A stretch of 64,000 nt of DNA from Brachionus manjavacas (lineage: Eukaryota; Rotifera; Eurotatoria; Ploima; Brachionidae), in contig JAHQIY010000010.1 of assembly GCA_019054805.1 (NCBI GenBank), positions 1,347,501 to 1,411,500 of the forward strand. Reading direction: 5' to 3'. Below the pieces are notes generated by a model, which was not told where the DNA came from, made no database searches, and saw nothing but the letters and a program-made list of their open reading frames with translations. Made by a program: the position numbers and the translations under genes. Each line of letters opens with the position of its first letter. Positions within the stretch are counted from its first letter, which is position 1. Positions 1-64,000 of this stretch are shown here, in pieces.

Positions 1-2399
1 TGTCACTCAATTCGGATGATTACGTTATTTTGTAGATTTCTAAATATTCCTATTTTATAACAAATTTATTTAAAAAATTTTAAAAACATTTTTGAAATTT
101 TTCACTCGACTTGCTCAGAAATATATTTTTTTTATTACAGGAGTGCTTAGATACTTAGTTATTTAGTATTTAAATTTTTTGGGGGTGACAAATTTAATTT
201 TTTTAAGATTACAGAAATAACTAAAAGTGGTGACTAATTTAATCTATTTTAACTGACTATAAAAAACTAATTATTCTGACAAAAAAACTAAACAACTGAC
301 AAATATACAAATTGAGAAGACAACTTAATAATTTTTTCACTAACAAAAAAATTTTATTTCACATTTTTACAGTTTTATTTTATTTTTTTATTTTATTTTA
401 TTTCAGTTCTAATTAAGCTATCTAATAATGTCATTCTCTAAGATTGTAAGGAATGAACTTAAATTGTGACGTTGTCTTATAGTTGACTCTACTTGATGAT
501 GAGATTTGGACAAACAGTTTGTCATAATCGTCTGGAACTTCCTTTCGATTTTGGTGCCATAGTTCAAAATTTTGATTTTTATTGTCACCTCAAAATCATT
601 AATTTGTTGTAAAAATAATTAATTAGTTAATCAAAAACTATTTTTGTCACTCAAATCTTATTAATCATTAGTCAATTAATTTATTTGTCATCAAATGTAG
701 TTTTTTTGTTAGTAGATATAGTCTTTTTTGTCATTTCATTTATTGATGACCCTTAGTATTTACATAATTATACGTAAATTCACGTTAAGTCACTTTTTTT
801 ATTTTTTTTATTTTTTTTATTTAACAAAAAAAATAGTCAGCACAGATTTTAATTAGGGGAGTATTAATTTTCATCCTGTAAAAATTAATGCTGGAAGCTT
901 TTTGAGTTAAATACATAAAATGATAAAATTTTGTGTTTTTTTTTTTCAAAAAATAATATGTTTTTAGTTTTGAATCAAAAAATAAATATAAATTTTTTTT
1001 TTAAAGTTCCAATTTTTAGTATTTTTGATAAACTTTTTTACAAATTTAAATCAAAAATGTTTAGAGCAGCAGCATTCAGTTAGTTTTCTTAACTTTTATA
1101 TGGAACATTTTTTCTCTGTGGGGACACAATATTTCTAATAATAATCCGTTCTACTTTAAACACTTCCGAATTAAAAAATAAAAAATATTAACGAGTAAAA
1201 ATTTATGTTTTTTTTTAATTTAAATATTTATTTAATTAAAGCCACATTTTAATTTAGAAATAGTAAGATTTTATACAAAAAAAAAAAAGGAAAAATTTGA
1301 ACCATTAATTTTTTTTTTGAAAAATAATCTGCGACATTCCTTTCATTCTTATACCTTTAACTCAATTTTATTTTTTTAAAGATTTGTTAAAAAATTGATT
1401 TTTAATTTAATTTTTGATCAAAAATTTCTTCTCAAAAAAAAATTGTTGTTAATTTAAAAAATAGTGGTTAATGTATATATTTTATGTTAAAGTAGATTTA
1501 TAAACACGCAACTGAAATAGAAATTAATTGTCTTAAAAAAAGCTAAATTTTTATTCTTAAAGTTTCGTAAACCATTTACTATTTTGATTTCATGTATTTA
1601 GTTCATCAAAAACAATTTAATTAAAAAACATTTAAAGAAGATTCCCAATTTTTTGATCTTGAAATCTATAGCTGAAAAGATAATTGACTTTTTTTAAGCT
1701 TTTGCGGGTTTTATAAATTTACAGTAACATAAACAAAGAATTGTCTTGAATATTTATCTCGGTTAAACTCGTTATGTAAACACTAGTTAACTAAAAAATT
1801 TAACATAAGTTTGATCTGCACAAAATTATGTGAACATTAGTTAAATTAAAATTAAAATTTTTTTTTTTTATTAATATACAGAATTATTTTATTGATGTTT
1901 TAAATTCTAAAAATTTTAAAAAGACTAATTTTAAGTTTTTTATCAACTTGTCCCGATTCGATTTTTCTTTAAAACTTTTTTATTAAATAAGATAAAAAAA
2001 GTTATTAAGAATATAAAAGGACTGACGGTAATTCATTTAGCATTGGCATATAGATATAAATTTTTTAATTAGAGTTTTAAATTTTTTTGTGCATTTTGTT
2101 TAGATCATTTTTAAATTCTAACTATTGCAAAGCCTTTCTTGGCTTAAATTAGAAATTAACTATCTAATGTTAATGTTATTGAAATTTTCAGAACTATTTA
2201 TCTTTTTCAATAATAAATAAATAAAAATCGAATCGGGAAAAAATTGACAAATAATAAAATGAAGATTTAATTTATTTGGCAACTTGTTGTGTTCACATAA
2301 CGAAAGAGGCCAATTTATCGTCAATTTTTTGTATGTTGTTTTTATTTTAATGTGTTTTTTAACAAGTTTTTTAAACTTATTCTTAGAATTCTTTATTTC
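1..2399. other. AT-rich intergenic stretch, nothing recognised
   Basis: I see no coding frame of useful length, no RNA gene and no clear terminal repeats. The sequence is dominated by A and T runs. It could be intron or intergenic sequence upstream of the PH-domain gene, whose earlier exons are not visible. Confidence 0.5.
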
Positions 2400-2830
2400 T
2401 TAATTTAAAAAAAAAATTGATTTAAAGTTGGGTCTTAAACATTGTGTACTCAAATTCTGTGTTGCTACATCAGCATTTAAATAATTTACCCTTTCAACAA
2501 TTAGCTCCATTGACCAGTCCTTTAACCATTTAAAAACTTTATTAATGTCAGATTGTAACCTAAGGTTTGAATTTAGTTTTTCGATTACAGCAAGAATTTT
2601 AGTTTCATCGGGGTAGGCTTCGCATATATTTTCAATCATTTCTAGCATGTTGTTTATATAAATAATGAAAACTAACGGAACCAAAGCAAACTCTTGAGGC
2701 ACTCCACTAGCGACGTGAGTCAAATTTGAAATAGCTTCACCTAGTATTACTTTTTGGGAGCGGTCAGTTAAAAATGATCGTATCCAGCCAATTTAGCGTT
2801 CATCGAAACCATAGCAAATCAGTCAAAACA
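2400..2830 (-). pseudogene. Non-LTR retrotransposon reverse transcriptase, downstream fragment
   Basis: Translation of the minus strand gives a typical non-LTR reverse-transcriptase series: YGFDER, WIRSFLTDRSQKV, then a GVPQ motif followed by LVPLVFIIYINN, and a degraded catalytic box reading YPDET where YADDT is expected. The frame carries a stop just after YGFDER and ends in unrelated sequence, so it is dead. It continues the fragment at 4750-5100: that fragment stops near the DKVS of motif A and this one resumes at YGFDER, the next block in the enzyme. The gap between them is filled by a MULE transposon. Confidence 0.8.
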
Positions 2831-2910
2831 ACTTCACAAATTTTACTTTTCTTGATGTTTGGTTTGGATGCTTGGCCTTTCGGTCTTCCTCGCTTGGGCG
2901 CACTTGAGCA

Positions 2911-3126
2911 TCAAATTATTGCAGCTGATTCAAATTTTTCATAGTCTTTGCTTGCTTTCAACCTTGCATTTAACATTCCTGCTAAATCGACGTTTTTGAA
3001 ATCATTCGCTATTTTATCTTTTTTAAATTTTGTAGCTCTTTTTTCGTCTACCAATTCTTCTAGGTTTTCTTCTACTTCTTGAATTAATACTTCTTGATCC
3101 ACAAAAGACTCATAATGGTTCATCAT
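2911..3126 (-). pseudogene. C-terminal piece of the MULE transposase
   Basis: An open stretch of 71 codons rich in charged residues (for example EVEENLEELVDEKRATKFKK) lies between the MULE signature block near 3830 and the basic tail near 2830. Position and orientation suggest it belongs to the same broken transposase, but it has no motif of its own. Confidence 0.4.
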
Positions 3127-3239
3127 TAGGTGACTTTATCAAAATATTCTTCAAATACGACTTTTTTTTGATAAATTTCTTCATTTATTTTAAATTTGTA
3201 AATTTAATTAAATGTTAAAAAAAAAAAAAAAAAAATAAA

Positions 3240-3662
3240 TAAATGCTGCAACCCATGTAACAATCTATTACAATTTAAGTCTTCTTAACATTCATTTATT
3301 TGCTAATTTTTTTTTTTTTTTTTTTTTTTAATCATATAATCAATAATCAATTGTAACTAACCTATTTATGTAATTAATCATCTCTTAGTTTTTTATACTA
3401 TTGAACCATTATTTAATTCATTTTTTATTTATTTCTTATTCATGACTAATTTTTTGAATTACTTTTAATCTACTTAATCACATTAATCTGTATAATCTCT
3501 CGTATTCGTCTTGTACCTCAGTTTCGTCTCTGTTACTTTCATTGTAGTTCCTTAATTTATCTCTCGATTTTTGCGCAATTAGCTACCATAGATGGCTTCC
3601 GAGTAAGTCATCTCCGCAAGCTCGCTTGCTGTAGCTTTTTATTATTATTATTATTATTATTT
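3240..3662 (+). mobile_element. 3' end of a non-LTR retrotransposon, inside the MULE
   Basis: The plus strand ends in a stem-loop (3581-3636) followed by an ATT repeat tail at about 3640-3662. The same stem-loop occurs at the 3' ends of related elements at 35771-35825 and 44619-44674. It interrupts the MULE coding sequence between the pieces at 2911-3126 and 3663-3900, so it inserted after the MULE. The left boundary is uncertain because it lies in poly-A/poly-T sequence. Confidence 0.55.
3581..3636 (+). other. Conserved 3'-terminal stem-loop of a non-LTR family
   Basis: AGCTAC at 3581-3586 can pair with GTAGCT at 3631-3636. The same closing stem with a similar spacing, just ahead of an AT-rich tail, recurs at 35771-35825, 36104-36159 (minus) and 44619-44674. 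In non-LTR elements such a 3' hairpin is commonly the template-recognition site of the reverse transcriptase. Confidence 0.6.
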
Positions 3663-3900
3663 ATGATCTCGATTTGTTGATTTTTGTTGAATTCCTTAGG
3701 TTTGGGCATTTTATCTAATGTTGCGTTTAAAACTTTCATGTAAACGTATCTCGTTCGACAAACAACTTCTTTTATATACTCTACCATTTCGGCTACACGA
3801 GGATGAACTTTCAAACCAGACTTTTTCAGACCCGAATGAAAACCTTCGAGATCGTTGTTTGTGCATCGCTAATCGGTGTGATGATGATTCCTAATTGTAG
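3663..3900 (-). pseudogene. MULE transposase fragment with the NNxLEGxH block
   Basis: Minus-strand translation gives NNDLEGFHSGLKKSGLKVHP and then an open stretch to KMPKPKEFNKNQQIEII, where the ATT tail of the inserted non-LTR element begins. The glutamate of NNxLEGxH is the third catalytic acid of MULE transposases. Compare the intact element near 29570. Confidence 0.65.
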
Positions 3901-4749
3901 GACTTATATTGGGCATTTGGATAATTATAACTTGAAAACCGCTTTGTAGAAACTCTATCGGAATCAATGTTAAAGCAAGAAAACGCTTTATCCAGAAACG
4001 ATGTATCTTATTTGTTGCAGCGCTTCTAAATAAGTATTAGTCTGTATTCCAAAAAAAATGTAGGCACATGCTAAAACGTTGTTTTTGAAAACACAAAGAA
4101 TTGTAACTAATTGATAGAAGATCTTTGGTGCATATTTGAACATCTAAATGGTATTCTTCTACTATTTCCAATAATATGCGCCCGTTCCTGAAAAAAAAAT
4201 TAAAATTCGATTACCATTTTGATTTTTGTTATCGTATTGTAAAAACTGTTGTTTTTCATTATTTATTAAAATTGTCTCTTGCTTTTCTTTAATAAATAAG
4301 CGCGCAGTTGACACTGGGTCGATTACCTTCGTTTGGTAACGGATGCAGTAGCATGTATTTTTCGCTCTTTCCTATATAGGCCAGTACTGTGCTCCTTCAC
4401 GGTTGTCAAATCGCTGTTGGAGAGCTTGAAGTTTTTTCTTGTATTCTTCACTGAAATTGAAATCTTTTGACTTGACCATACTTTTTAATCTTTCATACTC
4501 TTTTTCGCCCTCGATTTGGACCGGAAGTTTGCGCACACATTCGTGCTGATGAGTCTTTTTCGGTAATCTAATTATTTCATTATTTAGTGTTGTAAAACTC
4601 AGCGTATTGCACTTCGAACAACGCCATCTAAAAGAGCCGTTTTTGTTCGTTTCAACTCTTTTAAATTTTACTCCGTTGAACTGATCAAAGTTTGCTTTGG
4701 GTTCAAGTAATCGATGTAAATTTTAGTTTCCATTTGGATAGTTTTAATT

Positions 4750-5100
4750 TTAAACTTGGTACTTAAGTTTGTTTTTCGGGTGAAACTTTATCAAGAGTTT
4801 CAGGGAAATCCGTATAATCGTCCTTGCGAAACTCCTTGAGCAATACAGTTCAAGGTTTTAGAAGATTTGTTGTGCACGATTTCATAGGAAAGAAGCCATG
4901 ATGAGAACCTGAGATTAAATTGTTCCTTAATAAATGCGCTAACATTGAAACCTTTGTGAAGTCCTCCAGTATCTGTCAGAGAACACAGGTCAAGGAAGCA
5001 TACATATTTTTTAGCAAACAATTCACTGCCTCAGTAATGAAGAGTGCTTGCTTCCAATTAAGCGGAAGTTCTGCCAGTTTTTTTGAACAAAATAGACAAT
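4750..5100 (-). pseudogene. Non-LTR reverse transcriptase, upstream fragment
   Basis: The minus strand encodes, with stops, the N-terminal reverse-transcriptase blocks: SLTCVL, KxLE-like QILEDF, HLLRNNLISGSHHGFFPMKS and CTTNLL, then DDYTDFPETLDKVS, a degraded version of the motif A block usually reading YxDFSKAFDKVSH. The protein continues at 2830-2400 beyond the MULE. The longer open frame on the same strand at 4800-5021 is an out-of-frame shadow of this sequence. Confidence 0.75.
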
Positions 5101-6695
5101 AGGTCTCATGTCTAAAATGTGATCATTTTGATCACAGAAATTTTTTTCTCCTTTAGCGATTTTAAATTATTAAATTTATATTAATGTGTAAAAAAAAGTT
5201 TAAAAAAATAGCTATTCACAAAAGAAAACTACAAGTTTAAGAAAAAATTAAAAACAAATTTTTTCCTAAGCTAAAAAATGGAAAGTGTAGAAGAAATTTT
5301 TAATAAGATTTTGGGTTTGGGACTTGTCCATACGGCATTCAATTGTATTAAGGCCAAATGTAAAAAATTTGGTCAACAAATGAAGCTAAGTACTAGAAAA
5401 AGGAGGAAGGATGCAAAAAACGTTTGGCTAGACTGGCGTTGTTAAAATCAAATTTAAAAACGGCAATTGATGATTCATTTTTTGCTCTTTTTAAAAAATC
5501 ACTAAAAATTATACCATTAAAAAAAAATGAGCCAGCATCCAAATCCGGTGGCCTTTAGCAAATGCAGTTTATGATAAATGAAAAGGCCTTAAACTGCAAA
5601 TGTCCAAGATACATAAATAATTAACATTTTTCATTTTCTTTTCATATAAGAAGAGAACTAAATTTTTTTAATTCAAGTAAAGTTTAGTAAAAAGTTTTTC
5701 TGATCACCAAAACGTTTAAGGTTCACAAAAAAAATTTACTTAAATTCTTCGGCTAATTAATGGAAGTTTTAATGATTTTTTTTACAATTATTATTATTAT
5801 TTATTGATTTAAGCCTCATAGGCTATGCACTATGTTGCATTTACAGAACTAAGTTTAAACCTTTAGAAAATTTTTTTTTTTAATTTTATTACATTTTTTT
5901 AGTCCTTTTTATCATTATGTACTGAATTTCAAAAAACTACTTGCCATATCTTCCAGGTTTTAAACTTTAAAAACTTATAAACAAATATTAAATGTTTGAG
6001 ACCATTAAATTTAAGTTTTAATTAAAAAATTAAAAATTTTGACAAGAAATTTTTAAAAATTTCCTTTAATTGATAGATAAAAATTTTATTCAAGTCAAAT
6101 GAAAAGAAAAGAATAAAAAACTAGTGATCATAAATTCGACTATTATTAAATAAATTTTCGTCGCTATTTATTTTTTAATATTTTATTACAAATAAAAAAG
6201 ATCTCCAGGCAGCTTTTTTTTATTTGAATTTTATTTTGAGAATATTTAATTAAAAGGTCAAGAAGTCAATTTTTAAAATTTTTAAAATTTAATGGTTGAT
6301 TTGTTTTTGAAGACTAAAATTTATTACTTTTAAAGATTTAGTTTCTCCAAAAGAATTAGTAGCAAAAAAATTCTCATTTTTTAAATGAAAAATTTTTAAA
6401 TTAATTCAAAATCTATAAAAAATTTACAATAATAATAATAATTTTACTCAGCAAAAAATATAATTAAAAAACAAAAAAAAATTTTAAAACATTTGTAAAC
6501 TTGTCATTTATCGAAATTAAAAGTGCTAATGATTTTTAGTCTGTAAGCAAATTGTTTGATTTCATTTGATTCTACCAAATAGAAACTTGCAACCTTTAGC
6601 CAGATCTAAATGAAAAAAAAGGTGCCATATTTTCAAAAAAAAATAAAAATAATTTTAAAAAAATGTTTGATTGATTTTTTCTCACTAAATTAAAG
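5101..6695. other. AT-rich stretch, mostly featureless
   Basis: A 56-codon plus-strand frame at 5278-5448, starting MESVEEIFNKILGLG, has an ATG and a charged C-terminus but matches no family I know. A TTATTATTATTATT tract near 5790 followed by a 'taagcctcataggct' stretch resembles the 3' tail of a non-LTR element. Otherwise I see nothing. The right edge is the likely intron upstream of the PH-domain exon. Confidence 0.35.
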
Positions 6696-7946
6696 AGATG
6701 AATACATTGACTCGAGTGAAGAAGAGAGCAGTGAAGAAGACGAAGACAAGGAAGATGTGGACTTTAGTCAAACCAAAACCCAGAGCATTACCGACAACTT
6801 AGATGCGCTTTCAAATGAACAAAATGATTCTAGAAATGAAACTCTGTATGAAAAACAAAGCAAAAAGGGTTTTATAAATTTTAAGAAAACTTCCAAATTG
6901 GCCTACAAGTCCAAAGCAAATCGTCTCATTAAATCAATGCAAAATTTACTTTTGTACGACCGATCTCGTTCAAATTCAACAGACAGCTTATCAAACATGG
7001 ACTCGAAGCCAAAGAAAAGCAAAAATTTCCTATTCAACGACTCGAATTCCGAGTCGTCATCTAAGTTGGACATGAGCTCTTCAGGCAAATCGGACACAAT
7101 AAAGTCAATTTTTTCTGCGAAAAAATGGGACATCAGCACTTCATCTTTGTCCAAAAAACAGTCTTCATCAGTCGAGACAGACTCGGCTGACTCTCCGAGT
7201 TTAATCAATCTGAAAAGACTCGAGGACGACTTCCAGAGCAAAAATTCGAAAATTTCCTCCAAGCCACCGCTCAGCAAGAGGGCAGTGAAAGCAAAGCCCA
7301 CAATACAAGGCTGGCTAAATATCAACAAGTACAGCATAAATAGCAGCAATTCAAATTTGAACAAGATCAACCAAAATACTGCCATTAAGTTGCGCCACTA
7401 TTGGTGTGTGCTGGTAAAAGACTACATTGCTTTTTACAAAAATCCCGATGATAAAACCCCCAAGGACTATATTCTGCTCAAAGATTTTAATATTTCTATT
7501 AGCAATAGGCGAAAAGATGGCTTTGTGATCTTTGACAAAGTTAAACAAGTTGAGCAAGAGTTTTATGCTGATTGTACGGAGGTGTTCAAAGAGTGGTACC
7601 AGTGTTTGGCGGATATTAGGTCCAGAATTAGCAATGAAACAGCACTGTCTCAGTCATCCACTTCTTTGACTTCAAATTTTGACAGCAGTCTGATGGATTC
7701 GATTTCGCATTCGGCTCCTTCGAGTTCTAGTCTTAGTTCAAAAATTGTGCAAAATTGCGGCATACTCAATGATCTGGTCAATAGTGATGACACAAATTTA
7801 TTACAAAACTCACCACCTTTAAACGCCAAAATTGAGCTTTTGCCAACTTTGCTGCAATCGGCATTGAACATGTCATCGAGGGAAAGTTCACCGGTATACT
7901 CGAACAAAGCGTCAAGAGATAGCTCCCCTGGACTAAATTACCGTAA
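6696..7946 (+). CDS. PH-domain protein, internal exon
   Basis: A long open exon begins after a plausible acceptor (a ttaaag at 6690-6695) with an acidic stretch DEYIDSSEEESSEEDEDKED, so translation must start in an earlier exon not identified here. A serine- and lysine-rich, low-complexity part follows, then a pleckstrin-homology-like domain at about 7290-7630: QGWLNI, HYWCVLVKDYIAFYKNP, DYILLKDFNI, a FYADC strand and a C-terminal helix with the near-invariant tryptophan (FKEWYQCLADI). PH domains bind phosphoinositides or proteins at membranes. The end NY-C precedes a GTAAGT donor at 7947. Phase 1 matches the acceptor at 13143. The low-complexity flanks suggest a scaffold or adaptor. I do not recognise the orthologue. 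Confidence 0.75.
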
Positions 7947-8281
7947 GTGAAAAAATTATTTTTTTTTTTTAATTAAGTCCCAAGCAAGGAAATTTTTGTT
8001 TTATTTTCAAAAGCTAAAAGATTAATATGAGAAGACAAAAATGTGAATTTTTTATGAAAAAAATTTCTAAAAAATTGGCACTTAATCTAAAAAAATGCCT
8101 TTAATTTAAAAGTAATTTTATTTTTCTTTGATAAAAAAAATTTTCTCAGCATATTGATAAAATCCACTTTTGAATTTTAATGTACTGAATCATTTTTTGT
8201 TAAGTTTTTTTTCAATTTTTTTTATTTCAAAAGAACAATTTGTAAAATTGTTCACATCAATTTTTTAACTTACAAGATCTT

Positions 8282-8867
8282 TTAACAAAAGTACTGACAT
8301 AGTCTTTGATTAATTCAATAGTAAGTGTATTTTTGAAAATTACACTATTTTTAAGATATTTTATGAATAGTTTATTTAAACGAACTTCAATGCTATCTAG
8401 CTTTATGTCATCTAGGAAATTTATCAGGAGATCCGATGGAGTATCTTGAGGAAAATTATGACTGAACTAAATTAAAATATTTTGGAGAACTTGAAGCCTA
8501 GAGAGGTTGGTCTTTGAGATTAGAAAAGGAATAAAGAGACTATTATCAATAATAGAGCCAGTTAATGATTTATAAATATTAACCAAAGTATTGTGGTTAA
8601 GTTTACAAGACTTTAGTTCCAGAATTTTTAAGACGTTGATACGATCAATATATGATCTAATAAAGTCTACATGCGAGTCGAAGCTAAGGTTTTCATCGAA
8701 GTGATGCCTAGAAATAAAGGCTTTTTTAACGGTATATTTTTTCCAAAAAGTTTTTAAGTTAGAGATTGGTTTTTACTTGGATTTCCGGAGAAAATAGTAT
8801 GACTACACTTTTCAGGGGCCATTTTCATTTTTCATTTTACAAGCCAAACTTCAATTTTTTTCAAATA
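8282..8867 (-). pseudogene. Non-LTR reverse transcriptase, C-terminal half
   Basis: Minus-strand translation runs MAPEKCSHTIFSGNP, then FDENLSFDSHVDFIRSYIDR, INVLKILELKSCKLN and LVNIYKSLTGSIIDNS, the usual C-terminal series of jockey/CR1-like non-LTR enzymes, with two stops. It joins across the Tigger insertion to the catalytic half at 9945-10110: reading through the TA target site restores a continuous frame (INCY then LKKIEVW). Confidence 0.8.
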
Positions 8868-9016
8868 CAGTCAATCCTCGATGTAACGACAAAGTTGGGC
8901 GGAAATTTTTATATTCGTTGTATCGAAATTCGTTCTATCGAAAATCCCATACAAAAGCATTGAATAAATTTTAAGATTTATTATTTTGAATTTTTATTAA
9001 AATAAATGAAAAAGGT

Positions 9017-9331
9017 TTATAAAAAAATATCATCGATCGTATAGTCTTTTATTAGATCGGGGAGAACGTTCGAAATCCAGTTTTGAACACTGGCTTGATC
9101 CACTAAACCAGCTTCTCCGATTGTTGTTTTAAGATAAATACCATTTCTTTCTTTAAATTTGCAGAGCCAACCGTTACTTGCTTTGAAATCTCGATTTCCT
9201 AGCATTGTAGCAAACTTTAAAGCCTGTAGTTGAATGTCACACCCGCTTTCAGTAAGGTTGTTAAATTTTTGAATTTGATCGAACCAATAAATTACAGCTT
9301 TATCTACGTCATCGTAGCTCGAAAGTTTCAT
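9017..9331 (-). pseudogene. Tigger transposase, CENP-B-type HTH and truncated end
   Basis: The frame reads MKLSSYDDVDKAVIYWFDQI, then LQALKFATMLGNRDFKASNG and WLCKFKERNGI, a classic CENP-B/Tc5-type helix-turn-helix. It ends at DYTIDDIFL, where the full transposase would go on to its first catalytic aspartate. A one-base shift separates it from the N-terminal piece (9328-9558). Confidence 0.8.
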
Positions 9332-9558
9332 TCGTTTTTTTTCTGGTCATATCCAACTAAATTTTTCTCATACATTTCTAAAAGCTTTGATTTCGATGCT
9401 AAAATTGTTGAAATTGTTGAGGGGTTTGCGTTATATTCTTTTGCAAGAGCAGTAATCGTTATTTTTTGGTCTGTATGCTTTTTTATTATTTCAATTTTTG
9501 TTTCAAGTGAATAACATTTTCGTTTTTTTGGGACAGGATTAGATAAATTTTCACTCAT
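9328..9558 (-). pseudogene. Tigger transposase, N-terminal HTH piece
   Basis: Starting at the ATG at 9558 the protein begins MSENLSNPVPKKRKCYS and continues with a pogo-type HTH (LETKIEIIKKHTDQK, then ITALAKEYNANPSTISTI). It stops where a run of A/T has shifted frame; the following HTH is in the neighbouring frame at 9331-9017. Confidence 0.8.
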
Positions 9559-9944
9559 TTTAATAAAAAGATTAACAGATAAAATTTTTACCTGTAAATA
9601 TATATTTTTTATTGAAAGAATATAGATAAAGTCAAATAAAGAACAATTAAATTTTTGCTTTATTTCCAATTAGTTAATTAAATGTCAAGATTTTTTTTAT
9701 AATATATAATATAAAGGTGCGAATTTTTTTTTGATTTTTCGTTGTATGAAATTTTATTTCTTAAGAAAAAGATTAATTGGTTCGTTAGAAGAACCTTGTT
9801 GTATCGGGTTTTCGTTGCATCGAAATTCGTTCTATAGAAGATAAAAAGTATTCATTTTCCATTGATCGAAATCGGTTCTGATAATCGAATTCGTTCTATA
9901 GGGTTTTTCGTTCTATGGGGTTTCGTTGTACGGAGGATTGACTG

Positions 9945-10110
9945 TAGCAATTTATTGATGTGACAATTTTACCATACTTTTTAAATTTAAAGTAGGAAAC
10001 AAGATCATCGGCAAATAGAAGAGAGTAGCTTTTATTTTTTGAGTTCATTTTTGGAATGTAATTTATAAATATTGTAAAAAGGATAGGACTAATTACAGCT
10101 CTTCAAATGA
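9945..10110 (-). pseudogene. Non-LTR reverse transcriptase, catalytic-box fragment
   Basis: The minus strand reads AVISPILFTIFINYIP and SYSLLFADDLVSYF, so the catalytic FADD box is present. The copy is cut off just upstream of AVISP, so it is 5'-truncated. It is the other half of the pseudogene at 8282-8867. Confidence 0.8.
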
Positions 10111-10638
10111 TAAGGGATTATCTCTCTGATTATTGATCTTTTTGCTTTATTTTTTTTCCTTTTCCAGTAATCTACTAACTTGTTCATTTTTGTACTTTAT
10201 TTTTCAAAAATTTTTTATGTTTACTTTATTCACTAAAAAATTCTATTTTTTACTTATCTTATGGCAGAAGGAGTTTTATTACTCAGAGCTATTTCAAATT
10301 TAAATAAAAAAAAAAAATTTTGCTGCAATCGGCATTTTAACTAAAATTTTTTAAATTTTCATGTTCACCCATCAGGGTAAAAATAATTAGGTGAACAATT
10401 CATGCTCAAGGTTTGAGTGAATAAATTTTTCACCTATTTCGTGAACACTTGTTCGCATTCATCCTAGAATAGACAAGTATTTTTATTTTTTTTTAATTAC
10501 TTGATTAATAAAAATCTTTAATTCAAGTATTAAATCTAAATTCCGAAAAAATCTCGATAATTTTTAATTTTTTAATAAATAATGCTGATCTTAGATACTA
10601 GCAAGTTTTTTATAGCAAAAATTAATTTTTTTTTAATA

Positions 10639-11260
10639 TTGGCAATCGACTCCAATCGATTGACAAATTTATTAAATCGATTAATTTTTTTTAGTTTTTA
10701 AAGTCAACTATTAAATCGATTTAAAAATCGATTGATTTTTTCTAGTTGACTTTAAAGTTTCTAATATATCTCGAAATGAAAAATTAGGAATTGGCAATAA
10801 ATGTTTTTTTTTTTAAATAAAGATTTTTAAATAGTTTTAAAACTTCAAATTTAAATTAACTTTTTTCTAACCCAGGCTATGCAGTCTGGGAAAGAAGAAA
10901 TTAATTAAATCCACTAAAAATTCACAAAATGATGGAAGTTTCAGAAAATTTATAGAAAATTAATTGGAATTTTTTTAAATCTTTCAAATTTTTAATTTTA
11001 AAAATTTTAGTCTTTTTTTATTACGAATAAAATTTTTTTTAAAATAAATCATTGAATTGTACTTTTTGCTTTAAATTTGATATTTTAAATCAATTTAAAT
11101 ATCTTTATTTAAAAAAAAAAAAAACGTTTATTGTTAATTCCTAATTTTTCATTTCGAGATATATTAGAAACTTTAAAGTCAACTAGAAAAAATCAATCGA
11201 TTTTTAAATCGATTTAAAGTTAGTCGATTTTTGAATCGATTATTGATAATCGATTGCCAA
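10639..11260. repeat. MITE-like foldback element, about 0.62 kb
   Basis: Ends TTGGCAATCGA and TCGATTGCCAA are inverted. Long subterminal stretches are also inverted copies of each other: about 10715-10830 and 11110-11215, sharing 'aaagtttctaatatatctcg', several ATCGATT motifs and a 'ggaattggcaataaa'-like block. No coding sequence lies between. It is a non-autonomous DNA element; I could not find a convincing target-site duplication. Confidence 0.75.
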
Positions 11261-13143
11261 CACTATTTTTTTTAGAAGCGTCTGAATTAAGGAATTCTCC
11301 AAAGTTAAATTTTTTACTTTCAAAAAACCATTAAAAGTGTTAGAGTGTTAGTCTTTTTTTCACACTGGAATTATTTTTAAATATAAAGATAATTGCAGAA
11401 AAATAGAAAAAAACATTTTTATGAAAAGAAGAAATCTTTTAACTTGGAATACAAAAACCTTAACGACTATTAAAATCTTTCAGACTACATAAATATGTGA
11501 TTAAAAAAGGAATATTAATAACAAAGAAAATTCTTTTATTCAAAATTTAGTGCCAATCATGACTAAATAGGCCCCAAATGATCTTGAGATTAATGATATT
11601 TTTTAGACAATAATTTGCTTAAAAGAACTCAGATATTAGGAAAGTATTTATTTATTTATTTAATTAAAGTTTAAGTCCCATGGACAAATTGAAATAAAAA
11701 TTAAAAGAAAATTAAATATCCATTTTACAATTAAGTAAAAAATTCAGTTTGTTATATACAAAAAAATGATTAAGATTATTCAACATACAATATTCTATTA
11801 AATAAAAATAGTATTTTATCGAGTATGCCAATTTATTAATTAATTTAAATTTATGAATAACTTTGTTTTAAAAAAATATTGAAATAAAGTAACAGCCTAC
11901 CCATTTTTCATCCCAGTATACTATACTTATTAGCACACTTTATGCTGAAACCTACCTTTATACCTACCTTTTTAACAAATTCAAAAAACTGCTTTCCATA
12001 CTGAATTTTTGAAATGAATAAAAAAGTAGCAAATTTTAGTCAATTTAAGTAAATGTTTAAAAAATTTAATTTCACTAACTTCTTTTTTTGACAACCACAC
12101 TTGTATCAAACTCTTATAAGTATCTAATTGCCTACAAATGACCACAATAGTTTGCAATTGCGATACGGAGATGACTCAAGTGCGAATTTGGGAAGATTTT
12201 TAAATAAATACTTAAAGATTTTAACAAGTAATTAAGTTAAAGGGTGTCCAAAGCTTGACCGAAATTTTGAATTAAAAAATATTTGAAGGTATTTTTGTTT
12301 CCGATGAAATTCTATACAGATAAAGAATGAGTACTTATACATATAATACAATCGAATATACCTTCGAAAATTAGAAAACTTAGTGCACCAGTGACTAATT
12401 TAGCATAACATTCAAAGTTTATTAATTTAGCATTTGTTTAAGTGTGAAATGATTTTCTTAGTCCAGGTTATTTGAAACAGGATTATTAATTGTAAGGGCA
12501 CACACTTTTGAAGTAAAAAATGGTAAAGAAGTATCTAAAATTTTCATGAAGAATTTTATTCTCACTTATTTTTCAAAATTGAGTATTTACAATATTCAGA
12601 CAAATTTGGTAATAGAATCACATTTTATTCATAAAAAACCATTTTTTGAACTTAGTATAATTTCATCGTCTTTTGGATGTTATTGATGATATCTTTTGAA
12701 ATGAGCGTCAGAAAAATAAGAACAAGGTGGCATTAGAGAGCTGATTAAATTTTCTTTTCAACGCTATATAATAAAATATTGGTAAAAATGAAACTCTCGG
12801 AAAAATTTTCTAAGTTGATTAGGGCTCAAAATCACCAGTTTTCAATCACCATGTTTACAATGCAAGTATGCTGTGATGAATTATGGATATGCTAGAAAGT
12901 TTTATCGCTTTTGCTAAAAAAAAATCTTAAAAAATCTCAAAAAATTTAGAAATTTCCTCTTGTTTCGTAAATCAATTTTGATTTTTAACTCATTTTGATG
13001 ATTTGTAGTGATATTTTTCACCCGAAAAATCATTGAGATTGGTGGAAAAAAAATATTTCTGTAAAAAATGAAACTGAAAATTTTTACTTAAATCTTTAAC
13101 CTAGATAAAATTCAAATAAAAAAAATTTATTTAATTTTTTTAG

Positions 13144-13991
13144 CCTACATGCAAGATACAGATTCTTATTTCATAAATAGTGAAAGCGATGCTGAAAATA
13201 AGCCTCAAAGCAAAAAGTACGCTACACAGCGCTCTTGTCCTGTTAATTCCTCAATTCTGGCAGCAGCTAGCGCTGGTTTGGTAAATAAGACTAATGCGGG
13301 ATCGCCTTCATCAGCAAATTCAAACATTGTTCACTTTGAGTACGATGAAAAGAACCAAAGCACAGATTCGGAACAGAGCTATTCTAGGACAAATTCATTA
13401 CCTGGCTCACTGCAGTTTTGTGTCGGTTCACTAATGGAATCTTCTTCAAACGCAACTGGTCCAAGCCCAAATTTAAACCATTCAATTGTCAATAAAAATT
13501 TGGCTGGCCTATCCGGATCGCCAAAATCGTCCACTTCAAGTCAACCAAATTCTCCAAATTTGTCTGTTCGCCAGAATCCAACTCAAAAAATGGATGGCGA
13601 AGTTTCCCAAGCACCCAAATTGTATTTCTATGTAAACAATAAGAAATTTGACACGGCTAAAAATCAAGCCCAATCTAGAAAGATTAGTTTTCAAGTTGGT
13701 GCAAATAGTATTACTGTCAAACAACCTCAGCAGCAACAGCAGTTTTTGATAACATCAATGGCAAAGCCTACACAAAATGTAAATATTAGAAAACAACCGC
13801 CTATTAGTCCAATTATTCAACCTGTGTCCAACAATAGTAATTCAGTATTGTACAGAACTGAAATAACGATTTTACCAAGTGGTAATGGTGCTCAAAGCAA
13901 GCAGCAATCGTTAAATAGCTCGGCGCAAAAGTCCTCCACTTCTAACCCATCTGCAACTTCTTCTAGTTCAAATAAAATTATTAGATTTTGA
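13144..13991 (+). CDS. PH-domain gene, terminal exon
   Basis: The exon follows a T-rich acceptor and continues the 6696-7946 exon in phase 1. It encodes about 282 residues, rich in serine, asparagine and glutamine, with a short glutamine run (PQQQQQF) and a more ordered segment KLYFYVNNKKFDTAKN followed by RKISFQVGANSITV. It ends in SSSSNKIIRF. No catalytic domain is visible. The composition suggests a disordered, regulated tail. The first in-frame ATG (13149) is internal and probably not a start. Confidence 0.75.
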
Positions 13992-14077
13992 AATATTTAC
14001 TTTGATTTGTTAATCCGTTTGTATAGAATTAGAATTGTCAATTTTTTTTCAACCAAATTTTTTCATTTAATTTCCGA

Positions 14078-14083
14078 ATAAAT
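14078..14083 (+). terminator. Polyadenylation signal of the PH-domain gene
   Basis: AATAAA lies about 90 bases after the stop codon at 13989-13991, in an AT-rich 3' UTR. Confidence 0.5.
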
Positions 14084-14599
14084 TTATTTATAACATTTTT
14101 TTGTTTTTAAAATTTTTTTTTTAAATAATTTTTCCAAGTGTTATGAATAGAATTCAAGATTAGAAATTTTATGCAATTTTTTTTTCTAATTTAAATTGCA
14201 TACTAAGCCCAAATTTCTTTATTTAAATTTAAAAAAATGAAGAAATAAGACAAAAATAAGTATTTGAAGAATTTCTAATTTAAAATATTTATTGTTTTTA
14301 ATTTCGATAATTATTATTTATTTTGTTAATTTGTTATTTTTTAATTTGAAAAATTTTAATTGGAACAAGGAGTCAAAAAGAGAAGTCCAGCAGCAATTGA
14401 GACTTTTATCTGGGTAAAAGCATGTGTGTTTTGCTAGACTTTTGTTATAAATTATAGCAAAAGTCAAGTTTTTCGGGTCTCGTTGGTTAGGTAAACTATG
14501 GTTCACCTGTTACAGGAACAATTCTTGTTCCCAGGTTTTATGAACTATTGGCACACCATATCTAAAAATTGTTCATCCATATGCTTGCAGTACCGGGTG

Positions 14600-14930
14600 T
14601 ATAATAAAAAATGGCACAAAAGTTTAGTTTAATTTGCTATAAAATTGGACAAGACATTTCCCAATATTTTTCAAAATTTAAAATCAGGCTTATTTTTGGA
14701 TATATTTGAAAACAAAGTTATTGAGGGTGATTCGAAGGCTAAAAATCTTAAGCAACTCAAAAACAAAATTCGCACATGCCTGAGAAATATGGACCCAAAT
14801 GCTGTACAAGACCTAGCCAAGACCGTTCACTCTAGGCTCGATATCAAACGTCGTCATGAAGTTCAATACCTTAACTGATATTAACAAAAAATTTTATGAT
14901 AAGATTAATTTTGTGCCATTTTTTATTCTT
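14600..14930 (+). mobile_element. Short Tc1-like remnant with inverted ends
   Basis: The sequence AATAAAAAATGGCACAAAA at about 14603 is matched by its complement TTTTGTGCCATTTTTTATT at about 14909-14927. Between them is the last part of a Tc1/mariner transposase. The element is internally deleted and lacks the catalytic region. Confidence 0.6.
14645..14878 (+). pseudogene. Tc1/mariner transposase C-terminal fragment
   Basis: The frame ends LKQLKNKIRTCLRNMDPNAV then QDLAKTVHSRLDIKRRHEVQY, which fits the C-terminal helix region of Tc1-like transposases (a weakly conserved 'L…SM..R' stretch before a final tyrosine). The preceding part, from MDKTFPNIFQNLKSG, is likely 3' remnant too; no DDE motif is present. 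The assignment leans on the flanking inverted ends. Confidence 0.5.
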
Positions 14931-14954
14931 AACTCGTTTTTTTAAGCTTAATTT

Positions 14955-15045
14955 TTTTTTATTGAAAACTGAAAACAACGCGTATTTTCAATGTTACTTC
15001 AACACTGGATACATTTTTTAATTCAAACACAAAAAATTAAACCAT
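14955..15045 (+). repeat. Scrap of the foldback element of the palindrome cores
   Basis: The stretch from 'ttcaatgttacttcaacac' through 'ttaattcaaacacaaaaa' closely matches the central loop of palindrome 2 (about 53970-54030) and the loop edge in palindrome 1 (about 39470-39540, reversed). It shows that the core element is dispersed and not unique to the palindromes. Confidence 0.6.
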
Positions 15046-15149
15046 TTTTACTAATGCGTATTTTATTGTAACCAGAGTTGTTTTTAAGTCACAAGTCTTA
15101 AGTCAAGTCAAGTCAATGACTTAAAATTTTTTTTTCTAGAAAAAGGCTA

Positions 15150-15310
15150 AGTAAAGCCGGTCAGCTTGACGGTCAAAATTTTGGACCGTTTAAAAAATCG
15201 GTACAAAAAAAGGCGGCCAGTCAAAGTTACGGTCAACATTGTGGCGGGCGGTCATTTAGCCGATCAACTTTGCGGCCGGAATTATGGACTGCGGCGATGA
15301 AAAAAAAGAT
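15150..15310. repeat. GC-richer block of clustered GGTCA motifs
   Basis: Within 160 bases the motif GGTCA or close variants (CCGATCA, GCCAGTCA) occurs about half a dozen times, spaced 15-30 bases apart (gccggtcag, acggtcaaa, acggtcaac, gcggtcatt). Clusters of short motifs like this are typical of the subterminal transposase-binding region of hAT elements, and the hAT gene lies close by. Its role is inferred. Confidence 0.4.
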
Positions 15311-15404
15311 GCTAAAATATAATAAAGAATTAAAAAGTTAAGAAAATTAAATATGTTTATTAACTAAAATAAAAACCACAATTTTATTAAAAAAAAAAAA
15401 AAAA

Positions 15405-16060
15405 AACCAACGGCCAACAATCATCCACTACCAAAAACCAAAAACCAACTTCAAAGAACAACACTACAACTAACTTCCAACCACTACCAACAACTATCAA
15501 CCATCAATGGCTAACAACAGCCATTAACAAAAATACAAATACTATTTAACTACTATTATAACTACTTCTACTATAACTACTACTACTTTACTACTATAAC
15601 TACTACTACTTTACTTCTACCACTACTGTAACTACTAATATAAATACTCCTACTTTACTTCTACTACTACTTTTTAACTACTTTTTAACTACTATTATAA
15701 CTACTTCTACTATTACTACTACTCCTATTACTACTTCCACTATTACTACTACTACTTCACTACTACTACTTTAATATTACTTTTCTTCTTCTACTAATTT
15801 ACTACTACTCCTACTTTAAAGAAATAAAGTAGTGGGAGTAGTCGGAGTATTGTTGTTAGTGGTTGTTGTTGGTTGTTGGTAGTGGTTGACCGTTGACTGT
15901 TGATAGTTGTTGGTAGTGGTTGAAAGTTCGTTGTATTGTTTTTGGTAGTGGGTTGAAGAAAGTTGTTTCTAGTTGTTTGAAGAAAATTGTTTGTAGTTTG
16001 GGGTTGTTGGTAGTGGGTGATTGTTGGCCGTGTTTGGGGTTGTTGGTAGTGGGTGATTGT
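15405..16060. repeat. Inverted minisatellite flanking a TAC microsatellite
   Basis: The left part (about 15405-15510) is built of CCA/ACA-type words such as 'ccaaccactaccaacaac'. The right part (about 15840-16055) carries the complementary TGG/TTG words such as 'gttgttggtagtggttg'. Between them is a long imperfect TAC/CTA repeat. The two arms could pair into a large hairpin. The minus-strand frame over the right arm is only a translation of the repeat, not a gene. Confidence 0.7.
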
Positions 16061-16301
16061 TATTTTTAAATTTTTTTTAATCAATTTTTTTTAAAATTAA
16101 TTAGCATATTTAATTATCTTAAATTTTTAATTATTTTATGATATTTTCGCCCCTTTTTTTTCAATGACTTAAATTTTTTTTTTATATAATAAATTTTCTA
16201 AATAAATTTTTTCGTATTTCATAAAATTTTATTAAATTTAATTTAATATTAAACAAACAAAAAAATATAATAAATTAATGTTTTAAATAGTATATAATTC
16301 T

Positions 16302-18372
16302 CTATTCATTTAATAAATCCATATTTAATAAAGTTGTTACTTCCAAATTTTTGGCAGTTAATCTTGACCTATGTGGTCTGTTGATGTAACCAGATTTAGA
16401 AAAAAGTCTTTCAACTGGTCCTGATGAAGCAGGTATTGATAAAAATTTTTGTGCAAGTTTCGATAGAGCCGGTAGCTTTAATTTATTCTTCATCCAAAAT
16501 CTCGTGAAGCCATCATCTTCGTTATAATCGATATTGATGTATTGTTCCAATTCATGCATGAATTTAGTTTTATCGTCGTTCTCTTCAACTTGTGGAGTGC
16601 TTCTTTTATAAAAACTTAAAATCTTACTAATCTGTACTAATTGTACTCAATGGCCTGGATTTTTTTGTTGCATCATTCGAGGTACACTGAATTTGATTTT
16701 CTAAATTATTTTCATTGCCTTCTCTAGCAGCTATTATTTTCTATTCTTGAAATAATTGATCTTCTAAGCGTTTAATAAACAAATGCTTTTCATCTGAATT
16801 CAAACTTGATATAGCTAACCATTCGTTTTTAAATAAAGGGTCCAAGAAAGAAGAAATATACCATGAATAGTCGACTATGCTATTGTTCTTTAAATCTAAT
16901 ATAACACTGAATCGCGTGTTAATTTCGTTTCTCAATTCACTGATAAACGCTTTCAGACTATTGTTTACGAGTTTGAAATCGTCCAAATGTTGTATTAATT
17001 GTAACAAACTTGGTACTACTAGACATAGAGTTGATTACTGATCTCCCTGAATTTCATTTGTAACAAATTCAAATGGTTCTAAGATATTAATAGTTTCTGC
17101 TAGTCTTGAATGTTCATTTTGACTTAAATTTAATCCTTGGTTATTGATCATATTTAGAGCTTCATTTAGATCGATTAACTTTATTTTACAAATAGCCCGT
17201 AAGCATTTAAGCTCACTATTCCAGCGTACTTTTTTTGGTTTTGGAATTGAATTATATTTTTTTTCAGCTAAATACGAAGCAAAATCTTTCTTTTGCCTAT
17301 ATTTTGCTGAAATTTTAGTGCACTTTTTAATAATTCTTTTAACGTTGTTGATTTTAGCAAGGCTTTTTTTAACAACAAGTTGTAGAGAGTGGGCAAAACA
17401 TCTCATATGCTTCAATCCTGAGTCCTGTAATAAATCAATCTCGTCGATATTAAAATTTGTATCAATTTCGTCCTCAGAGCTTGTTACTTCTCCTTCAGTA
17501 TCAGCTTCACTTTCTTCAATTTCCCTATCAGAAAGGTCAAACTCATCTTCACCGACAAGATGCAATAGCGTCCCCATTTTAACCAAATTCGAACCATTAT
17601 CTGTAACTATTCGAACTAATTTCTCACGAATAGCGAATTCTTCAATAATGATATCTATTTCTCGTTTAATACCCCTTCCCGTCGTTAATGAAATATTTTT
17701 GCAGCGAAGAACATAAGTTTTAAAATTAAAATTTTCGTCTAAAAAATTAATCGTTATCCCGAGAAATGATTTTAGTCGTCGATCTGTCCAAACATCTAAA
17801 GTTAGCGAAGCAAATTTTATTTTAGATAATAACAATTTCAAATTATAATTCATAAGGTCGATCGCTTTATTTTGCAATTTTAATATATTTATCCTCGATT
17901 TCGGTTTCCATTTCTTGCAAATCAGTGACATAAAAGATCTAAAGGCTTCGCATTCGACTAAGCGGTAAGGCAGTCCACATCCAATAATTAAATATTTAAA
18001 AATGAAGTCGTTGACTATCTCTGCCGTTAGGTTTTTCTTATGGTCTTGGTTTGACGTTGCTTTTTTTTGTTCCTTTGAAGATTTTAACTCATCATATGCT
18101 TCCTTATCGCAAAATTTTAAATGCCGAATAAAGTTTGATGTATTATTCCTTGTATCGGTAATGTTGTTCGAACAAAGTTTACACTTTGCCGTTCTTGAAA
18201 CAATTTGGTTATCACTGTAAGCTAAAGAAATGTCAGATTAAATTAAAGATATAAATTTAAAATTACTCTTTATTGTCAAATCAGAGTAGGCAAAGCTCAT
18301 GATTGCTTGCTGCTTTTGAAAATCAGATTCTGAGTTTGTCGAAAATTGAGATACATCAACCAAATTGATCAT
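16302..18372 (-). pseudogene. hAT transposase with BED finger, inactivated
   Basis: Reading the minus strand from an ATG at 18372: a first exon (18372-18267) with MINLVDVSQFS; a 45-bp intron (18266-18222); then a BED-type zinc finger (CKLCSNNI…FIRHLKFC) at about 18200-18090. The catalytic core follows, with LTLDVWTDRRLKSFLG, IVTDNGSNL, the CFAHSLQLVVKK block and KVRWNSEL. The C-terminal hAT dimerisation block is at 16302-16559, with PASSGPVERLFSKSG. A TAA after EIQGDQ (near 17035), a stop near 16741 and a frameshift before 16559 break the frame, so it is dead, although all the domains remain. Terminal inverted repeats were not identified with certainty. Confidence 0.85.
18222..18266 (-). other. 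45-bp intron in the hAT gene
   Basis: GTAATT donor and TTTCTTTAG acceptor. Removing it joins 'ACA ATA AAG A' to 'CT TAC AGT', giving an open frame from the ATG at 18372 into the BED finger. The in-frame stop within the intron makes splicing necessary. Confidence 0.65.
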
Positions 18373-18655
18373 ATTGTTATTCAATAATTTTTTTTAAATC
18401 TTAAAATGTAAATTTTTTTTATTTTGAATTTCTACGACAAAAACTCATATTTAAAAAATGATTTAAAAATCTTTTTAGGAAAACCACTTCCCAAATATAA
18501 AAATTGAAAGAAAAAAATATTTTAAAAATTTTATTTATTTCAAAAAACTTAAGAAATTTACAACAACGCATGAAATGAAAGTTTAAATTAATTTTAAATA
18601 TGGATTTAAAAAATCAGAACTTTTAAATTTAATTTTATATAGTAAAAAATAAATT

Positions 18656-18919
18656 GTGTTGAATAACCATTTTGTTTGTTTGCATCCATTGCATCATACC
18701 ATTATTTCGTACCTAGGACAGACACCAACCGAGTTAACCTCGAGCACAAGACTTCCTCCTATCAGCTCTTTAGAAAGTAGTCTCACAATAGACCGAGTTA
18801 TGGTGAAACAAGCGGTAAAAGAGTTTGATAAAAATCGAATCCCTCTACGCATTAACTCGATTAAGTGCCCATCCGAAAAAATAAATTTTAAAATAGATAA
18901 AGAATTAAAGATTTTTTAA
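18656..18919 (+). other. Unassigned 87-codon open stretch
   Basis: The open stretch begins at a TTG and has no early ATG. It reads LPPISSLESSLTIDRVMVKQ then AVKEFDKNRIP. This faintly resembles the region upstream of motif 1 in non-LTR reverse transcriptases ('…V..AI..…N..PG.D.I'), but the PG.D core is missing. I would not name it. Confidence 0.25.
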
Positions 18920-19260
18920 CGGCCGGTTAAAAACTCTAAAGATCATATGTTCTCGAAACCTTGCATGATCTCAGATCGCCTTCCAGATTTGCCTACTCGA
19001 TCAACAATCGGCCGAACTTAAGTTCTCGACTTAGGCGCCTCCTTGGACTTCCGAGCCATATGCATACAATGAGAGATGAGTCGTAAAGTCAACCTCAAGG
19101 TAATGATCACTTCGGGTCGTTAAGCCTCCATGTCACTGTCGGAATTCCAACTGGGTGGGCTGCCCTATTTTTTATAATTTATTTTCAAGAATATAAACGT
19201 ACGGTCCCACGCGTACGGCCCGAAAAATGTCCTACCTACAGAGCTACAAAATTCATTTTC
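18920..19260. other. GC-richer block of unknown origin
   Basis: This block, for example 'tcggccgaacttaagttctc' and 'ccaactgggtgggctgccc', is clearly less AT-rich than its surroundings. No long frame, tRNA fold or rRNA signature is evident. It may be a decayed retroelement or a gene fragment. Confidence 0.35.
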
Positions 19261-20960
19261 CCTCTGATGGCTTTGAAATTTAATTGATAATATTTAAATA
19301 AGATTTTAATGTTTTAAGAATTATTTTATGTCATGTTTAATTGATTACTCAACTTGATAGAATAATAATTCTATTTTTTATTTAAAATAATTAATATTTA
19401 TTAGTAGTTAAAATAAGATTTAATTAAAAATATTCTTGATCCTTAATTAATAAAAATATTATAAACAGTTAAAATATTATCAGGAAAATATCAATATTTT
19501 ATAAAAAGGGTAATAAAAAGCATTCATTCTAGAGGTTTATTAAATGAATTTCATAAGAAATTCAATACCTGCTTATTAAATAAATTAATTGGATCTCCCC
19601 GTACAAAACATATGAACTAAGCATCTCACCATGGCGTCTAGAAAGATGGTAAAATTATAATTTTATAATTTTACAAAAATACATCCAAAAATTCATAAAA
19701 CCTGTAAAAGTAATCCATCGACGTTGAAGTTTGATTTTCCACATCATAATTTTCGTATATCAACTTAATAAATTAAAAACAGTTATTTTTTTAAAATTGA
19801 AATTATTTAAATTTAAATTACTTGAATTAGGCTCAAAAAGTTTGTTTAGCTCAATTTTCCCGCTGAAAAATCAATCGACAGGTTTCTAAATAACCGAGTC
19901 TAGATATCTATAAAAAATTAAATTTAAGATATAGAATAATATGGCAACGTTTTAGAAATTGTAAAAAATAATATTTCAAAAGTAGTAGTATTAAAGTAGT
20001 AAAAGAAGTATTAATAGTAAAGTAGAATCGAAACGAACATGAGAACATATTACTTCATAGACTTGTTAGTTTGATCTCTTTTACTTGCTTAAATTTCTTT
20101 TTGCAAAAAAAAAAAAATCTAATTTCTGAAATTAGGAAAAAAAATACTAAATTATTTCACCAAAGATGTATCTAAGATGTTTTTGAATTAATTAATTTTT
20201 TCAGCACTTTCATCTGACACATAAATAATTAGTTTAATTTTTGACTAAGAAAAAAGGAGAAAAATTTTTTATGATTTCAGTATTAAGTCAAACGCTTAAC
20301 CTAATTTTGAATCAAAGCATCTCACCATGGCTCTAATAAAGGCTTTTTAATAAACAGCCAAAATTCAAATGAGTTCCAGCACAGCAACCGGTGTTTGTAG
20401 AGATGCACACGGAAACAAGCAGATTTAAAAAAAAATTGAAAATTTATTATGAATACAAATTTGCTAGAATCTAACAAAATTCTAGCATAATTTCATAAAT
20501 TTTATAATGAAAATAAGAAATTAAAGATAATTGTTGATGCAACTTATTAAAATTTAAATTAAATTAAATTTTAAAAAATTAATTTATTATTTACCTTTTT
20601 CATAATTTTTTTTTTATCTTTTGTTACTTTATCGACCGAATTGTAATATACAAAGAATTATTGAGATCTAAATTAGAACCAAGATTGAACTTAGAAGTTT
20701 TTTGTAAAGTTAAAGAAAATTATAAGGTTTGAAATCGATTTAGCCGAGTTTTGACATTTTTTTTTATAATTTCTTTATAATCGAAATTAATTTCGTCTAT
20801 CTAAATTCTAATGAATATCCTAAATATCTTTTGATTTTATATTATTTTTTTAATTAATTGTATTACTTTTGTATTCTTTTTTTAAGATTTACTTTTCATT
20901 GAAATTGTTTCTTGCGGAACAATTATCTCCGTTTCTTGGAATATAATTTTTGCAAATAAT
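19261..20960. other. AT-rich stretch with short scattered repeats
   Basis: No gene seen. 'agcatctcaccatggc' occurs at about 19621 and 20317. 'tctagaaagatggta' occurs at about 19637 and again at about 21808, just before the Gag-like region. These may be leftovers of LTR-element ends, but I could not delimit LTRs. Confidence 0.3.
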
Positions 20961-21034
20961 TTGCTTCCACTTAACCCGTACCATTGTTGTTTTGAACTTA
21001 ATTTTACTTTATTAAACTATTATGCTATATGGTG

Positions 21035-21240
21035 TTGTAACCACAAATATGGAGTAGCTCCAACTGAGGACAGATGTAAGGCACTCAGAATTGCTAAGCC
21101 TCCGGCAAATGTAAAGAACTCTTCTAGGAACGGTTCAATTCAGTAGCCGATTCATTAAGCATATCTGCATGATTCCTGAGCCACTATGGAAGCTTACAAA
21201 AAATAGCCTATTTGTTGTGACCACAAATAGGTACCTGGTT
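21035..21240 (+). pseudogene. Ty3/gypsy Pol scrap (RT-RNase H connector)
   Basis: The plus strand reads YGVAPTEDRCKALRIAKPPA, then after a one-base shift LLGTVQFSSRFIKHICMIPE and PLWKLTK. This is the connector between reverse transcriptase and RNase H in Ty3/gypsy elements (usual pattern: G..P…K..A+…PP.N…LRSFLG…Y.SRFI…). Nothing recognisable precedes or follows it, so it is an isolated fragment. Confidence 0.75.
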
Positions 21241-21902
21241 TAGCAAGTGCAAGCCAAATTACTTTAGAGAAAATATTATAATTCTTTTATTGAATTTGAA
21301 TGCTTCTACAATTTTAAATTTCTAATTTTTACAAAGAACTGTTTTGTAAATTTTCATTTTTATGTAAACTTCTAAAGCTATTAAGCTTAAATCTCCTTTT
21401 CTTTTTTTTTTAAACAAATTGTAAATTTGGCTTAGAACGGCCGTGGCTTAGAAATATATTCCTTTTTTAGAAAATAAAGAACTCTAGCCAAAACCAAACC
21501 ACCCTTTTTGATCTGCTCCTACTCTCCTTAAGATAGGATAACACATGCTTGATTAACATTGTCTTGAAAATTGTTATCAATATTAGTTGATCCAATTTCA
21601 CTTTCTTTTGACTTAAGTTTTTGATTTAAGATATGCTTTAAAAGCATTAAAATTTACAATATTTTTTGAGCATTTAATTTAATCCTTATAGGGCTGATTT
21701 TTTTAGTTAGATCAGTTGCTAAGCATTACTTTACTTGTTTGATATACTAATTGCGGTTAATTAATATATTATATTAATTGGTAAACTAGGCAAATCTAGT
21801 TAATGGCTTCTAGAAAGATGGTATTTAATGATAAAAAATTTTAAATGAAAAGGAACAAAAATAAAGATATTAAAATCAATCTGATCTTTTCTTGATACTA
21901 AT

Positions 21903-22560
21903 ATGAATAAAAGGAAGAAAACTACCCTACAACAACTTGGCGCTGCGACTAAAACAACCACGGAGAGAGAAATAAAAGAAAGTGCAGTTGGAAACAAACA
22001 ATGGCTTGCTGAATTCAAAACCAAAACCTCAAGAGTTGGTGAAAATTATAAGATAGAGCTCTTTAAAGCTTATATGGGATCGAAGGCACGGGAATGTATG
22101 GAAGCCTTATAGAACAAGATATGGACACTTTTGACATATTAAGTTTCGAGATGAGAAAACTCTTTTGTAGGACAAATCCTGAGCATTATTTGTTAGAATT
22201 AACTAAGCTCAAACGTGACTACTCCGATTCTTTAGTTTTCTTTAGCTTGAAGATAGCTCAAATAGTAAAGAAAGCTTATCCTGATCCAATTGTGTTAGAA
22301 TAATTGAAATTGGAAAACTTCTTAAGAGGATTGTCAAATGATTTAGCTGCAATGGTTCGTGTAAGAAAACCAACTCATCTGCAAGAAGGATTACGTTTTG
22401 CTGAGATTTGTGAAGTTGATAAAGGAACTAAAAAGAAGTAACTGTTTGTCAATGAGATAAAATCGGAAGAGCCTGATCTGAAGGTATTGACAAATAAGGT
22501 ACAAACCCATCAACATCAAAAACTGATGCTAAAAAGAAGACAAACAATGATTCGAAAAAT
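21903..22560 (+). pseudogene. Gag-like fragment of an LTR retrotransposon
   Basis: Two frames joined by a shift near 22100 read NKQWLAEFKTKTSRVGENYK, IELFKAYMGSKARECMEAL, then DTFDILSFEMRKLFCR and FLRGLSNDLAAMVRVRKPTH followed by LQEGLRFAEI. The order (short helix block, 'L..F..R..LF', 'FL.GL…L…VR…P..L.E.L..A') matches Gag capsids of gypsy-like elements. Stops occur at about 22300 and 22440. The sequence after it is very degraded; a 'IIYDTEAHV' stretch near 23195 may be a relic of the aspartic protease (DTGA) site. Confidence 0.6.
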
Positions 22561-23840
22561 TCCGAAAATAACTTGTCGACTTTATATCAAAAATTAAACA
22601 AACAAGAAACCAAGTGAAACAACACTATTCAAATTTGATGAATGAGATCCAGACATGGAGAAATATACATAATGATAAAATCAGCCGTCCTAACCGCTAT
22701 AATTGGCAACCTAACAATAAGCGTTTCAAGAGGAATAATTGCAGAAACAATAGGGATACTCCTGAAGTCTCAACTAATACAAATTATAATAAAAACGTTT
22801 AATAAAAATAAAATTAAAAAAAAAGAGGTAATTAATATTATGGATCTTATTTGATCTAAAAAGGAGCAAAGATAAAACTAAGAAAAAAATACCTATTCGA
22901 AAATGCAGCAAAAAAATACGCTATAGGACCCCAAGTTGTTTTAAATCTCAAAGTAGAGTACAAATCAAATTCCAAATGTTAAACACTAAGAAGTGTCGAT
23001 AAAACAGAAAAGATGTTTAGAAATTCGCGAAACTTTATTCAAAGTGTAAAAATAAAGGAATAGATGTATAACTGATGAGACATAGGTCTGATAGCTGAAA
23101 ATGTAGAAATCAAAGTGAAAATCAAGCAAAATATAACAGTCAATAGATTAATATCTATACTTGAAGTCTTAAATATACGGATGATTAAGAATAATTTATG
23201 ACACAGAAGCACATGTTCAAAAGAAGACGTTAGTTTAGGCGAACAATATGCAAGTCAAAGATTTTTAAAAAGCTTGATATAATTAAAGAAGAGTTAACAT
23301 AAAACAAAAAATTTTCTACTGGAAAAATTGAAGTTTCTAAGCGTCAGGAAACGGTTCAGAATGACCGGTGATCATAAAAGTTCTACTTCGTTAAATATCT
23401 CCAACGAAAAGTAGAAATTAGACGCAGACTCGAAATCAAACAACTTCAAAACTTGAACAAAAAAGATATCTCTATGAAATTTACAAACGGAATTAGAATT
23501 ATAATTCCAAAAAACAGAAAATCGCAAGTAAAGGCATCTTTGAAAGCGTAAAGACAGATCAGACTGGTGGAAGAATAAAGAGAAGTTTTCGAATCAAGAT
23601 ATCGAATACTCTACTCGATTGGATAACTGCTATCTTACAAATTCATTCTTTTTCTTTAACTCTAAGAAACTTAATTTTGGAAAAAAAAACATCTGTTTTT
23701 ACCCTGAAAGAAGTCTCCATCGCTGGCAGTCTGCTCATCTATACTACTAGCCCGATTTGAACTGATCGAAAGCGGAAAAAAAATTGAAATTACTTACTTT
23801 AATACGATTACTAACTTTAATATTTAAATATAGTAGTACT
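22561..23840. other. Degraded continuation of the LTR element
   Basis: A lysine- and asparagine-rich stretch (22614-22802) follows Gag where a nucleocapsid would be, but I see no CCHC zinc knuckle. Beyond it only short broken frames remain, so I call nothing specific. Confidence 0.3.
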
Positions 23841-23844
23841 TGTA

Positions 23845-24110
23845 GTAGTTTTGACGGTAGCTGGGTAGCCAGCGAGTATGCTGATAAGGTACACTAAGAC
23901 AGCTGATGTGATTGATTGCTGTTTATCCAGCAATCAATGCCTGCTTTAAAGCTGTTAGCATTGGGAGCTTCAACTAATTTATTGGGCAGTGAGTTCCATA
24001 TTTTAGCGGTTCTGTTGAAAAAAATGTTATCTCTATGTTAAAGCCTCGAAATTTGTGATATTTGAAGCAGTTACCTCTTCCTTGGATTTTGGTGACATTA
24101 AAATTTTAGT
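23845..24110 (-). pseudogene. Non-LTR reverse transcriptase C-terminus
   Basis: The minus strand gives RDNIFFNRTAKIWNSLPNKL then VEAPNANSFKAGIDCWI, the very conserved C-terminal tail of jockey/CR1-like enzymes (FF.NR…WN.LP…A…FK..LD). A frameshift lies just upstream, near 24050, where a short RGRGNCFKYHKFRGF stretch precedes it. It is a 5'-truncated copy. Confidence 0.75.
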
Positions 24111-25640
24111 GTTTTTAAAATTGTCTTAATACATTTTTTAAAATTTAATAATTTATAGCTATTTTTTATGCCGCAATTTTTGCTCATAGTAGCAATTTTA
24201 TTATTTTTAATAGCAGATCATTATATAAATTATTATTTTATTAGAAGTTAAAATTTTAGACGCAATAACTATTCAACAATTAAATATATGATTAATTGAA
24301 ACATGAGTTCACATGAGTTATGAAAAGAAAAATATTATATGATTGAACAATAATAAATGTTATATTTTTAAATTAATGAACAATAATATCAAAGAATAAG
24401 CGACATTAAGAGATCGACTACTATTGAGAGATTTTATGAGAGTTAGGGACAATTTGATAGAAAATTGGTCACGTTACAGAAATCAAATTTTTTAACAATA
24501 AAAAAGTTCAAAATAATTCCTGAAATATCTTCCCATGAATGAATGCTAATAAAAAATAAAATGAATGGATTTTAAATGGTGCAAAACAAAGGAACGAATT
24601 GTTAAAATAAAAGAAGAAGAGGATATGGTAATTTATAGTTTCGTCAGAAAAATTTAATTTCGAGGCTTCAAAAGAGAGTTCTCGTTCGTATTTGAACAAT
24701 CATTTTCTTTCGGCCCAACTCAATTAGTTAAGAGAAAAGGCAGTCTTAGTAAAGCTGATTAAAAAAAAAAGATGATTAATCGATTGTTATTTCTTCTTCT
24801 ATGATATAAAAAGTTGATATAAATATCATTATAAAAAGGATATAAAAAAATTGAAGAAAAGAAAAAAAATCAAAATCATCGCAGTTAAATTATTTATTCA
24901 AGTTTTTCTTTCAAGAAATGGTGTTTTTTTCGACATTTAATTAAATTGTTTAAATTTTTTTTATAATTTTTCATAATAAAAAAAATAATCAATTAATTTA
25001 AAAATTAAAAAAAATTTCCTTTTTTATTTTCACTATTCCGTTAGCGGAGTAACGAGTATAACCTTGTTATATTTTTTTTTAAAAAAAATTTAGTTCACGA
25101 AATTGATGAGCTGAGTGAAAATTCTTAAGCTCAAGCAGATGATGGAAGGTTCAAAATCCGCTGAGCGAAAATGTTATTTTTGCTTTTAGTTAAAAAATAA
25201 ATCAAAAATTTAAATATAACAAAAAAATATCCTTGCATTACAGTATTTTAACCCCTTCTCTTCCTTTACTTATTTTATTAAAAAAGAAAACTCACAAAAT
25301 TTTTATTTAATATATAACTCCAAAGAGGGATACAGGATTTGCATTGAAAATTTGCCCCTGTTTAAATTTTTATTAGATCACTCAAATTTTAATATTTTTA
25401 TTAATAGAGACGCTTTGTTTAAACCTTATTCGGAATATTTAAAATAATTTTTCAATTCTTGTTCCAAAGTTTACCAATTTGGAAAATAAAATATTTTTTA
25501 CTGACAAATCTAACTTAACAATACATTCTTTTTAAATCGCAATGTTGAATGAAACTAAGCAAAAAAAAATTTTACATTACTAGAAATTCTATATGATTGA
25601 AAAATATCTTTTATTTTTTTGGAATTTAGTAATTAAATTT
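24111..25640. other. AT-rich stretch, no gene seen
   Basis: No convincing frame. A short segment at about 25015-25080 ('ccgttagcggagtaacgag', then 'ataaccttgtta') resembles segments in the palindrome 1 arms near 35000 and 45760 ('cagcggagcaacaggtaaaa'), so it looks like a dispersed repeat. Confidence 0.35.
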
Positions 25641-25990
25641 TTATTTAAGAAAATTTGATACTCTTCCAGCATTATAAATCAAGAGACTTAAATAAACTTC
25701 AAATACTAACACTCTTGATTCGACTTTTTGAATTGAGTCAGAGAAATGTTGGAGCAGGGCTGAGTAATTCTGTCACATTGGTTGTCAGACTGGTGAAAGG
25801 ATATGGAGAGGGTTCCGAAGCAAGATATATCGGCATACTTTTTATTAATATATTTTATTCATTTTTTTTTTAATTTAAACATTTTTCAATTTTAATCTTT
25901 TTGTTTTATTCTGTTATTTTCTTCTTAGTTTTGATTTGTTTTTAATCTGAAGAAGCTTTAGCTCGACACAGCTAAACAAAAAAAAATAAT
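25640..25990 (+). pseudogene. Non-LTR reverse transcriptase C-terminus with 3' UTR
   Basis: The frame at 25655-25873 contains LFELSQRNVGAGLSNSVTLV then VRLVKGYGEGSEARYI, closely related to LFEFSERYVGTGLSHSIPLV and VERLVKEYKEGFESRYI at 63700-63850 (minus). Both are followed by a related 3' UTR with 'ctgaag(a/g)agct' and 'gctcg..acag' before an A/T-rich tail (here 25950-25985). The two copies therefore belong to one family, both 5'-truncated. Confidence 0.7.
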
Positions 25991-26116
25991 TAATTTAATT
26001 CAATTTAAATTATCTACAATTATATATTCTCAAGCTATTCTTTTACGATTTATTGTAATAGAAACTAAAAAAACTACTTTTTAAAAATACTGGTAAATTT
26101 TAATGAAATCATTTTC

Positions 26117-26122
26117 TTTATT
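26117..26122 (-). terminator. Polyadenylation signal of the GPCR gene
   Basis: AATAAA on the minus strand, about 20 bases past the stop codon at 26142. Confidence 0.55.
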
Positions 26123-26141
26123 TTTTCACCAACAAATTTTT

Positions 26142-27351
26142 TTAATAAAAATGACATCTAAATAAGCGAAAAATTTTCTGTAGAAAAAGAAAAAGCATTC
26201 TATGGTGACGTTTTCTGAACAATGGTACATTTAAAGCAAATATCAAAAAATTGATTGAATAGTTGAATAACGACAAAGCTTCAATTAAATTAAGCAAAGC
26301 CTTCAAAAAATAATTCTTATTCTCATTGTCATTTGGCTTTGTGTAAATAACATGCAGCAAAAAATTTTCAACACGCTCTGTTTCTTTTTTAAGATGAAAG
26401 TGTAAAATAATCCAACAAATTGTGTAAGGTAAATGCAAAAGAACAAACCATTTTGACAAAAGAACAATCAGATAGGCAGCTTTGACTGACGGCATTTTGT
26501 TCGATTTGTTACTTTGCGGCATCGCAATTTGGCGCAAAATTGCCGAATTTGTTCTTGTTTCATTTGCACTTTGGTCTTTTGAACTTGTATCTAAATTAGT
26601 CATAGAAATTGTACTCAACCTTTGGGAATTATTTTTTAAAAAGCACTCGATTTTTCTGTACAGTGCCAAAGAAATACCTCCAATGATCAAAATAGGAAAA
26701 AAAACCATGACAAAAATGGAATTGAAATCGATCAAAAATTGATATTGCAGCCAATTTCGATTAATTGTACAAAAAATTTTATTAGTCTTGTAATGACTTT
26801 CCAAGTCATTCAATACTAGATTATTAGAATTTAGCAAAATTGCAATGCCAAATAGTGAATAGATTAAGATTTTGTTAAATCTTAACTTGGACCATTTTGA
26901 CGTAGTCATTGGTAAATAAATGGAAGTAGTGCGCTGTATTGATACAAGAATGAGACAGTAAATTGACATGGTTCGAAAAATGTTTCTAAGATAAGGAACT
27001 ACTTTGCAAAACATTCTAGATTGATCTACAAAATTGAATTTAAATGTTTTAGAATCAGTTAGGTTTGTCCATGAAAGAAAAGTAAAATCAATGTAGTGAA
27101 ATATAAAAACCATCAAGTCACTTGCTGAAATGATTATTAAATACATCCGTAATATTTTGATTGCTTGTTTGGTAAAAGTTTTACTAAAAAATATGAGCAA
27201 CGACATTATGTTGCCGTATATTCCAACCAAAGTAATCAAAGAAATGAAAATTACATTGAGCCATTTTGATAAATTGTAGAATTTCTCTACCCATTTATGA
27301 AGGTTAATGTTGTCTAGAATATCATCATCTAAAGTAATGTTATCTAATTTG
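26142..27351 (-). CDS. Rhodopsin-like peptide GPCR, main (last) exon
   Basis: The frame encodes a seven-helix receptor. The extracellular start has an N-glycosylation site (DNITLDDD). TM1 has the conserved GN (GIYGNIMSLL), TM2 has SASDLMVF with the usual aspartate, a cysteine opens TM3 (MFCKVVP) and pairs with one in loop 2 (IFCTINRNW). A long third intracellular loop carries many S/T residues. TM6 has LPYTICW, and TM7 ends NYSINFLIFAL. The DRY position reads IQRTTSIY and the NPxxY position NFLIF, both divergent. It lacks an ATG: the frame stays open upstream to a possible acceptor at 27352-27353, so an earlier exon supplies the start. It fits the FMRFamide/neuropeptide-type receptors; the ligand is unknown. 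Confidence 0.88.
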
Positions 27352-27353
27352 CT

Positions 27354-29159
27354 TAATATTTAGATTTATTTAGTGTGTTGAAATATTTAGATTTAAAAAA
27401 CCAAAATCAATTTTGAGATTCAACAGACCCACAAATCGTTCATAAAGATCGTTCATTTTTACAGCTGTTTTTTTTTCTAAATAAATTTTAAAGATTTTAA
27501 TTCACACATTTAAAAAATGTAACCAAATAAAAAAATTAAAATTATTTTTTTTGATATGAAGAAAAGCCTGGAGTTCAAATATTATCTTACCCCAGTAACC
27601 AATTGTCCTACTTCAAATTGCACAAAATTTTCTCTATTTTTATAGGGGCAAAATTTCGATAAATTAATTAATTTCTTCATAAGTTCTGTGGACGCAACAT
27701 GGTGCAGCATAAAAATTTGAATTTTCAATCTAATTCTGGTAAAACTATGCAAATTTACCAATGAATTATGACAATTAATGACTTTGTCTGTTAAACTATT
27801 CTGCGTTCAAAGAACTTACTCTGAATTAAAAAATTAAAAAAAGTTATTAGAATTTTTTTCATTTCTTTCGTTTCTTTTTGAATTGAGATTCACAAAACCT
27901 CTTTTTTACTTATAATTTTCCTCAATAAACAAATTCGTCATGTAAAAATATCCCATTTGTGAAATTCCTCATTTAAATAAAATCAAAGTAAATTATTTTC
28001 TAAAAAAAATTTTAAAACAAATTAGTCTTTTAAATTTATCTAAGTATTTACATTGAATAAACTTTAAATTAAGCTACAAAAAGTTAAGCAAGTAATTTTG
28101 AAAATTCAGTTTTTTACATATCAAAAATATAATTTAATATGCAAAATCAATTTTTACTTTAATTTTTTAACTTTTGATTTATCTAAGAGTAGCTCTATTA
28201 ATACAATTTTTTCCAATAAAAGAAGAATGTAAATACTATAAACAAAATTGAATATAAATTAATTACAAAAAATATCATTTTAAAGTCGATTTAAGTTTAA
28301 TCTAGCAATAAATATGGTAGTTTTTTTTTGAATTAGAGGATAATTTTATTTCAAAACTTAAGGAATTAAATTATTAAGAGTTATTAATAGTTATTTTAAC
28401 TGAAATTTAATTGAAATTTTTGATTAAAAAATTATCTGAACATGTGAATCTTCATTTTCAGTCATTTCAATAACTGAAGGAAGAAGATACTTTGAAAAAT
28501 TATTAAAAATAAAGCTGTGGTGTCAGTTGTTGTGGTTATTGTGGCTCCAATCACTGCGAAATTTTAAAAAAATTAAAGATCATTTTTTCTTTTATTATTC
28601 TTAAAAATTAAAATAACTTTTACATCGCTTGATTATGCTATTGTAGTCTTTATTTTTTTTTATTTATTTAATTAATTAAAGCAAAAATCCAATTTAAAAA
28701 AGAAAAGCATAAGTACGAAATCGGCTACAGCCAAAGTTTTGTTCTATTTCGATTTGATTAGAGCCTCAGGGATTTGTAAAATTCAGTAAAAATGGAACCA
28801 AAATATTCTCTTTTCTAAAAATATAATAAAGAGAAAATAACTTATTTTTATTGATGGGTCTTAACAGAACTAATTTAGTTTTAAAAAAATGAAAAACAAC
28901 ATTTTATTTTATTACATTGTCTTCTAATTTTATCTAAAATGTTAACACATATATTTTTGAATAATTAATAATTAAGATTTTTGATTCTTTAATAAAAAAT
29001 TATTAAAAATCTTTTTTAACTTAATTTTTATGCGTGCTCTAAAATCGGAATTTCATTTTTTTTATCATTACTTTATTTTCAATTTTAGTTTTTTTATTCG
29101 GCCTTATAATCCAGAACATGCTTGATGAATTAGGGTCTCTATAACGGTATCTCATTAGC
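27354..29159. other. Upstream region of the GPCR gene, nothing delimited
   Basis: This should contain the first GPCR exon or intron, but I could not identify a start exon. A TTTA-rich tract near 28655-28680 followed by 'aatcggctacagcc' may be a retrotransposon tail. The rest is AT-rich with no clear feature. Confidence 0.35.
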
Positions 29160-29317
29160 TCGACAAACAATTTTCGAAAGGTTATAATTCGACAAGTAAA
29201 TTTCAGAAAGGTAAATTTAAACAAGTTTTTATTTAGACAAGTAATATATCGAAAAGTGATTAATTAGACAAAAAAAAAATTCGACAAGTTTTAATTCGAC
29301 ATCATTCGACAAAAAAA

Positions 29318-30685
29318 TTAATATTTAATTAATAAAGATAAATTGTACAAATAATCTATAATTTTCATTGGTGAAAAATCCGATACAATTTTACCAATTT
29401 GATCTTCTAATTTTATAAAAAGCGGCTTTCTTTTGTTCACTTGACCAGTACACAACTTAACATATTCATTTTCAGTGTTACATTGTTCTAATTTTAAACT
29501 AGTAATTAAACTCAAAAGATGCGGATGAGATTTTATAGTTGATTGGAGTGCGTTATGCCAGCCTTCTAGATTATTATTTGTTCTAGGAAGCCCTAAACAA
29601 GTTCTGGTATAACAATTCCATAATTCACGATCAAATCTCGGATCTTTTCTACTCGACACTATGGTTCGTTTTTTGCCCCCTATATAGTTTTCTTCAAAGT
29701 AAGTAAATAAACATTTTAAATCATTTGGGATTAATCCCTGCAATTGAACAAAACCGTCAATTACATGTTCAACTGGAACAAAAGCTAAGCATGCTAACAT
29801 TTTACTATACTTGCGTACTAAATTCTCTTCAAGGCTTAAATCATTATACTTAGGAGCTAGACCACGATCTTGAATATTCCGCCAGATTGATTTTTTAAAA
29901 TGAAAAAAGCAACCAGCTATATCAGCTTCAGGAAAAATGTCTTCGATTGAATTTATGATGCCAGCTTCAAAATCACAAGACACGCTTTTAGGACCACAAG
30001 CTATTTTCTCGCTAAGAAATTTAAAAAATCGAATATAAGTTGTTTGTTGTTTGTTAGTAAATAAACCATATACAAGCGGCAAATTTTTACCGTTTTTAAT
30101 AACATGCAAACTAAACAATTGTGTAAATATATCTGGAGCTGCATCAAATGTTCCATCACACAACCAATGGTTATTTTCACTTAGAATTTGCAAGTTTTTT
30201 TCAGTGGAAAAAATTAACATTCTATCGTCAACATTGTATTTTTCATCGTAAATAAGAAATAATTCGCCTTTTTCAGATACTTTAAAATCGTCATGTAAAA
30301 CAAAATTAATATCATCTGGTATCTCGTATTTATCATACGGATTTACACGATTTCGTGAACATAACTGGCGTGAAGCATTGTAACTAGGCAAGACAGCTGC
30401 AACTTCATCTGAAACATTTTTTTGACATTTAAATATTATTTTGCGTGGTTTACAATCAGGTTGAGTACCTGACATTGCTCTCATATCGGATTGAATAATT
30501 TTGACTTTAGTCTTAACCGTATTATTGTGCTCATGTTTGTTAACAACATTTATTGGTCTCTTATGACCAATTGTTGAAACTGACCCTACACAATTAGGAA
30601 ATTCGCCACTGTTGCATCGCCATGTTATTTTTCCACTTTGTGCCTCGTAAGCTACTTTATATTCGTAAAAGTCATCATCTATTAA
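29318..30685 (-). CDS. MULE transposase, nearly intact main part
   Basis: About 455 codons open. An N-terminal FLYWCH-like zinc finger (ITWRCNSGEFPNC…NKHEHN) binds the element ends. The DDE core shows WLCDGTFDAAP (first Asp), SVSCDFEAG (second Asp), a C-x-x-H pair in IAGCFFHFKKSIW, and NNNLEGWHNAL carrying the catalytic Glu. No stop or shift is seen in the core, which is unlike every other transposon in this window. The natural start is outside: codons 1-30 are at 32133-32222, cut off by the piggyBac insertion, and the frame now opens inside the piggyBac terminal repeat with no ATG. Confidence 0.88.
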   Translation of the reverse strand, partial: LIDDDFYEYKVAYEAQSGKITWRCNSGEFPNCVGSVSTIGHKRPINVVNKHEHNNTVKTKVKIIQSDMRAMSGTQPDCKPRKIIFKCQKNVSDEVAAVLPSYNASRQLCSRNRVNPYDKYEIPDDINFVLHDDFKVSEKGELFLIYDEKYNVDDRMLIFSTEKNLQILSENNHWLCDGTFDAAPDIFTQLFSLHVIKNGKNLPLVYGLFTNKQQTTYIRFFKFLSEKIACGPKSVSCDFEAGIINSIEDIFPEADIAGCFFHFKKSIWRNIQDRGLAPKYNDLSLEENLVRKYSKMLACLAFVPVEHVIDGFVQLQGLIPNDLKCLFTYFEENYIGGKKRTIVSSRKDPRFDRELWNCYTRTCLGLPRTNNNLEGWHNALQSTIKSHPHLLSLITSLKLEQCNTENEYVKLCTGQVNKRKPLFIKLEDQIGKIVSDFSPMKIIDYLYNLSLLIKY

Positions 30686-30948
30686 CACTAGAAGACCCGA
30701 TTTTTTTTATACCGTTAAGTCCCAAAATGGGTTTAAAAAACCCATTTTCTAATTTAACTCTAACTAAGGTCAAAATAAAGTTTTTTTTTTCAAAATAAAA
30801 TTTATTTAATGTTATTTATGCTAATTAATAGTAGCTTGATTATGGAGAAAAAAAAATTTATTATATTTAAGTCACATGATTAGAAATTCTGACATAATTA
30901 CATTTGAAATAAAAGAAAAAATGTAATTTTTAATGAAAAAACTCTAAT

Positions 30949-31353
30949 TTATAACTTTTTTCCATCTTCAAAACACTTTTGACATAAAGCTATGTTTTTT
31001 TTGTTCTTTACAACATGTACCACAACAATACTTTTTACATGAAATACAGGTAACGTTTGTTTTATTCTGATTACAAAACCTAATTTAAAATTTTTCTTAT
31101 CCTTTTTTGTGTCCATTTTTTTGGATGGAGTCGAATCAACTTTCAAATCAACTGATGCAAGTCTTTTACGAGTAGGCGGAGTTTTTGGTGTCGTTGGTTG
31201 ACTATTAGATGAAGATGCCTGAGAATTCCTTGAACCTTTAGTGGTCTCAGAGAGCTCCTCAACAAGTTTGATTATGAAGTCTCTTCTGGTAATTTTAGAT
31301 TTGTTTACCTCTTTGAACAAAACCTCTTGACAACAAAAGACCAATAAAAGCAA
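30949..31353 (-). pseudogene. piggyBac transposase, C-terminal part
   Basis: Follows the deletion junction. It includes ITRRDFIIKLVEELS, a Ser/Thr/Pro-rich linker and, split between two frames by a shift, a cysteine-rich domain (CISCKKYCCGTCCKEQKKH in one frame, CQKCFEDGKKL in the other) typical of the zinc-binding C-terminus that contacts the element's ends. Confidence 0.7.
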
Positions 31354-31837
31354 GAATTTCTTCTTTTTTTAATGACAATTGAGGGTCAACAGACTCAGCA
31401 AAAGCATTTGTACAGTCTAGTACCATTTTTACCATGCTCAAATCAAAAATGACCAAAAATGCCGATAAAGCAGTGCTATCTATTCTTGAAGCTGCAAAAC
31501 TTGTAGGACCACTTTTTTCATTAAAAACTATTCTTTTTCTAATACATGTTTCATCACCGTCATCTAACTTAGTCCAATGAACACCAGCTTTTGAAGTTTT
31601 GTCTAAATTTCTAGATTGCCCAGATGGTGGTTGTTGGTCACTGCTGCATTCAATTGGTTCATCGAATTCAGACTCACATTCATCGTCTGATGAATAATCA
31701 GAAACAAGATATTCATCTTCAGAGTCTAAATCTTGAAGGTCAAAATCAACGTCAGACTCGTCTGAGCCACCTGATTCGGCATCGTTGGCATTGACAAGTA
31801 AGTTTAATGCACGTAGGGCTGAAGCTCTGATTGGCAT
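31295..31837 (-). pseudogene. piggyBac transposase, N-terminal part
   Basis: An ATG at 31837 opens a 180-codon frame with a long acidic N-terminus (SGGSDESDVDFDLQDLDSED) and the start of the conserved domain (LSMVKMVLDCTNAFAES, then EEILAFIGLLLSRGF). The usual following catalytic region with the three aspartates is absent: the sequence jumps near 31340 into the C-terminal portion. Confidence 0.75.
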
Positions 31838-32132
31838 TTTTATAATTTTTAATTGTTTGATAAAGTTAATAGTAAAATTATAATTTTTTTAGTGTCAAAA
31901 AGTTGAAAAATTTAACTGGGTTTAAAAAACTCCCTCCGGGACTTTATGTATAATTTTTTTTTTTGACACCAAAAAATTATAATTTATAAATTCTAACTAT
32001 TAAATTACATATACAATTCAATTTCAAATTGAAGAGGAAAAAAAAATTTAAAAAAAAAATTTTTTTCTGATTTTTATTCGATTTTTTGCAAAAAAAAAGA
32101 GCTTAAAAAACCCGCGGGTCTTCTAGTGTTAA

Positions 32133-32222
32133 GAGATAGCTATCTTCACCGTTCTTCTTTTTTCTTGAAGAAGTAATTATGTTTAAGCTTAAATTTTGTA
32201 ATTGTTGCGTGATAGCATCCAT
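32133..32222 (-). CDS. First 30 codons of the MULE transposase
   Basis: The ATG at 32222 starts MDAITQQLQNLSLN and runs to DSYL. Exactly 90 bases separate the ATG from the TTAA at 32132, so joining over one TTAA puts the frame in register with LIDDDFYEY at 30685. Confidence 0.8.
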
Positions 32223-32400
32223 TTGTAATTATAAATGAGTGTGATATTTTTTGTGTCGTAATGTAACTTGTCAAATTTTTTTTTTGTCGAATTATATTTT
32301 GTCGAAAAAAAATTAGCTTATGTCGAAATAAAAGTTTTCTTAAATTTGTTTAGTCGAAACTTACTTGTCAAAATTTCATTTGTCGAAAATTGTTTTCCGA

Positions 32401-33036
32401 ATTAAGGCGGATGGTAAAGATGGCACAAAACCATAGAGGGAAAAACCCGAATTTGAGTTTTGTTTCTAGGGCTACTTGCTTTCTTAAAGTCAATCACTAA
32501 AATTAAAGTTCTTACTTGGACTTTAACTTGGGATTTTACAACAACTTGGTATTTTATTTATTCAAAATATATTCATTAATTGAAATATAACGGGTGTTCA
32601 ATAATAAATGACCGTTTTTGTTGAATAAAAAAAAAATGTGTTCCAGTCAGTCAAAATGGGTGAAATTTAATACAGATAAACTAACACCTTTCTTGTTTAA
32701 GAAAACGGTGTTATAAACTTTCCACCTCTAGTTATACGGGAACGGGGCCAAATCACCTAAACCGACTTTTGACCAAAAATGTCCTCGAAGATTTGAGTTT
32801 TACCAATTTTTGATATACACATATTCTGATGTGAAATTTTATGCTGATTAAAATGAGCCATAGATCATTTCTCTATCATGTTCCGTTCGAAATATATCTT
32901 TAAAAAACCGCCAAAAAATGACCACTATGTAAAATTCCAAAAAATGCTGTTTTTGATTCTATTTGCTATAACTTTCTATGGTAACATTCGATCCAAATAA
33001 AATTTTACACAATCATAGATGACTAAATAAGCTTTA
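32401..33036. other. AT-rich sequence left of palindrome 1
   Basis: It includes 'gggtgttcaataataaatga' near 32591 and a segment 'cggggccaaatcacctaaac' near 32745 that could be the end of a Tc1/mariner-like element whose transposase lies at 33390-33720. No gene seen. This sequence has no counterpart beyond the right end of palindrome 1, so it marks the left edge of the duplication. Confidence 0.4.
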
Positions 33037-33389
33037 AATAAACATATTAAATTTTTGGATATCACTTTTGGTTTGACCAAGGAGTCATGAATAAACCAAA
33101 ATTTGGTATCTCATTTTTAGGAATGTATTGACCTAAGTGCTTATAGTAAAATATCTAAAAAGTATACTTAAATGAAAGCTAAATAAATCTAAAAAAATAA
33201 AAATATATGGGTTTCTAAAAATATATAGGACTAAAGGGTGGTACTTTTGATCTTTGAAATAAAATCAACTAAATTATGCTAAAATATAAAATTTTAAAAA
33301 AATTTTATTTTTGAATTTTTTGAATTTTAACTTATTTTAAACCTTTAAAATCGATATTTTTTATCAATTATTAAAGAAAAAAATTATCA

Positions 33390-33720
33390 ACAAATCCAAA
33401 GTGGCCAAAGTATGCTTACGCGAGCTATCTAATCAAAATTTTCAAGCTGGAAAATCAGCATCCGAAATTTATGAAATTATCGGACGTCGCTCAAGTTTAA
33501 GGACGATTCGAAGATGGATAAAAGATTTCAAAGACTCTGTATTTTCTTTTTAAATTTATTTAAACATAAAATTTTAATTATTAAAATTCAGGCTTATAAA
33601 AAGATAAAAATTCCGCTTTTGACTGAGTCACTTGTTAAAAAAAGGCTCAATTTTGCTCAATATTGCCGTGAAGCTCGTACAACTGAGTTCAAAAATCGAT
33701 GGTGGATTAAATAAACAGAA
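33390..33720 (+). pseudogene. Tc1/mariner transposase fragment (palindrome 1, left arm)
   Basis: The plus strand reads NFQAGKSASEIYEIIGRRSS then LRTIRRWIKDF, a HTH typical of Tc1/mariner, followed in a shifted frame by KIPLLTESLVKKRLNFAQYC, the conserved linker before the first catalytic aspartate. The catalytic domain is gone. A copy on the other strand lies at 47055-47385. Confidence 0.65.
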
Positions 33721-33763
33721 TCTAAGAGTTTACACGATTTCTCGAGATGAAGCTGACAATAAT

Positions 33764-34406
33764 GGGTTGTGAAGTTCTTTTCAATTCGATCTATTGAATT
33801 CAAATAAATTTGAATAACTCTTTTACTACAAGAAATAATTTTGTTCTGTAAAATGCTTATTATTTAAGCAATTTTGCTAAATTCAAAAATATATGTCTGC
33901 AAAAACTCTGAAATGGAATTGCACATTGATTGGAATACTTTTTAATGGCGGGCAAAAGACAGAAAATTGTAGAGTATTTTTCAGACTTATTTTACTGGAT
34001 TAAGCTCTTTTAGTGAAAAAGTTATTTAACTTTTTCTGAATTGAAGAGATCGAATTGAAATGAATTTCACAAGGCAAATTGAAGTTTGAGATCAAGATCA
34101 AAAGATCAAAATATATATTGTAATATTTTTTTTAATAATAGAAAAGAAATAAATAAAAGTTAAAAATTTGAATTTTTGTATTAACTGCACCTGAATTATT
34201 TAAATTGTTGATTGTTTTTGTTAAATTAATTATAAATCATTTATTTTGATGTTAATTTGATAATGAACCATTATAATACATAACATGTCAAATAATGTTT
34301 AGTATTTATTTCTTAAAAATTATCAAAATCATTAGATTAATTAAGTTTTAAAATATTAAATGATCTTCATATTTGATTTGAAACTTCAATTTGCCTTTCA
34401 CAACCC
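33764..34406. repeat. MITE in palindrome 1, left arm
   Basis: Ends GGGTTGTGAA and TTCACAACCC are inverted. Internal segments 'caaattgaagtttgagatc' (about 34074) and 'gatttgaaacttcaatttg' (about 34376) are also inverted copies, and an 'ttcaattcgatct' motif repeats inverted at about 33781 and 34045. It is non-coding, with a mirror copy at about 46369-47010. Confidence 0.6.
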
Positions 34407-35626
34407 CTTTGGAAGCGAAGATAACTGTTTACATATTTATGAATTCTTAAGTTAGCTTAATTATTGATTTTAGTTAAGTTTAATTGCTTTTAGTTAATTA
34501 ATTTTTAGAAGACTAAAATTTAGCTGAATAATTTATATCTAAATAAACTATAGAATAAACTCTAATCAGTACTTATTTTTTGTTTTAAGTGTTTACTAGT
34601 TACTTGACTGTAAAATAAATTCTTATAAAATTCATGCTGCTAAAAAAGATTAAAATTATTTTTTTGCTTAAAAAAATTTTTTTAAATCAGTACAATTTTG
34701 AGCTTTAAAAAAAATTTTCCAAGATCGCTTCCATCTAATTTTTCATCTAATTAAAGCACAATTTAATTCTAAAAACAGATAAACATATTTGGTTCCATTT
34801 TTTGTTTAAGTAATGAAAAATTCGATAAAAAGATTTGTAGAATTCATTTATCAAAAATCCTAAAAACTTCATTTATTTTTAGTTATTGAAATGAAAACAA
34901 AGCGTAACATCGTATGTTACACCTTTTAACTACAAATAAAATCTTTAATTTCTTTTTTAATTCAATAAAATCAATAATCAAATAATTTAAACAAGGTTTT
35001 ACCTGTTGCTCCGCTGCCAGAATAATAAAAATAAAAGAAAAAGAAATTAGTATTGATTATTTAATTGATTGATTTATTTTATTTATTATATTGAAAAATT
35101 CTTATTAAAAATTGATTTTAAAATATTTTTTTCATAAGTGTTGATTAAATGATTTAATGAATGTTTCTATACAGTATGTCACAAAAAGTACGAATCAAAC
35201 TTTTTTTTTCTATTTGATTGTTTTTTTGTTCATTTCTTTTCAGTCTTGGTCAGATTTTTCAAAAAACATGCAATTTGCCATCTCTGTTGATTAGTTATTT
35301 TATTTTTACCCATTTTTTCTCTATTTTGTAAGATTTTTAAGTAGTCTTTAAAAAAGCTATTATTTTACAGAAACGATTTTTTTAATTGCAAAAAAACAAT
35401 ATTTTTATTTTTTTCAACATGATTCTAACTTTTTGTAACATACTATACAAACAACATTTCTTTAAAAAAACTTGAATGAATGAATTTCAATGAATTTGAA
35501 TGTTTTTTTCTTTTCTCAATTTTCTTAATTAAAATTTATTTTTAAGTTGTAAAAAAATAAATATATAATATGAAATCTAAAAAAATGAATTAAGACTAAT
35601 TTTACAAATTCAAATTTTACAAATTT

Positions 35627-35850
35627 TTGATCTTGCAAACAAGATCTTTTATAAAAGCACTATTTTCAAATATTAAAGTTAGTTATGGTAAGTTAATGCA
35701 TGAAAATTTTACTTTTTTTCACACATTTGGGTTTTTTAAATATAAAAATTTTTGTTGTTGTTGTAAAAGCAGCTACCATTATGAGGCTAAAGCTACTATC
35801 GCTCCCCAAGTATCCTGCTGTAGCTTATAACTATTATTATTATTTATTTT
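35627..35850 (+). mobile_element. Non-LTR 3' end with stem-loop (left arm)
   Basis: AGCTAC at 35771-35776 and GTAGCT at 35820-35825 bracket a loop, followed by a TATTATTATTATTT tail: the same 3' structure as at 3581-3662. The overlapping short frames here are not convincing genes. The mirror copy is at about 44930-45150. Confidence 0.55.
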
Positions 35851-36099
35851 TTTTTTTTTTGTCTTTCTGGCCCATTTATTTTTTTTAGGCTACTAAAAGG
35901 TGCAATATAGGATTTTACATTGTAATGCATAATTTTTTGGTAATTAAAATATATTTTTTTTTTGAAAAACAATTCGCGCTGAATTTTTCAGCGTCTAGAA
36001 TGATGAGCTTGTCGATGCAAAATATTAACTTTTAAAATATGACCCAAGATATTAATTAATTGAAAGGCATTCTTCTTGTTTAAATTCTTTAAAAACAAG

Positions 36100-37140
36100 T
36101 AAAAGCTACGGAAAGCATGCTTGAGGAAAATTCCTACATGGAAAACTTCTATGGTAGCTAAATGTTCCTAAATCCAGGGACATGCAAGGGTTTTAATTGC
36201 TTTTTTAAGTATTGATAGTTCTTGTATTAATATTTTTTAAATTTTAAATTTTTAAAACTCGTGGCATTAGACTTGAATGCTTCATATTTATTTTTGAATT
36301 GGTGGCCTGTTTTATTTTCTATGCTTTAAGCCAGTAAGTCATTCCACTCTTTGACGGCTCTGTTCGCAAAGAAGTTGGACTTCTGAATGCATTTTGATAG
36401 CTTTCTGGAAAATCTTCTGCTGAAGTCTCTAATTCCCCAAGCCGATATGGTTTGGTATAATAAGATGCATTTAACAAGAGGTTTCATCAAGCTTAAATCT
36501 TCAATTCGGTTGTTAAACTTGAATAATTGGATCAAGTCACCTCTTGTTCGATGTTCGTGAAGCGATGTTAAGCTCAAGCCTGCAATGCGATCCTTATACT
36601 TCCAGTTTCTTATTTTATTGACGAGTTTGGAAGGCCTTTTTTGCACTGTCTCATAGACCTTGATATTCTTCATTTTTGAAAGTAACCAGAAAGCTCGAGC
36701 AGATTCTAGATGGGGCCTTACAAATGCACAGTAAAAAGTTTTACAGATATAAACTGTACTTGAAAGTTCTTTTCAGCTGTCCTGGAATGGCAGTTGCCTT
36801 GTTGGTCTAAATTTTAATTTGCTTGAAAAATTTAAAATTACGGGAGAAAATTACCTTTAGATAATTTTTTTGTAACCACGAAATTCAGAGTACTTTTTTC
36901 ACCGAAATCACCCATAAAACACTTAGTTTTATCGTAAAAAATCTTACCAGATCTGTTTAGCTTAATCACTCTACATTTGCCAAAGTGGACGAGCATACGC
37001 CACCTATTTTTGTTGCTGCGATTTGTTGATATTAATTTACTATCATCAGCAAATAGCTTTACAAGATGATGTACAACTTCAGACATATCGTTGAAAAAGA
37101 TAACAAAAATTAAAGGGCCAAGCGATCATTTTGATACTTA
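36100..37140 (-). mobile_element. 5'-truncated non-LTR retrotransposon (left arm)
   Basis: Minus strand: GPLIFVIFFND and the catalytic LFADDSKLIS at 37140-37040; a gap with shifts; then 36673-36326 with VYETVQKRPSKLVNKIRNWK, LTSLHEHRTRGDLIQLFKFN and the tail FFANRAVKEWNDLLA. Its 3' UTR ends with the AGCTAC/GTAGCT stem-loop (36159-36104). The palindrome's right arm holds the identical copy at 43640-44680, sharing the same truncation. Confidence 0.8.
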
Positions 37141-37846
37141 GACTCTGTCAAAGGACTCAGCAGAACTAAATAAATCTTTTTTTTCTAAAAAATATTTGTA
37201 ATTTCTAATTAAATTTATTTTAAACGTGAGTAAATAATCTAAATAAATTAAAATTTGCAACAAAAAAAAGTTCGCTGCTAATTAAATTTGAAAATTTAAA
37301 ATAGATTATCATTGTGTTTAAAACTGCAATTTTAAAATATCATTTAAAATTTTAAATTTTATAAAATAAAAATCTATCTGGATTCGTATCTTAAATCTCA
37401 TGTTTCAAGTTTTTCTTGAAGTAACACACATTTTTTTTTTGGAGTCTACCCTAAAATTCCTTAATAACCATAAAATATTAACAAAAAAAGGGTTAGAAAA
37501 GAAAAATGTCTTGAAAAAAATTTCGAAAGATTTAGAAAAAAAGAATAAATTCTTCAACGTAGCGACTCCAGGCCTGTTTCTAACTAATTAAGTTTAAATC
37601 CAAAATTCTTTTGAAAAGAATTTATAATTGAAAAATATCTGCCAATTTTACAGATAAAGTAGTTTAATTTTTTGATTGATTTGCAAGTTTTTTTCATGTG
37701 ACTGTAATGCTTTAAGCCTTTTTAAGAATCAATTAATTTGGAAAATTAGATCTATAGCAAACTGTATTGAACGCCTTAAATTTCCAATAGTAGAAAATAG
37801 CTGAACAATTCTGTAAGAGTTTATTTCAACAAAATATAATTCCTGA

Positions 37847-40313
37847 GACTTAAATTAATCATACTATTTTCTCTTATTTCTTGATTAGTAAATTGAGTAT
37901 TTTTATAAGAATCTTACAAACAAGATCTTAAAATTCTCAAGGTGAAAAACTAAAATAAATTTTTCTGTTTATAAGAAGTAAATTGTGCTTTAATTTTTAT
38001 TTTAAAAAATAAGTGGAAAAGATCTTTGCAAATTTTTAATTTTTTTTTAATTTTTTTCTTTTAAATTTTACAGCCAAGTAACTTTTATACAATGCTATGA
38101 ATTTTAGAATTTTCTGATTACGTAAAAACAAGAAAATAATTCTTAAAAAATCATATACATTAAAATCTACATCGCATTTTCAGAAACTTGATTTAGAAAA
38201 ACTAAATTTGTTGGCATTGTCAAATTTGGAACAATGAACGAAAAGAAGAATTCAAAAATTGAACTAACTTATTTTGTTCAAGTCTAAACCTTGTTTTGCC
38301 ACATGTATCAGCTGATACAAACTTTAAATCACCCAAATTAATTCCCGGCAAAGATTCTGAAAGTCTTCAAAGCACTATATTAGTAAACCATTATAATTAA
38401 ATTACAGAGACTTAATTTGGGTGAATTTGGTTGAAGTTTTTATCAGCTGATACATTTGACAGAACGAAGTTTAAACTTAAGCAAAAAAAATTAATTCAAT
38501 TTTTAAATTTTTCTTTTAGTTCTTTGTTCCAAAATTCGGAATGTCAATTTATTTTCAATAACATTTTAAATATTTCTCTGACTGAAAAAGAATTCATTTT
38601 AAACTAATAATAATCGAAAAAATCGAATAAAAATGGAATCATTTTAGTAATACGGACGGTAAATTTAATTTACAAACAAGTATGGCTTTTTATAAAAAAA
38701 AAAAAAAAAATTGTTGACAAAAGGTTCTTGAAGTTTGATGGTTTTTGGAAGATGAATTTGCGTTTTTTACTTATTAGAGTTGAACTAATTTTCAAAAGTG
38801 TTCATATCTGTAAATATTCCTGAAGAGGAGAGAATTGCTTAAAATGACCTTTGTTATTCTTAATGTATGCAGAGTGGAATCTAGCTTTTTCTTAGCCAAA
38901 AAATGAATTTTTTTTCTTTTTTCCTGTTTTTTCGAATCTAATCTAATTTTTTTATTTTCTCAAAATAAAAAAAATTTTGAAAAATTTTAGATTTTACTTT
39001 TTTAATATAAAACTTGATTAATCCAAAAATTGAGGCAAACTAACTCAAAATTCACTAATGAAATTTTAAAAATTTAATTCTGATTTAATGAACTTCCTAA
39101 TAAATTGCTTTTGATAGTACCAGAATGCCTCTACTGGATTTTACTCACAATGACATTTTGAAATAACTTGATTATTTTGTCCGAAGAATTTTGAGTTAGT
39201 TAGTAGGCTTGGAAGAAGGAAAAACAACTGGCATCTTGATAAAAGTTACATTTTTCTAATCAAAATCATTTCCTAATTTGTCTGCAAACACTCGAAGTAG
39301 ATCATTATCAAGGCTTTTTGTTCATTTTCTGAATTAATCAAAGTAATCAAAGTAAACAATCAATTTTCAATCAAATGATTTTTTGAATTTGAAAAAAAAA
39401 TAAATTTAGAAAATAATTTTAATTTGCCTAAAATCATCGAGTTTAACATTTAACTTTATTGTGGTTTAATTTTTTGTGTTTGAATTACAAAATGATCCAA
39501 TGTTGAAATAACATTGAAAAAGTACGATGTTTCAAATTTTTCCAGTTTTTTCCAGTTTCAAAAAAAAAAACAATTTTTAGTTAATTACAAGCATTTTCAT
39601 TTTTCAATAAAATAAATTGACATTCCGAATTTTGGAACAAAGAACTAAAAGAAAAATTTAAAAATTGAATTAATTTTTTTTGCTTAAGTTTAAACCTCGT
39701 TCTGTCAATGTATCAGCTGATAAAAACTTCAACCAAATTCACCCAAATTAAGTCTCTGTAATTTAATTATAATGGTTTACTAATATAGTGCTTTGAAGAC
39801 TTTCAGAATCTTTGCCGGGAATTAATTTGGGTGATTTAAAGTTTGTATCAGCTGATACATGTGGCAAAACAAGGTTTAGACTTGAACAAAATAAGTTAGT
39901 TCAATTTTTGAATTCTTCTTTTCGTTCATTGTTCCAAATTTGACAATGCCAACAAATTTAGTTTTTCTAAATCAAGTTTCTGAAAATGCGATGTAGATTT
40001 TAATGTATATGATTTTTTAAGAATTATTTTCTTGTTTTTACGTAATCAGAAAATTCTAAAATTCATAGCATTGTATAAAAGTTACTTGGCTGTAAAATTT
40101 AAAAGAAAAAATTAAAAAAATTAAAAATTTGCAAAGATCTTTTCCACTTATTTTTTAAAATAAAAATTAAAGCACAATTTACTTCTTATAAACAGAAAAA
40201 TTTATTTTAGTTTTTCACCTTGAGAATTTTAAGATCTTGTTTGTAAGATTCTTATAAAAATACTCAATTTACTAATCAAGAAATAAGAGAAAATAGTATG
40301 ATTAATTTAAGTC
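37847..40313. repeat. Foldback element at the centre of palindrome 1
   Basis: Positions 37847-38555 and 39608-40313 are inverted copies (sums about 78160-78163) around a 1.05 kb loop (38556-39607). Each arm carries two copies of the perfect palindrome TATCAGCTGATA (38306 and 38441; 39711 and 39846). There is no coding sequence. The same core, with a shorter loop, centres palindrome 2. Confidence 0.85.
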
Positions 40314-42928
40314 AATTAATTAGGGAAAGACGAATTGAAGTAGAGCAGATTATTTTAAAATTTGCTGTGGCTATCACTGGATATATTTTTCAAATGTGTA
40401 ATATTTTTATTAATTCTAAGAACATCATGAAGGCTAAATTTGATCTTTAAAAAGAATCTTGTATTTTAAAATAAGAAAATATTTTTATCCTGTTAAAGTT
40501 TATCTTTCTTGTTGTTTTATTTTGAAGACCAAATGAAAAAGTAAAGAAATCTGAATATTTTATTAAAATCTTGGCCATATCGTTAAAATAAAAGAATACG
40601 TTATTTTAAGTAATAAAAGAATACTTATTTCAAAGTCACAAGTTATGACTTGACTTTCTCTTTAAGACATGTGAATTAATCTTGCATTAATATTATTCGA
40701 AGTTTTCAGAAAGAAAACGCAATTCAATAATTTTAAGAAGTTTTTTGATTGATTATTTCCTGTTAACTCATACCATAAACAATACATTACCATAAAAAAA
40801 TTGTTTAACTTATCTCTCAGTCTTCAGTGTAAGCCAAAATGAAATAATTTTTATAATTTTTTAGTGAAACACAACCAGAAAATATTAATTTTAATTTTAA
40901 CTAATATTTCTCTAATCTACAACACACCCGAATACTTAGACCAGTGCTCCGCTGGATCCCGCTTAATTTTTAAATATAATGATTAAAATAACCAAAAAAT
41001 ACAAAAATAAAATAAAATTCTGTTCATCAACTCAGGAGACATATATTGACTAAAAATTTTAAAGACTTTAAAACTTTTAAAGTTTTTCGGATGCTTTTTT
41101 TTTTTAAATTTAAAAGAATAGTCCTTAGAATTTCAGTATTTAGTCAATATTATAAAAAATTTTAATAATCTTAATTTAACTTAAAGTTTATTTTTAAAAA
41201 AAAATTCTATTTTAATTTCTTCTTTTCGTTCATTGTTCCAAATTTGAAAATGCCAACAAATTTAGTTTTTCTAAATCAAGTTTCTGAAAATGCAATGTAG
41301 ATTTTAATGTATATGATTTTTTAAGAATTATTTTCTTGTTTTTACGTAATCAGAAAATTCTAAAATTCATAGCATTGTATAAAAGTTACTTGGCTGTAAA
41401 ATTTAAAAGAAAAAAATAAAAAAAAAATTAAAAATTTGCAAAGATCTTTTCCACTTATTTTTTTAAAATAAAAATTAAAGTACAATTTACTTCTTATAAA
41501 CAGAAAAATTTATTTTAGTTTTTCACCTTGAGAATTTTAAGATCTTGCTTGTAAGATTCTTATAAAAATACTCAATTTACTAATTAAGAAATAAGAGAAA
41601 ATAGTCTGATTAATTTAAGTCAATTAATTAGGGAAAGACGAATTGAAGTAGAGCAGATTATTTTAAAATTTGCTGTGGCTATCACTGGATATATTTTTCA
41701 AATGTGTAATATTTTTATTAATTCTAAGAACATCATGAAGGCTAAATTTGATCTTTAAAAAGAATCTTGTATTTTAAAATAAGAAAATATTTTTATCCTG
41801 TTAAAGTTTATCTTTCTTGTTGTTTTATTTTGAAGACCAAATGAAAAAGTAAAGAAATCTGAATATTTTATTAAAATCTTGGCCATATCGTTAAAATAAA
41901 AGAATACGTTATTTTAAGTAATAAAAGAATACTTATTTCAAAGTCACAAGTTATGACTTGACTTTCTCTTTAAGACATGTGAATTAATCTTGCATTAATA
42001 TTATTCGAAGTTTTCAGAAAGAAAACGCAATTCAATAATTTTAAGAAGTTTTTTGATTGATTATTTCCTGTTAACTCATACCATAAACAATACATTACCA
42101 TAAAAAAATTGTTTAACTTATCTCTCAGTCTTCAGTGTAAGCCAAAATGAAATAATTTTTATAATTTTTTAGTGAAACACAACCAGAAAATATTAATTTT
42201 AATTTTAACTAATATTTCTCTAATCTACAACACACCCGAATACTTAGACCAGTGCTCCGCTGGATCCCGCTTAATTTTTAAATATAATGATTAAAATAAC
42301 CAAAAAATACAAAAATAAAATAAAATTCTGTTCATCAACTCAGGAGACATATATTGACTAAAAATTTTAAAGACTTTAAAACTTTTAAAGTTTTTCGGAT
42401 GCTTTTTTTTTTTAAATTTAAAAGAATAGTCCTTAGAATTTCAGTATTTAGTCAATATTATAAAAAATTTTAATAATCTTAATTTAACTTAAAGTTTATT
42501 TTTAAAAAAAAATTCTATTTTAATTTTAACTTTTCGTTCATTGTTCCAAATTTGAAAATGCCAACAAATTTAGTTTTTCTAAATCAAGTTTCTGAAAATG
42601 CAATGTAGATTTTAATGTATATGATTTTTTAAGAATTATTTTCTTGTTTTTACGTAATCAGAAAATTCTAAAATTCATAGCATTATATAAAAGTTACTTG
42701 GCTGTAAAATTTAAAAGAAAAAAATTAAAAAAAAATTAAAAATTTGCAAAGATCTTTTCCACTTATTTTTTAAAATAAAAATTAAAGCACAATTTACTTC
42801 TTATAAACAGAAAAATTTATTTTAGTTTTTCACCTTGAGAATTTTAAGATCTTGCTTGTAAGATTCTTATAAAAATACTCAATTTACTAATTAAGAAATA
42901 AGAGAAAATAGTCTGATTAATTTAAGTC
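39915..42928 (+). repeat. Tandem array of a 1.3 kb unit (T)
   Basis: The unit starts at 'cttcttttcgttcattgttc' and ends 'attctattttaattt'. Copies: 39915-41217, 41219-42525 and a third cut after about 400 bases (42528-42928). Shifts of about 1303 and 1308 bases superimpose them nearly perfectly. A small GC-rich island ('gtgctccgctggatcccgc') recurs in each full unit. A single full copy occurs at 54289-55590 and inverted at about 52283-53585. No coding capacity seen. Confidence 0.88.
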
Positions 42929-43639
42929 TCAGGAATTATATTTTGTTGAAATAAACTCTTACAGAATTGTTCAGCTATTTTCTACTATTGGAAATTTAAG
43001 GCGTTCAATACAGTTTGCTATAGATCTAATTTTCCAAATTAATTGATTCTTAAAAAGGCTTAAAGCATTACAGTCACATGAAAAAAAAACTTGCAAATCA
43101 ATCAAAAAAATTAAACTACTTTATCTGTAAAATTGGCAGATATTTTTCAATTATAAATTCTTTTCAAAAGAATTTTGGATTTAAACTTAATTAGTTAGAA
43201 ACAGGCCTGGAGTCGCTACGTTGAAGAATTTATTCTTTTTTTCTAAATCTTTCGAAATTTTTTTCAAGACATTTTTCTTTTCTAACCCTTGTTTTGTTAA
43301 TATTTTATGTTTATTAAGGAATTTTAGGGTAGTCTCCAATAAAAAAATGTGTGTTACTTCAAGAAAAACTTGAAACATGAGATTTAAGATACGAATCCAG
43401 ATAGATTTTTATTTTATAAAATTTAAAATTTTAAATGATATTTTAAAATTGCAGTTTTAAACACAATGATAATCTATTTTAAATTTTCAAATTTAATTAG
43501 CAGCGAACTTTTTTTTGTTGCAAATTTTAATTTATTTAGATTATTTACTCACGTTTAAAATAAATTTAATTAGAAATTACAAATATTTTTTAGAAAAAAA
43601 AGATTTATTTAGTTCTGCTGAGTCCTTTGACAGAGTCTA

Positions 43640-44680
43640 AGTATCAAAATGATCGCTTGGCCCTTTAATTTTTGTTATCTTTTTCAACGATATGTCTGAA
43701 GTTGTACATCATCTTGTAAAGCTATTTGCTGATGATAGTAAATTAATATCAACAAATCGCAGCAACAAAAATAGGTGGCGTATGCTCGTCCACTTTGGCA
43801 AATGTAGAGTGATTAAGCTAAACAGATCTGGTAAGATTTTTTACGATAAAACTAAGTGTTTTATGGGTGATTTCGGTGAAAAAAGTACTCTGAATTTCGT
43901 GGTTACAAAAAAATTATCTAAAGGTAATTTTCTCCCGTAATTTTAAATTTTTCAAGCAAATTAAAATTTAGACCAACAAGGCAACTGCCATTCCAGGACA
44001 GCTGAAAAGAACTTTCAAGTACAGTTTATATCTGTAAAACTTTTTACTGTGCATTTGTAAGGCCCCATCTAGAATCTGCTCGAGCTTTCTGGTTACTTTC
44101 AAAAATGAAGAATATCAAGGTCTATGAGACAGTGCAAAAAAGGCCTTCCAAACTCGTCAATAAAATAAGAAACTGGAAGTATAAGGATCGCATTGCAGGC
44201 TTGAGCTTAACATCGCTTCACGAACATCGAACAAGAGGTGACTTGATCCAATTATTCAAGTTTAACAACCGAATTGAAGATTTAAGCTTGATGAAACCTC
44301 TTGTTAAATGCATCTTATTATACCAAACCATATCGGCTTGGGGAATTAGAGACTTCAGCAGAAGATTTTCCAGAAAGCTATCAAAATGCATTCAGAAGTC
44401 CAACTTCTTTGCGAACAGAGCCGTCAAAGAGTGGAATGACTTACTGGCTTAAAGCATAGAAAATAAAACAGGCCACCAATTCAAAAATAAATATGAAGCA
44501 TTCAAGTCTAATGCCACGAGTTTTAAAAATTTAAAATTTAAAAAATATTAATACAAGAACTATCAATACTTAAAAAAGCAATTAAAACCCTTGCATGTCC
44601 CTGGATTTAGGAACATTTAGCTACCATAGAAGTTTTCCATGTAGGAATTTTCCTCAAGCATGCTTTCCGTAGCTTTTACT
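43640..44680 (+). mobile_element. 5'-truncated non-LTR retrotransposon (right arm)
   Basis: Mirror of 36100-37140. FFND and LFADDSKLIS occur at 43680-43740. The 115-codon C-terminal frame at 44105-44452 is identical to its partner in the left arm. The 3' stem-loop is at 44619-44674. Confidence 0.8.
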
Positions 44681-46368
44681 TGTTTTTAAAGAATTTAAAC
44701 AAGAAGAATGCCTTTCAATTAATTAATATCTTGGGTCATATTTTAAAAGTTAATATTTTGCATCGACAAGCTCATCATTCTAGACGCTGAAAAATTCAGC
44801 GCGAATTGTTTTTCAAAAAAAAAATATATTTTAATTACCAAAAAATTATGCATTACAATGTAAAATCCTATATTGCACCTTTTAGTAGCCTAAAAAAAAT
44901 AAATGGGCCAGAAAGACAAAAAAAAAAAAAATAAATAATAATAATAGTTATAAGCTACAGCAGGATACTTGGGGAGCGATAGTAGCTTTAGCCTCATAAT
45001 GGTAGCTGCTTTTACAACAACAACAAAAATTTTTATATTTAAAAAACCCAAATGTGTGAAAAAAGTAAAATTTTCATGCATTAACTTACCATAACTAACT
45101 TTAATATTTGAAAATAGTGCTTTTATAAAAGATCTTGTTTGCAAGATCAAAAATTTGTAAAATTTGAATTTGTAAAATTAGTCTTAATTCATTTTTTAGA
45201 TTTCATATTATATATTTATTTTTTTACAACTTAAAAATAAATTTTAATTAAGAAAATTGAGAAAAGAAAAAAACATTCAAATTCATTGAAATTCATTCAT
45301 TCAAGTTTTTTTAAAGAAATGTTGTTTGTATAGTATGTTACAAAAAGTTAGAATCATGTTGAAAAAAATAAAAATATTGTTTTTTTGCAATTAAAAAAAT
45401 CGTTTCTGTAAAATAATAGCTTTTTTAAAGACTACTTAAAAATCTTACAAAATAGAGAAAAAATGGGTAAAAATAAAATAACTAATCAACAGAGATGGCA
45501 AATTGCATGTTTTTTGAAAAATCTGACCAAGACTGAAAAGAAATGAACAAAAAAACAATCAAATAGAAAAAAAGTTTGATTCGTACTTTTTGTGACATAC
45601 TGTATAGAAACATTCATTAAATCATTTAATCAACACTTATGAAAAAAATATTTTAAAATCAATTTTTAATAAGAATTTTTCAATATAATAAATAAAATAA
45701 ATCAATCAATTAAATAATCAATACTAATTTCTTTTTCTTTTATTTTTATTATTCTGGCAGCGGAGCAACAGGTAAAACCTTGTTTAAATTATTTGATTAT
45801 TGATTTTATTGAATTAAAAAAGAAATTAAAGATTTTATTTGTAGTTAAAAAGGTGTAACATACGATGTTACGCTTTGTTTTCATTTCAATAACTAAAAAT
45901 AAATGAAGTTTTTAGGATTTTTGATAAATGAATTCTACAAATCTTTTTATCGAATTTTTCATTACTTAAACAAAAAATGGAACCAAATATGTTTATCTGT
46001 TTTTAGAATTAAATTGTGCTTTAATTAGATGAAAAATTAGATGGAAGCGATTTTGGCAAATTTTTTTTAAAGTTCAGAATTGTACTGATTTAAAAAAAAA
46101 ATTTTAAGCAAAAAAACAATTTTAATCTTTTTTAGCAGCATGAATTTTATAAGAATTTATTTTACAGTCAAGTAACTAGTAAACACTTAAAACAAAAAAT
46201 AAGTACTGATTAGAGTTTATTCTATAGTTTATTTAGATATAAATTATTCAGCTAAATTTTAGTCTTCTAAAAATTAATTAACTAAAAGCAATTAAACTTA
46301 ACTAAAATCAATAATTAAGCTAACTTAAGAATTCATAAATATGTAAACAGTTATCTTCGCTTCCAAAG

Positions 46369-47010
46369 GGGTTGTGAAAGGCAAATTGAAGTTTCAAATC
46401 AAATATGAAGATCATTTAATATTTTAAAACTTAATTAATCTAATGATTTTGATAATTTTTAAGAAATAAATACTAAACATTATTTGACATGTTATGTATT
46501 ATAATGGTTCATTATCAAATTAACATCAAAATAAATGATTTATAATTAATTTAACAAAAACAATCAACAATTTAAATAATTCAGGTGCAGTTAATACAAA
46601 AATTCAAATTTTTAACTTTTATTTATTTCTTTTCTATTATTAAAAAAATATTACAATATATATTTTGATCTTTTGATCTTGATCTCAAACTTCAATTTGC
46701 CTTGTGAAATTCATTTCAATTCGATCTCTTCAATTCAGAAAAAGTTAAATAACTTTTTCACTAAAAGAGCTTAATCCAGTAAAATAAGTCTGAAAAATAC
46801 TCTACAATTTTCTGTCTTTTGCCCGCCATTAAAAAGTATTCCAATCAATGTGCAATTCCATTTCAGAGTTTTTGCAGACATATATTTTTGAATTTAGCAA
46901 AATTGCTTAAATAATAAGCATTTTACAGAACAAAATTATTTCTTGTAGTAAAAGAGTTATTCAAATTTATTTGAATTCAATAGATCGAATTGAAAAGAAC
47001 TTCACAACCC
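46369..47010. repeat. MITE, palindrome 1 right arm
   Basis: Mirror copy of the MITE at 33764-34406, with the ends GGGTTGTGAA and TTCACAACCC. Confidence 0.55.
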
Positions 47011-47054
47011 ATTATTGTCAGCTTCATCTCGAGAAATCGTGTAAACTCTTAGAT

Positions 47055-47385
47055 TCTGTTTATTTAATCCACCATCGATTTTTGAACTCAGTTGTACGAG
47101 CTTCACGGCAATATTGAGCAAAATTGAGCCTTTTTTTAACAAGTGACTCAGTCAAAAGCGGAATTTTTATCTTTTTATAAGCCTGAATTTTAATAATTAA
47201 AATTTTATGTTTAAATAAATTTAAAAAGAAAATACAGAGTCTTTGAAATCTTTTATCCATCTTCGAATCGTCCTTAAACTTGAGCGACGTCCGATAATTT
47301 CATAAATTTCGGATGCTGATTTTCCAGCTTGAAAATTTTGATTAGATGGCTCGCGTAAGCATACTTTGGCCACTTTGGATTTGAT
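47055..47385 (-). pseudogene. Tc1/mariner transposase fragment (right arm)
   Basis: Mirror copy of 33390-33720. It has the same HTH and the same KIPLLTESLVKKRLNFAQ linker with the same frame break; one visible substitution near 47349 (gatggctcgcg against gatagctcgcg). Confidence 0.65.
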
Positions 47386-48899
47386 AATTTTTTTCTTTAA
47401 TAATTGATAAAAAATATCGATTTTAAAGGTTTAAAATAAGTTAAAATTCAAAAAATTCAAAAATAAAATTTTTTTAAAATTTTATATTTTAGCATAATTT
47501 AGTTGATTTTATTTCAAAGATCAAAAGTACCACCCTTTAGTCCTATATATTTTTAGAAACCCATATATTTTTATTTTTTTAGATTTATTTAGCTTTCATT
47601 TAAGTATACTTTTTAGATATTTTACTATAAGCACTTAGGTCAATACATTCCTAAAAATGAGATACCAAATTTTGGTTTATTCATGACTCCTTGGTCAAAC
47701 CAAAAGTGATATCCAAAAATTTAATATGTTTATTCAAAAGATCGAATTGAGTGGAAATCAAAAGTAATGACCCTATGCTCCACATGGAGTGAATAAGGAA
47801 AAAAAAAAACTAAAATAATCGGTAATTTTAGATCCAACGGCTTCGATCTGACACAGAGGCTACTGCATCAAGTTGATCATCTACACCGTAATTATTACCC
47901 AGTCGAAACTGTTCCCCCTATTTTTATGATGAAAGAGGTTTAAACATTCACATAAACTTTATAGATTGTCCAAAAGGCTTAAACTAAAGACATTGTCAAC
48001 AAAAAATCTCTTTTGTTCGTATTTTGCTAGGAGCTCAAATCCAGTTAAAAAAATTAAAAGATATTTTTGGTTTCTTAAAGGATTATTTAAAAAATCTCAA
48101 TGATTTGACCTATTTTGAAAAAAAAACTCGAGATATTCAAGAGATAAATAAAGATTTAATTATTTAATTAATAAATAAATACACCTTAAGTGCGGAATTA
48201 ATAAACAAATATTTACGTTTTCTAATCTTAATGAAAGAAATCTTGAAGACTTTTTAAAGAAATATAAAGAAACTTTTAAAGAAAATTTTACAGAAAAAAT
48301 TTAGACAACCTCTAAAAATCTCTTAACATTTCTTTAATTTTTCATTCAAGATTCTTTAAAATTTAGTTAACTGGGAAAAATCAATCAAAAAACATCTTAG
48401 AATTAATGAACTGCGTTTTCTTTCTGAAAATTTCGAATAATATTTACGAAAGACTAATTCACATGTCTTAAAGAGAAAGTCAAGTCATGATCTGTGACTC
48501 AAAAATAAGTTTACGTGAGCTTACTTTAGAAAATTAAATTATTGTCAATTCCATTTGGAATTTAATAAAAGGTCCTTAAAATTTCCTGAAGATTTAATAA
48601 AAATTTGTTTTCTCAAAAAATCATATTCTCCAATCATTTCATTTGTTGTTAAGTTTTAAAATAAAAATTTCTTATTTTTTTTAAGTCAAGTTTGGCTGAA
48701 ACTTATGACTTAAAAGGAAGTTTGTCTTTCCAGGAAGGGCTCCTTTGACAAAATAAGCAATTTTGGTAGGCTCAACAGTAATTTATCAAAATCACAATCA
48801 AATAATTCACAATGATATTTTATTAAATTGATTTTCAGTTTCAAAATAAAAAAATTTGCTTTAATCATAGTAAGAATGAAAAAAAAGTGTGAACATATG

Positions 48900-49791
48900 C
48901 AGTCGAGTCTGGATAAAACGATGTGTTTGGGCGGAAAAAATGGACATCGTATTAACCAATATCTTATTAATCAAATTTGCATGTTAAAGGATGGGAAGAA
49001 AAAAATTGAAAATAAATTTTTTTTAAGGAAATTATTGTTTATTATAAAATAAAAAATAAATTAAAAAGAAAAATATTTATCAATTTTACTTTGAAAAGAC
49101 TAATCGACGCTACAAAATTGATCCATTTAAGACAACTGATCAATGAATAAAGAACAGTCTTCGTTCTTTTGGTCAAAATACAATCGTAGTTTATCTATGC
49201 AATAGTTTTAAAGGTAATTTTGTGCCTTTTTTTTAAATCCGTTTAAACATCCATTGCGAGCTTTAAAATCAGTTTGATTTAGCATAGTTGCATATTTAAT
49301 AGCCTGGACTTGAATCAATGGACCGTTAAGAGTAATATTTAAATGACATAACTGATTTTACCCAGTGATCGAGGGCCATTTCAATTTTAACATAATTAGA
49401 ACTCCTCATTCTTTTAGAGCTAGGATTGATTAAATTATTTTCAAAAGTTTTTTATCTTTTTCCGATTCTCTTTATTAGAAGAAACAGTACTCTGGGATCT
49501 TTTATATTTTTTCACAAGTTCTGTGACAGTGCGATTATTTTTATTAAAATCATTCGAAATTTCAAGTTTTTTTGTTTAAAAGATCAATATCGTATTGAAA
49601 ACGATGAATTAGCACTGATTTGTTTGTTTTTTCCTGAACAAACCTATCGTAATAATTAGATATCGTATTAAAGAAACATCGTATTAACAAATAAATTTAA
49701 AATGTATAATATTGGGGATTGTAAATTATGAAAAATATCGTTATAAAGCGAGTATCGTATTAATCAGCATCGTTATAATGAGACTCGACTG
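48900..49791 (-). mobile_element. Tigger/pogo-like element, degraded (left arm)
   Basis: Inverted ends CAGTCGAGTCT (48900) and AGACTCGACTG (to 49791); TA follows on the right. The minus strand holds a broken DNA-binding half: a pogo HTH (RTVTELVKKYKRSQSTVSS) and a CENP-B HTH (QAIKYATMLNQTDFKARNG). The DDE domain is absent. Related to, but distinct from, the element at 8868-9944. Confidence 0.75.
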
Positions 49792-50436
49792 TATCAAATA
49801 ATATTTTTATCTAGTAGAAAATATTTTTATATTGTGTTTTGTCATTTTATCTATTAGTTAATAAAATTATCAAGTTGATTTCATCCTTTTTATCTTTTAA
49901 TATAACTAATATCTAGTAAAATTCATCCTTTTAGCTAGTTCAATTAATCCTATGCCAAATTAAACATATTTTGACTATTTTTTAAAACAAACTGTGGAGT
50001 AAACGGGGTCCGAGGCGCAGTCCGGGTTTAGGGACTCAGGGTGATTAAAAATAATTCGAGATTTTAGTTTTAGATTTAGTTGACTCCATTTTGTTTGTAA
50101 ACCGATAGTTTGAATTGTTTATCTTCGGGTAGGTCGAATATTCGAATGGTCTTTAATGCTGTAACATTCATATATATTTTTTTTTTCTATTTTAACAAGG
50201 TCACAATTTCTCTAATTAAGTTTTTCAATTAGCAGAATTATCTCTCACAAACCAATGCCTGGACTTTTAATTAATAAAAAAAATCATAATTAAAAGTTTA
50301 ATTCAATATGTTAGATTTAATTATTAATTTTTATTAAATAAAATAAAAATGATAGTATTTATTAGCTTTTGCTAAGAAATAATATATTTTTTTTAAACAA
50401 AATAAAAATAAAATAAATAAGAATAATTTTTTTACC

Positions 50437-50640
50437 ATTTAAAATTAAATTTGGAGCATCAATTAAAAATTCTTGAACTTGTTCAACGCAAAAATCCGGT
50501 AATTGATTTTCTCTGTTTATTTCAATCCTTTAGACTCTATTAGCAATGTAAAATACTTCGGTTTCGAGATTAGTCACTGTGGTCTCCATATTGGACATGC
50601 GAGTACCAATATCTGCTACTGATGTTTCCAAATTGGACAT
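50437..50640 (-). repeat. Copy of a 206-bp coiled-coil-coding repeat
   Basis: Mirror of 57232-57437. With 51664-51869 it forms a pair of same-orientation repeats flanking the ORF1-like gene in the left arm. Confidence 0.65.
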
Positions 50641-50779
50641 GAATTATTTAGTAGAGCCTTGTTCATCGACATGGTAGTGGATTGATCAGTGTCAGGAATC
50701 TCGATCGTTAAAATGGCATTTAATGGTGTCTGTTTCTCTAAATCATATGAGGCGATGATCCCGTTTGTTTGAGCCATTT

Positions 50780-51640
50780 TTTGCTATAAGCGATCGACAT
50801 TAGACAAAACTAGTTTTAAATCTCCATTTCGTTTTCCTCAGAATCGTTTCTTTCCGTTATCACATGTCTTGAATTTGAGAGATCTGTTATTTATTGTAGT
50901 CGTTTCAGGCAACTCATTGTTTTTGCGGTCGCGTTCTTGTCGGAGCTTGCGAAAGGCTATTAGTTCGCTTTGCGTGAGGTCCTCGTTTACATAATCGTCC
51001 ATGTACTCATTATTCAGACGCAATGCTCTAGATTTTCGAAGCATTTCCATTTTTGATTCCATGGATTCCATCTCGACTACAACGAGGACTGGCTCCTTTC
51101 TCACTGCGGAAGAGCTGTCAGGTCGTCGACTTATTCTCCTTGCTTTCTTCACTCTAGTACCTGCTATTCCAATATGTATGGCCAGCTTCTTAACAAAATC
51201 AGCTTCTCCATCTTTTCAGCCGGAATTGCTATGATAATGTTATTAATTCGTTCCTCTTTTTTTTTCATTTCGGTTGAAATGGTCGCCATTATCGCCACTG
51301 AATTTTCATCTTTGTGTGCCATTCCAGATGTGATCTTAGACCAGTCGAGCGTTTTGAATGATGCCGGCATTACTGGTCTTCTTTCGAGTGTCTCGACTTG
51401 CGATCTTAGCTCAGCGATTTCAGATTTTAGAACGTTAATGCTCTCATTTTTCTCAGTAACGCACTTACGGTATGCTCCATCAAGCGATCTTATGACAGCA
51501 ATCAAGTCCACTTCCTTAGCGTGAGGATTTCCTGTTCTGCAAGCAGGCTTGGTTGTTCCAAACTTATCACAAAGAGCCACAATAAGAAGAACCCATTCGT
51601 CCGAATTCGAAATCGGATTGGTAAGTTCCATTTTCTTTTT
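50780..51640 (-). pseudogene. Non-LTR ORF1-like protein (left arm)
   Basis: Mirror of 56241-57088, carrying the same frameshift and the same premature TGA. See that entry for the domains. Confidence 0.65.
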
Positions 51641-51663
51641 TAAATTATATTTTGAAAATTTAC

Positions 51664-51869
51664 TATTCAAAATTAAATTTGGAGCATCAATTAAAAATTC
51701 TTGAACTTGTTCAACGCCAAAATCCGGTAATTGATTTTCTCTGTTTATTTCAATCCTTTAGACTCTATTAGCAATGTAAAATACTTCGGTTTCGAGATTA
51801 GTCACTGTGGTCTCCATATTGGACATGCGAGTACCAATATCTGCTACTGATGTCTCCAAATTGGACATT
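51664..51869 (-). repeat. 206-bp coiled-coil-coding repeat, second copy
   Basis: Mirror of 56003-56208; direct-repeat partner of 50437-50640. Confidence 0.65.
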
Positions 51870-52282
51870 CGATCGTCAAGATTCCTCAGATTTTGGTTAT
51901 TTGATTCAAAGAGTTCAAAATTAATTCATTGAAATTCATATTTTTCTAGGAAAAAAATAAACTTTAAGTTTGAAAATTCTTTAAGTGAATAATTTTTAAA
52001 AAATATTTTGGAATACACAATTAAAAAAAACCTTTTCAATTTTAATTTAGATAGACTAAATGGTGGACTTACAAAATACAATTTTAAATTATTCTCTCTA
52101 ATTATTTTAAATTTATATAAAGCAAATTAGCACTGCTAAATTTTGAAGAACACACCGAGATATTATATGCATAATTTAATAGAAATTATGCTTTTATATA
52201 TACTAAAAACCACAGCATTAATCAAAATTTGTCTTCTGAGTTGATTAAAACAATTAAGTTTTTTTCTTTCAATATTAAATTA

Positions 52283-53585
52283 AAATAGAATTTTTTTTAA
52301 AAATAAACTTTAAGTTAAATTAAGATTATTAAAATTTTTTATAATATTGACTAAATACTGAAATTCTAAGGACTATTCTTTTAAATTTAAAAAAAAAAAG
52401 CATCCGAAAAACTTTAAAAGTTTTAAAGTCTTTAAAATTTTTAGTCAATATATGTCTCCTGAGTTGATGAACAGAATTTTATTTTATTTTTGTATTTTTT
52501 GGTTATTTTAATCATTATATTTAAAAATTAAGCGGGATCCAGCGGAGCACTGGTCTAAGTATTCGGGTGTGTTGTAGATTAGAGAAATATTAGTTAAAAT
52601 TAAAATTAATATTTTCTGGTTGTGTTTCACTAAAAAATTATAAAAATTATTTCATTTTGGCTTACACTGAAGACTGAGAGATAAGTTAAACAATTTTTTT
52701 ATGGTAATGTATTGTTTATGGTATGAGTTAACAGGAAATAATCAATCAAAAAACTTCTTAAAATTATTGAATTGCGTTTTCTTTCTGAAAACTTCGAATA
52801 ATATTAATGCAAGATTAATTCACATGTCTTAAAGAGAAAGTCAAGTCATAACTTGTGACTTTGAAATAAGTATTCTTTTATTACTTAAAATAACGTATTC
52901 TTTTATTTTAACGATATGGCCAAGATTTTAATAAAATATTCAGATTTCTTTACTTTTTCATTTGGTCTTCAAAATAAAACAACAAGAAAGATAAACTTTA
53001 ACAGGATAAAAATATTTTCTTATTTTAAAATACAAGATTCTTTTTAAAGATCAAATTTAGCCTTCATGATGTTCTTAGAATTAATAAAAATATTACACAT
53101 TTGAAAAATATATCCAGTGATAGCCACAGCAAATTTTAAAATAATCTGCTCTACTTCAATTCGTCTTTCCCTAATTAATTGACTTAAATTAATCAGACTA
53201 TTTTCTCTTATTTCTTAATTAGTAAATTGAGTATTTTTATAAGAATCTTATAAGCAAGATCTTTAAATTCTCAAGGTGAAAAACTAAAATAAATTTTTCT
53301 GTTTATAAGAAATAAATTGTACTTTAATTTTTATTTTAAAAAATAAGTGGAAAAGATCTTTGCAAATTTTTTATTTTTTTTTTATTTTTTTCTTTTTAAT
53401 TTTACAGCCAAGTAACTTTTATACAATGCTATGAATTTTAGAATTTTCTGATTACGTAAAAACAAGAAAATAATTCTTAAAAATCATATACATTAAAATC
53501 TACATTGCATTTTCAGAAACTTGATTTAGAAAAACTAAATTTGTTGGCATTGTCAAATTTGGAACAATGAACGAAAAGAAGAATT
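52283..53585 (-). repeat. Full T unit, inverted
   Basis: Inverted copy of the 1.3 kb unit described at 39915-42928, pairing with 54289-55590 across the palindrome 2 centre. Confidence 0.85.
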
Positions 53586-54288
53586 CAAAAATTGAACTAA
53601 CTTATTTTGTTCAAGTCTAAACCTTGTTTTGCCACATGTATCAGCTGATACAAACTTTAAATCACCCAAATTAAGTCCCGGCAAAGATTCTGAAAGTCTT
53701 CAAAGCACTATATTAGTAAACCATTATAATTAAATTACGGAGACTTAATTTGGGTGAATTTGGTTGAAGTTTTTATCAGCTGATACATTTGACAGAACGA
53801 AGTTTAAACTTAAGCAAAAAAAAAAAAATTCAATTTTTAAATTTTTCTTTTAGTTCTTTGTTCCAAAATTCGGAATGTCAATTTATTTTATTGAAAAATG
53901 AAAATGCTTGTAATTAACTAAAAATTGTTTTTTTTTTTTAAACTGGAAAAAACTGGAAAAATTTGAAACATCGTACTTTTTCAATGTTATTTCAACATTG
54001 GATACATTTTGTAATTCAAACACAAAATTTGCTTAAGTTTAATTTTTTTTTTTTGCTTAAGTTTAAACTTCGTTCTGTCAAATGTATCAGCTGATAAAAA
54101 CTTCAACCAAATTCACCCAAATTAAGTCTCCGTAATTTAATTATAATGGTTTACTAATATAGTGCTTTGAAGACTTTCAGAATCTTTGCCGGGACTTAAT
54201 TTGGGTGATTTAAAGTTTGTATCAGCTGATACATGTGGCAAAACAAGGTTTAGACTTGAACAAAATAAGTTAGTTCAATTTTTGAATT
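53586..54288. repeat. Foldback core of palindrome 2
   Basis: Same element as 38231-39914 but with the loop reduced to about 230 bases (about 53823-54050). Four TATCAGCTGATA palindromes occur (two per arm). Its two arms agree with each other where they differ from palindrome 1 ('aagtccc' and 'acggag' here, 'aattccc' and 'acagag' there). Confidence 0.85.
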
Positions 54289-55590
54289 CTTCTTTTCGTT
54301 CATTGTTCCAAATTTGACAATGCCAACAAATTTAGTTTTTCTAAATCAAGTTTCTGAAAATGCAATGTAGATTTTAATGTATATGATTTTTAAGAATTAT
54401 TTTCTTGTTTTTACGTAATCAGAAAATTCTAAAATTCATAGCATTGTATAAAAGTTACTTGGCTGTAAAATTAAAAATAAAAAAATAAAAAAAAAATAAA
54501 AAATTTGCAAAGATCTTTTCCACTTATTTTTTAAAATAAAAATTAAAGTACAATTTATTTCTTATAAACAGAAAAATTTATTTTAGTTTTTCACCTTGAG
54601 AATTTAAAGATCTTGCTTATAAGATTCTTATAAAAATACTCAATTTACTAATTAAGAAATAAGAGAAAATAGTCTGATTAATTTAAGTCAATTAATTAGG
54701 GAAAGACGAATTGAAGTAGAGCAGATTATTTTAAAATTTGCTGTGGCTATCACTGGATATATTTTTCAAATGTGTAATATTTTTATTAATTCTAAGAACA
54801 TCATGAAGGCTAAATTTGATCTTTAAAAAGAATCTTATATTTAAAAATAAGAAAATATTTTTATCCTGTTAAAGTTTATCTTTCTTGTTGTTTTATTTTG
54901 AAGACCAAATGAAAAAGTAAAGAAATCTGAATATTTTATTAAAATCTTGGCCATATCGTTAAAATAAAAGAATACGTTATTTTAAGTAATAAAAGAATAC
55001 TTATTTCAAAGTCACAAGTTATGACTTGACTTTCTCTTTAAGACATGTGAATTAATCTTGCATTAATATTATTCGAAGTTTTCAGAAAGAAAACGCAATT
55101 CAATAATTTTAAGAAGTTTTTTGATTGATTATTTCCTGTTAACTCATACCATAAACAATACATTACCATAAAAAAATTGTTTAACTTATCTCTCAGTCTT
55201 CAGTGTAAGCCAAAATGAAATAATTTTTATAATTTTTTAGTGAAACACAACCAGAAAATATTAATTTTAATTTTAACTAATATTTCTCTAATCTACAACA
55301 CACCCGAATACTTAGACCAGTGCTCCGCTGGATCCCGCTTAATTTTTAAATATAATGATTAAAATAACCAAAAAATACAAAAATAAAATAAAATTCTGTT
55401 CATCAACTCAGGAGACATATATTGACTAAAAATTTTAAAGACTTTAAAACTTTTAAAGTTTTTCGGATGCTTTTTTTTAAATTTAAAAGAATAGTCCTTA
55501 GAATTTCAGTATTTAGTCAATATTATAAAAAATTTTAATAATCTTAATTTAACTTAAAGTTTATTTTTAAAAAAAATTCTATTTTAATTT
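54289..55590 (+). repeat. Full T unit
   Basis: Single copy of the 1.3 kb unit, from 'cttcttttcgttcattg' to 'attctattttaattt', adjoining the right arm of palindrome 2. Confidence 0.85.
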
Positions 55591-56002
55591 AATATTGAAA
55601 GAAAAAAACTTAATTGTTTTAATCAACTCAGAAGACAAATTTTGATTAATGCTGTGGTTTTTAGTATATATAAAAGCATAATTTCTATTAAATTATGCAT
55701 ATAATATCTCGGTGTGTTCTTCAAAATTTAGCAGTGCTAATTTGCTTTATATAAATTTAAAATAATTAGAGAGAATAATTTAAAATTGTATTTTGTAAGT
55801 CCACCATTTAGTCTATCTAAATTAAAATTGAAAAGGTTTTTTTTTTAATTGTGTATTCCAAAATATTTTTTTTAAAAATTATTCACTTAAAGAATTTTCA
55901 AACTTAAAGTTTATTTTTTTCCTAGAAAAATATGAATTTCAATGAATTAATTTTGAACTCTTTGAATCAAATAACCAAAATCTGAGGAATCTTGACGATC
56001 GA

Positions 56003-56208
56003 ATGTCCAATTTGGAGACATCAGTAGCAGATATTGGTACTCGCATGTCCAATATGGAGACCACAGTGACTAATCTCGAAACCGAAGTATTTTACATTGC
56101 TAATAGAGTCTAAAGGATTGAAATAAACAGAGAAAATCAATTACCGGATTTTGGCGTTGAACAAGTTCAAGAATTTTTAATTGATGCTCCAAATTTAATT
56201 TTGAATAG
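56003..56208 (+). repeat. 206-bp coiled-coil-coding repeat, copy upstream of ORF1
   Basis: Encodes MSNLETSVADIGTRMSNMET then TVTNLETEVFYIANRV, a clear heptad pattern, followed by a stop and an FGVEQVQEFLIDAPNLIL stretch. Upstream in the same frame is NQNLRNLDD. The same sequence recurs at 57232-57437 in the same orientation, bracketing the ORF1-like gene. The two could be remains of a tandem duplication or short terminal direct repeats. Confidence 0.65.
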
Positions 56209-56240
56209 TAAATTTTCAAAATATAATTTAAAAAAGAAAA

Positions 56241-57088
56241 ATGGAACTTACCAATCCGATTTCGAATTCGGACGAATGGGTTCTTCTTATTGTGGCTCTT
56301 TGTGATAAGTTTGGAACAACCAAGCCTGCTTGCAGAACAGGAAATCCTCACGCTAAGGAAGTGGACTTGATTGCTGTCATAAGATCGCTTGATGGAGCAT
56401 ACCGTAAGTGCGTTACTGAGAAAAATGAGAGCATTAACGTTCTAAAATCTGAAATCGCTGAGCTAAGATCGCAAGTCGAGACACTCGAAAGAAGACCAGT
56501 AATGCCGGCATCATTCAAAACGCTCGACTGGTCTAAGATCACATCTGGAATGGCACACAAAGATGAAAATTCAGTGGCGATAATGGCGACCATTTCAACC
56601 GAAATGAAAAAAAAAGAGGAACGAATTAATAACATTATCATAGCAATTCCGGCTGAAAAGATGGAGAAGCTGATTTTGTTAAGAAGCTGGCCATACATAT
56701 TGGAATAGCAGGTACTAGAGTGAAGAAAGCAAGGAGAATAAGTCGACGACCTGACAGCTCTTCCGCAGTGAGAAAGGAGCCAGTCCTCGTTGTAGTCGAG
56801 ATGGAATCCATGGAATCAAAAATGGAAATGCTTCGAAAATCTAGAGCATTGCGTCTGAATAATGAGTACATGGACGATTATGTAAACGAGGACCTCACGC
56901 AAAGCGAACTAATAGCCTTTCGCAAGCTCCGACAAGAACGCGACCGCAAAAACAATGAGTTGCCTGAAACGACTACAATAAATAACAGATCTCTCAAATT
57001 CAAGACATGTGATAACGGAAAGAAACGATTCTGAGGAAAACGAAATGGAGATTTAAAACTAGTTTTGTCTAATGTCGATCGCTTATAG
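56241..57088 (+). pseudogene. Non-LTR retrotransposon ORF1-like protein
   Basis: The ATG at 56241 starts MELTNPISNSDEW. A coiled coil (about residues 65-90, INVLKSEIAELRSQVETLER) is followed by NNIIIA, the first strand of the RRM-like domain of ORF1 proteins. After a one-base shift near 56650 the frame continues DFVKKLAIHIGI, VKKARRISRRP, and DLTQSELIAFRKLRQERDRK followed by N, the typical end of such proteins. A TGA at about 57031-57033 stands where the frame otherwise continues to 57088. ORF1 proteins bind the element's RNA. Both palindrome arms carry the same two lesions. Confidence 0.7.
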
Positions 57089-57094
57089 CAAAAA

Positions 57095-57247
57095 ATGGCT
57101 CAAACAAACGGGATCATCGCCTCATATGATTTAGAGAAACAGACACCATTAAATGCCATTTTAACGATCGAGATTCCTGACACTGATCAATCCACTACCA
57201 TGTCGATGAACAAGGCTCTACTAAATAATTCATGTCCAATTTGGAAA
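57095..57247 (+). other. Short frame after ORF1
   Basis: ATG, then AQTNGIIASYDLEKQTPLNA, running into the second coiled-coil repeat in the wrong frame. It sits where ORF2 of a non-LTR element would start, but no endonuclease motif is visible before it is cut off. Confidence 0.3.
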
Positions 57248-57437
57248 CATCAGTAGCAGATATTGGTACTCGCATGTCCAATATGGAGACCACAGTGACT
57301 AATCTCGAAACCGAAGTATTTTACATTGCTAATAGAGTCTAAAGGATTGAAATAAACAGAGAAAATCAATTACCGGATTTTTGCGTTGAACAAGTTCAAG
57401 AATTTTTAATTGATGCTCCAAATTTAATTTTAAATGG
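57232..57437 (+). repeat. 206-bp coiled-coil-coding repeat, copy downstream of ORF1
   Basis: Same-orientation copy of 56003-56208, offset 1229 bases, with a handful of differences (for example 'ttggaaacat' for 'ttggagacat'). Confidence 0.65.
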
Positions 57438-58080
57438 TAAAAAATTATTCTTATTTATTTTATTTTTATTTTGTTTAAAAAAAATATATTATTTCTTAGC
57501 AAAAGCTAATAAATACTATCATTTTTATTTTATTTAATAAAAATTAATAATTAAATCTAACATATTGAATTAAACTTTTAATTATGATTTTTTTTTATTA
57601 ATTAAAAGTCCAGGCATTGGTTTGTGAGAGATAATTCTGCTAATTGAAAAACTTAATTAGAGAAATTGTGACCTTGTTAAAATAGAAAAAAAAAATATAT
57701 ATGAATGTTACAGCATTAAAGACCATTCGAATATTCGACCTACCCGAAGATAAACAATTCAAACTATCGGTTTACAAACAAAATGGAGTCAACTAAATCT
57801 AAAACTAAAATCTCGAATTATTTTTAATCACCCTGAGTCCCTAAACCCGGACTGCGCCTCGGACCCCGTTTACTCCACAGTTTGTTTTAAAAAATAGTCA
57901 AAATATGTTTAATTTGGCATAGGATTAATTGAACTAGCTAAAAGGATGAATTTTACTAGATATTAGTTATATTAAAAGATAAAAAGGATGAAATCAACTT
58001 GATAATTTTATTAACTAATAGATAAAATGACAAAACACAATATAAAAATATTTTCTACTAGATAAAAATATTATTTGATA

Positions 58081-58976
58081 CAGTCGAGTCTCATTATAAC
58101 GATGCTGATTAATACGATACTCGCTTTATAACGATATTTTTTTTCATAATTTACAATCCCCAATATTATACATTTTAAATTTATTTGTTAATACGATGTT
58201 TCTTTAATACGATATCTAATTATTACGATAGGTTTGTTCAGGAAAAAACAAACAAATCAGTGCTAATTCATCGTTTTCAATACGATATTGATCTTTTAAA
58301 CAAAAAAACTTGAAATTTCGAATGATTTTAATAAAAATAATCGCACTGTCACAGAACTTGTGAAAAAATATAAAAGATCCCAGAGTACTGTTTCTTCTAA
58401 TAAAGAGAATCGGAAAAAGATAAAAAACTTTTTGAAAATAATTTAATCAATCCTAGCTCTAAAAGAATGAGGAGTTCTAATTATGTTAAAATTGAAATGG
58501 CCCTCGATCACTGGGTAAAATCAGTTATGTCATTTAAATATTACTCTTAACGGTCCATTGATTCAAGTCCAGGCTATTAAATATGCAACTATGCTAAATC
58601 AAACTGATTTTAAAGCTCGCAATGGATGTTTAAACGGATTTAAAAAAAAGGCACAAAATTACCTTTAAAACTATTGCATAGATAAACTACGATTGTATTT
58701 TGACCAAAAGAACGAAGACTGTTCTTTATTCATTGATCAGTTGTCTTAAATGGATCAATTTTGTAGCGTCGATTAGTCTTTTCAAAGTAAAATTGATAAA
58801 TATTTTTCTTTTTAATTTATTTTTTATTTTATAATAAATAATAATTTCCTTAAAAAAAATTTATTTTCAATTTTTTTCTTCCCATCCTTTAACATGCAAA
58901 TTTGATTAATAAGATATTGGTTAATACGATGTCCATTTTTTCCGCCCAAACACATCGTTTTATCCAGACTCGACTG
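58081..58976 (+). mobile_element. Tigger/pogo-like element, degraded (right arm)
   Basis: Mirror of 48900-49791; TA precedes CAGTCGAGTCTC at 58081. The plus strand holds the pogo HTH near 58310-58430 and the CENP-B-type HTH near 58560-58660, with frame breaks. Confidence 0.75.
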
Positions 58977-60079
58977 CATATGTTCACACTTTTTTTTCAT
59001 TCTTACTATGATTAAAGCAAATTTTTTTATTTTGAAACTGAAAATCAATTTAATAAAATATCATTGTGAATTATTTGATTGTGATTTTGATAAATTACTG
59101 TTGAGCCTACCAAAATTGCTTATTTTGTCAAAGGAGCCCTTCCTGGAAAGACAAACTTCCTTTTAAGTCATAAGTTTCAGCCAAACTTGACTTAAAAAAA
59201 ATAAGAAATTTTTATTTTAAAACTTAACAACAAATGAAATGATTGGAGAATATGATTTTTTGAGAAAACAAATTTTTATTAAATCTTCAGGAAATTTTAA
59301 GGACCTTTTATTAAATTCCAAATGGAATTGACAATAATTTAATTTTCTAAAGTAAGCTCACGTAAACTTATTTTTGAGTCACAGATCATGACTTGACTTT
59401 CTCTTTAAGACATGTGAATTAGTCTTTCGTAAATATTATTCGAAATTTTCAGAAAGAAAACGCAGTTCATTAATTCTAAGATGTTTTTTGATTGATTTTT
59501 CCCAGTTAACTAAATTTTAAAGAATCTTGAATGAAAAATTAAAGAAATGTTAAGAGATTTTTAGAGGTTGTCTAAATTTTTTCTGTAAAATTTTCTTTAA
59601 AAGTTTCTTTATATTTCTTTAAAAAGTCTTCAAGATTTCTTTCATTAAGATTAGAAAACGTAAATATTTGTTTATTAATTCCGCACTTAAGGTGTATTTA
59701 TTTATTAATTAAATAATTAAATCTTTATTTATCTCTTGAATATCTCGAGTTTTTTTTTCAAAATAGGTCAAATCATTGAGATTTTTTAAATAATCCTTTA
59801 AGAAACCAAAAATATCTTTTAATTTTTTTAACTGGATTTGAGCTCCTAGCAAAATACGAACAAAAGAGATTTTTTGTTGACAATGTCTTTAGTTTAAGCC
59901 TTTTGGACAATCTATAAAGTTTATGTGAATGTTTAAACCTCTTTCATCATAAAAATAGGGGGAACAGTTTCGACTGGGTAATAATTACGGTGTAGATGAT
60001 CAACTTGATGCAGTAGCCTCTGTGTCAGATCGAAGCCGTTGGATCTAAAATTACCGATTATTTTAGTTTTTTTTTTTCC

Positions 60080-61260
60080 TTATTCACTCCATGTGGAGCA
60101 TAGGGTCATTACTTTTGATTTCCACTCAATTCGATCTTTTGCCTTTACCCTTGCTTCTCCCCATGTCATTCCCATTTCGATAAGCTCTTTCGTGATTGTT
60201 GACCTCGATTTTACTGCTGATCGTCCTACCTTACGTCGCCTTTGAGGTGTCCATTGAAGGGCTCTTTTTTTGGTATCCATGTTTCTTTCATTCTAAGTAC
60301 ATGCCCGAGCCATCGCAATCTTTTGTTCTTAATGCATTGACTTAATGGCTCTGAATTTTTTCTTCTCAAGTCAGCATTAAACAATGTCTCAGCCCAGTGT
60401 ATCCCAAGAATCCTCCGCAGGCTTCCCGTGTGGAAGATGTTAAGACTTTTCCTGTCAGATTCACACATCCCCCAACATTTACTTCCGTACATCAGTGTTG
60501 CTTTTACTACACTGTGGTATAGTTTAAATTTTTTTTCCTTACTGTAGCTGGTTGACTTCCATACTGGTTTGAGTCTAGCTAAGGCACTCTTTGCTTTAGC
60601 AAGTCTATTCTTAATGTCTCTGTGTGTTTCCAACGTTGTACTGATAGTGCTACCTTGGTATGTGAATTCACTTACACACTCGATGGTGATCGATGCATCC
60701 AATTTGGTATTTATGCACATAACTTTCGTTTTGGCCCCATGTACTTCGAGACCAGTTGGTTCAGCGTTGTTCGCCAACTCTTGCGTCTTTATATGCATAT
60801 GTGCTTCTGTATTAGATATTAGCACCAGATCGTCCGCAAAGTCTAAGTATTCAAGCTTTGCTGTTTATACCCATTGTGTACCCCTCGCACTGGCAGTTTT
60901 TTTCTTCATGATAAAGTCAATCAGTATTATGAATAGTGTCGGAGAGAGAACGCACCCTTGTCTGACTTCTGTACACACTTTGAAGCTCTTAGATAGTCCT
61001 TTTTCCAGAATCACGCTACACTCGAATTTCTCATAGAAGAGTTTTATCAAGTTCACTATCTTCTGTGGCAGGCCATAGGATCTAAATTTGGCCCACAAGG
61101 TTTCTCTGTGAATGCTATCAAAGACTTTCTTGAAGCCAATGAAGTTATGAAGGCGTTATGCAGTTTGTTGCTGCAGAGCGCCTTGCTTGCTATTGGTAAC
61201 AGTTTTATTCCTCGCCAATTGTCGCAAATCATTTTTTTACCTTTCTTTGGGAGCTTGAGT
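60080..61260 (-). pseudogene. Non-LTR endonuclease-reverse transcriptase, 5'-truncated
   Basis: Minus strand, from 61260: NWRGIKLLPIASKALC, a deletion, FIGFKKVFDSIHRETLWAKF, VRQGCVLSPTLF, a stop, YLDFADDLVLIS (catalytic FADD), FTYQGSTIS, YHSVVKATLMYGSKCW, LRRILGIHWAE, RLRWLGHVLRMKE and, after a shift, ALQWTPQRRRKVGR, MTWGEARVKAKDRIEWKSKV, ending TLCSTWSE. The first motif A aspartate is replaced by glycine (FIGFKK for FIDFKK). The last 18 codons and the 3' UTR fall inside palindrome 2, so its left arm (47735 onwards) carries only that end. Confidence 0.85.
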
Positions 61261-61838
61261 CCCGAGTTAAATTTTATTAATTAAAAAATAATTAAAAAAA
61301 TATTTATTTACTTGTTAACTCAACCATTTAACACCAAAACCCCATCTTCAAGTTATACATTTGTTTTCATACCGAGATAAAGCTATTTCAAAATAAAATA
61401 TTAAAAAAACATTAATTTGATTTACAGATTTTGTAAAAAAATTCAAAAAATTAAACTTAAATGTTTCAATGTTATACTTTTTTTAAATGATTTTATAAAC
61501 AGCATATTATTTTTTGTTTTGTAAAAGATTTTAAAATCAAATTTAAGAAGTGTTAATTGGTCATTTATGACAAGGGCACTAGCCTGTTGATTAACCTTGA
61601 AAGTTAAACTCTATATAGTTTAAATCACCAGATTCATTACTTTGAGTTGACATCTACCTGAAATGACCATCATCGAGCTTCAAAAAGTTAGTCTAAAAAA
61701 ACCAACTATCAACGATGATGCATCAATTTAAGCTAAAAACAATACACTAGGTTTATTATTTTAGTAAAAATATTTCAAAATACATAATTAAATGATCAAT
61801 GAGCCGAAACAGCTCTCTTTTCTTTTTAATTTTTAAAT
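61261..61838. other. AT-rich spacer upstream of the sulfotransferase gene
   Basis: No feature recognised; it should contain the promoter or 5' UTR of the following gene. Confidence 0.4.
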
Positions 61839-62879
61839 TTGAAATACATTTTAGGCATGATTTCATTTTTTCGTTTAATAATACATTTAAATATATTGAT
61901 ATTTTTATGTCTAGTTTTATCAATATCCATAGATCGATCCGAATTGCAAAAATATCTTGGCCAAGCTTTTTATTCAAAAAACTCAAGTCTCAACTTTGAT
62001 TCCAGCAGTCAAGTACTGGTATTTTTTTATATTCCTAACTCTGGTGGTCATGATTTCCACCGTGTTCTGACAAAAAGTCTTGCTCTTCATGGCCAACAAA
62101 AGTCTTGCCGAAGCCTAATCGATGTCAAAATTTTATCTCTATTCAATTCAGAAAAAAAAATAAGAAAATTCAATCATGTTCAGTCATTTTCAAACAATCA
62201 ATACGAAACTAGTTGGTTGTTTAGCAATGGAACTTTTAGCACGGCATGCAATACTCACTCAAATTTGCACCAATTTAAATACTGTATTTTTAATTTGTAT
62301 TCTAATTTGGAGTCAAAAAACGAATTTTATTTTCTAACTATAATTAGACACCCAGTTAAAAGATATTTGGATGAATGGGAGCATTCAAAAAAAAAGAAAA
62401 TCTGGAAAAAACAAAGTGCTGAGTTGCCTTGCCACTCCATAAACTTTACTAAATGTCTCAATACTGAAAACAAATCAACCTATTTAAGCTTGAACGAGTT
62501 TATCACTTGTGAATTTAATTTGGCAAATAATAGGCAAACAAGAATGCTGACCCAGATGCAAGCTGGCTGTGAAAAGATCTCAGATGAACTAAGTCTGGAG
62601 CAGGCTAAAGATAATTTAAGAAAAATTCATTTTTTTGTTTTAAATGAATTTCAATCTTTATCGCAAAAATTGTTTGAAAAAATGTTCCCAGGTGTGAGAT
62701 TTTTTCGAAATTTACCATTAAAAATGAACAAAGCAAAGGTATTAATTAAGGGATGTTCAAGTGCTCAAATAGCTCAATTAGTTAAAAAAATAGAGGAAAT
62801 CAATTCATTAGATATGGAGCTGTATAAATTTGCAATTAATTTATTTTTCAAAAGGCTTAATAATTACGGAATTATTTAG
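61839..62879 (+). CDS. Heparan-sulfate 6-O-sulfotransferase-like protein
   Basis: Single-exon gene, 346 codons from the ATG at 61839 (a second ATG at 61857 is possible). A signal anchor at about residues 7-32 makes it a type II Golgi protein; several N-glycosylation sites follow. The family moves sulfate from PAPS to the 6-O position of glucosamine in heparan sulfate. Diagnostic blocks: SQVLVFFYIPNSGGHDFHRV (about 57-75, the PAPS 5'-phosphosulfate loop), ETSWLFS, a histidine in ACNTHSNL (about 140), TIIRHPVKRYLDEWEHSKK (about 167-185, 3'-phosphate site), NLANNRQTRML, FFVLNEFQ and EEINSLDMELYKFAINLF. The loop has N where the family has K (QKTGG), which may affect catalysis. It is shorter than vertebrate members, lacking their C-terminal tail. 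Confidence 0.88.
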   Translation: MKYILGMISFFRLIIHLNILIFLCLVLSISIDRSELQKYLGQAFYSKNSSLNFDSSSQVLVFFYIPNSGGHDFHRVLTKSLALHGQQKSCRSLIDVKILSLFNSEKKIRKFNHVQSFSNNQYETSWLFSNGTFSTACNTHSNLHQFKYCIFNLYSNLESKNEFYFLTIIRHPVKRYLDEWEHSKKKKIWKKQSAELPCHSINFTKCLNTENKSTYLSLNEFITCEFNLANNRQTRMLTQMQAGCEKISDELSLEQAKDNLRKIHFFVLNEFQSLSQKLFEKMFPGVRFFRNLPLKMNKAKVLIKGCSSAQIAQLVKKIEEINSLDMELYKFAINLFFKRLNNYGII

Positions 62880-62920
62880 AAAATATTTAATAATTATTCT
62901 ATACTTTTAATTAGTTTTTT

Positions 62921-62926
62921 TTAAAT
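62921..62926 (+). terminator. Polyadenylation signal of the sulfotransferase gene
   Basis: AATAAA about 45 bases after the stop codon. Confidence 0.5.
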
Positions 62927-63191
62927 AAAAACAATTTTTTAGACAAATTGTATGTTTATTTTTCTAAATTTTAATAATTTATTTATTTAAGTCCTTTTTA
63001 TTTGAGAGTTAAAATTATTTTTTTTACTGAATTGTCTAAAAGTCGCCTGTCTCAAGTCGAATCCAAGTCAAAGACTTGACTTAAACTAAGCTGCGAAATT
63101 ACATTGCAATTAACTCATATGTTGAATTCCTACTTATATGAATATCAAGAATAACTTAAACTTTGTCTAAATACTAGAAACAGTTTGGCTC

Positions 63192-63401
63192 TCAAAAAAT
63201 TTTATTGCGCGACTCATGAACATGATCAGCATCAAATTGATTATTTTTTAAAGCAGCTCTTTTTTTTGATTGAGTAGCTTGAAAATCAAAAGGAGATATA
63301 GGGCGAGTTTGTTGTGGAGCCACTTCGTATGTTTCTTCACTACTAGGTTCGGTGTCCTCCGAACTTGTCGTATTCGAAGAGTATGTGTCGGGATACATCA
63401 T
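63192..63401 (-). CDS. Small acidic ORF, unassigned
   Basis: ATG at 63401; 69 codons. Serine/glutamate-rich N-terminus (SSNTTSSEDTEPSSEETYE), then SPFDFQATQSKKRAALKNN. No known domain. It could be a first exon or the N-terminal part of a transposase; no continuation is seen downstream. Confidence 0.3.
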   Translation of the reverse strand: MMYPDTYSSNTTSSEDTEPSSEETYEVAPQQTRPISPFDFQATQSKKRAALKNNQFDADHVHESRNKIF

Positions 63402-63429
63402 TTTTCAATAGTTTTATTAATGAATTAGC

Positions 63430-63983
63430 AAAGTAAATTATTATTTTATTTTATTTTATTTATTTGTTTTCTGTACCGAGCAAGAGCTCCTTCAGAATAA
63501 GTTAAAAATAAAATTAAAAAACAAAATAAAAATAAAATTAAAGTTAATAAAATTAGATAAAAAAAAAGAATCAAAATAGAGTAAATTAGCTAAAAAAATG
63601 AAAGTTGAAAAGACATAAATTGGAAAAGATTGTTACATGTGGCACATGTTAAAATAGTTCAAGTTTCAGGAAAAAAAAGAAGAAATAGTAAGGTAGCAAT
63701 TACACAATGGATTTGGGTATTCAATATATCTTGATTCGAAACCTTCTTTGTATTCTTTCACCAGTCTTTCAACCAATGGAATAGAATGACTCAGTCCTGT
63801 CCCAACATATCTCTCACTAAACTCAAAAAGACGATCCGAGACTGTTAGTAATTTTAGTTTATTAAAAGCTTCATGTTGCACGATGTTGGAGGGAGTATCA
63901 TATTTTAACTTAAGGATAGATCTTACTGCTGTATTCTGAATTGCTTGTAGTTTTTTGATATTATTTTCTGAAAATGAATTCAA
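63430..63983 (-). pseudogene. Non-LTR reverse transcriptase C-terminus with 3' tail
   Basis: The frame 63983-63666 reads NNIKKLQAIQNTAVRSILKL and LKLLTVSDRLFEFSERYVGT, the C-terminal helical region of jockey/CR1-type enzymes ('…LQ..QN.A.R.I…'). It is followed by a 3' UTR with 'ctgaaggagctcttgctcgg' and a TAAAA repeat tail at about 63440-63460. It runs to within 20 bases of the window edge, so more of the gene may lie beyond. Same family as 25640-25990. Confidence 0.75.
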
Positions 63984-64000
63984 GCAAGGAAAAGAATAGT

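What the first reader, a model, noticed from the sequence alone, without database searches (positions are those of the whole stretch)
33037..60141. Two giant palindromes abutting with no spacer
14.7 kb (33037-47734) and 12.4 kb (47735-60141) inverted duplications lie side by side. Mirror positions keep a constant sum along each. Both are centred on the same foldback core. Natural palindromes this large are rare outside sex chromosomes, amplicons and telomeric structures.
Basis: seen in the sequence. Interest (0 to 1): 0.9.

Follow-up and report, generated by a model that had tools for sequence, protein, structure and literature searches.

The report
Twin palindromes from one repaired break
Two large near-identical mirror-image DNA stretches lie back to back in what looks like a rotifer genome; old mobile-element copies show that only the seam between them is new, so they were probably made together by one faulty local repair or copying event, although an assembly error cannot be excluded without the raw reads.

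Summary
33037-47734 and 47735-60141 are abutting inverted duplications with arms of about 5.2 kb (19 mismatches) and 6.1 kb (4 mismatches). The first is not a simple palindrome: its core carries extra copies of the foldback unit, about 1-3% diverged.

The decisive test used old repeats lying across the edges. 5 of 5 relatives run through the left edge, 5 of 5 through the right edge, and all 10 stop within 6 bases of 47734|47735. The outer edges are ancestral; the seam is the only new edge. So this is neither a transposon insertion nor two unrelated palindromes: L-A-core-B'-R became L-A-core-A'|B-core-B'-R.

Best explanation: a break in the hairpin-prone core; each end folded back, copied its own flank, and the two tips were joined without homology. 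A 15-nt templated stutter at the second turn fits. Rivals: duplication plus inversion between the cores, template switching, misassembly.

Three more near-identical palindromes were found in the assembly, two of them homologous to each other; the one testable case has one new edge. Organism inferred Brachionus-like.

The parts
32800..33036 (.). ancestral left flank (L): part of a dispersed repeat that continues without interruption into arm A
   Evidence: 5 of 5 repeat relatives (L004-L008) span 33037
33037..37846 (+). arm A, flank-specific part (4.8 kb), with repeat relics
   Evidence: dispersed repeat about 34941-35753; weak RVT_1 match, below cut-off, to the mirrored frame 43653-43940
37847..38555 (+). 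inverted-repeat unit 'a' on the A side of core 1
   Evidence: 99.3% inverted match to 39609-40313: 1 mismatch, 3 gap openings in 709
38556..39608 (+). loop segment S of core 1; its right end (about 39462-39608) is a dispersed short repeat
39609..41218 (+). Q1: inverted-repeat unit plus about 0.9 kb of B'-side sequence
   Evidence: 98.6% inverted match (together with the last 137 bases of S) to pal2 54027-52277
41210..42526 (+). Q2: tandem copy of most of Q1, joined through the 9-bp microhomology TTTTAATTT (41210-41218)
42518..42928 (+). Q3: third, partial copy, entered through the same 9-bp word (42518-42526), leading into A'
42929..47734 (-). arm A' (inverted copy of A)
47734..47735 (.). the only new edge: A' tip joined to B tip with no shared base
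   Evidence: 10 of 10 repeat relatives stop within 6 bases of it; 0 of 38 other listed matches to 47000-48500 cross it by more than 4 bases (a capped list)
47735..52276 (-). arm B (inverted copy of B'), beginning with a cut-off 3' end of a LINE
52277..53889 (-). core 2, left unit (P2L)
53890..54027 (-). 138 bp of S, inverted relative to core 1
   Evidence: 39472-41218 matches 54027-52277 inverted
54028..54066 (+). turn point: TTTGCTTAAGTTTAA at 54028 and again at 54052, reverse complement of 53804-53818 (templated stutter)
54043..60141 (+). right arm B' including the right core unit P2R (about 54035-55590)
60142..61150 (-). ancestral right flank (R): LINE reverse-transcriptase region whose 3' end lies inside B'
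   Evidence: 5 of 5 LINE relatives (L050-L054) span 60141 (three of them shown aligned); family extent; weak RVT_1 match below cut-off

Best explanation
The two palindromes are one rearrangement of a single ancestral locus L-A-core-B'-R. The core was already rich in inverted repeats. The most likely route is a double-strand break inside the core. The left end folded back on its inverted repeat and copied A into A'. The right end snapped back near 53804-53818 and copied B' into B. After roughly 5-6 kb of synthesis on each side the two copied tips were joined with no homology at 47734|47735. SHOWN: both outer edges are ancestral, the seam is the only new edge, the arms are near-identical, there is a stutter at the second turn, and core copies are more diverged than the arms. 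INFERRED: the break, fold-back priming on both ends, and non-homologous joining.
For: Edge test: 5 of 5 and 5 of 5 relatives span the outer edges and all 10 stop within 6 bases of the seam (one search shows three LINE relatives aligned); 0 of 38 other listed matches to 47000-48500 cross the seam by more than 4 bases (capped list). The seam has no shared base. Core 1 has the layout needed for snap-back: a / S loop / Q. The turn in pal2 carries a 15-nt templated stutter copied from 53804-53818, and the core strand folds strongly (z -53.7 against 20 shuffles). Outside two short patches the flank-specific arms differ at 1 site in A (4810 bp) and 1 in B (4542 bp), whereas core copies mostly differ by about 1-3%. 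The two arm lengths are similar (5.2 and 6.1 kb). A one-ended counterpart exists: at C13:328697-346506, 8 of 11 relatives cross the right edge (one by only 12 bases; 3 do not reach it) and 0 of 12 cross the left (10 stop within 6 bases of it). In yeast, short templated inverted duplications form at breaks by foldback, one end synthesised and the other captured by end joining (PMC11724301, abstract and passages).
Against: Counting the two patches, A and A' differ at 13 sites against 1 for B and B', which is not what equal age alone predicts; the patches were set aside after seeing them and are unexplained. Q3 should be a copy of 'a' but differs from it at 6 sites in about 400, plus the bases next to the joint, while 'a' matches Q1 (1 mismatch in 709), so a later conversion of 'a' by Q1 must be added. 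The end of S is present in both cores, so the ancestral core must already have held two copies of it and several Q units. Described fold-backs usually give hairpin-capped or dicentric chromosomes, and the yeast templated events are mostly 5-34 bp. I found no described two-ended kilobase version in 9 literature searches, of which only 55 and 56 were aimed at fold-back repair. No reads were available.
Confidence: 0.45

Rival explanations
1. Tandem duplication (or excision and re-insertion of a circle) of the single segment A-core-B', followed by or combined with an inversion between the inverted-repeat cores. Flipping the middle of A-core-B'|A-core-B' between the cores gives exactly A-core-A'|B-core-B'.
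For: Predicts the same single new edge and two ancestral outer edges. Near-identical direct pairs exist in this genome, e.g. C6 copies 26 kb apart, 99.8% over 3.7 kb with 0 mismatches.
Against: The second core should hold a full complement of units; it has a minimal 215-bp turn with a templated stutter and lacks most of S, so an extra deletion is needed. S is inverted between the two cores, needing a further flip.
Confidence: 0.2
2. Assembly artefact: a real local duplication or heterozygous structure resolved wrongly at the inverted-repeat cores, or chimeric reads.
For: No reads could be examined; such palindromes recur in this assembly; artificial palindromes from wrong scaffolding are a known risk (PMC7953838, passages).
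Against: Arms are not identical (19 and 4 mismatches), so one sequence was not simply folded on itself. The seam joins two points not adjacent in the ancestral locus and must come from somewhere. The cores are 5.1 and 3.3 kb, bridgeable by reads of about 6 kb or more. The contig is 3.66 Mb in a 61-contig assembly.
Confidence: 0.22
3. Serial template switching in one replication event (MMBIR/FoSTeS type): the fork turned at the core, copied A', jumped to the end of B', copied B and turned again.
For: 9-bp microhomology reused at two jumps inside core 1 and a 15-nt templated stutter.
Against: Needs two turns plus one long jump that lands with no homology; the Q1/Q2/Q3 copies are more diverged than the arms, so the 9-bp jumps look older than the event.
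Confidence: 0.1
4. A transposable element with giant terminal inverted repeats inserted here.
For: Near-perfect long terminal inversions; repeat relics in the arms.
Against: Old repeats run uninterrupted through both outer edges (10 of 10). Apart from the window's own copies, only partial matches to the arms were listed (only the best 40 and 39 candidates were scored).
Confidence: 0.03

Closest known systems
Fold-back inverted duplications in the human germline (PMC3907307, passages read)
   Same: near-perfect inverted copies around a loop, with short inverted homology at the turn
   Different: the human cases go with terminal deletions, translocations or rings through a dicentric chromosome; here it is interstitial and two-sided, with both outer flanks kept and one seam
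Break-induced inverted duplications at natural inverted repeats in yeast (PMC10622511, passages)
   Same: break near an inverted repeat, fold-back priming
   Different: those copy towards the chromosome end through a hairpin-capped dicentric; here copying stopped after 5-6 kb
Templated inverted insertions at yeast breaks (PMC11724301, abstract and passages)
   Same: foldback synthesis from one end, the other end captured by end joining
   Different: mostly 5-34 bp and one-ended; here kilobases and, on this reading, both ends
DUP-TRP/INV-DUP (PMC10766186, passages)
   Same: inverted repeats plus a low-homology junction
   Different: copy number 1-2-3-2-1 there; arms A and B are each present twice here
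Palindromes reported for Adineta vaga and Folsomia candida (PMC7953838, PMC5490193, passages)
   Same: large inverted duplications in small invertebrates
   Different: those are gene blocks found by synteny (one F. candida palindrome has synonymous divergence 0.2); here young, gene-poor and mapped to the base

Membership tests
Fold-back inverted duplication | inverted copies flanking a loop | tested here: met
Fold-back inverted duplication | short inverted homology or templated scar at the turn | tested here: met
   709-bp inverted repeat in core 1; 15-nt stutter in core 2
Fold-back inverted duplication | per palindrome, one ancestral outer edge and one new edge | tested here: met
   the window pair share one new edge; the C13:328697 palindrome has one of each; C10:3209779 not informative
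Fold-back inverted duplication | arose from a double-strand break | not testable with these tools
   inference only
DUP-TRP/INV-DUP or ODIRA inverted triplication | a segment present three times with the middle copy inverted | tested here: not met
   arm A has two full copies, arm B two; no third full copy in the window plus 10 kb left and 20 kb right. Core units are present more often, but as older, diverged copies
Transposon with giant terminal inverted repeats | insertion boundaries interrupt older sequence | tested here: not met
   10 of 10 relatives span the outer edges
Y-type ampliconic palindrome | gene-bearing arms kept alike by conversion | tested here: inconclusive
   no host gene among the arm frames scanned (7 of the 11 frames of 75 aa or more listed for 42500-54000); patchy differences and the a/Q1 match hint at conversion
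Assembly artefact | no single molecule spans the centres or the seam | not testable with these tools
   no reads held

The most novel reading that the evidence does not exclude
This rotifer's germline repeatedly makes fresh palindromes by kilobase-scale fold-back repair of breaks in hairpin-prone repeats: one-ended repair gives single palindromes with one new edge (C13), and two-ended repair gives abutting twin palindromes with one shared seam (this window).
Probability: 0.33. Interest if true: 0.72.

Novelty: new variant of a known kind. Interest (0 to 1): 0.5.

Why it matters
Large palindromes are best known as unstable products in cancer or as sex-chromosome structures (general knowledge). 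Here old repeats lying across the edges tell ancestral from new joints to within a few bases, showing that two palindromes share one new seam. If reads confirm it, this is a natural example of a break whose two ends both appear to have copied themselves before being joined. The other palindromes in the assembly would form a set on which fold-back repair in an animal genome could be tested. If reads refute it, it warns of an assembly error that the edge test alone does not catch.

Tried and rejected
Transposon insertion was rejected by the edge test. ODIRA or inverted triplication was rejected because neither arm is present three times. Small local inversions as the cause of the two mismatch patches in the A arms were tested and do not explain them (the best inversion lowers 8 mismatches to 5 and 4 to 3). 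Eight of the 13 flank-specific A-arm mismatches lie in 66 bp, which 0 of 20,000 random placements reproduced; unexplained. The outer edges of the C10:3209779-3217036 palindrome had no listed relatives reaching them, so its new edge could not be told. Inverted repeats of 300 bp or more were found in 0 of 35 other repeat loci (126,896 bases; 35 of the 56 loci then held, the 21 left out being the window's own places, its flanks and the C10 palindrome). These loci are 3-4 kb each and could not show wider palindromes. A genome-wide palindrome count was not possible. No tRNA and no Rfam match at gathering score lies in the window. The assembly's paper was not identified: led to a monogonont paper using PCR-amplified Nanopore reads (PMC11954553, passages), which I did not match to this genome.
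Full report
WHAT IS THERE. The window lies in a 3.66-Mb contig (C10:1347501-1411500) of an unnamed 114-Mb, 61-contig genome. The window is 73% A+T (base counts). A sulfotransferase gene at 61830-62879 has its best match in Brachionus plicatilis at 71% identity, so the organism is inferred to be a Brachionus-like monogonont rotifer. Self-alignment confirms both palindromes at the stated coordinates. Pal1 arms differ at 19 sites and pal2 arms at 4, plus 11 and 8 small indels.

ANATOMY. Call the flank-specific parts A (33037-37846) and B' (about 55591-60141). Pal1 reads A - a - S - Q1 - Q2 - Q3 - A'. Here a and the start of Q1 form a 709-bp inverted repeat (1 mismatch, 3 gap openings) around a 1.05-kb loop S. 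Q1 and Q2 each carry about 0.9 kb of sequence that in pal2 leads towards B. The Q1/Q2 and Q2/Q3 joints both use the same 9-bp word TTTTAATTT. Pal2 reads B - unit - 138 bp of S inverted - turn - unit - B'. At the turn the sequence TTTGCTTAAGTTTAA appears at 54028 and again at 54052; it is the reverse complement of 53804-53818. The core strand folds into a very strong hairpin.

THE EDGE TEST. Each outer edge lies inside an older dispersed repeat. Five relatives, the best five beyond the window's own, were found through their match to the A' end (L004-L008); 5 of 5 continue through 33037 into the left flank. Five relatives of the right-flank LINE, the best five beyond the window (L050-L054), 5 of 5 continue through 60141 into arm B', where the LINE's 3' end lies (three shown aligned). 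All ten stop within 6 bases of the seam 47734|47735. Of the 38 other matches to 47000-48500 listed (a capped list), none crosses the seam by more than 4 bases. So the locus was once L-A-core-B'-R, the outer edges are untouched, and the seam is the only new edge. The native continuations on both sides share no base at the seam. This argues strongly against an inserted element and against two independent palindromes.

AGES. In the flank-specific arms, outside two short patches, A differs from A' at 1 site and B from B' at 1 site in 4.8 and 4.5 kb. With the patches counted the numbers are 13 and 1, so equal age rests on setting the patches aside, and their cause is unknown. Most core units differ from one another by about 1-3%, so a multi-copy, inverted-repeat-rich core probably predates the event. 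Unit 'a' matches its near neighbour Q1 (1 mismatch in 709) better than its mirror partner Q3 (6 in about 400, plus the bases next to the joint), which suggests later exchange between a and Q1.

MECHANISM. Three routes yield the observed order with one new seam: two-ended fold-back repair, duplication followed by inversion between the cores, and serial template switching. I prefer the first: core 1 has the a-S-Q hairpin needed for snap-back, core 2 has a minimal turn with a templated stutter, the two arms are similar in length, and the seam is blunt. It needs extra assumptions (conversion of a by Q1; an ancestral core with two copies of the S end). Duplication plus inversion needs an extra deletion in core 2 and a flip of S. 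Fold-back at breaks is established in human and yeast work (PMC3907307, PMC10622511, PMC11724301; passages read). I did not find a described two-ended kilobase version in nine searches of the held library; only two of these were aimed at fold-back repair, so this is a weak negative.

OTHER PALINDROMES. I fetched three places elsewhere where repeat searches returned mirrored pairs; 3 of 3 were palindromes: C10:3209779-3217036 (arms 3.5 kb, 99.4%), C13:328697-346506 (7.5 kb, 99.7%) and C13:645293 to at least 655000 (at least 4.7 kb, 99.6%, cut off by the end of the fetched stretch). They were chosen because they looked mirrored, so this is no estimate of frequency; another possible mirrored pair (C3:8459655/8460425) was not fetched. 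The two C13 cases are homologous to each other, so they are not independent. For the first C13 palindrome, 8 of 11 relatives cross the right edge (one by only 12 bases; three do not reach it) and 0 of 12 cross the left (10 stop within 6 bases of it): one ancestral and one new edge, as a one-ended fold-back predicts. For the C10 palindrome the edge test gave no information. Against a claim that palindromes are everywhere, 0 of 35 short repeat loci held an inverted repeat of 300 bp or more.

LIMITS. No reads are held, so misassembly keeps a probability of about one in five. Unequal arms, a seam between points that were not neighbours, and cores of 5.1 and 3.3 kb argue against it but do not exclude it. 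The arms contain repeat relics: reverse-transcriptase-like frames with weak, below-cut-off Pfam matches, and a LINE-ORF1-like frame judged by eye. No host gene appeared among the arm frames scanned (7 of the 11 frames listed). No function is claimed.

Noticed in passing
C10:3209779-3217036 (L055/L056): Another palindrome, arms 3.46 kb at 99.4% (4 mismatches), spacer 345 bp.
   Followed up: partly
C13:328697-346506 (L057/L058): Palindrome with 7.5-kb arms at 99.7% and a 2.8-kb spacer; right edge ancestral, left edge new.
   Followed up: yes
C13:645293-655000 and beyond (L059): Palindrome homologous to the one at C13:328697 (99.5-99.7% over 3.7 kb), whose arms include that palindrome's spacer; further copies of the same MULE at 635008 and 639896.
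   Followed up: partly
C6:2312541 and C6:2338464 (L025/L026): Direct pair 26 kb apart, 3.7 kb aligned with 0 mismatches and 5 gap openings: a very recent direct duplication.
   Followed up: partly
34658-34723 and 37438-37487 (with mirror sites): Two short patches hold 12 of the 13 flank-specific A-arm mismatches; not explained by small inversions.
   Followed up: partly
L040 1123-2953 (C10:1412623-1414453): A diverged (95-97%) copy, in pieces, of part of arm B, inverted relative to B', about 5 kb beyond the right edge.
   Followed up: no
50431-50640 and 51659-51868 (mirrored at 56003-56212 and 57232-57441): 210-bp direct repeats (98%) enclosing about 1 kb with LINE-ORF1-like frames (resemblance by eye; no Pfam match above cut-off).
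   Followed up: no
29318-31888: MULE-type transposase frame and a DDE_Tnp_1_7 frame 1-4 kb left of the palindrome; the MULE has 98-99%-identical copies on other contigs, so it was probably active recently.
   Followed up: no
C30:211734-423951: 13 listed copies of the A-edge repeat, several at about 2.15-kb spacing: tandem arrays.
   Followed up: no
L040 9407 to L041 633: Tandem array with a period of about 161 bp beyond the window's right end.
   Followed up: no
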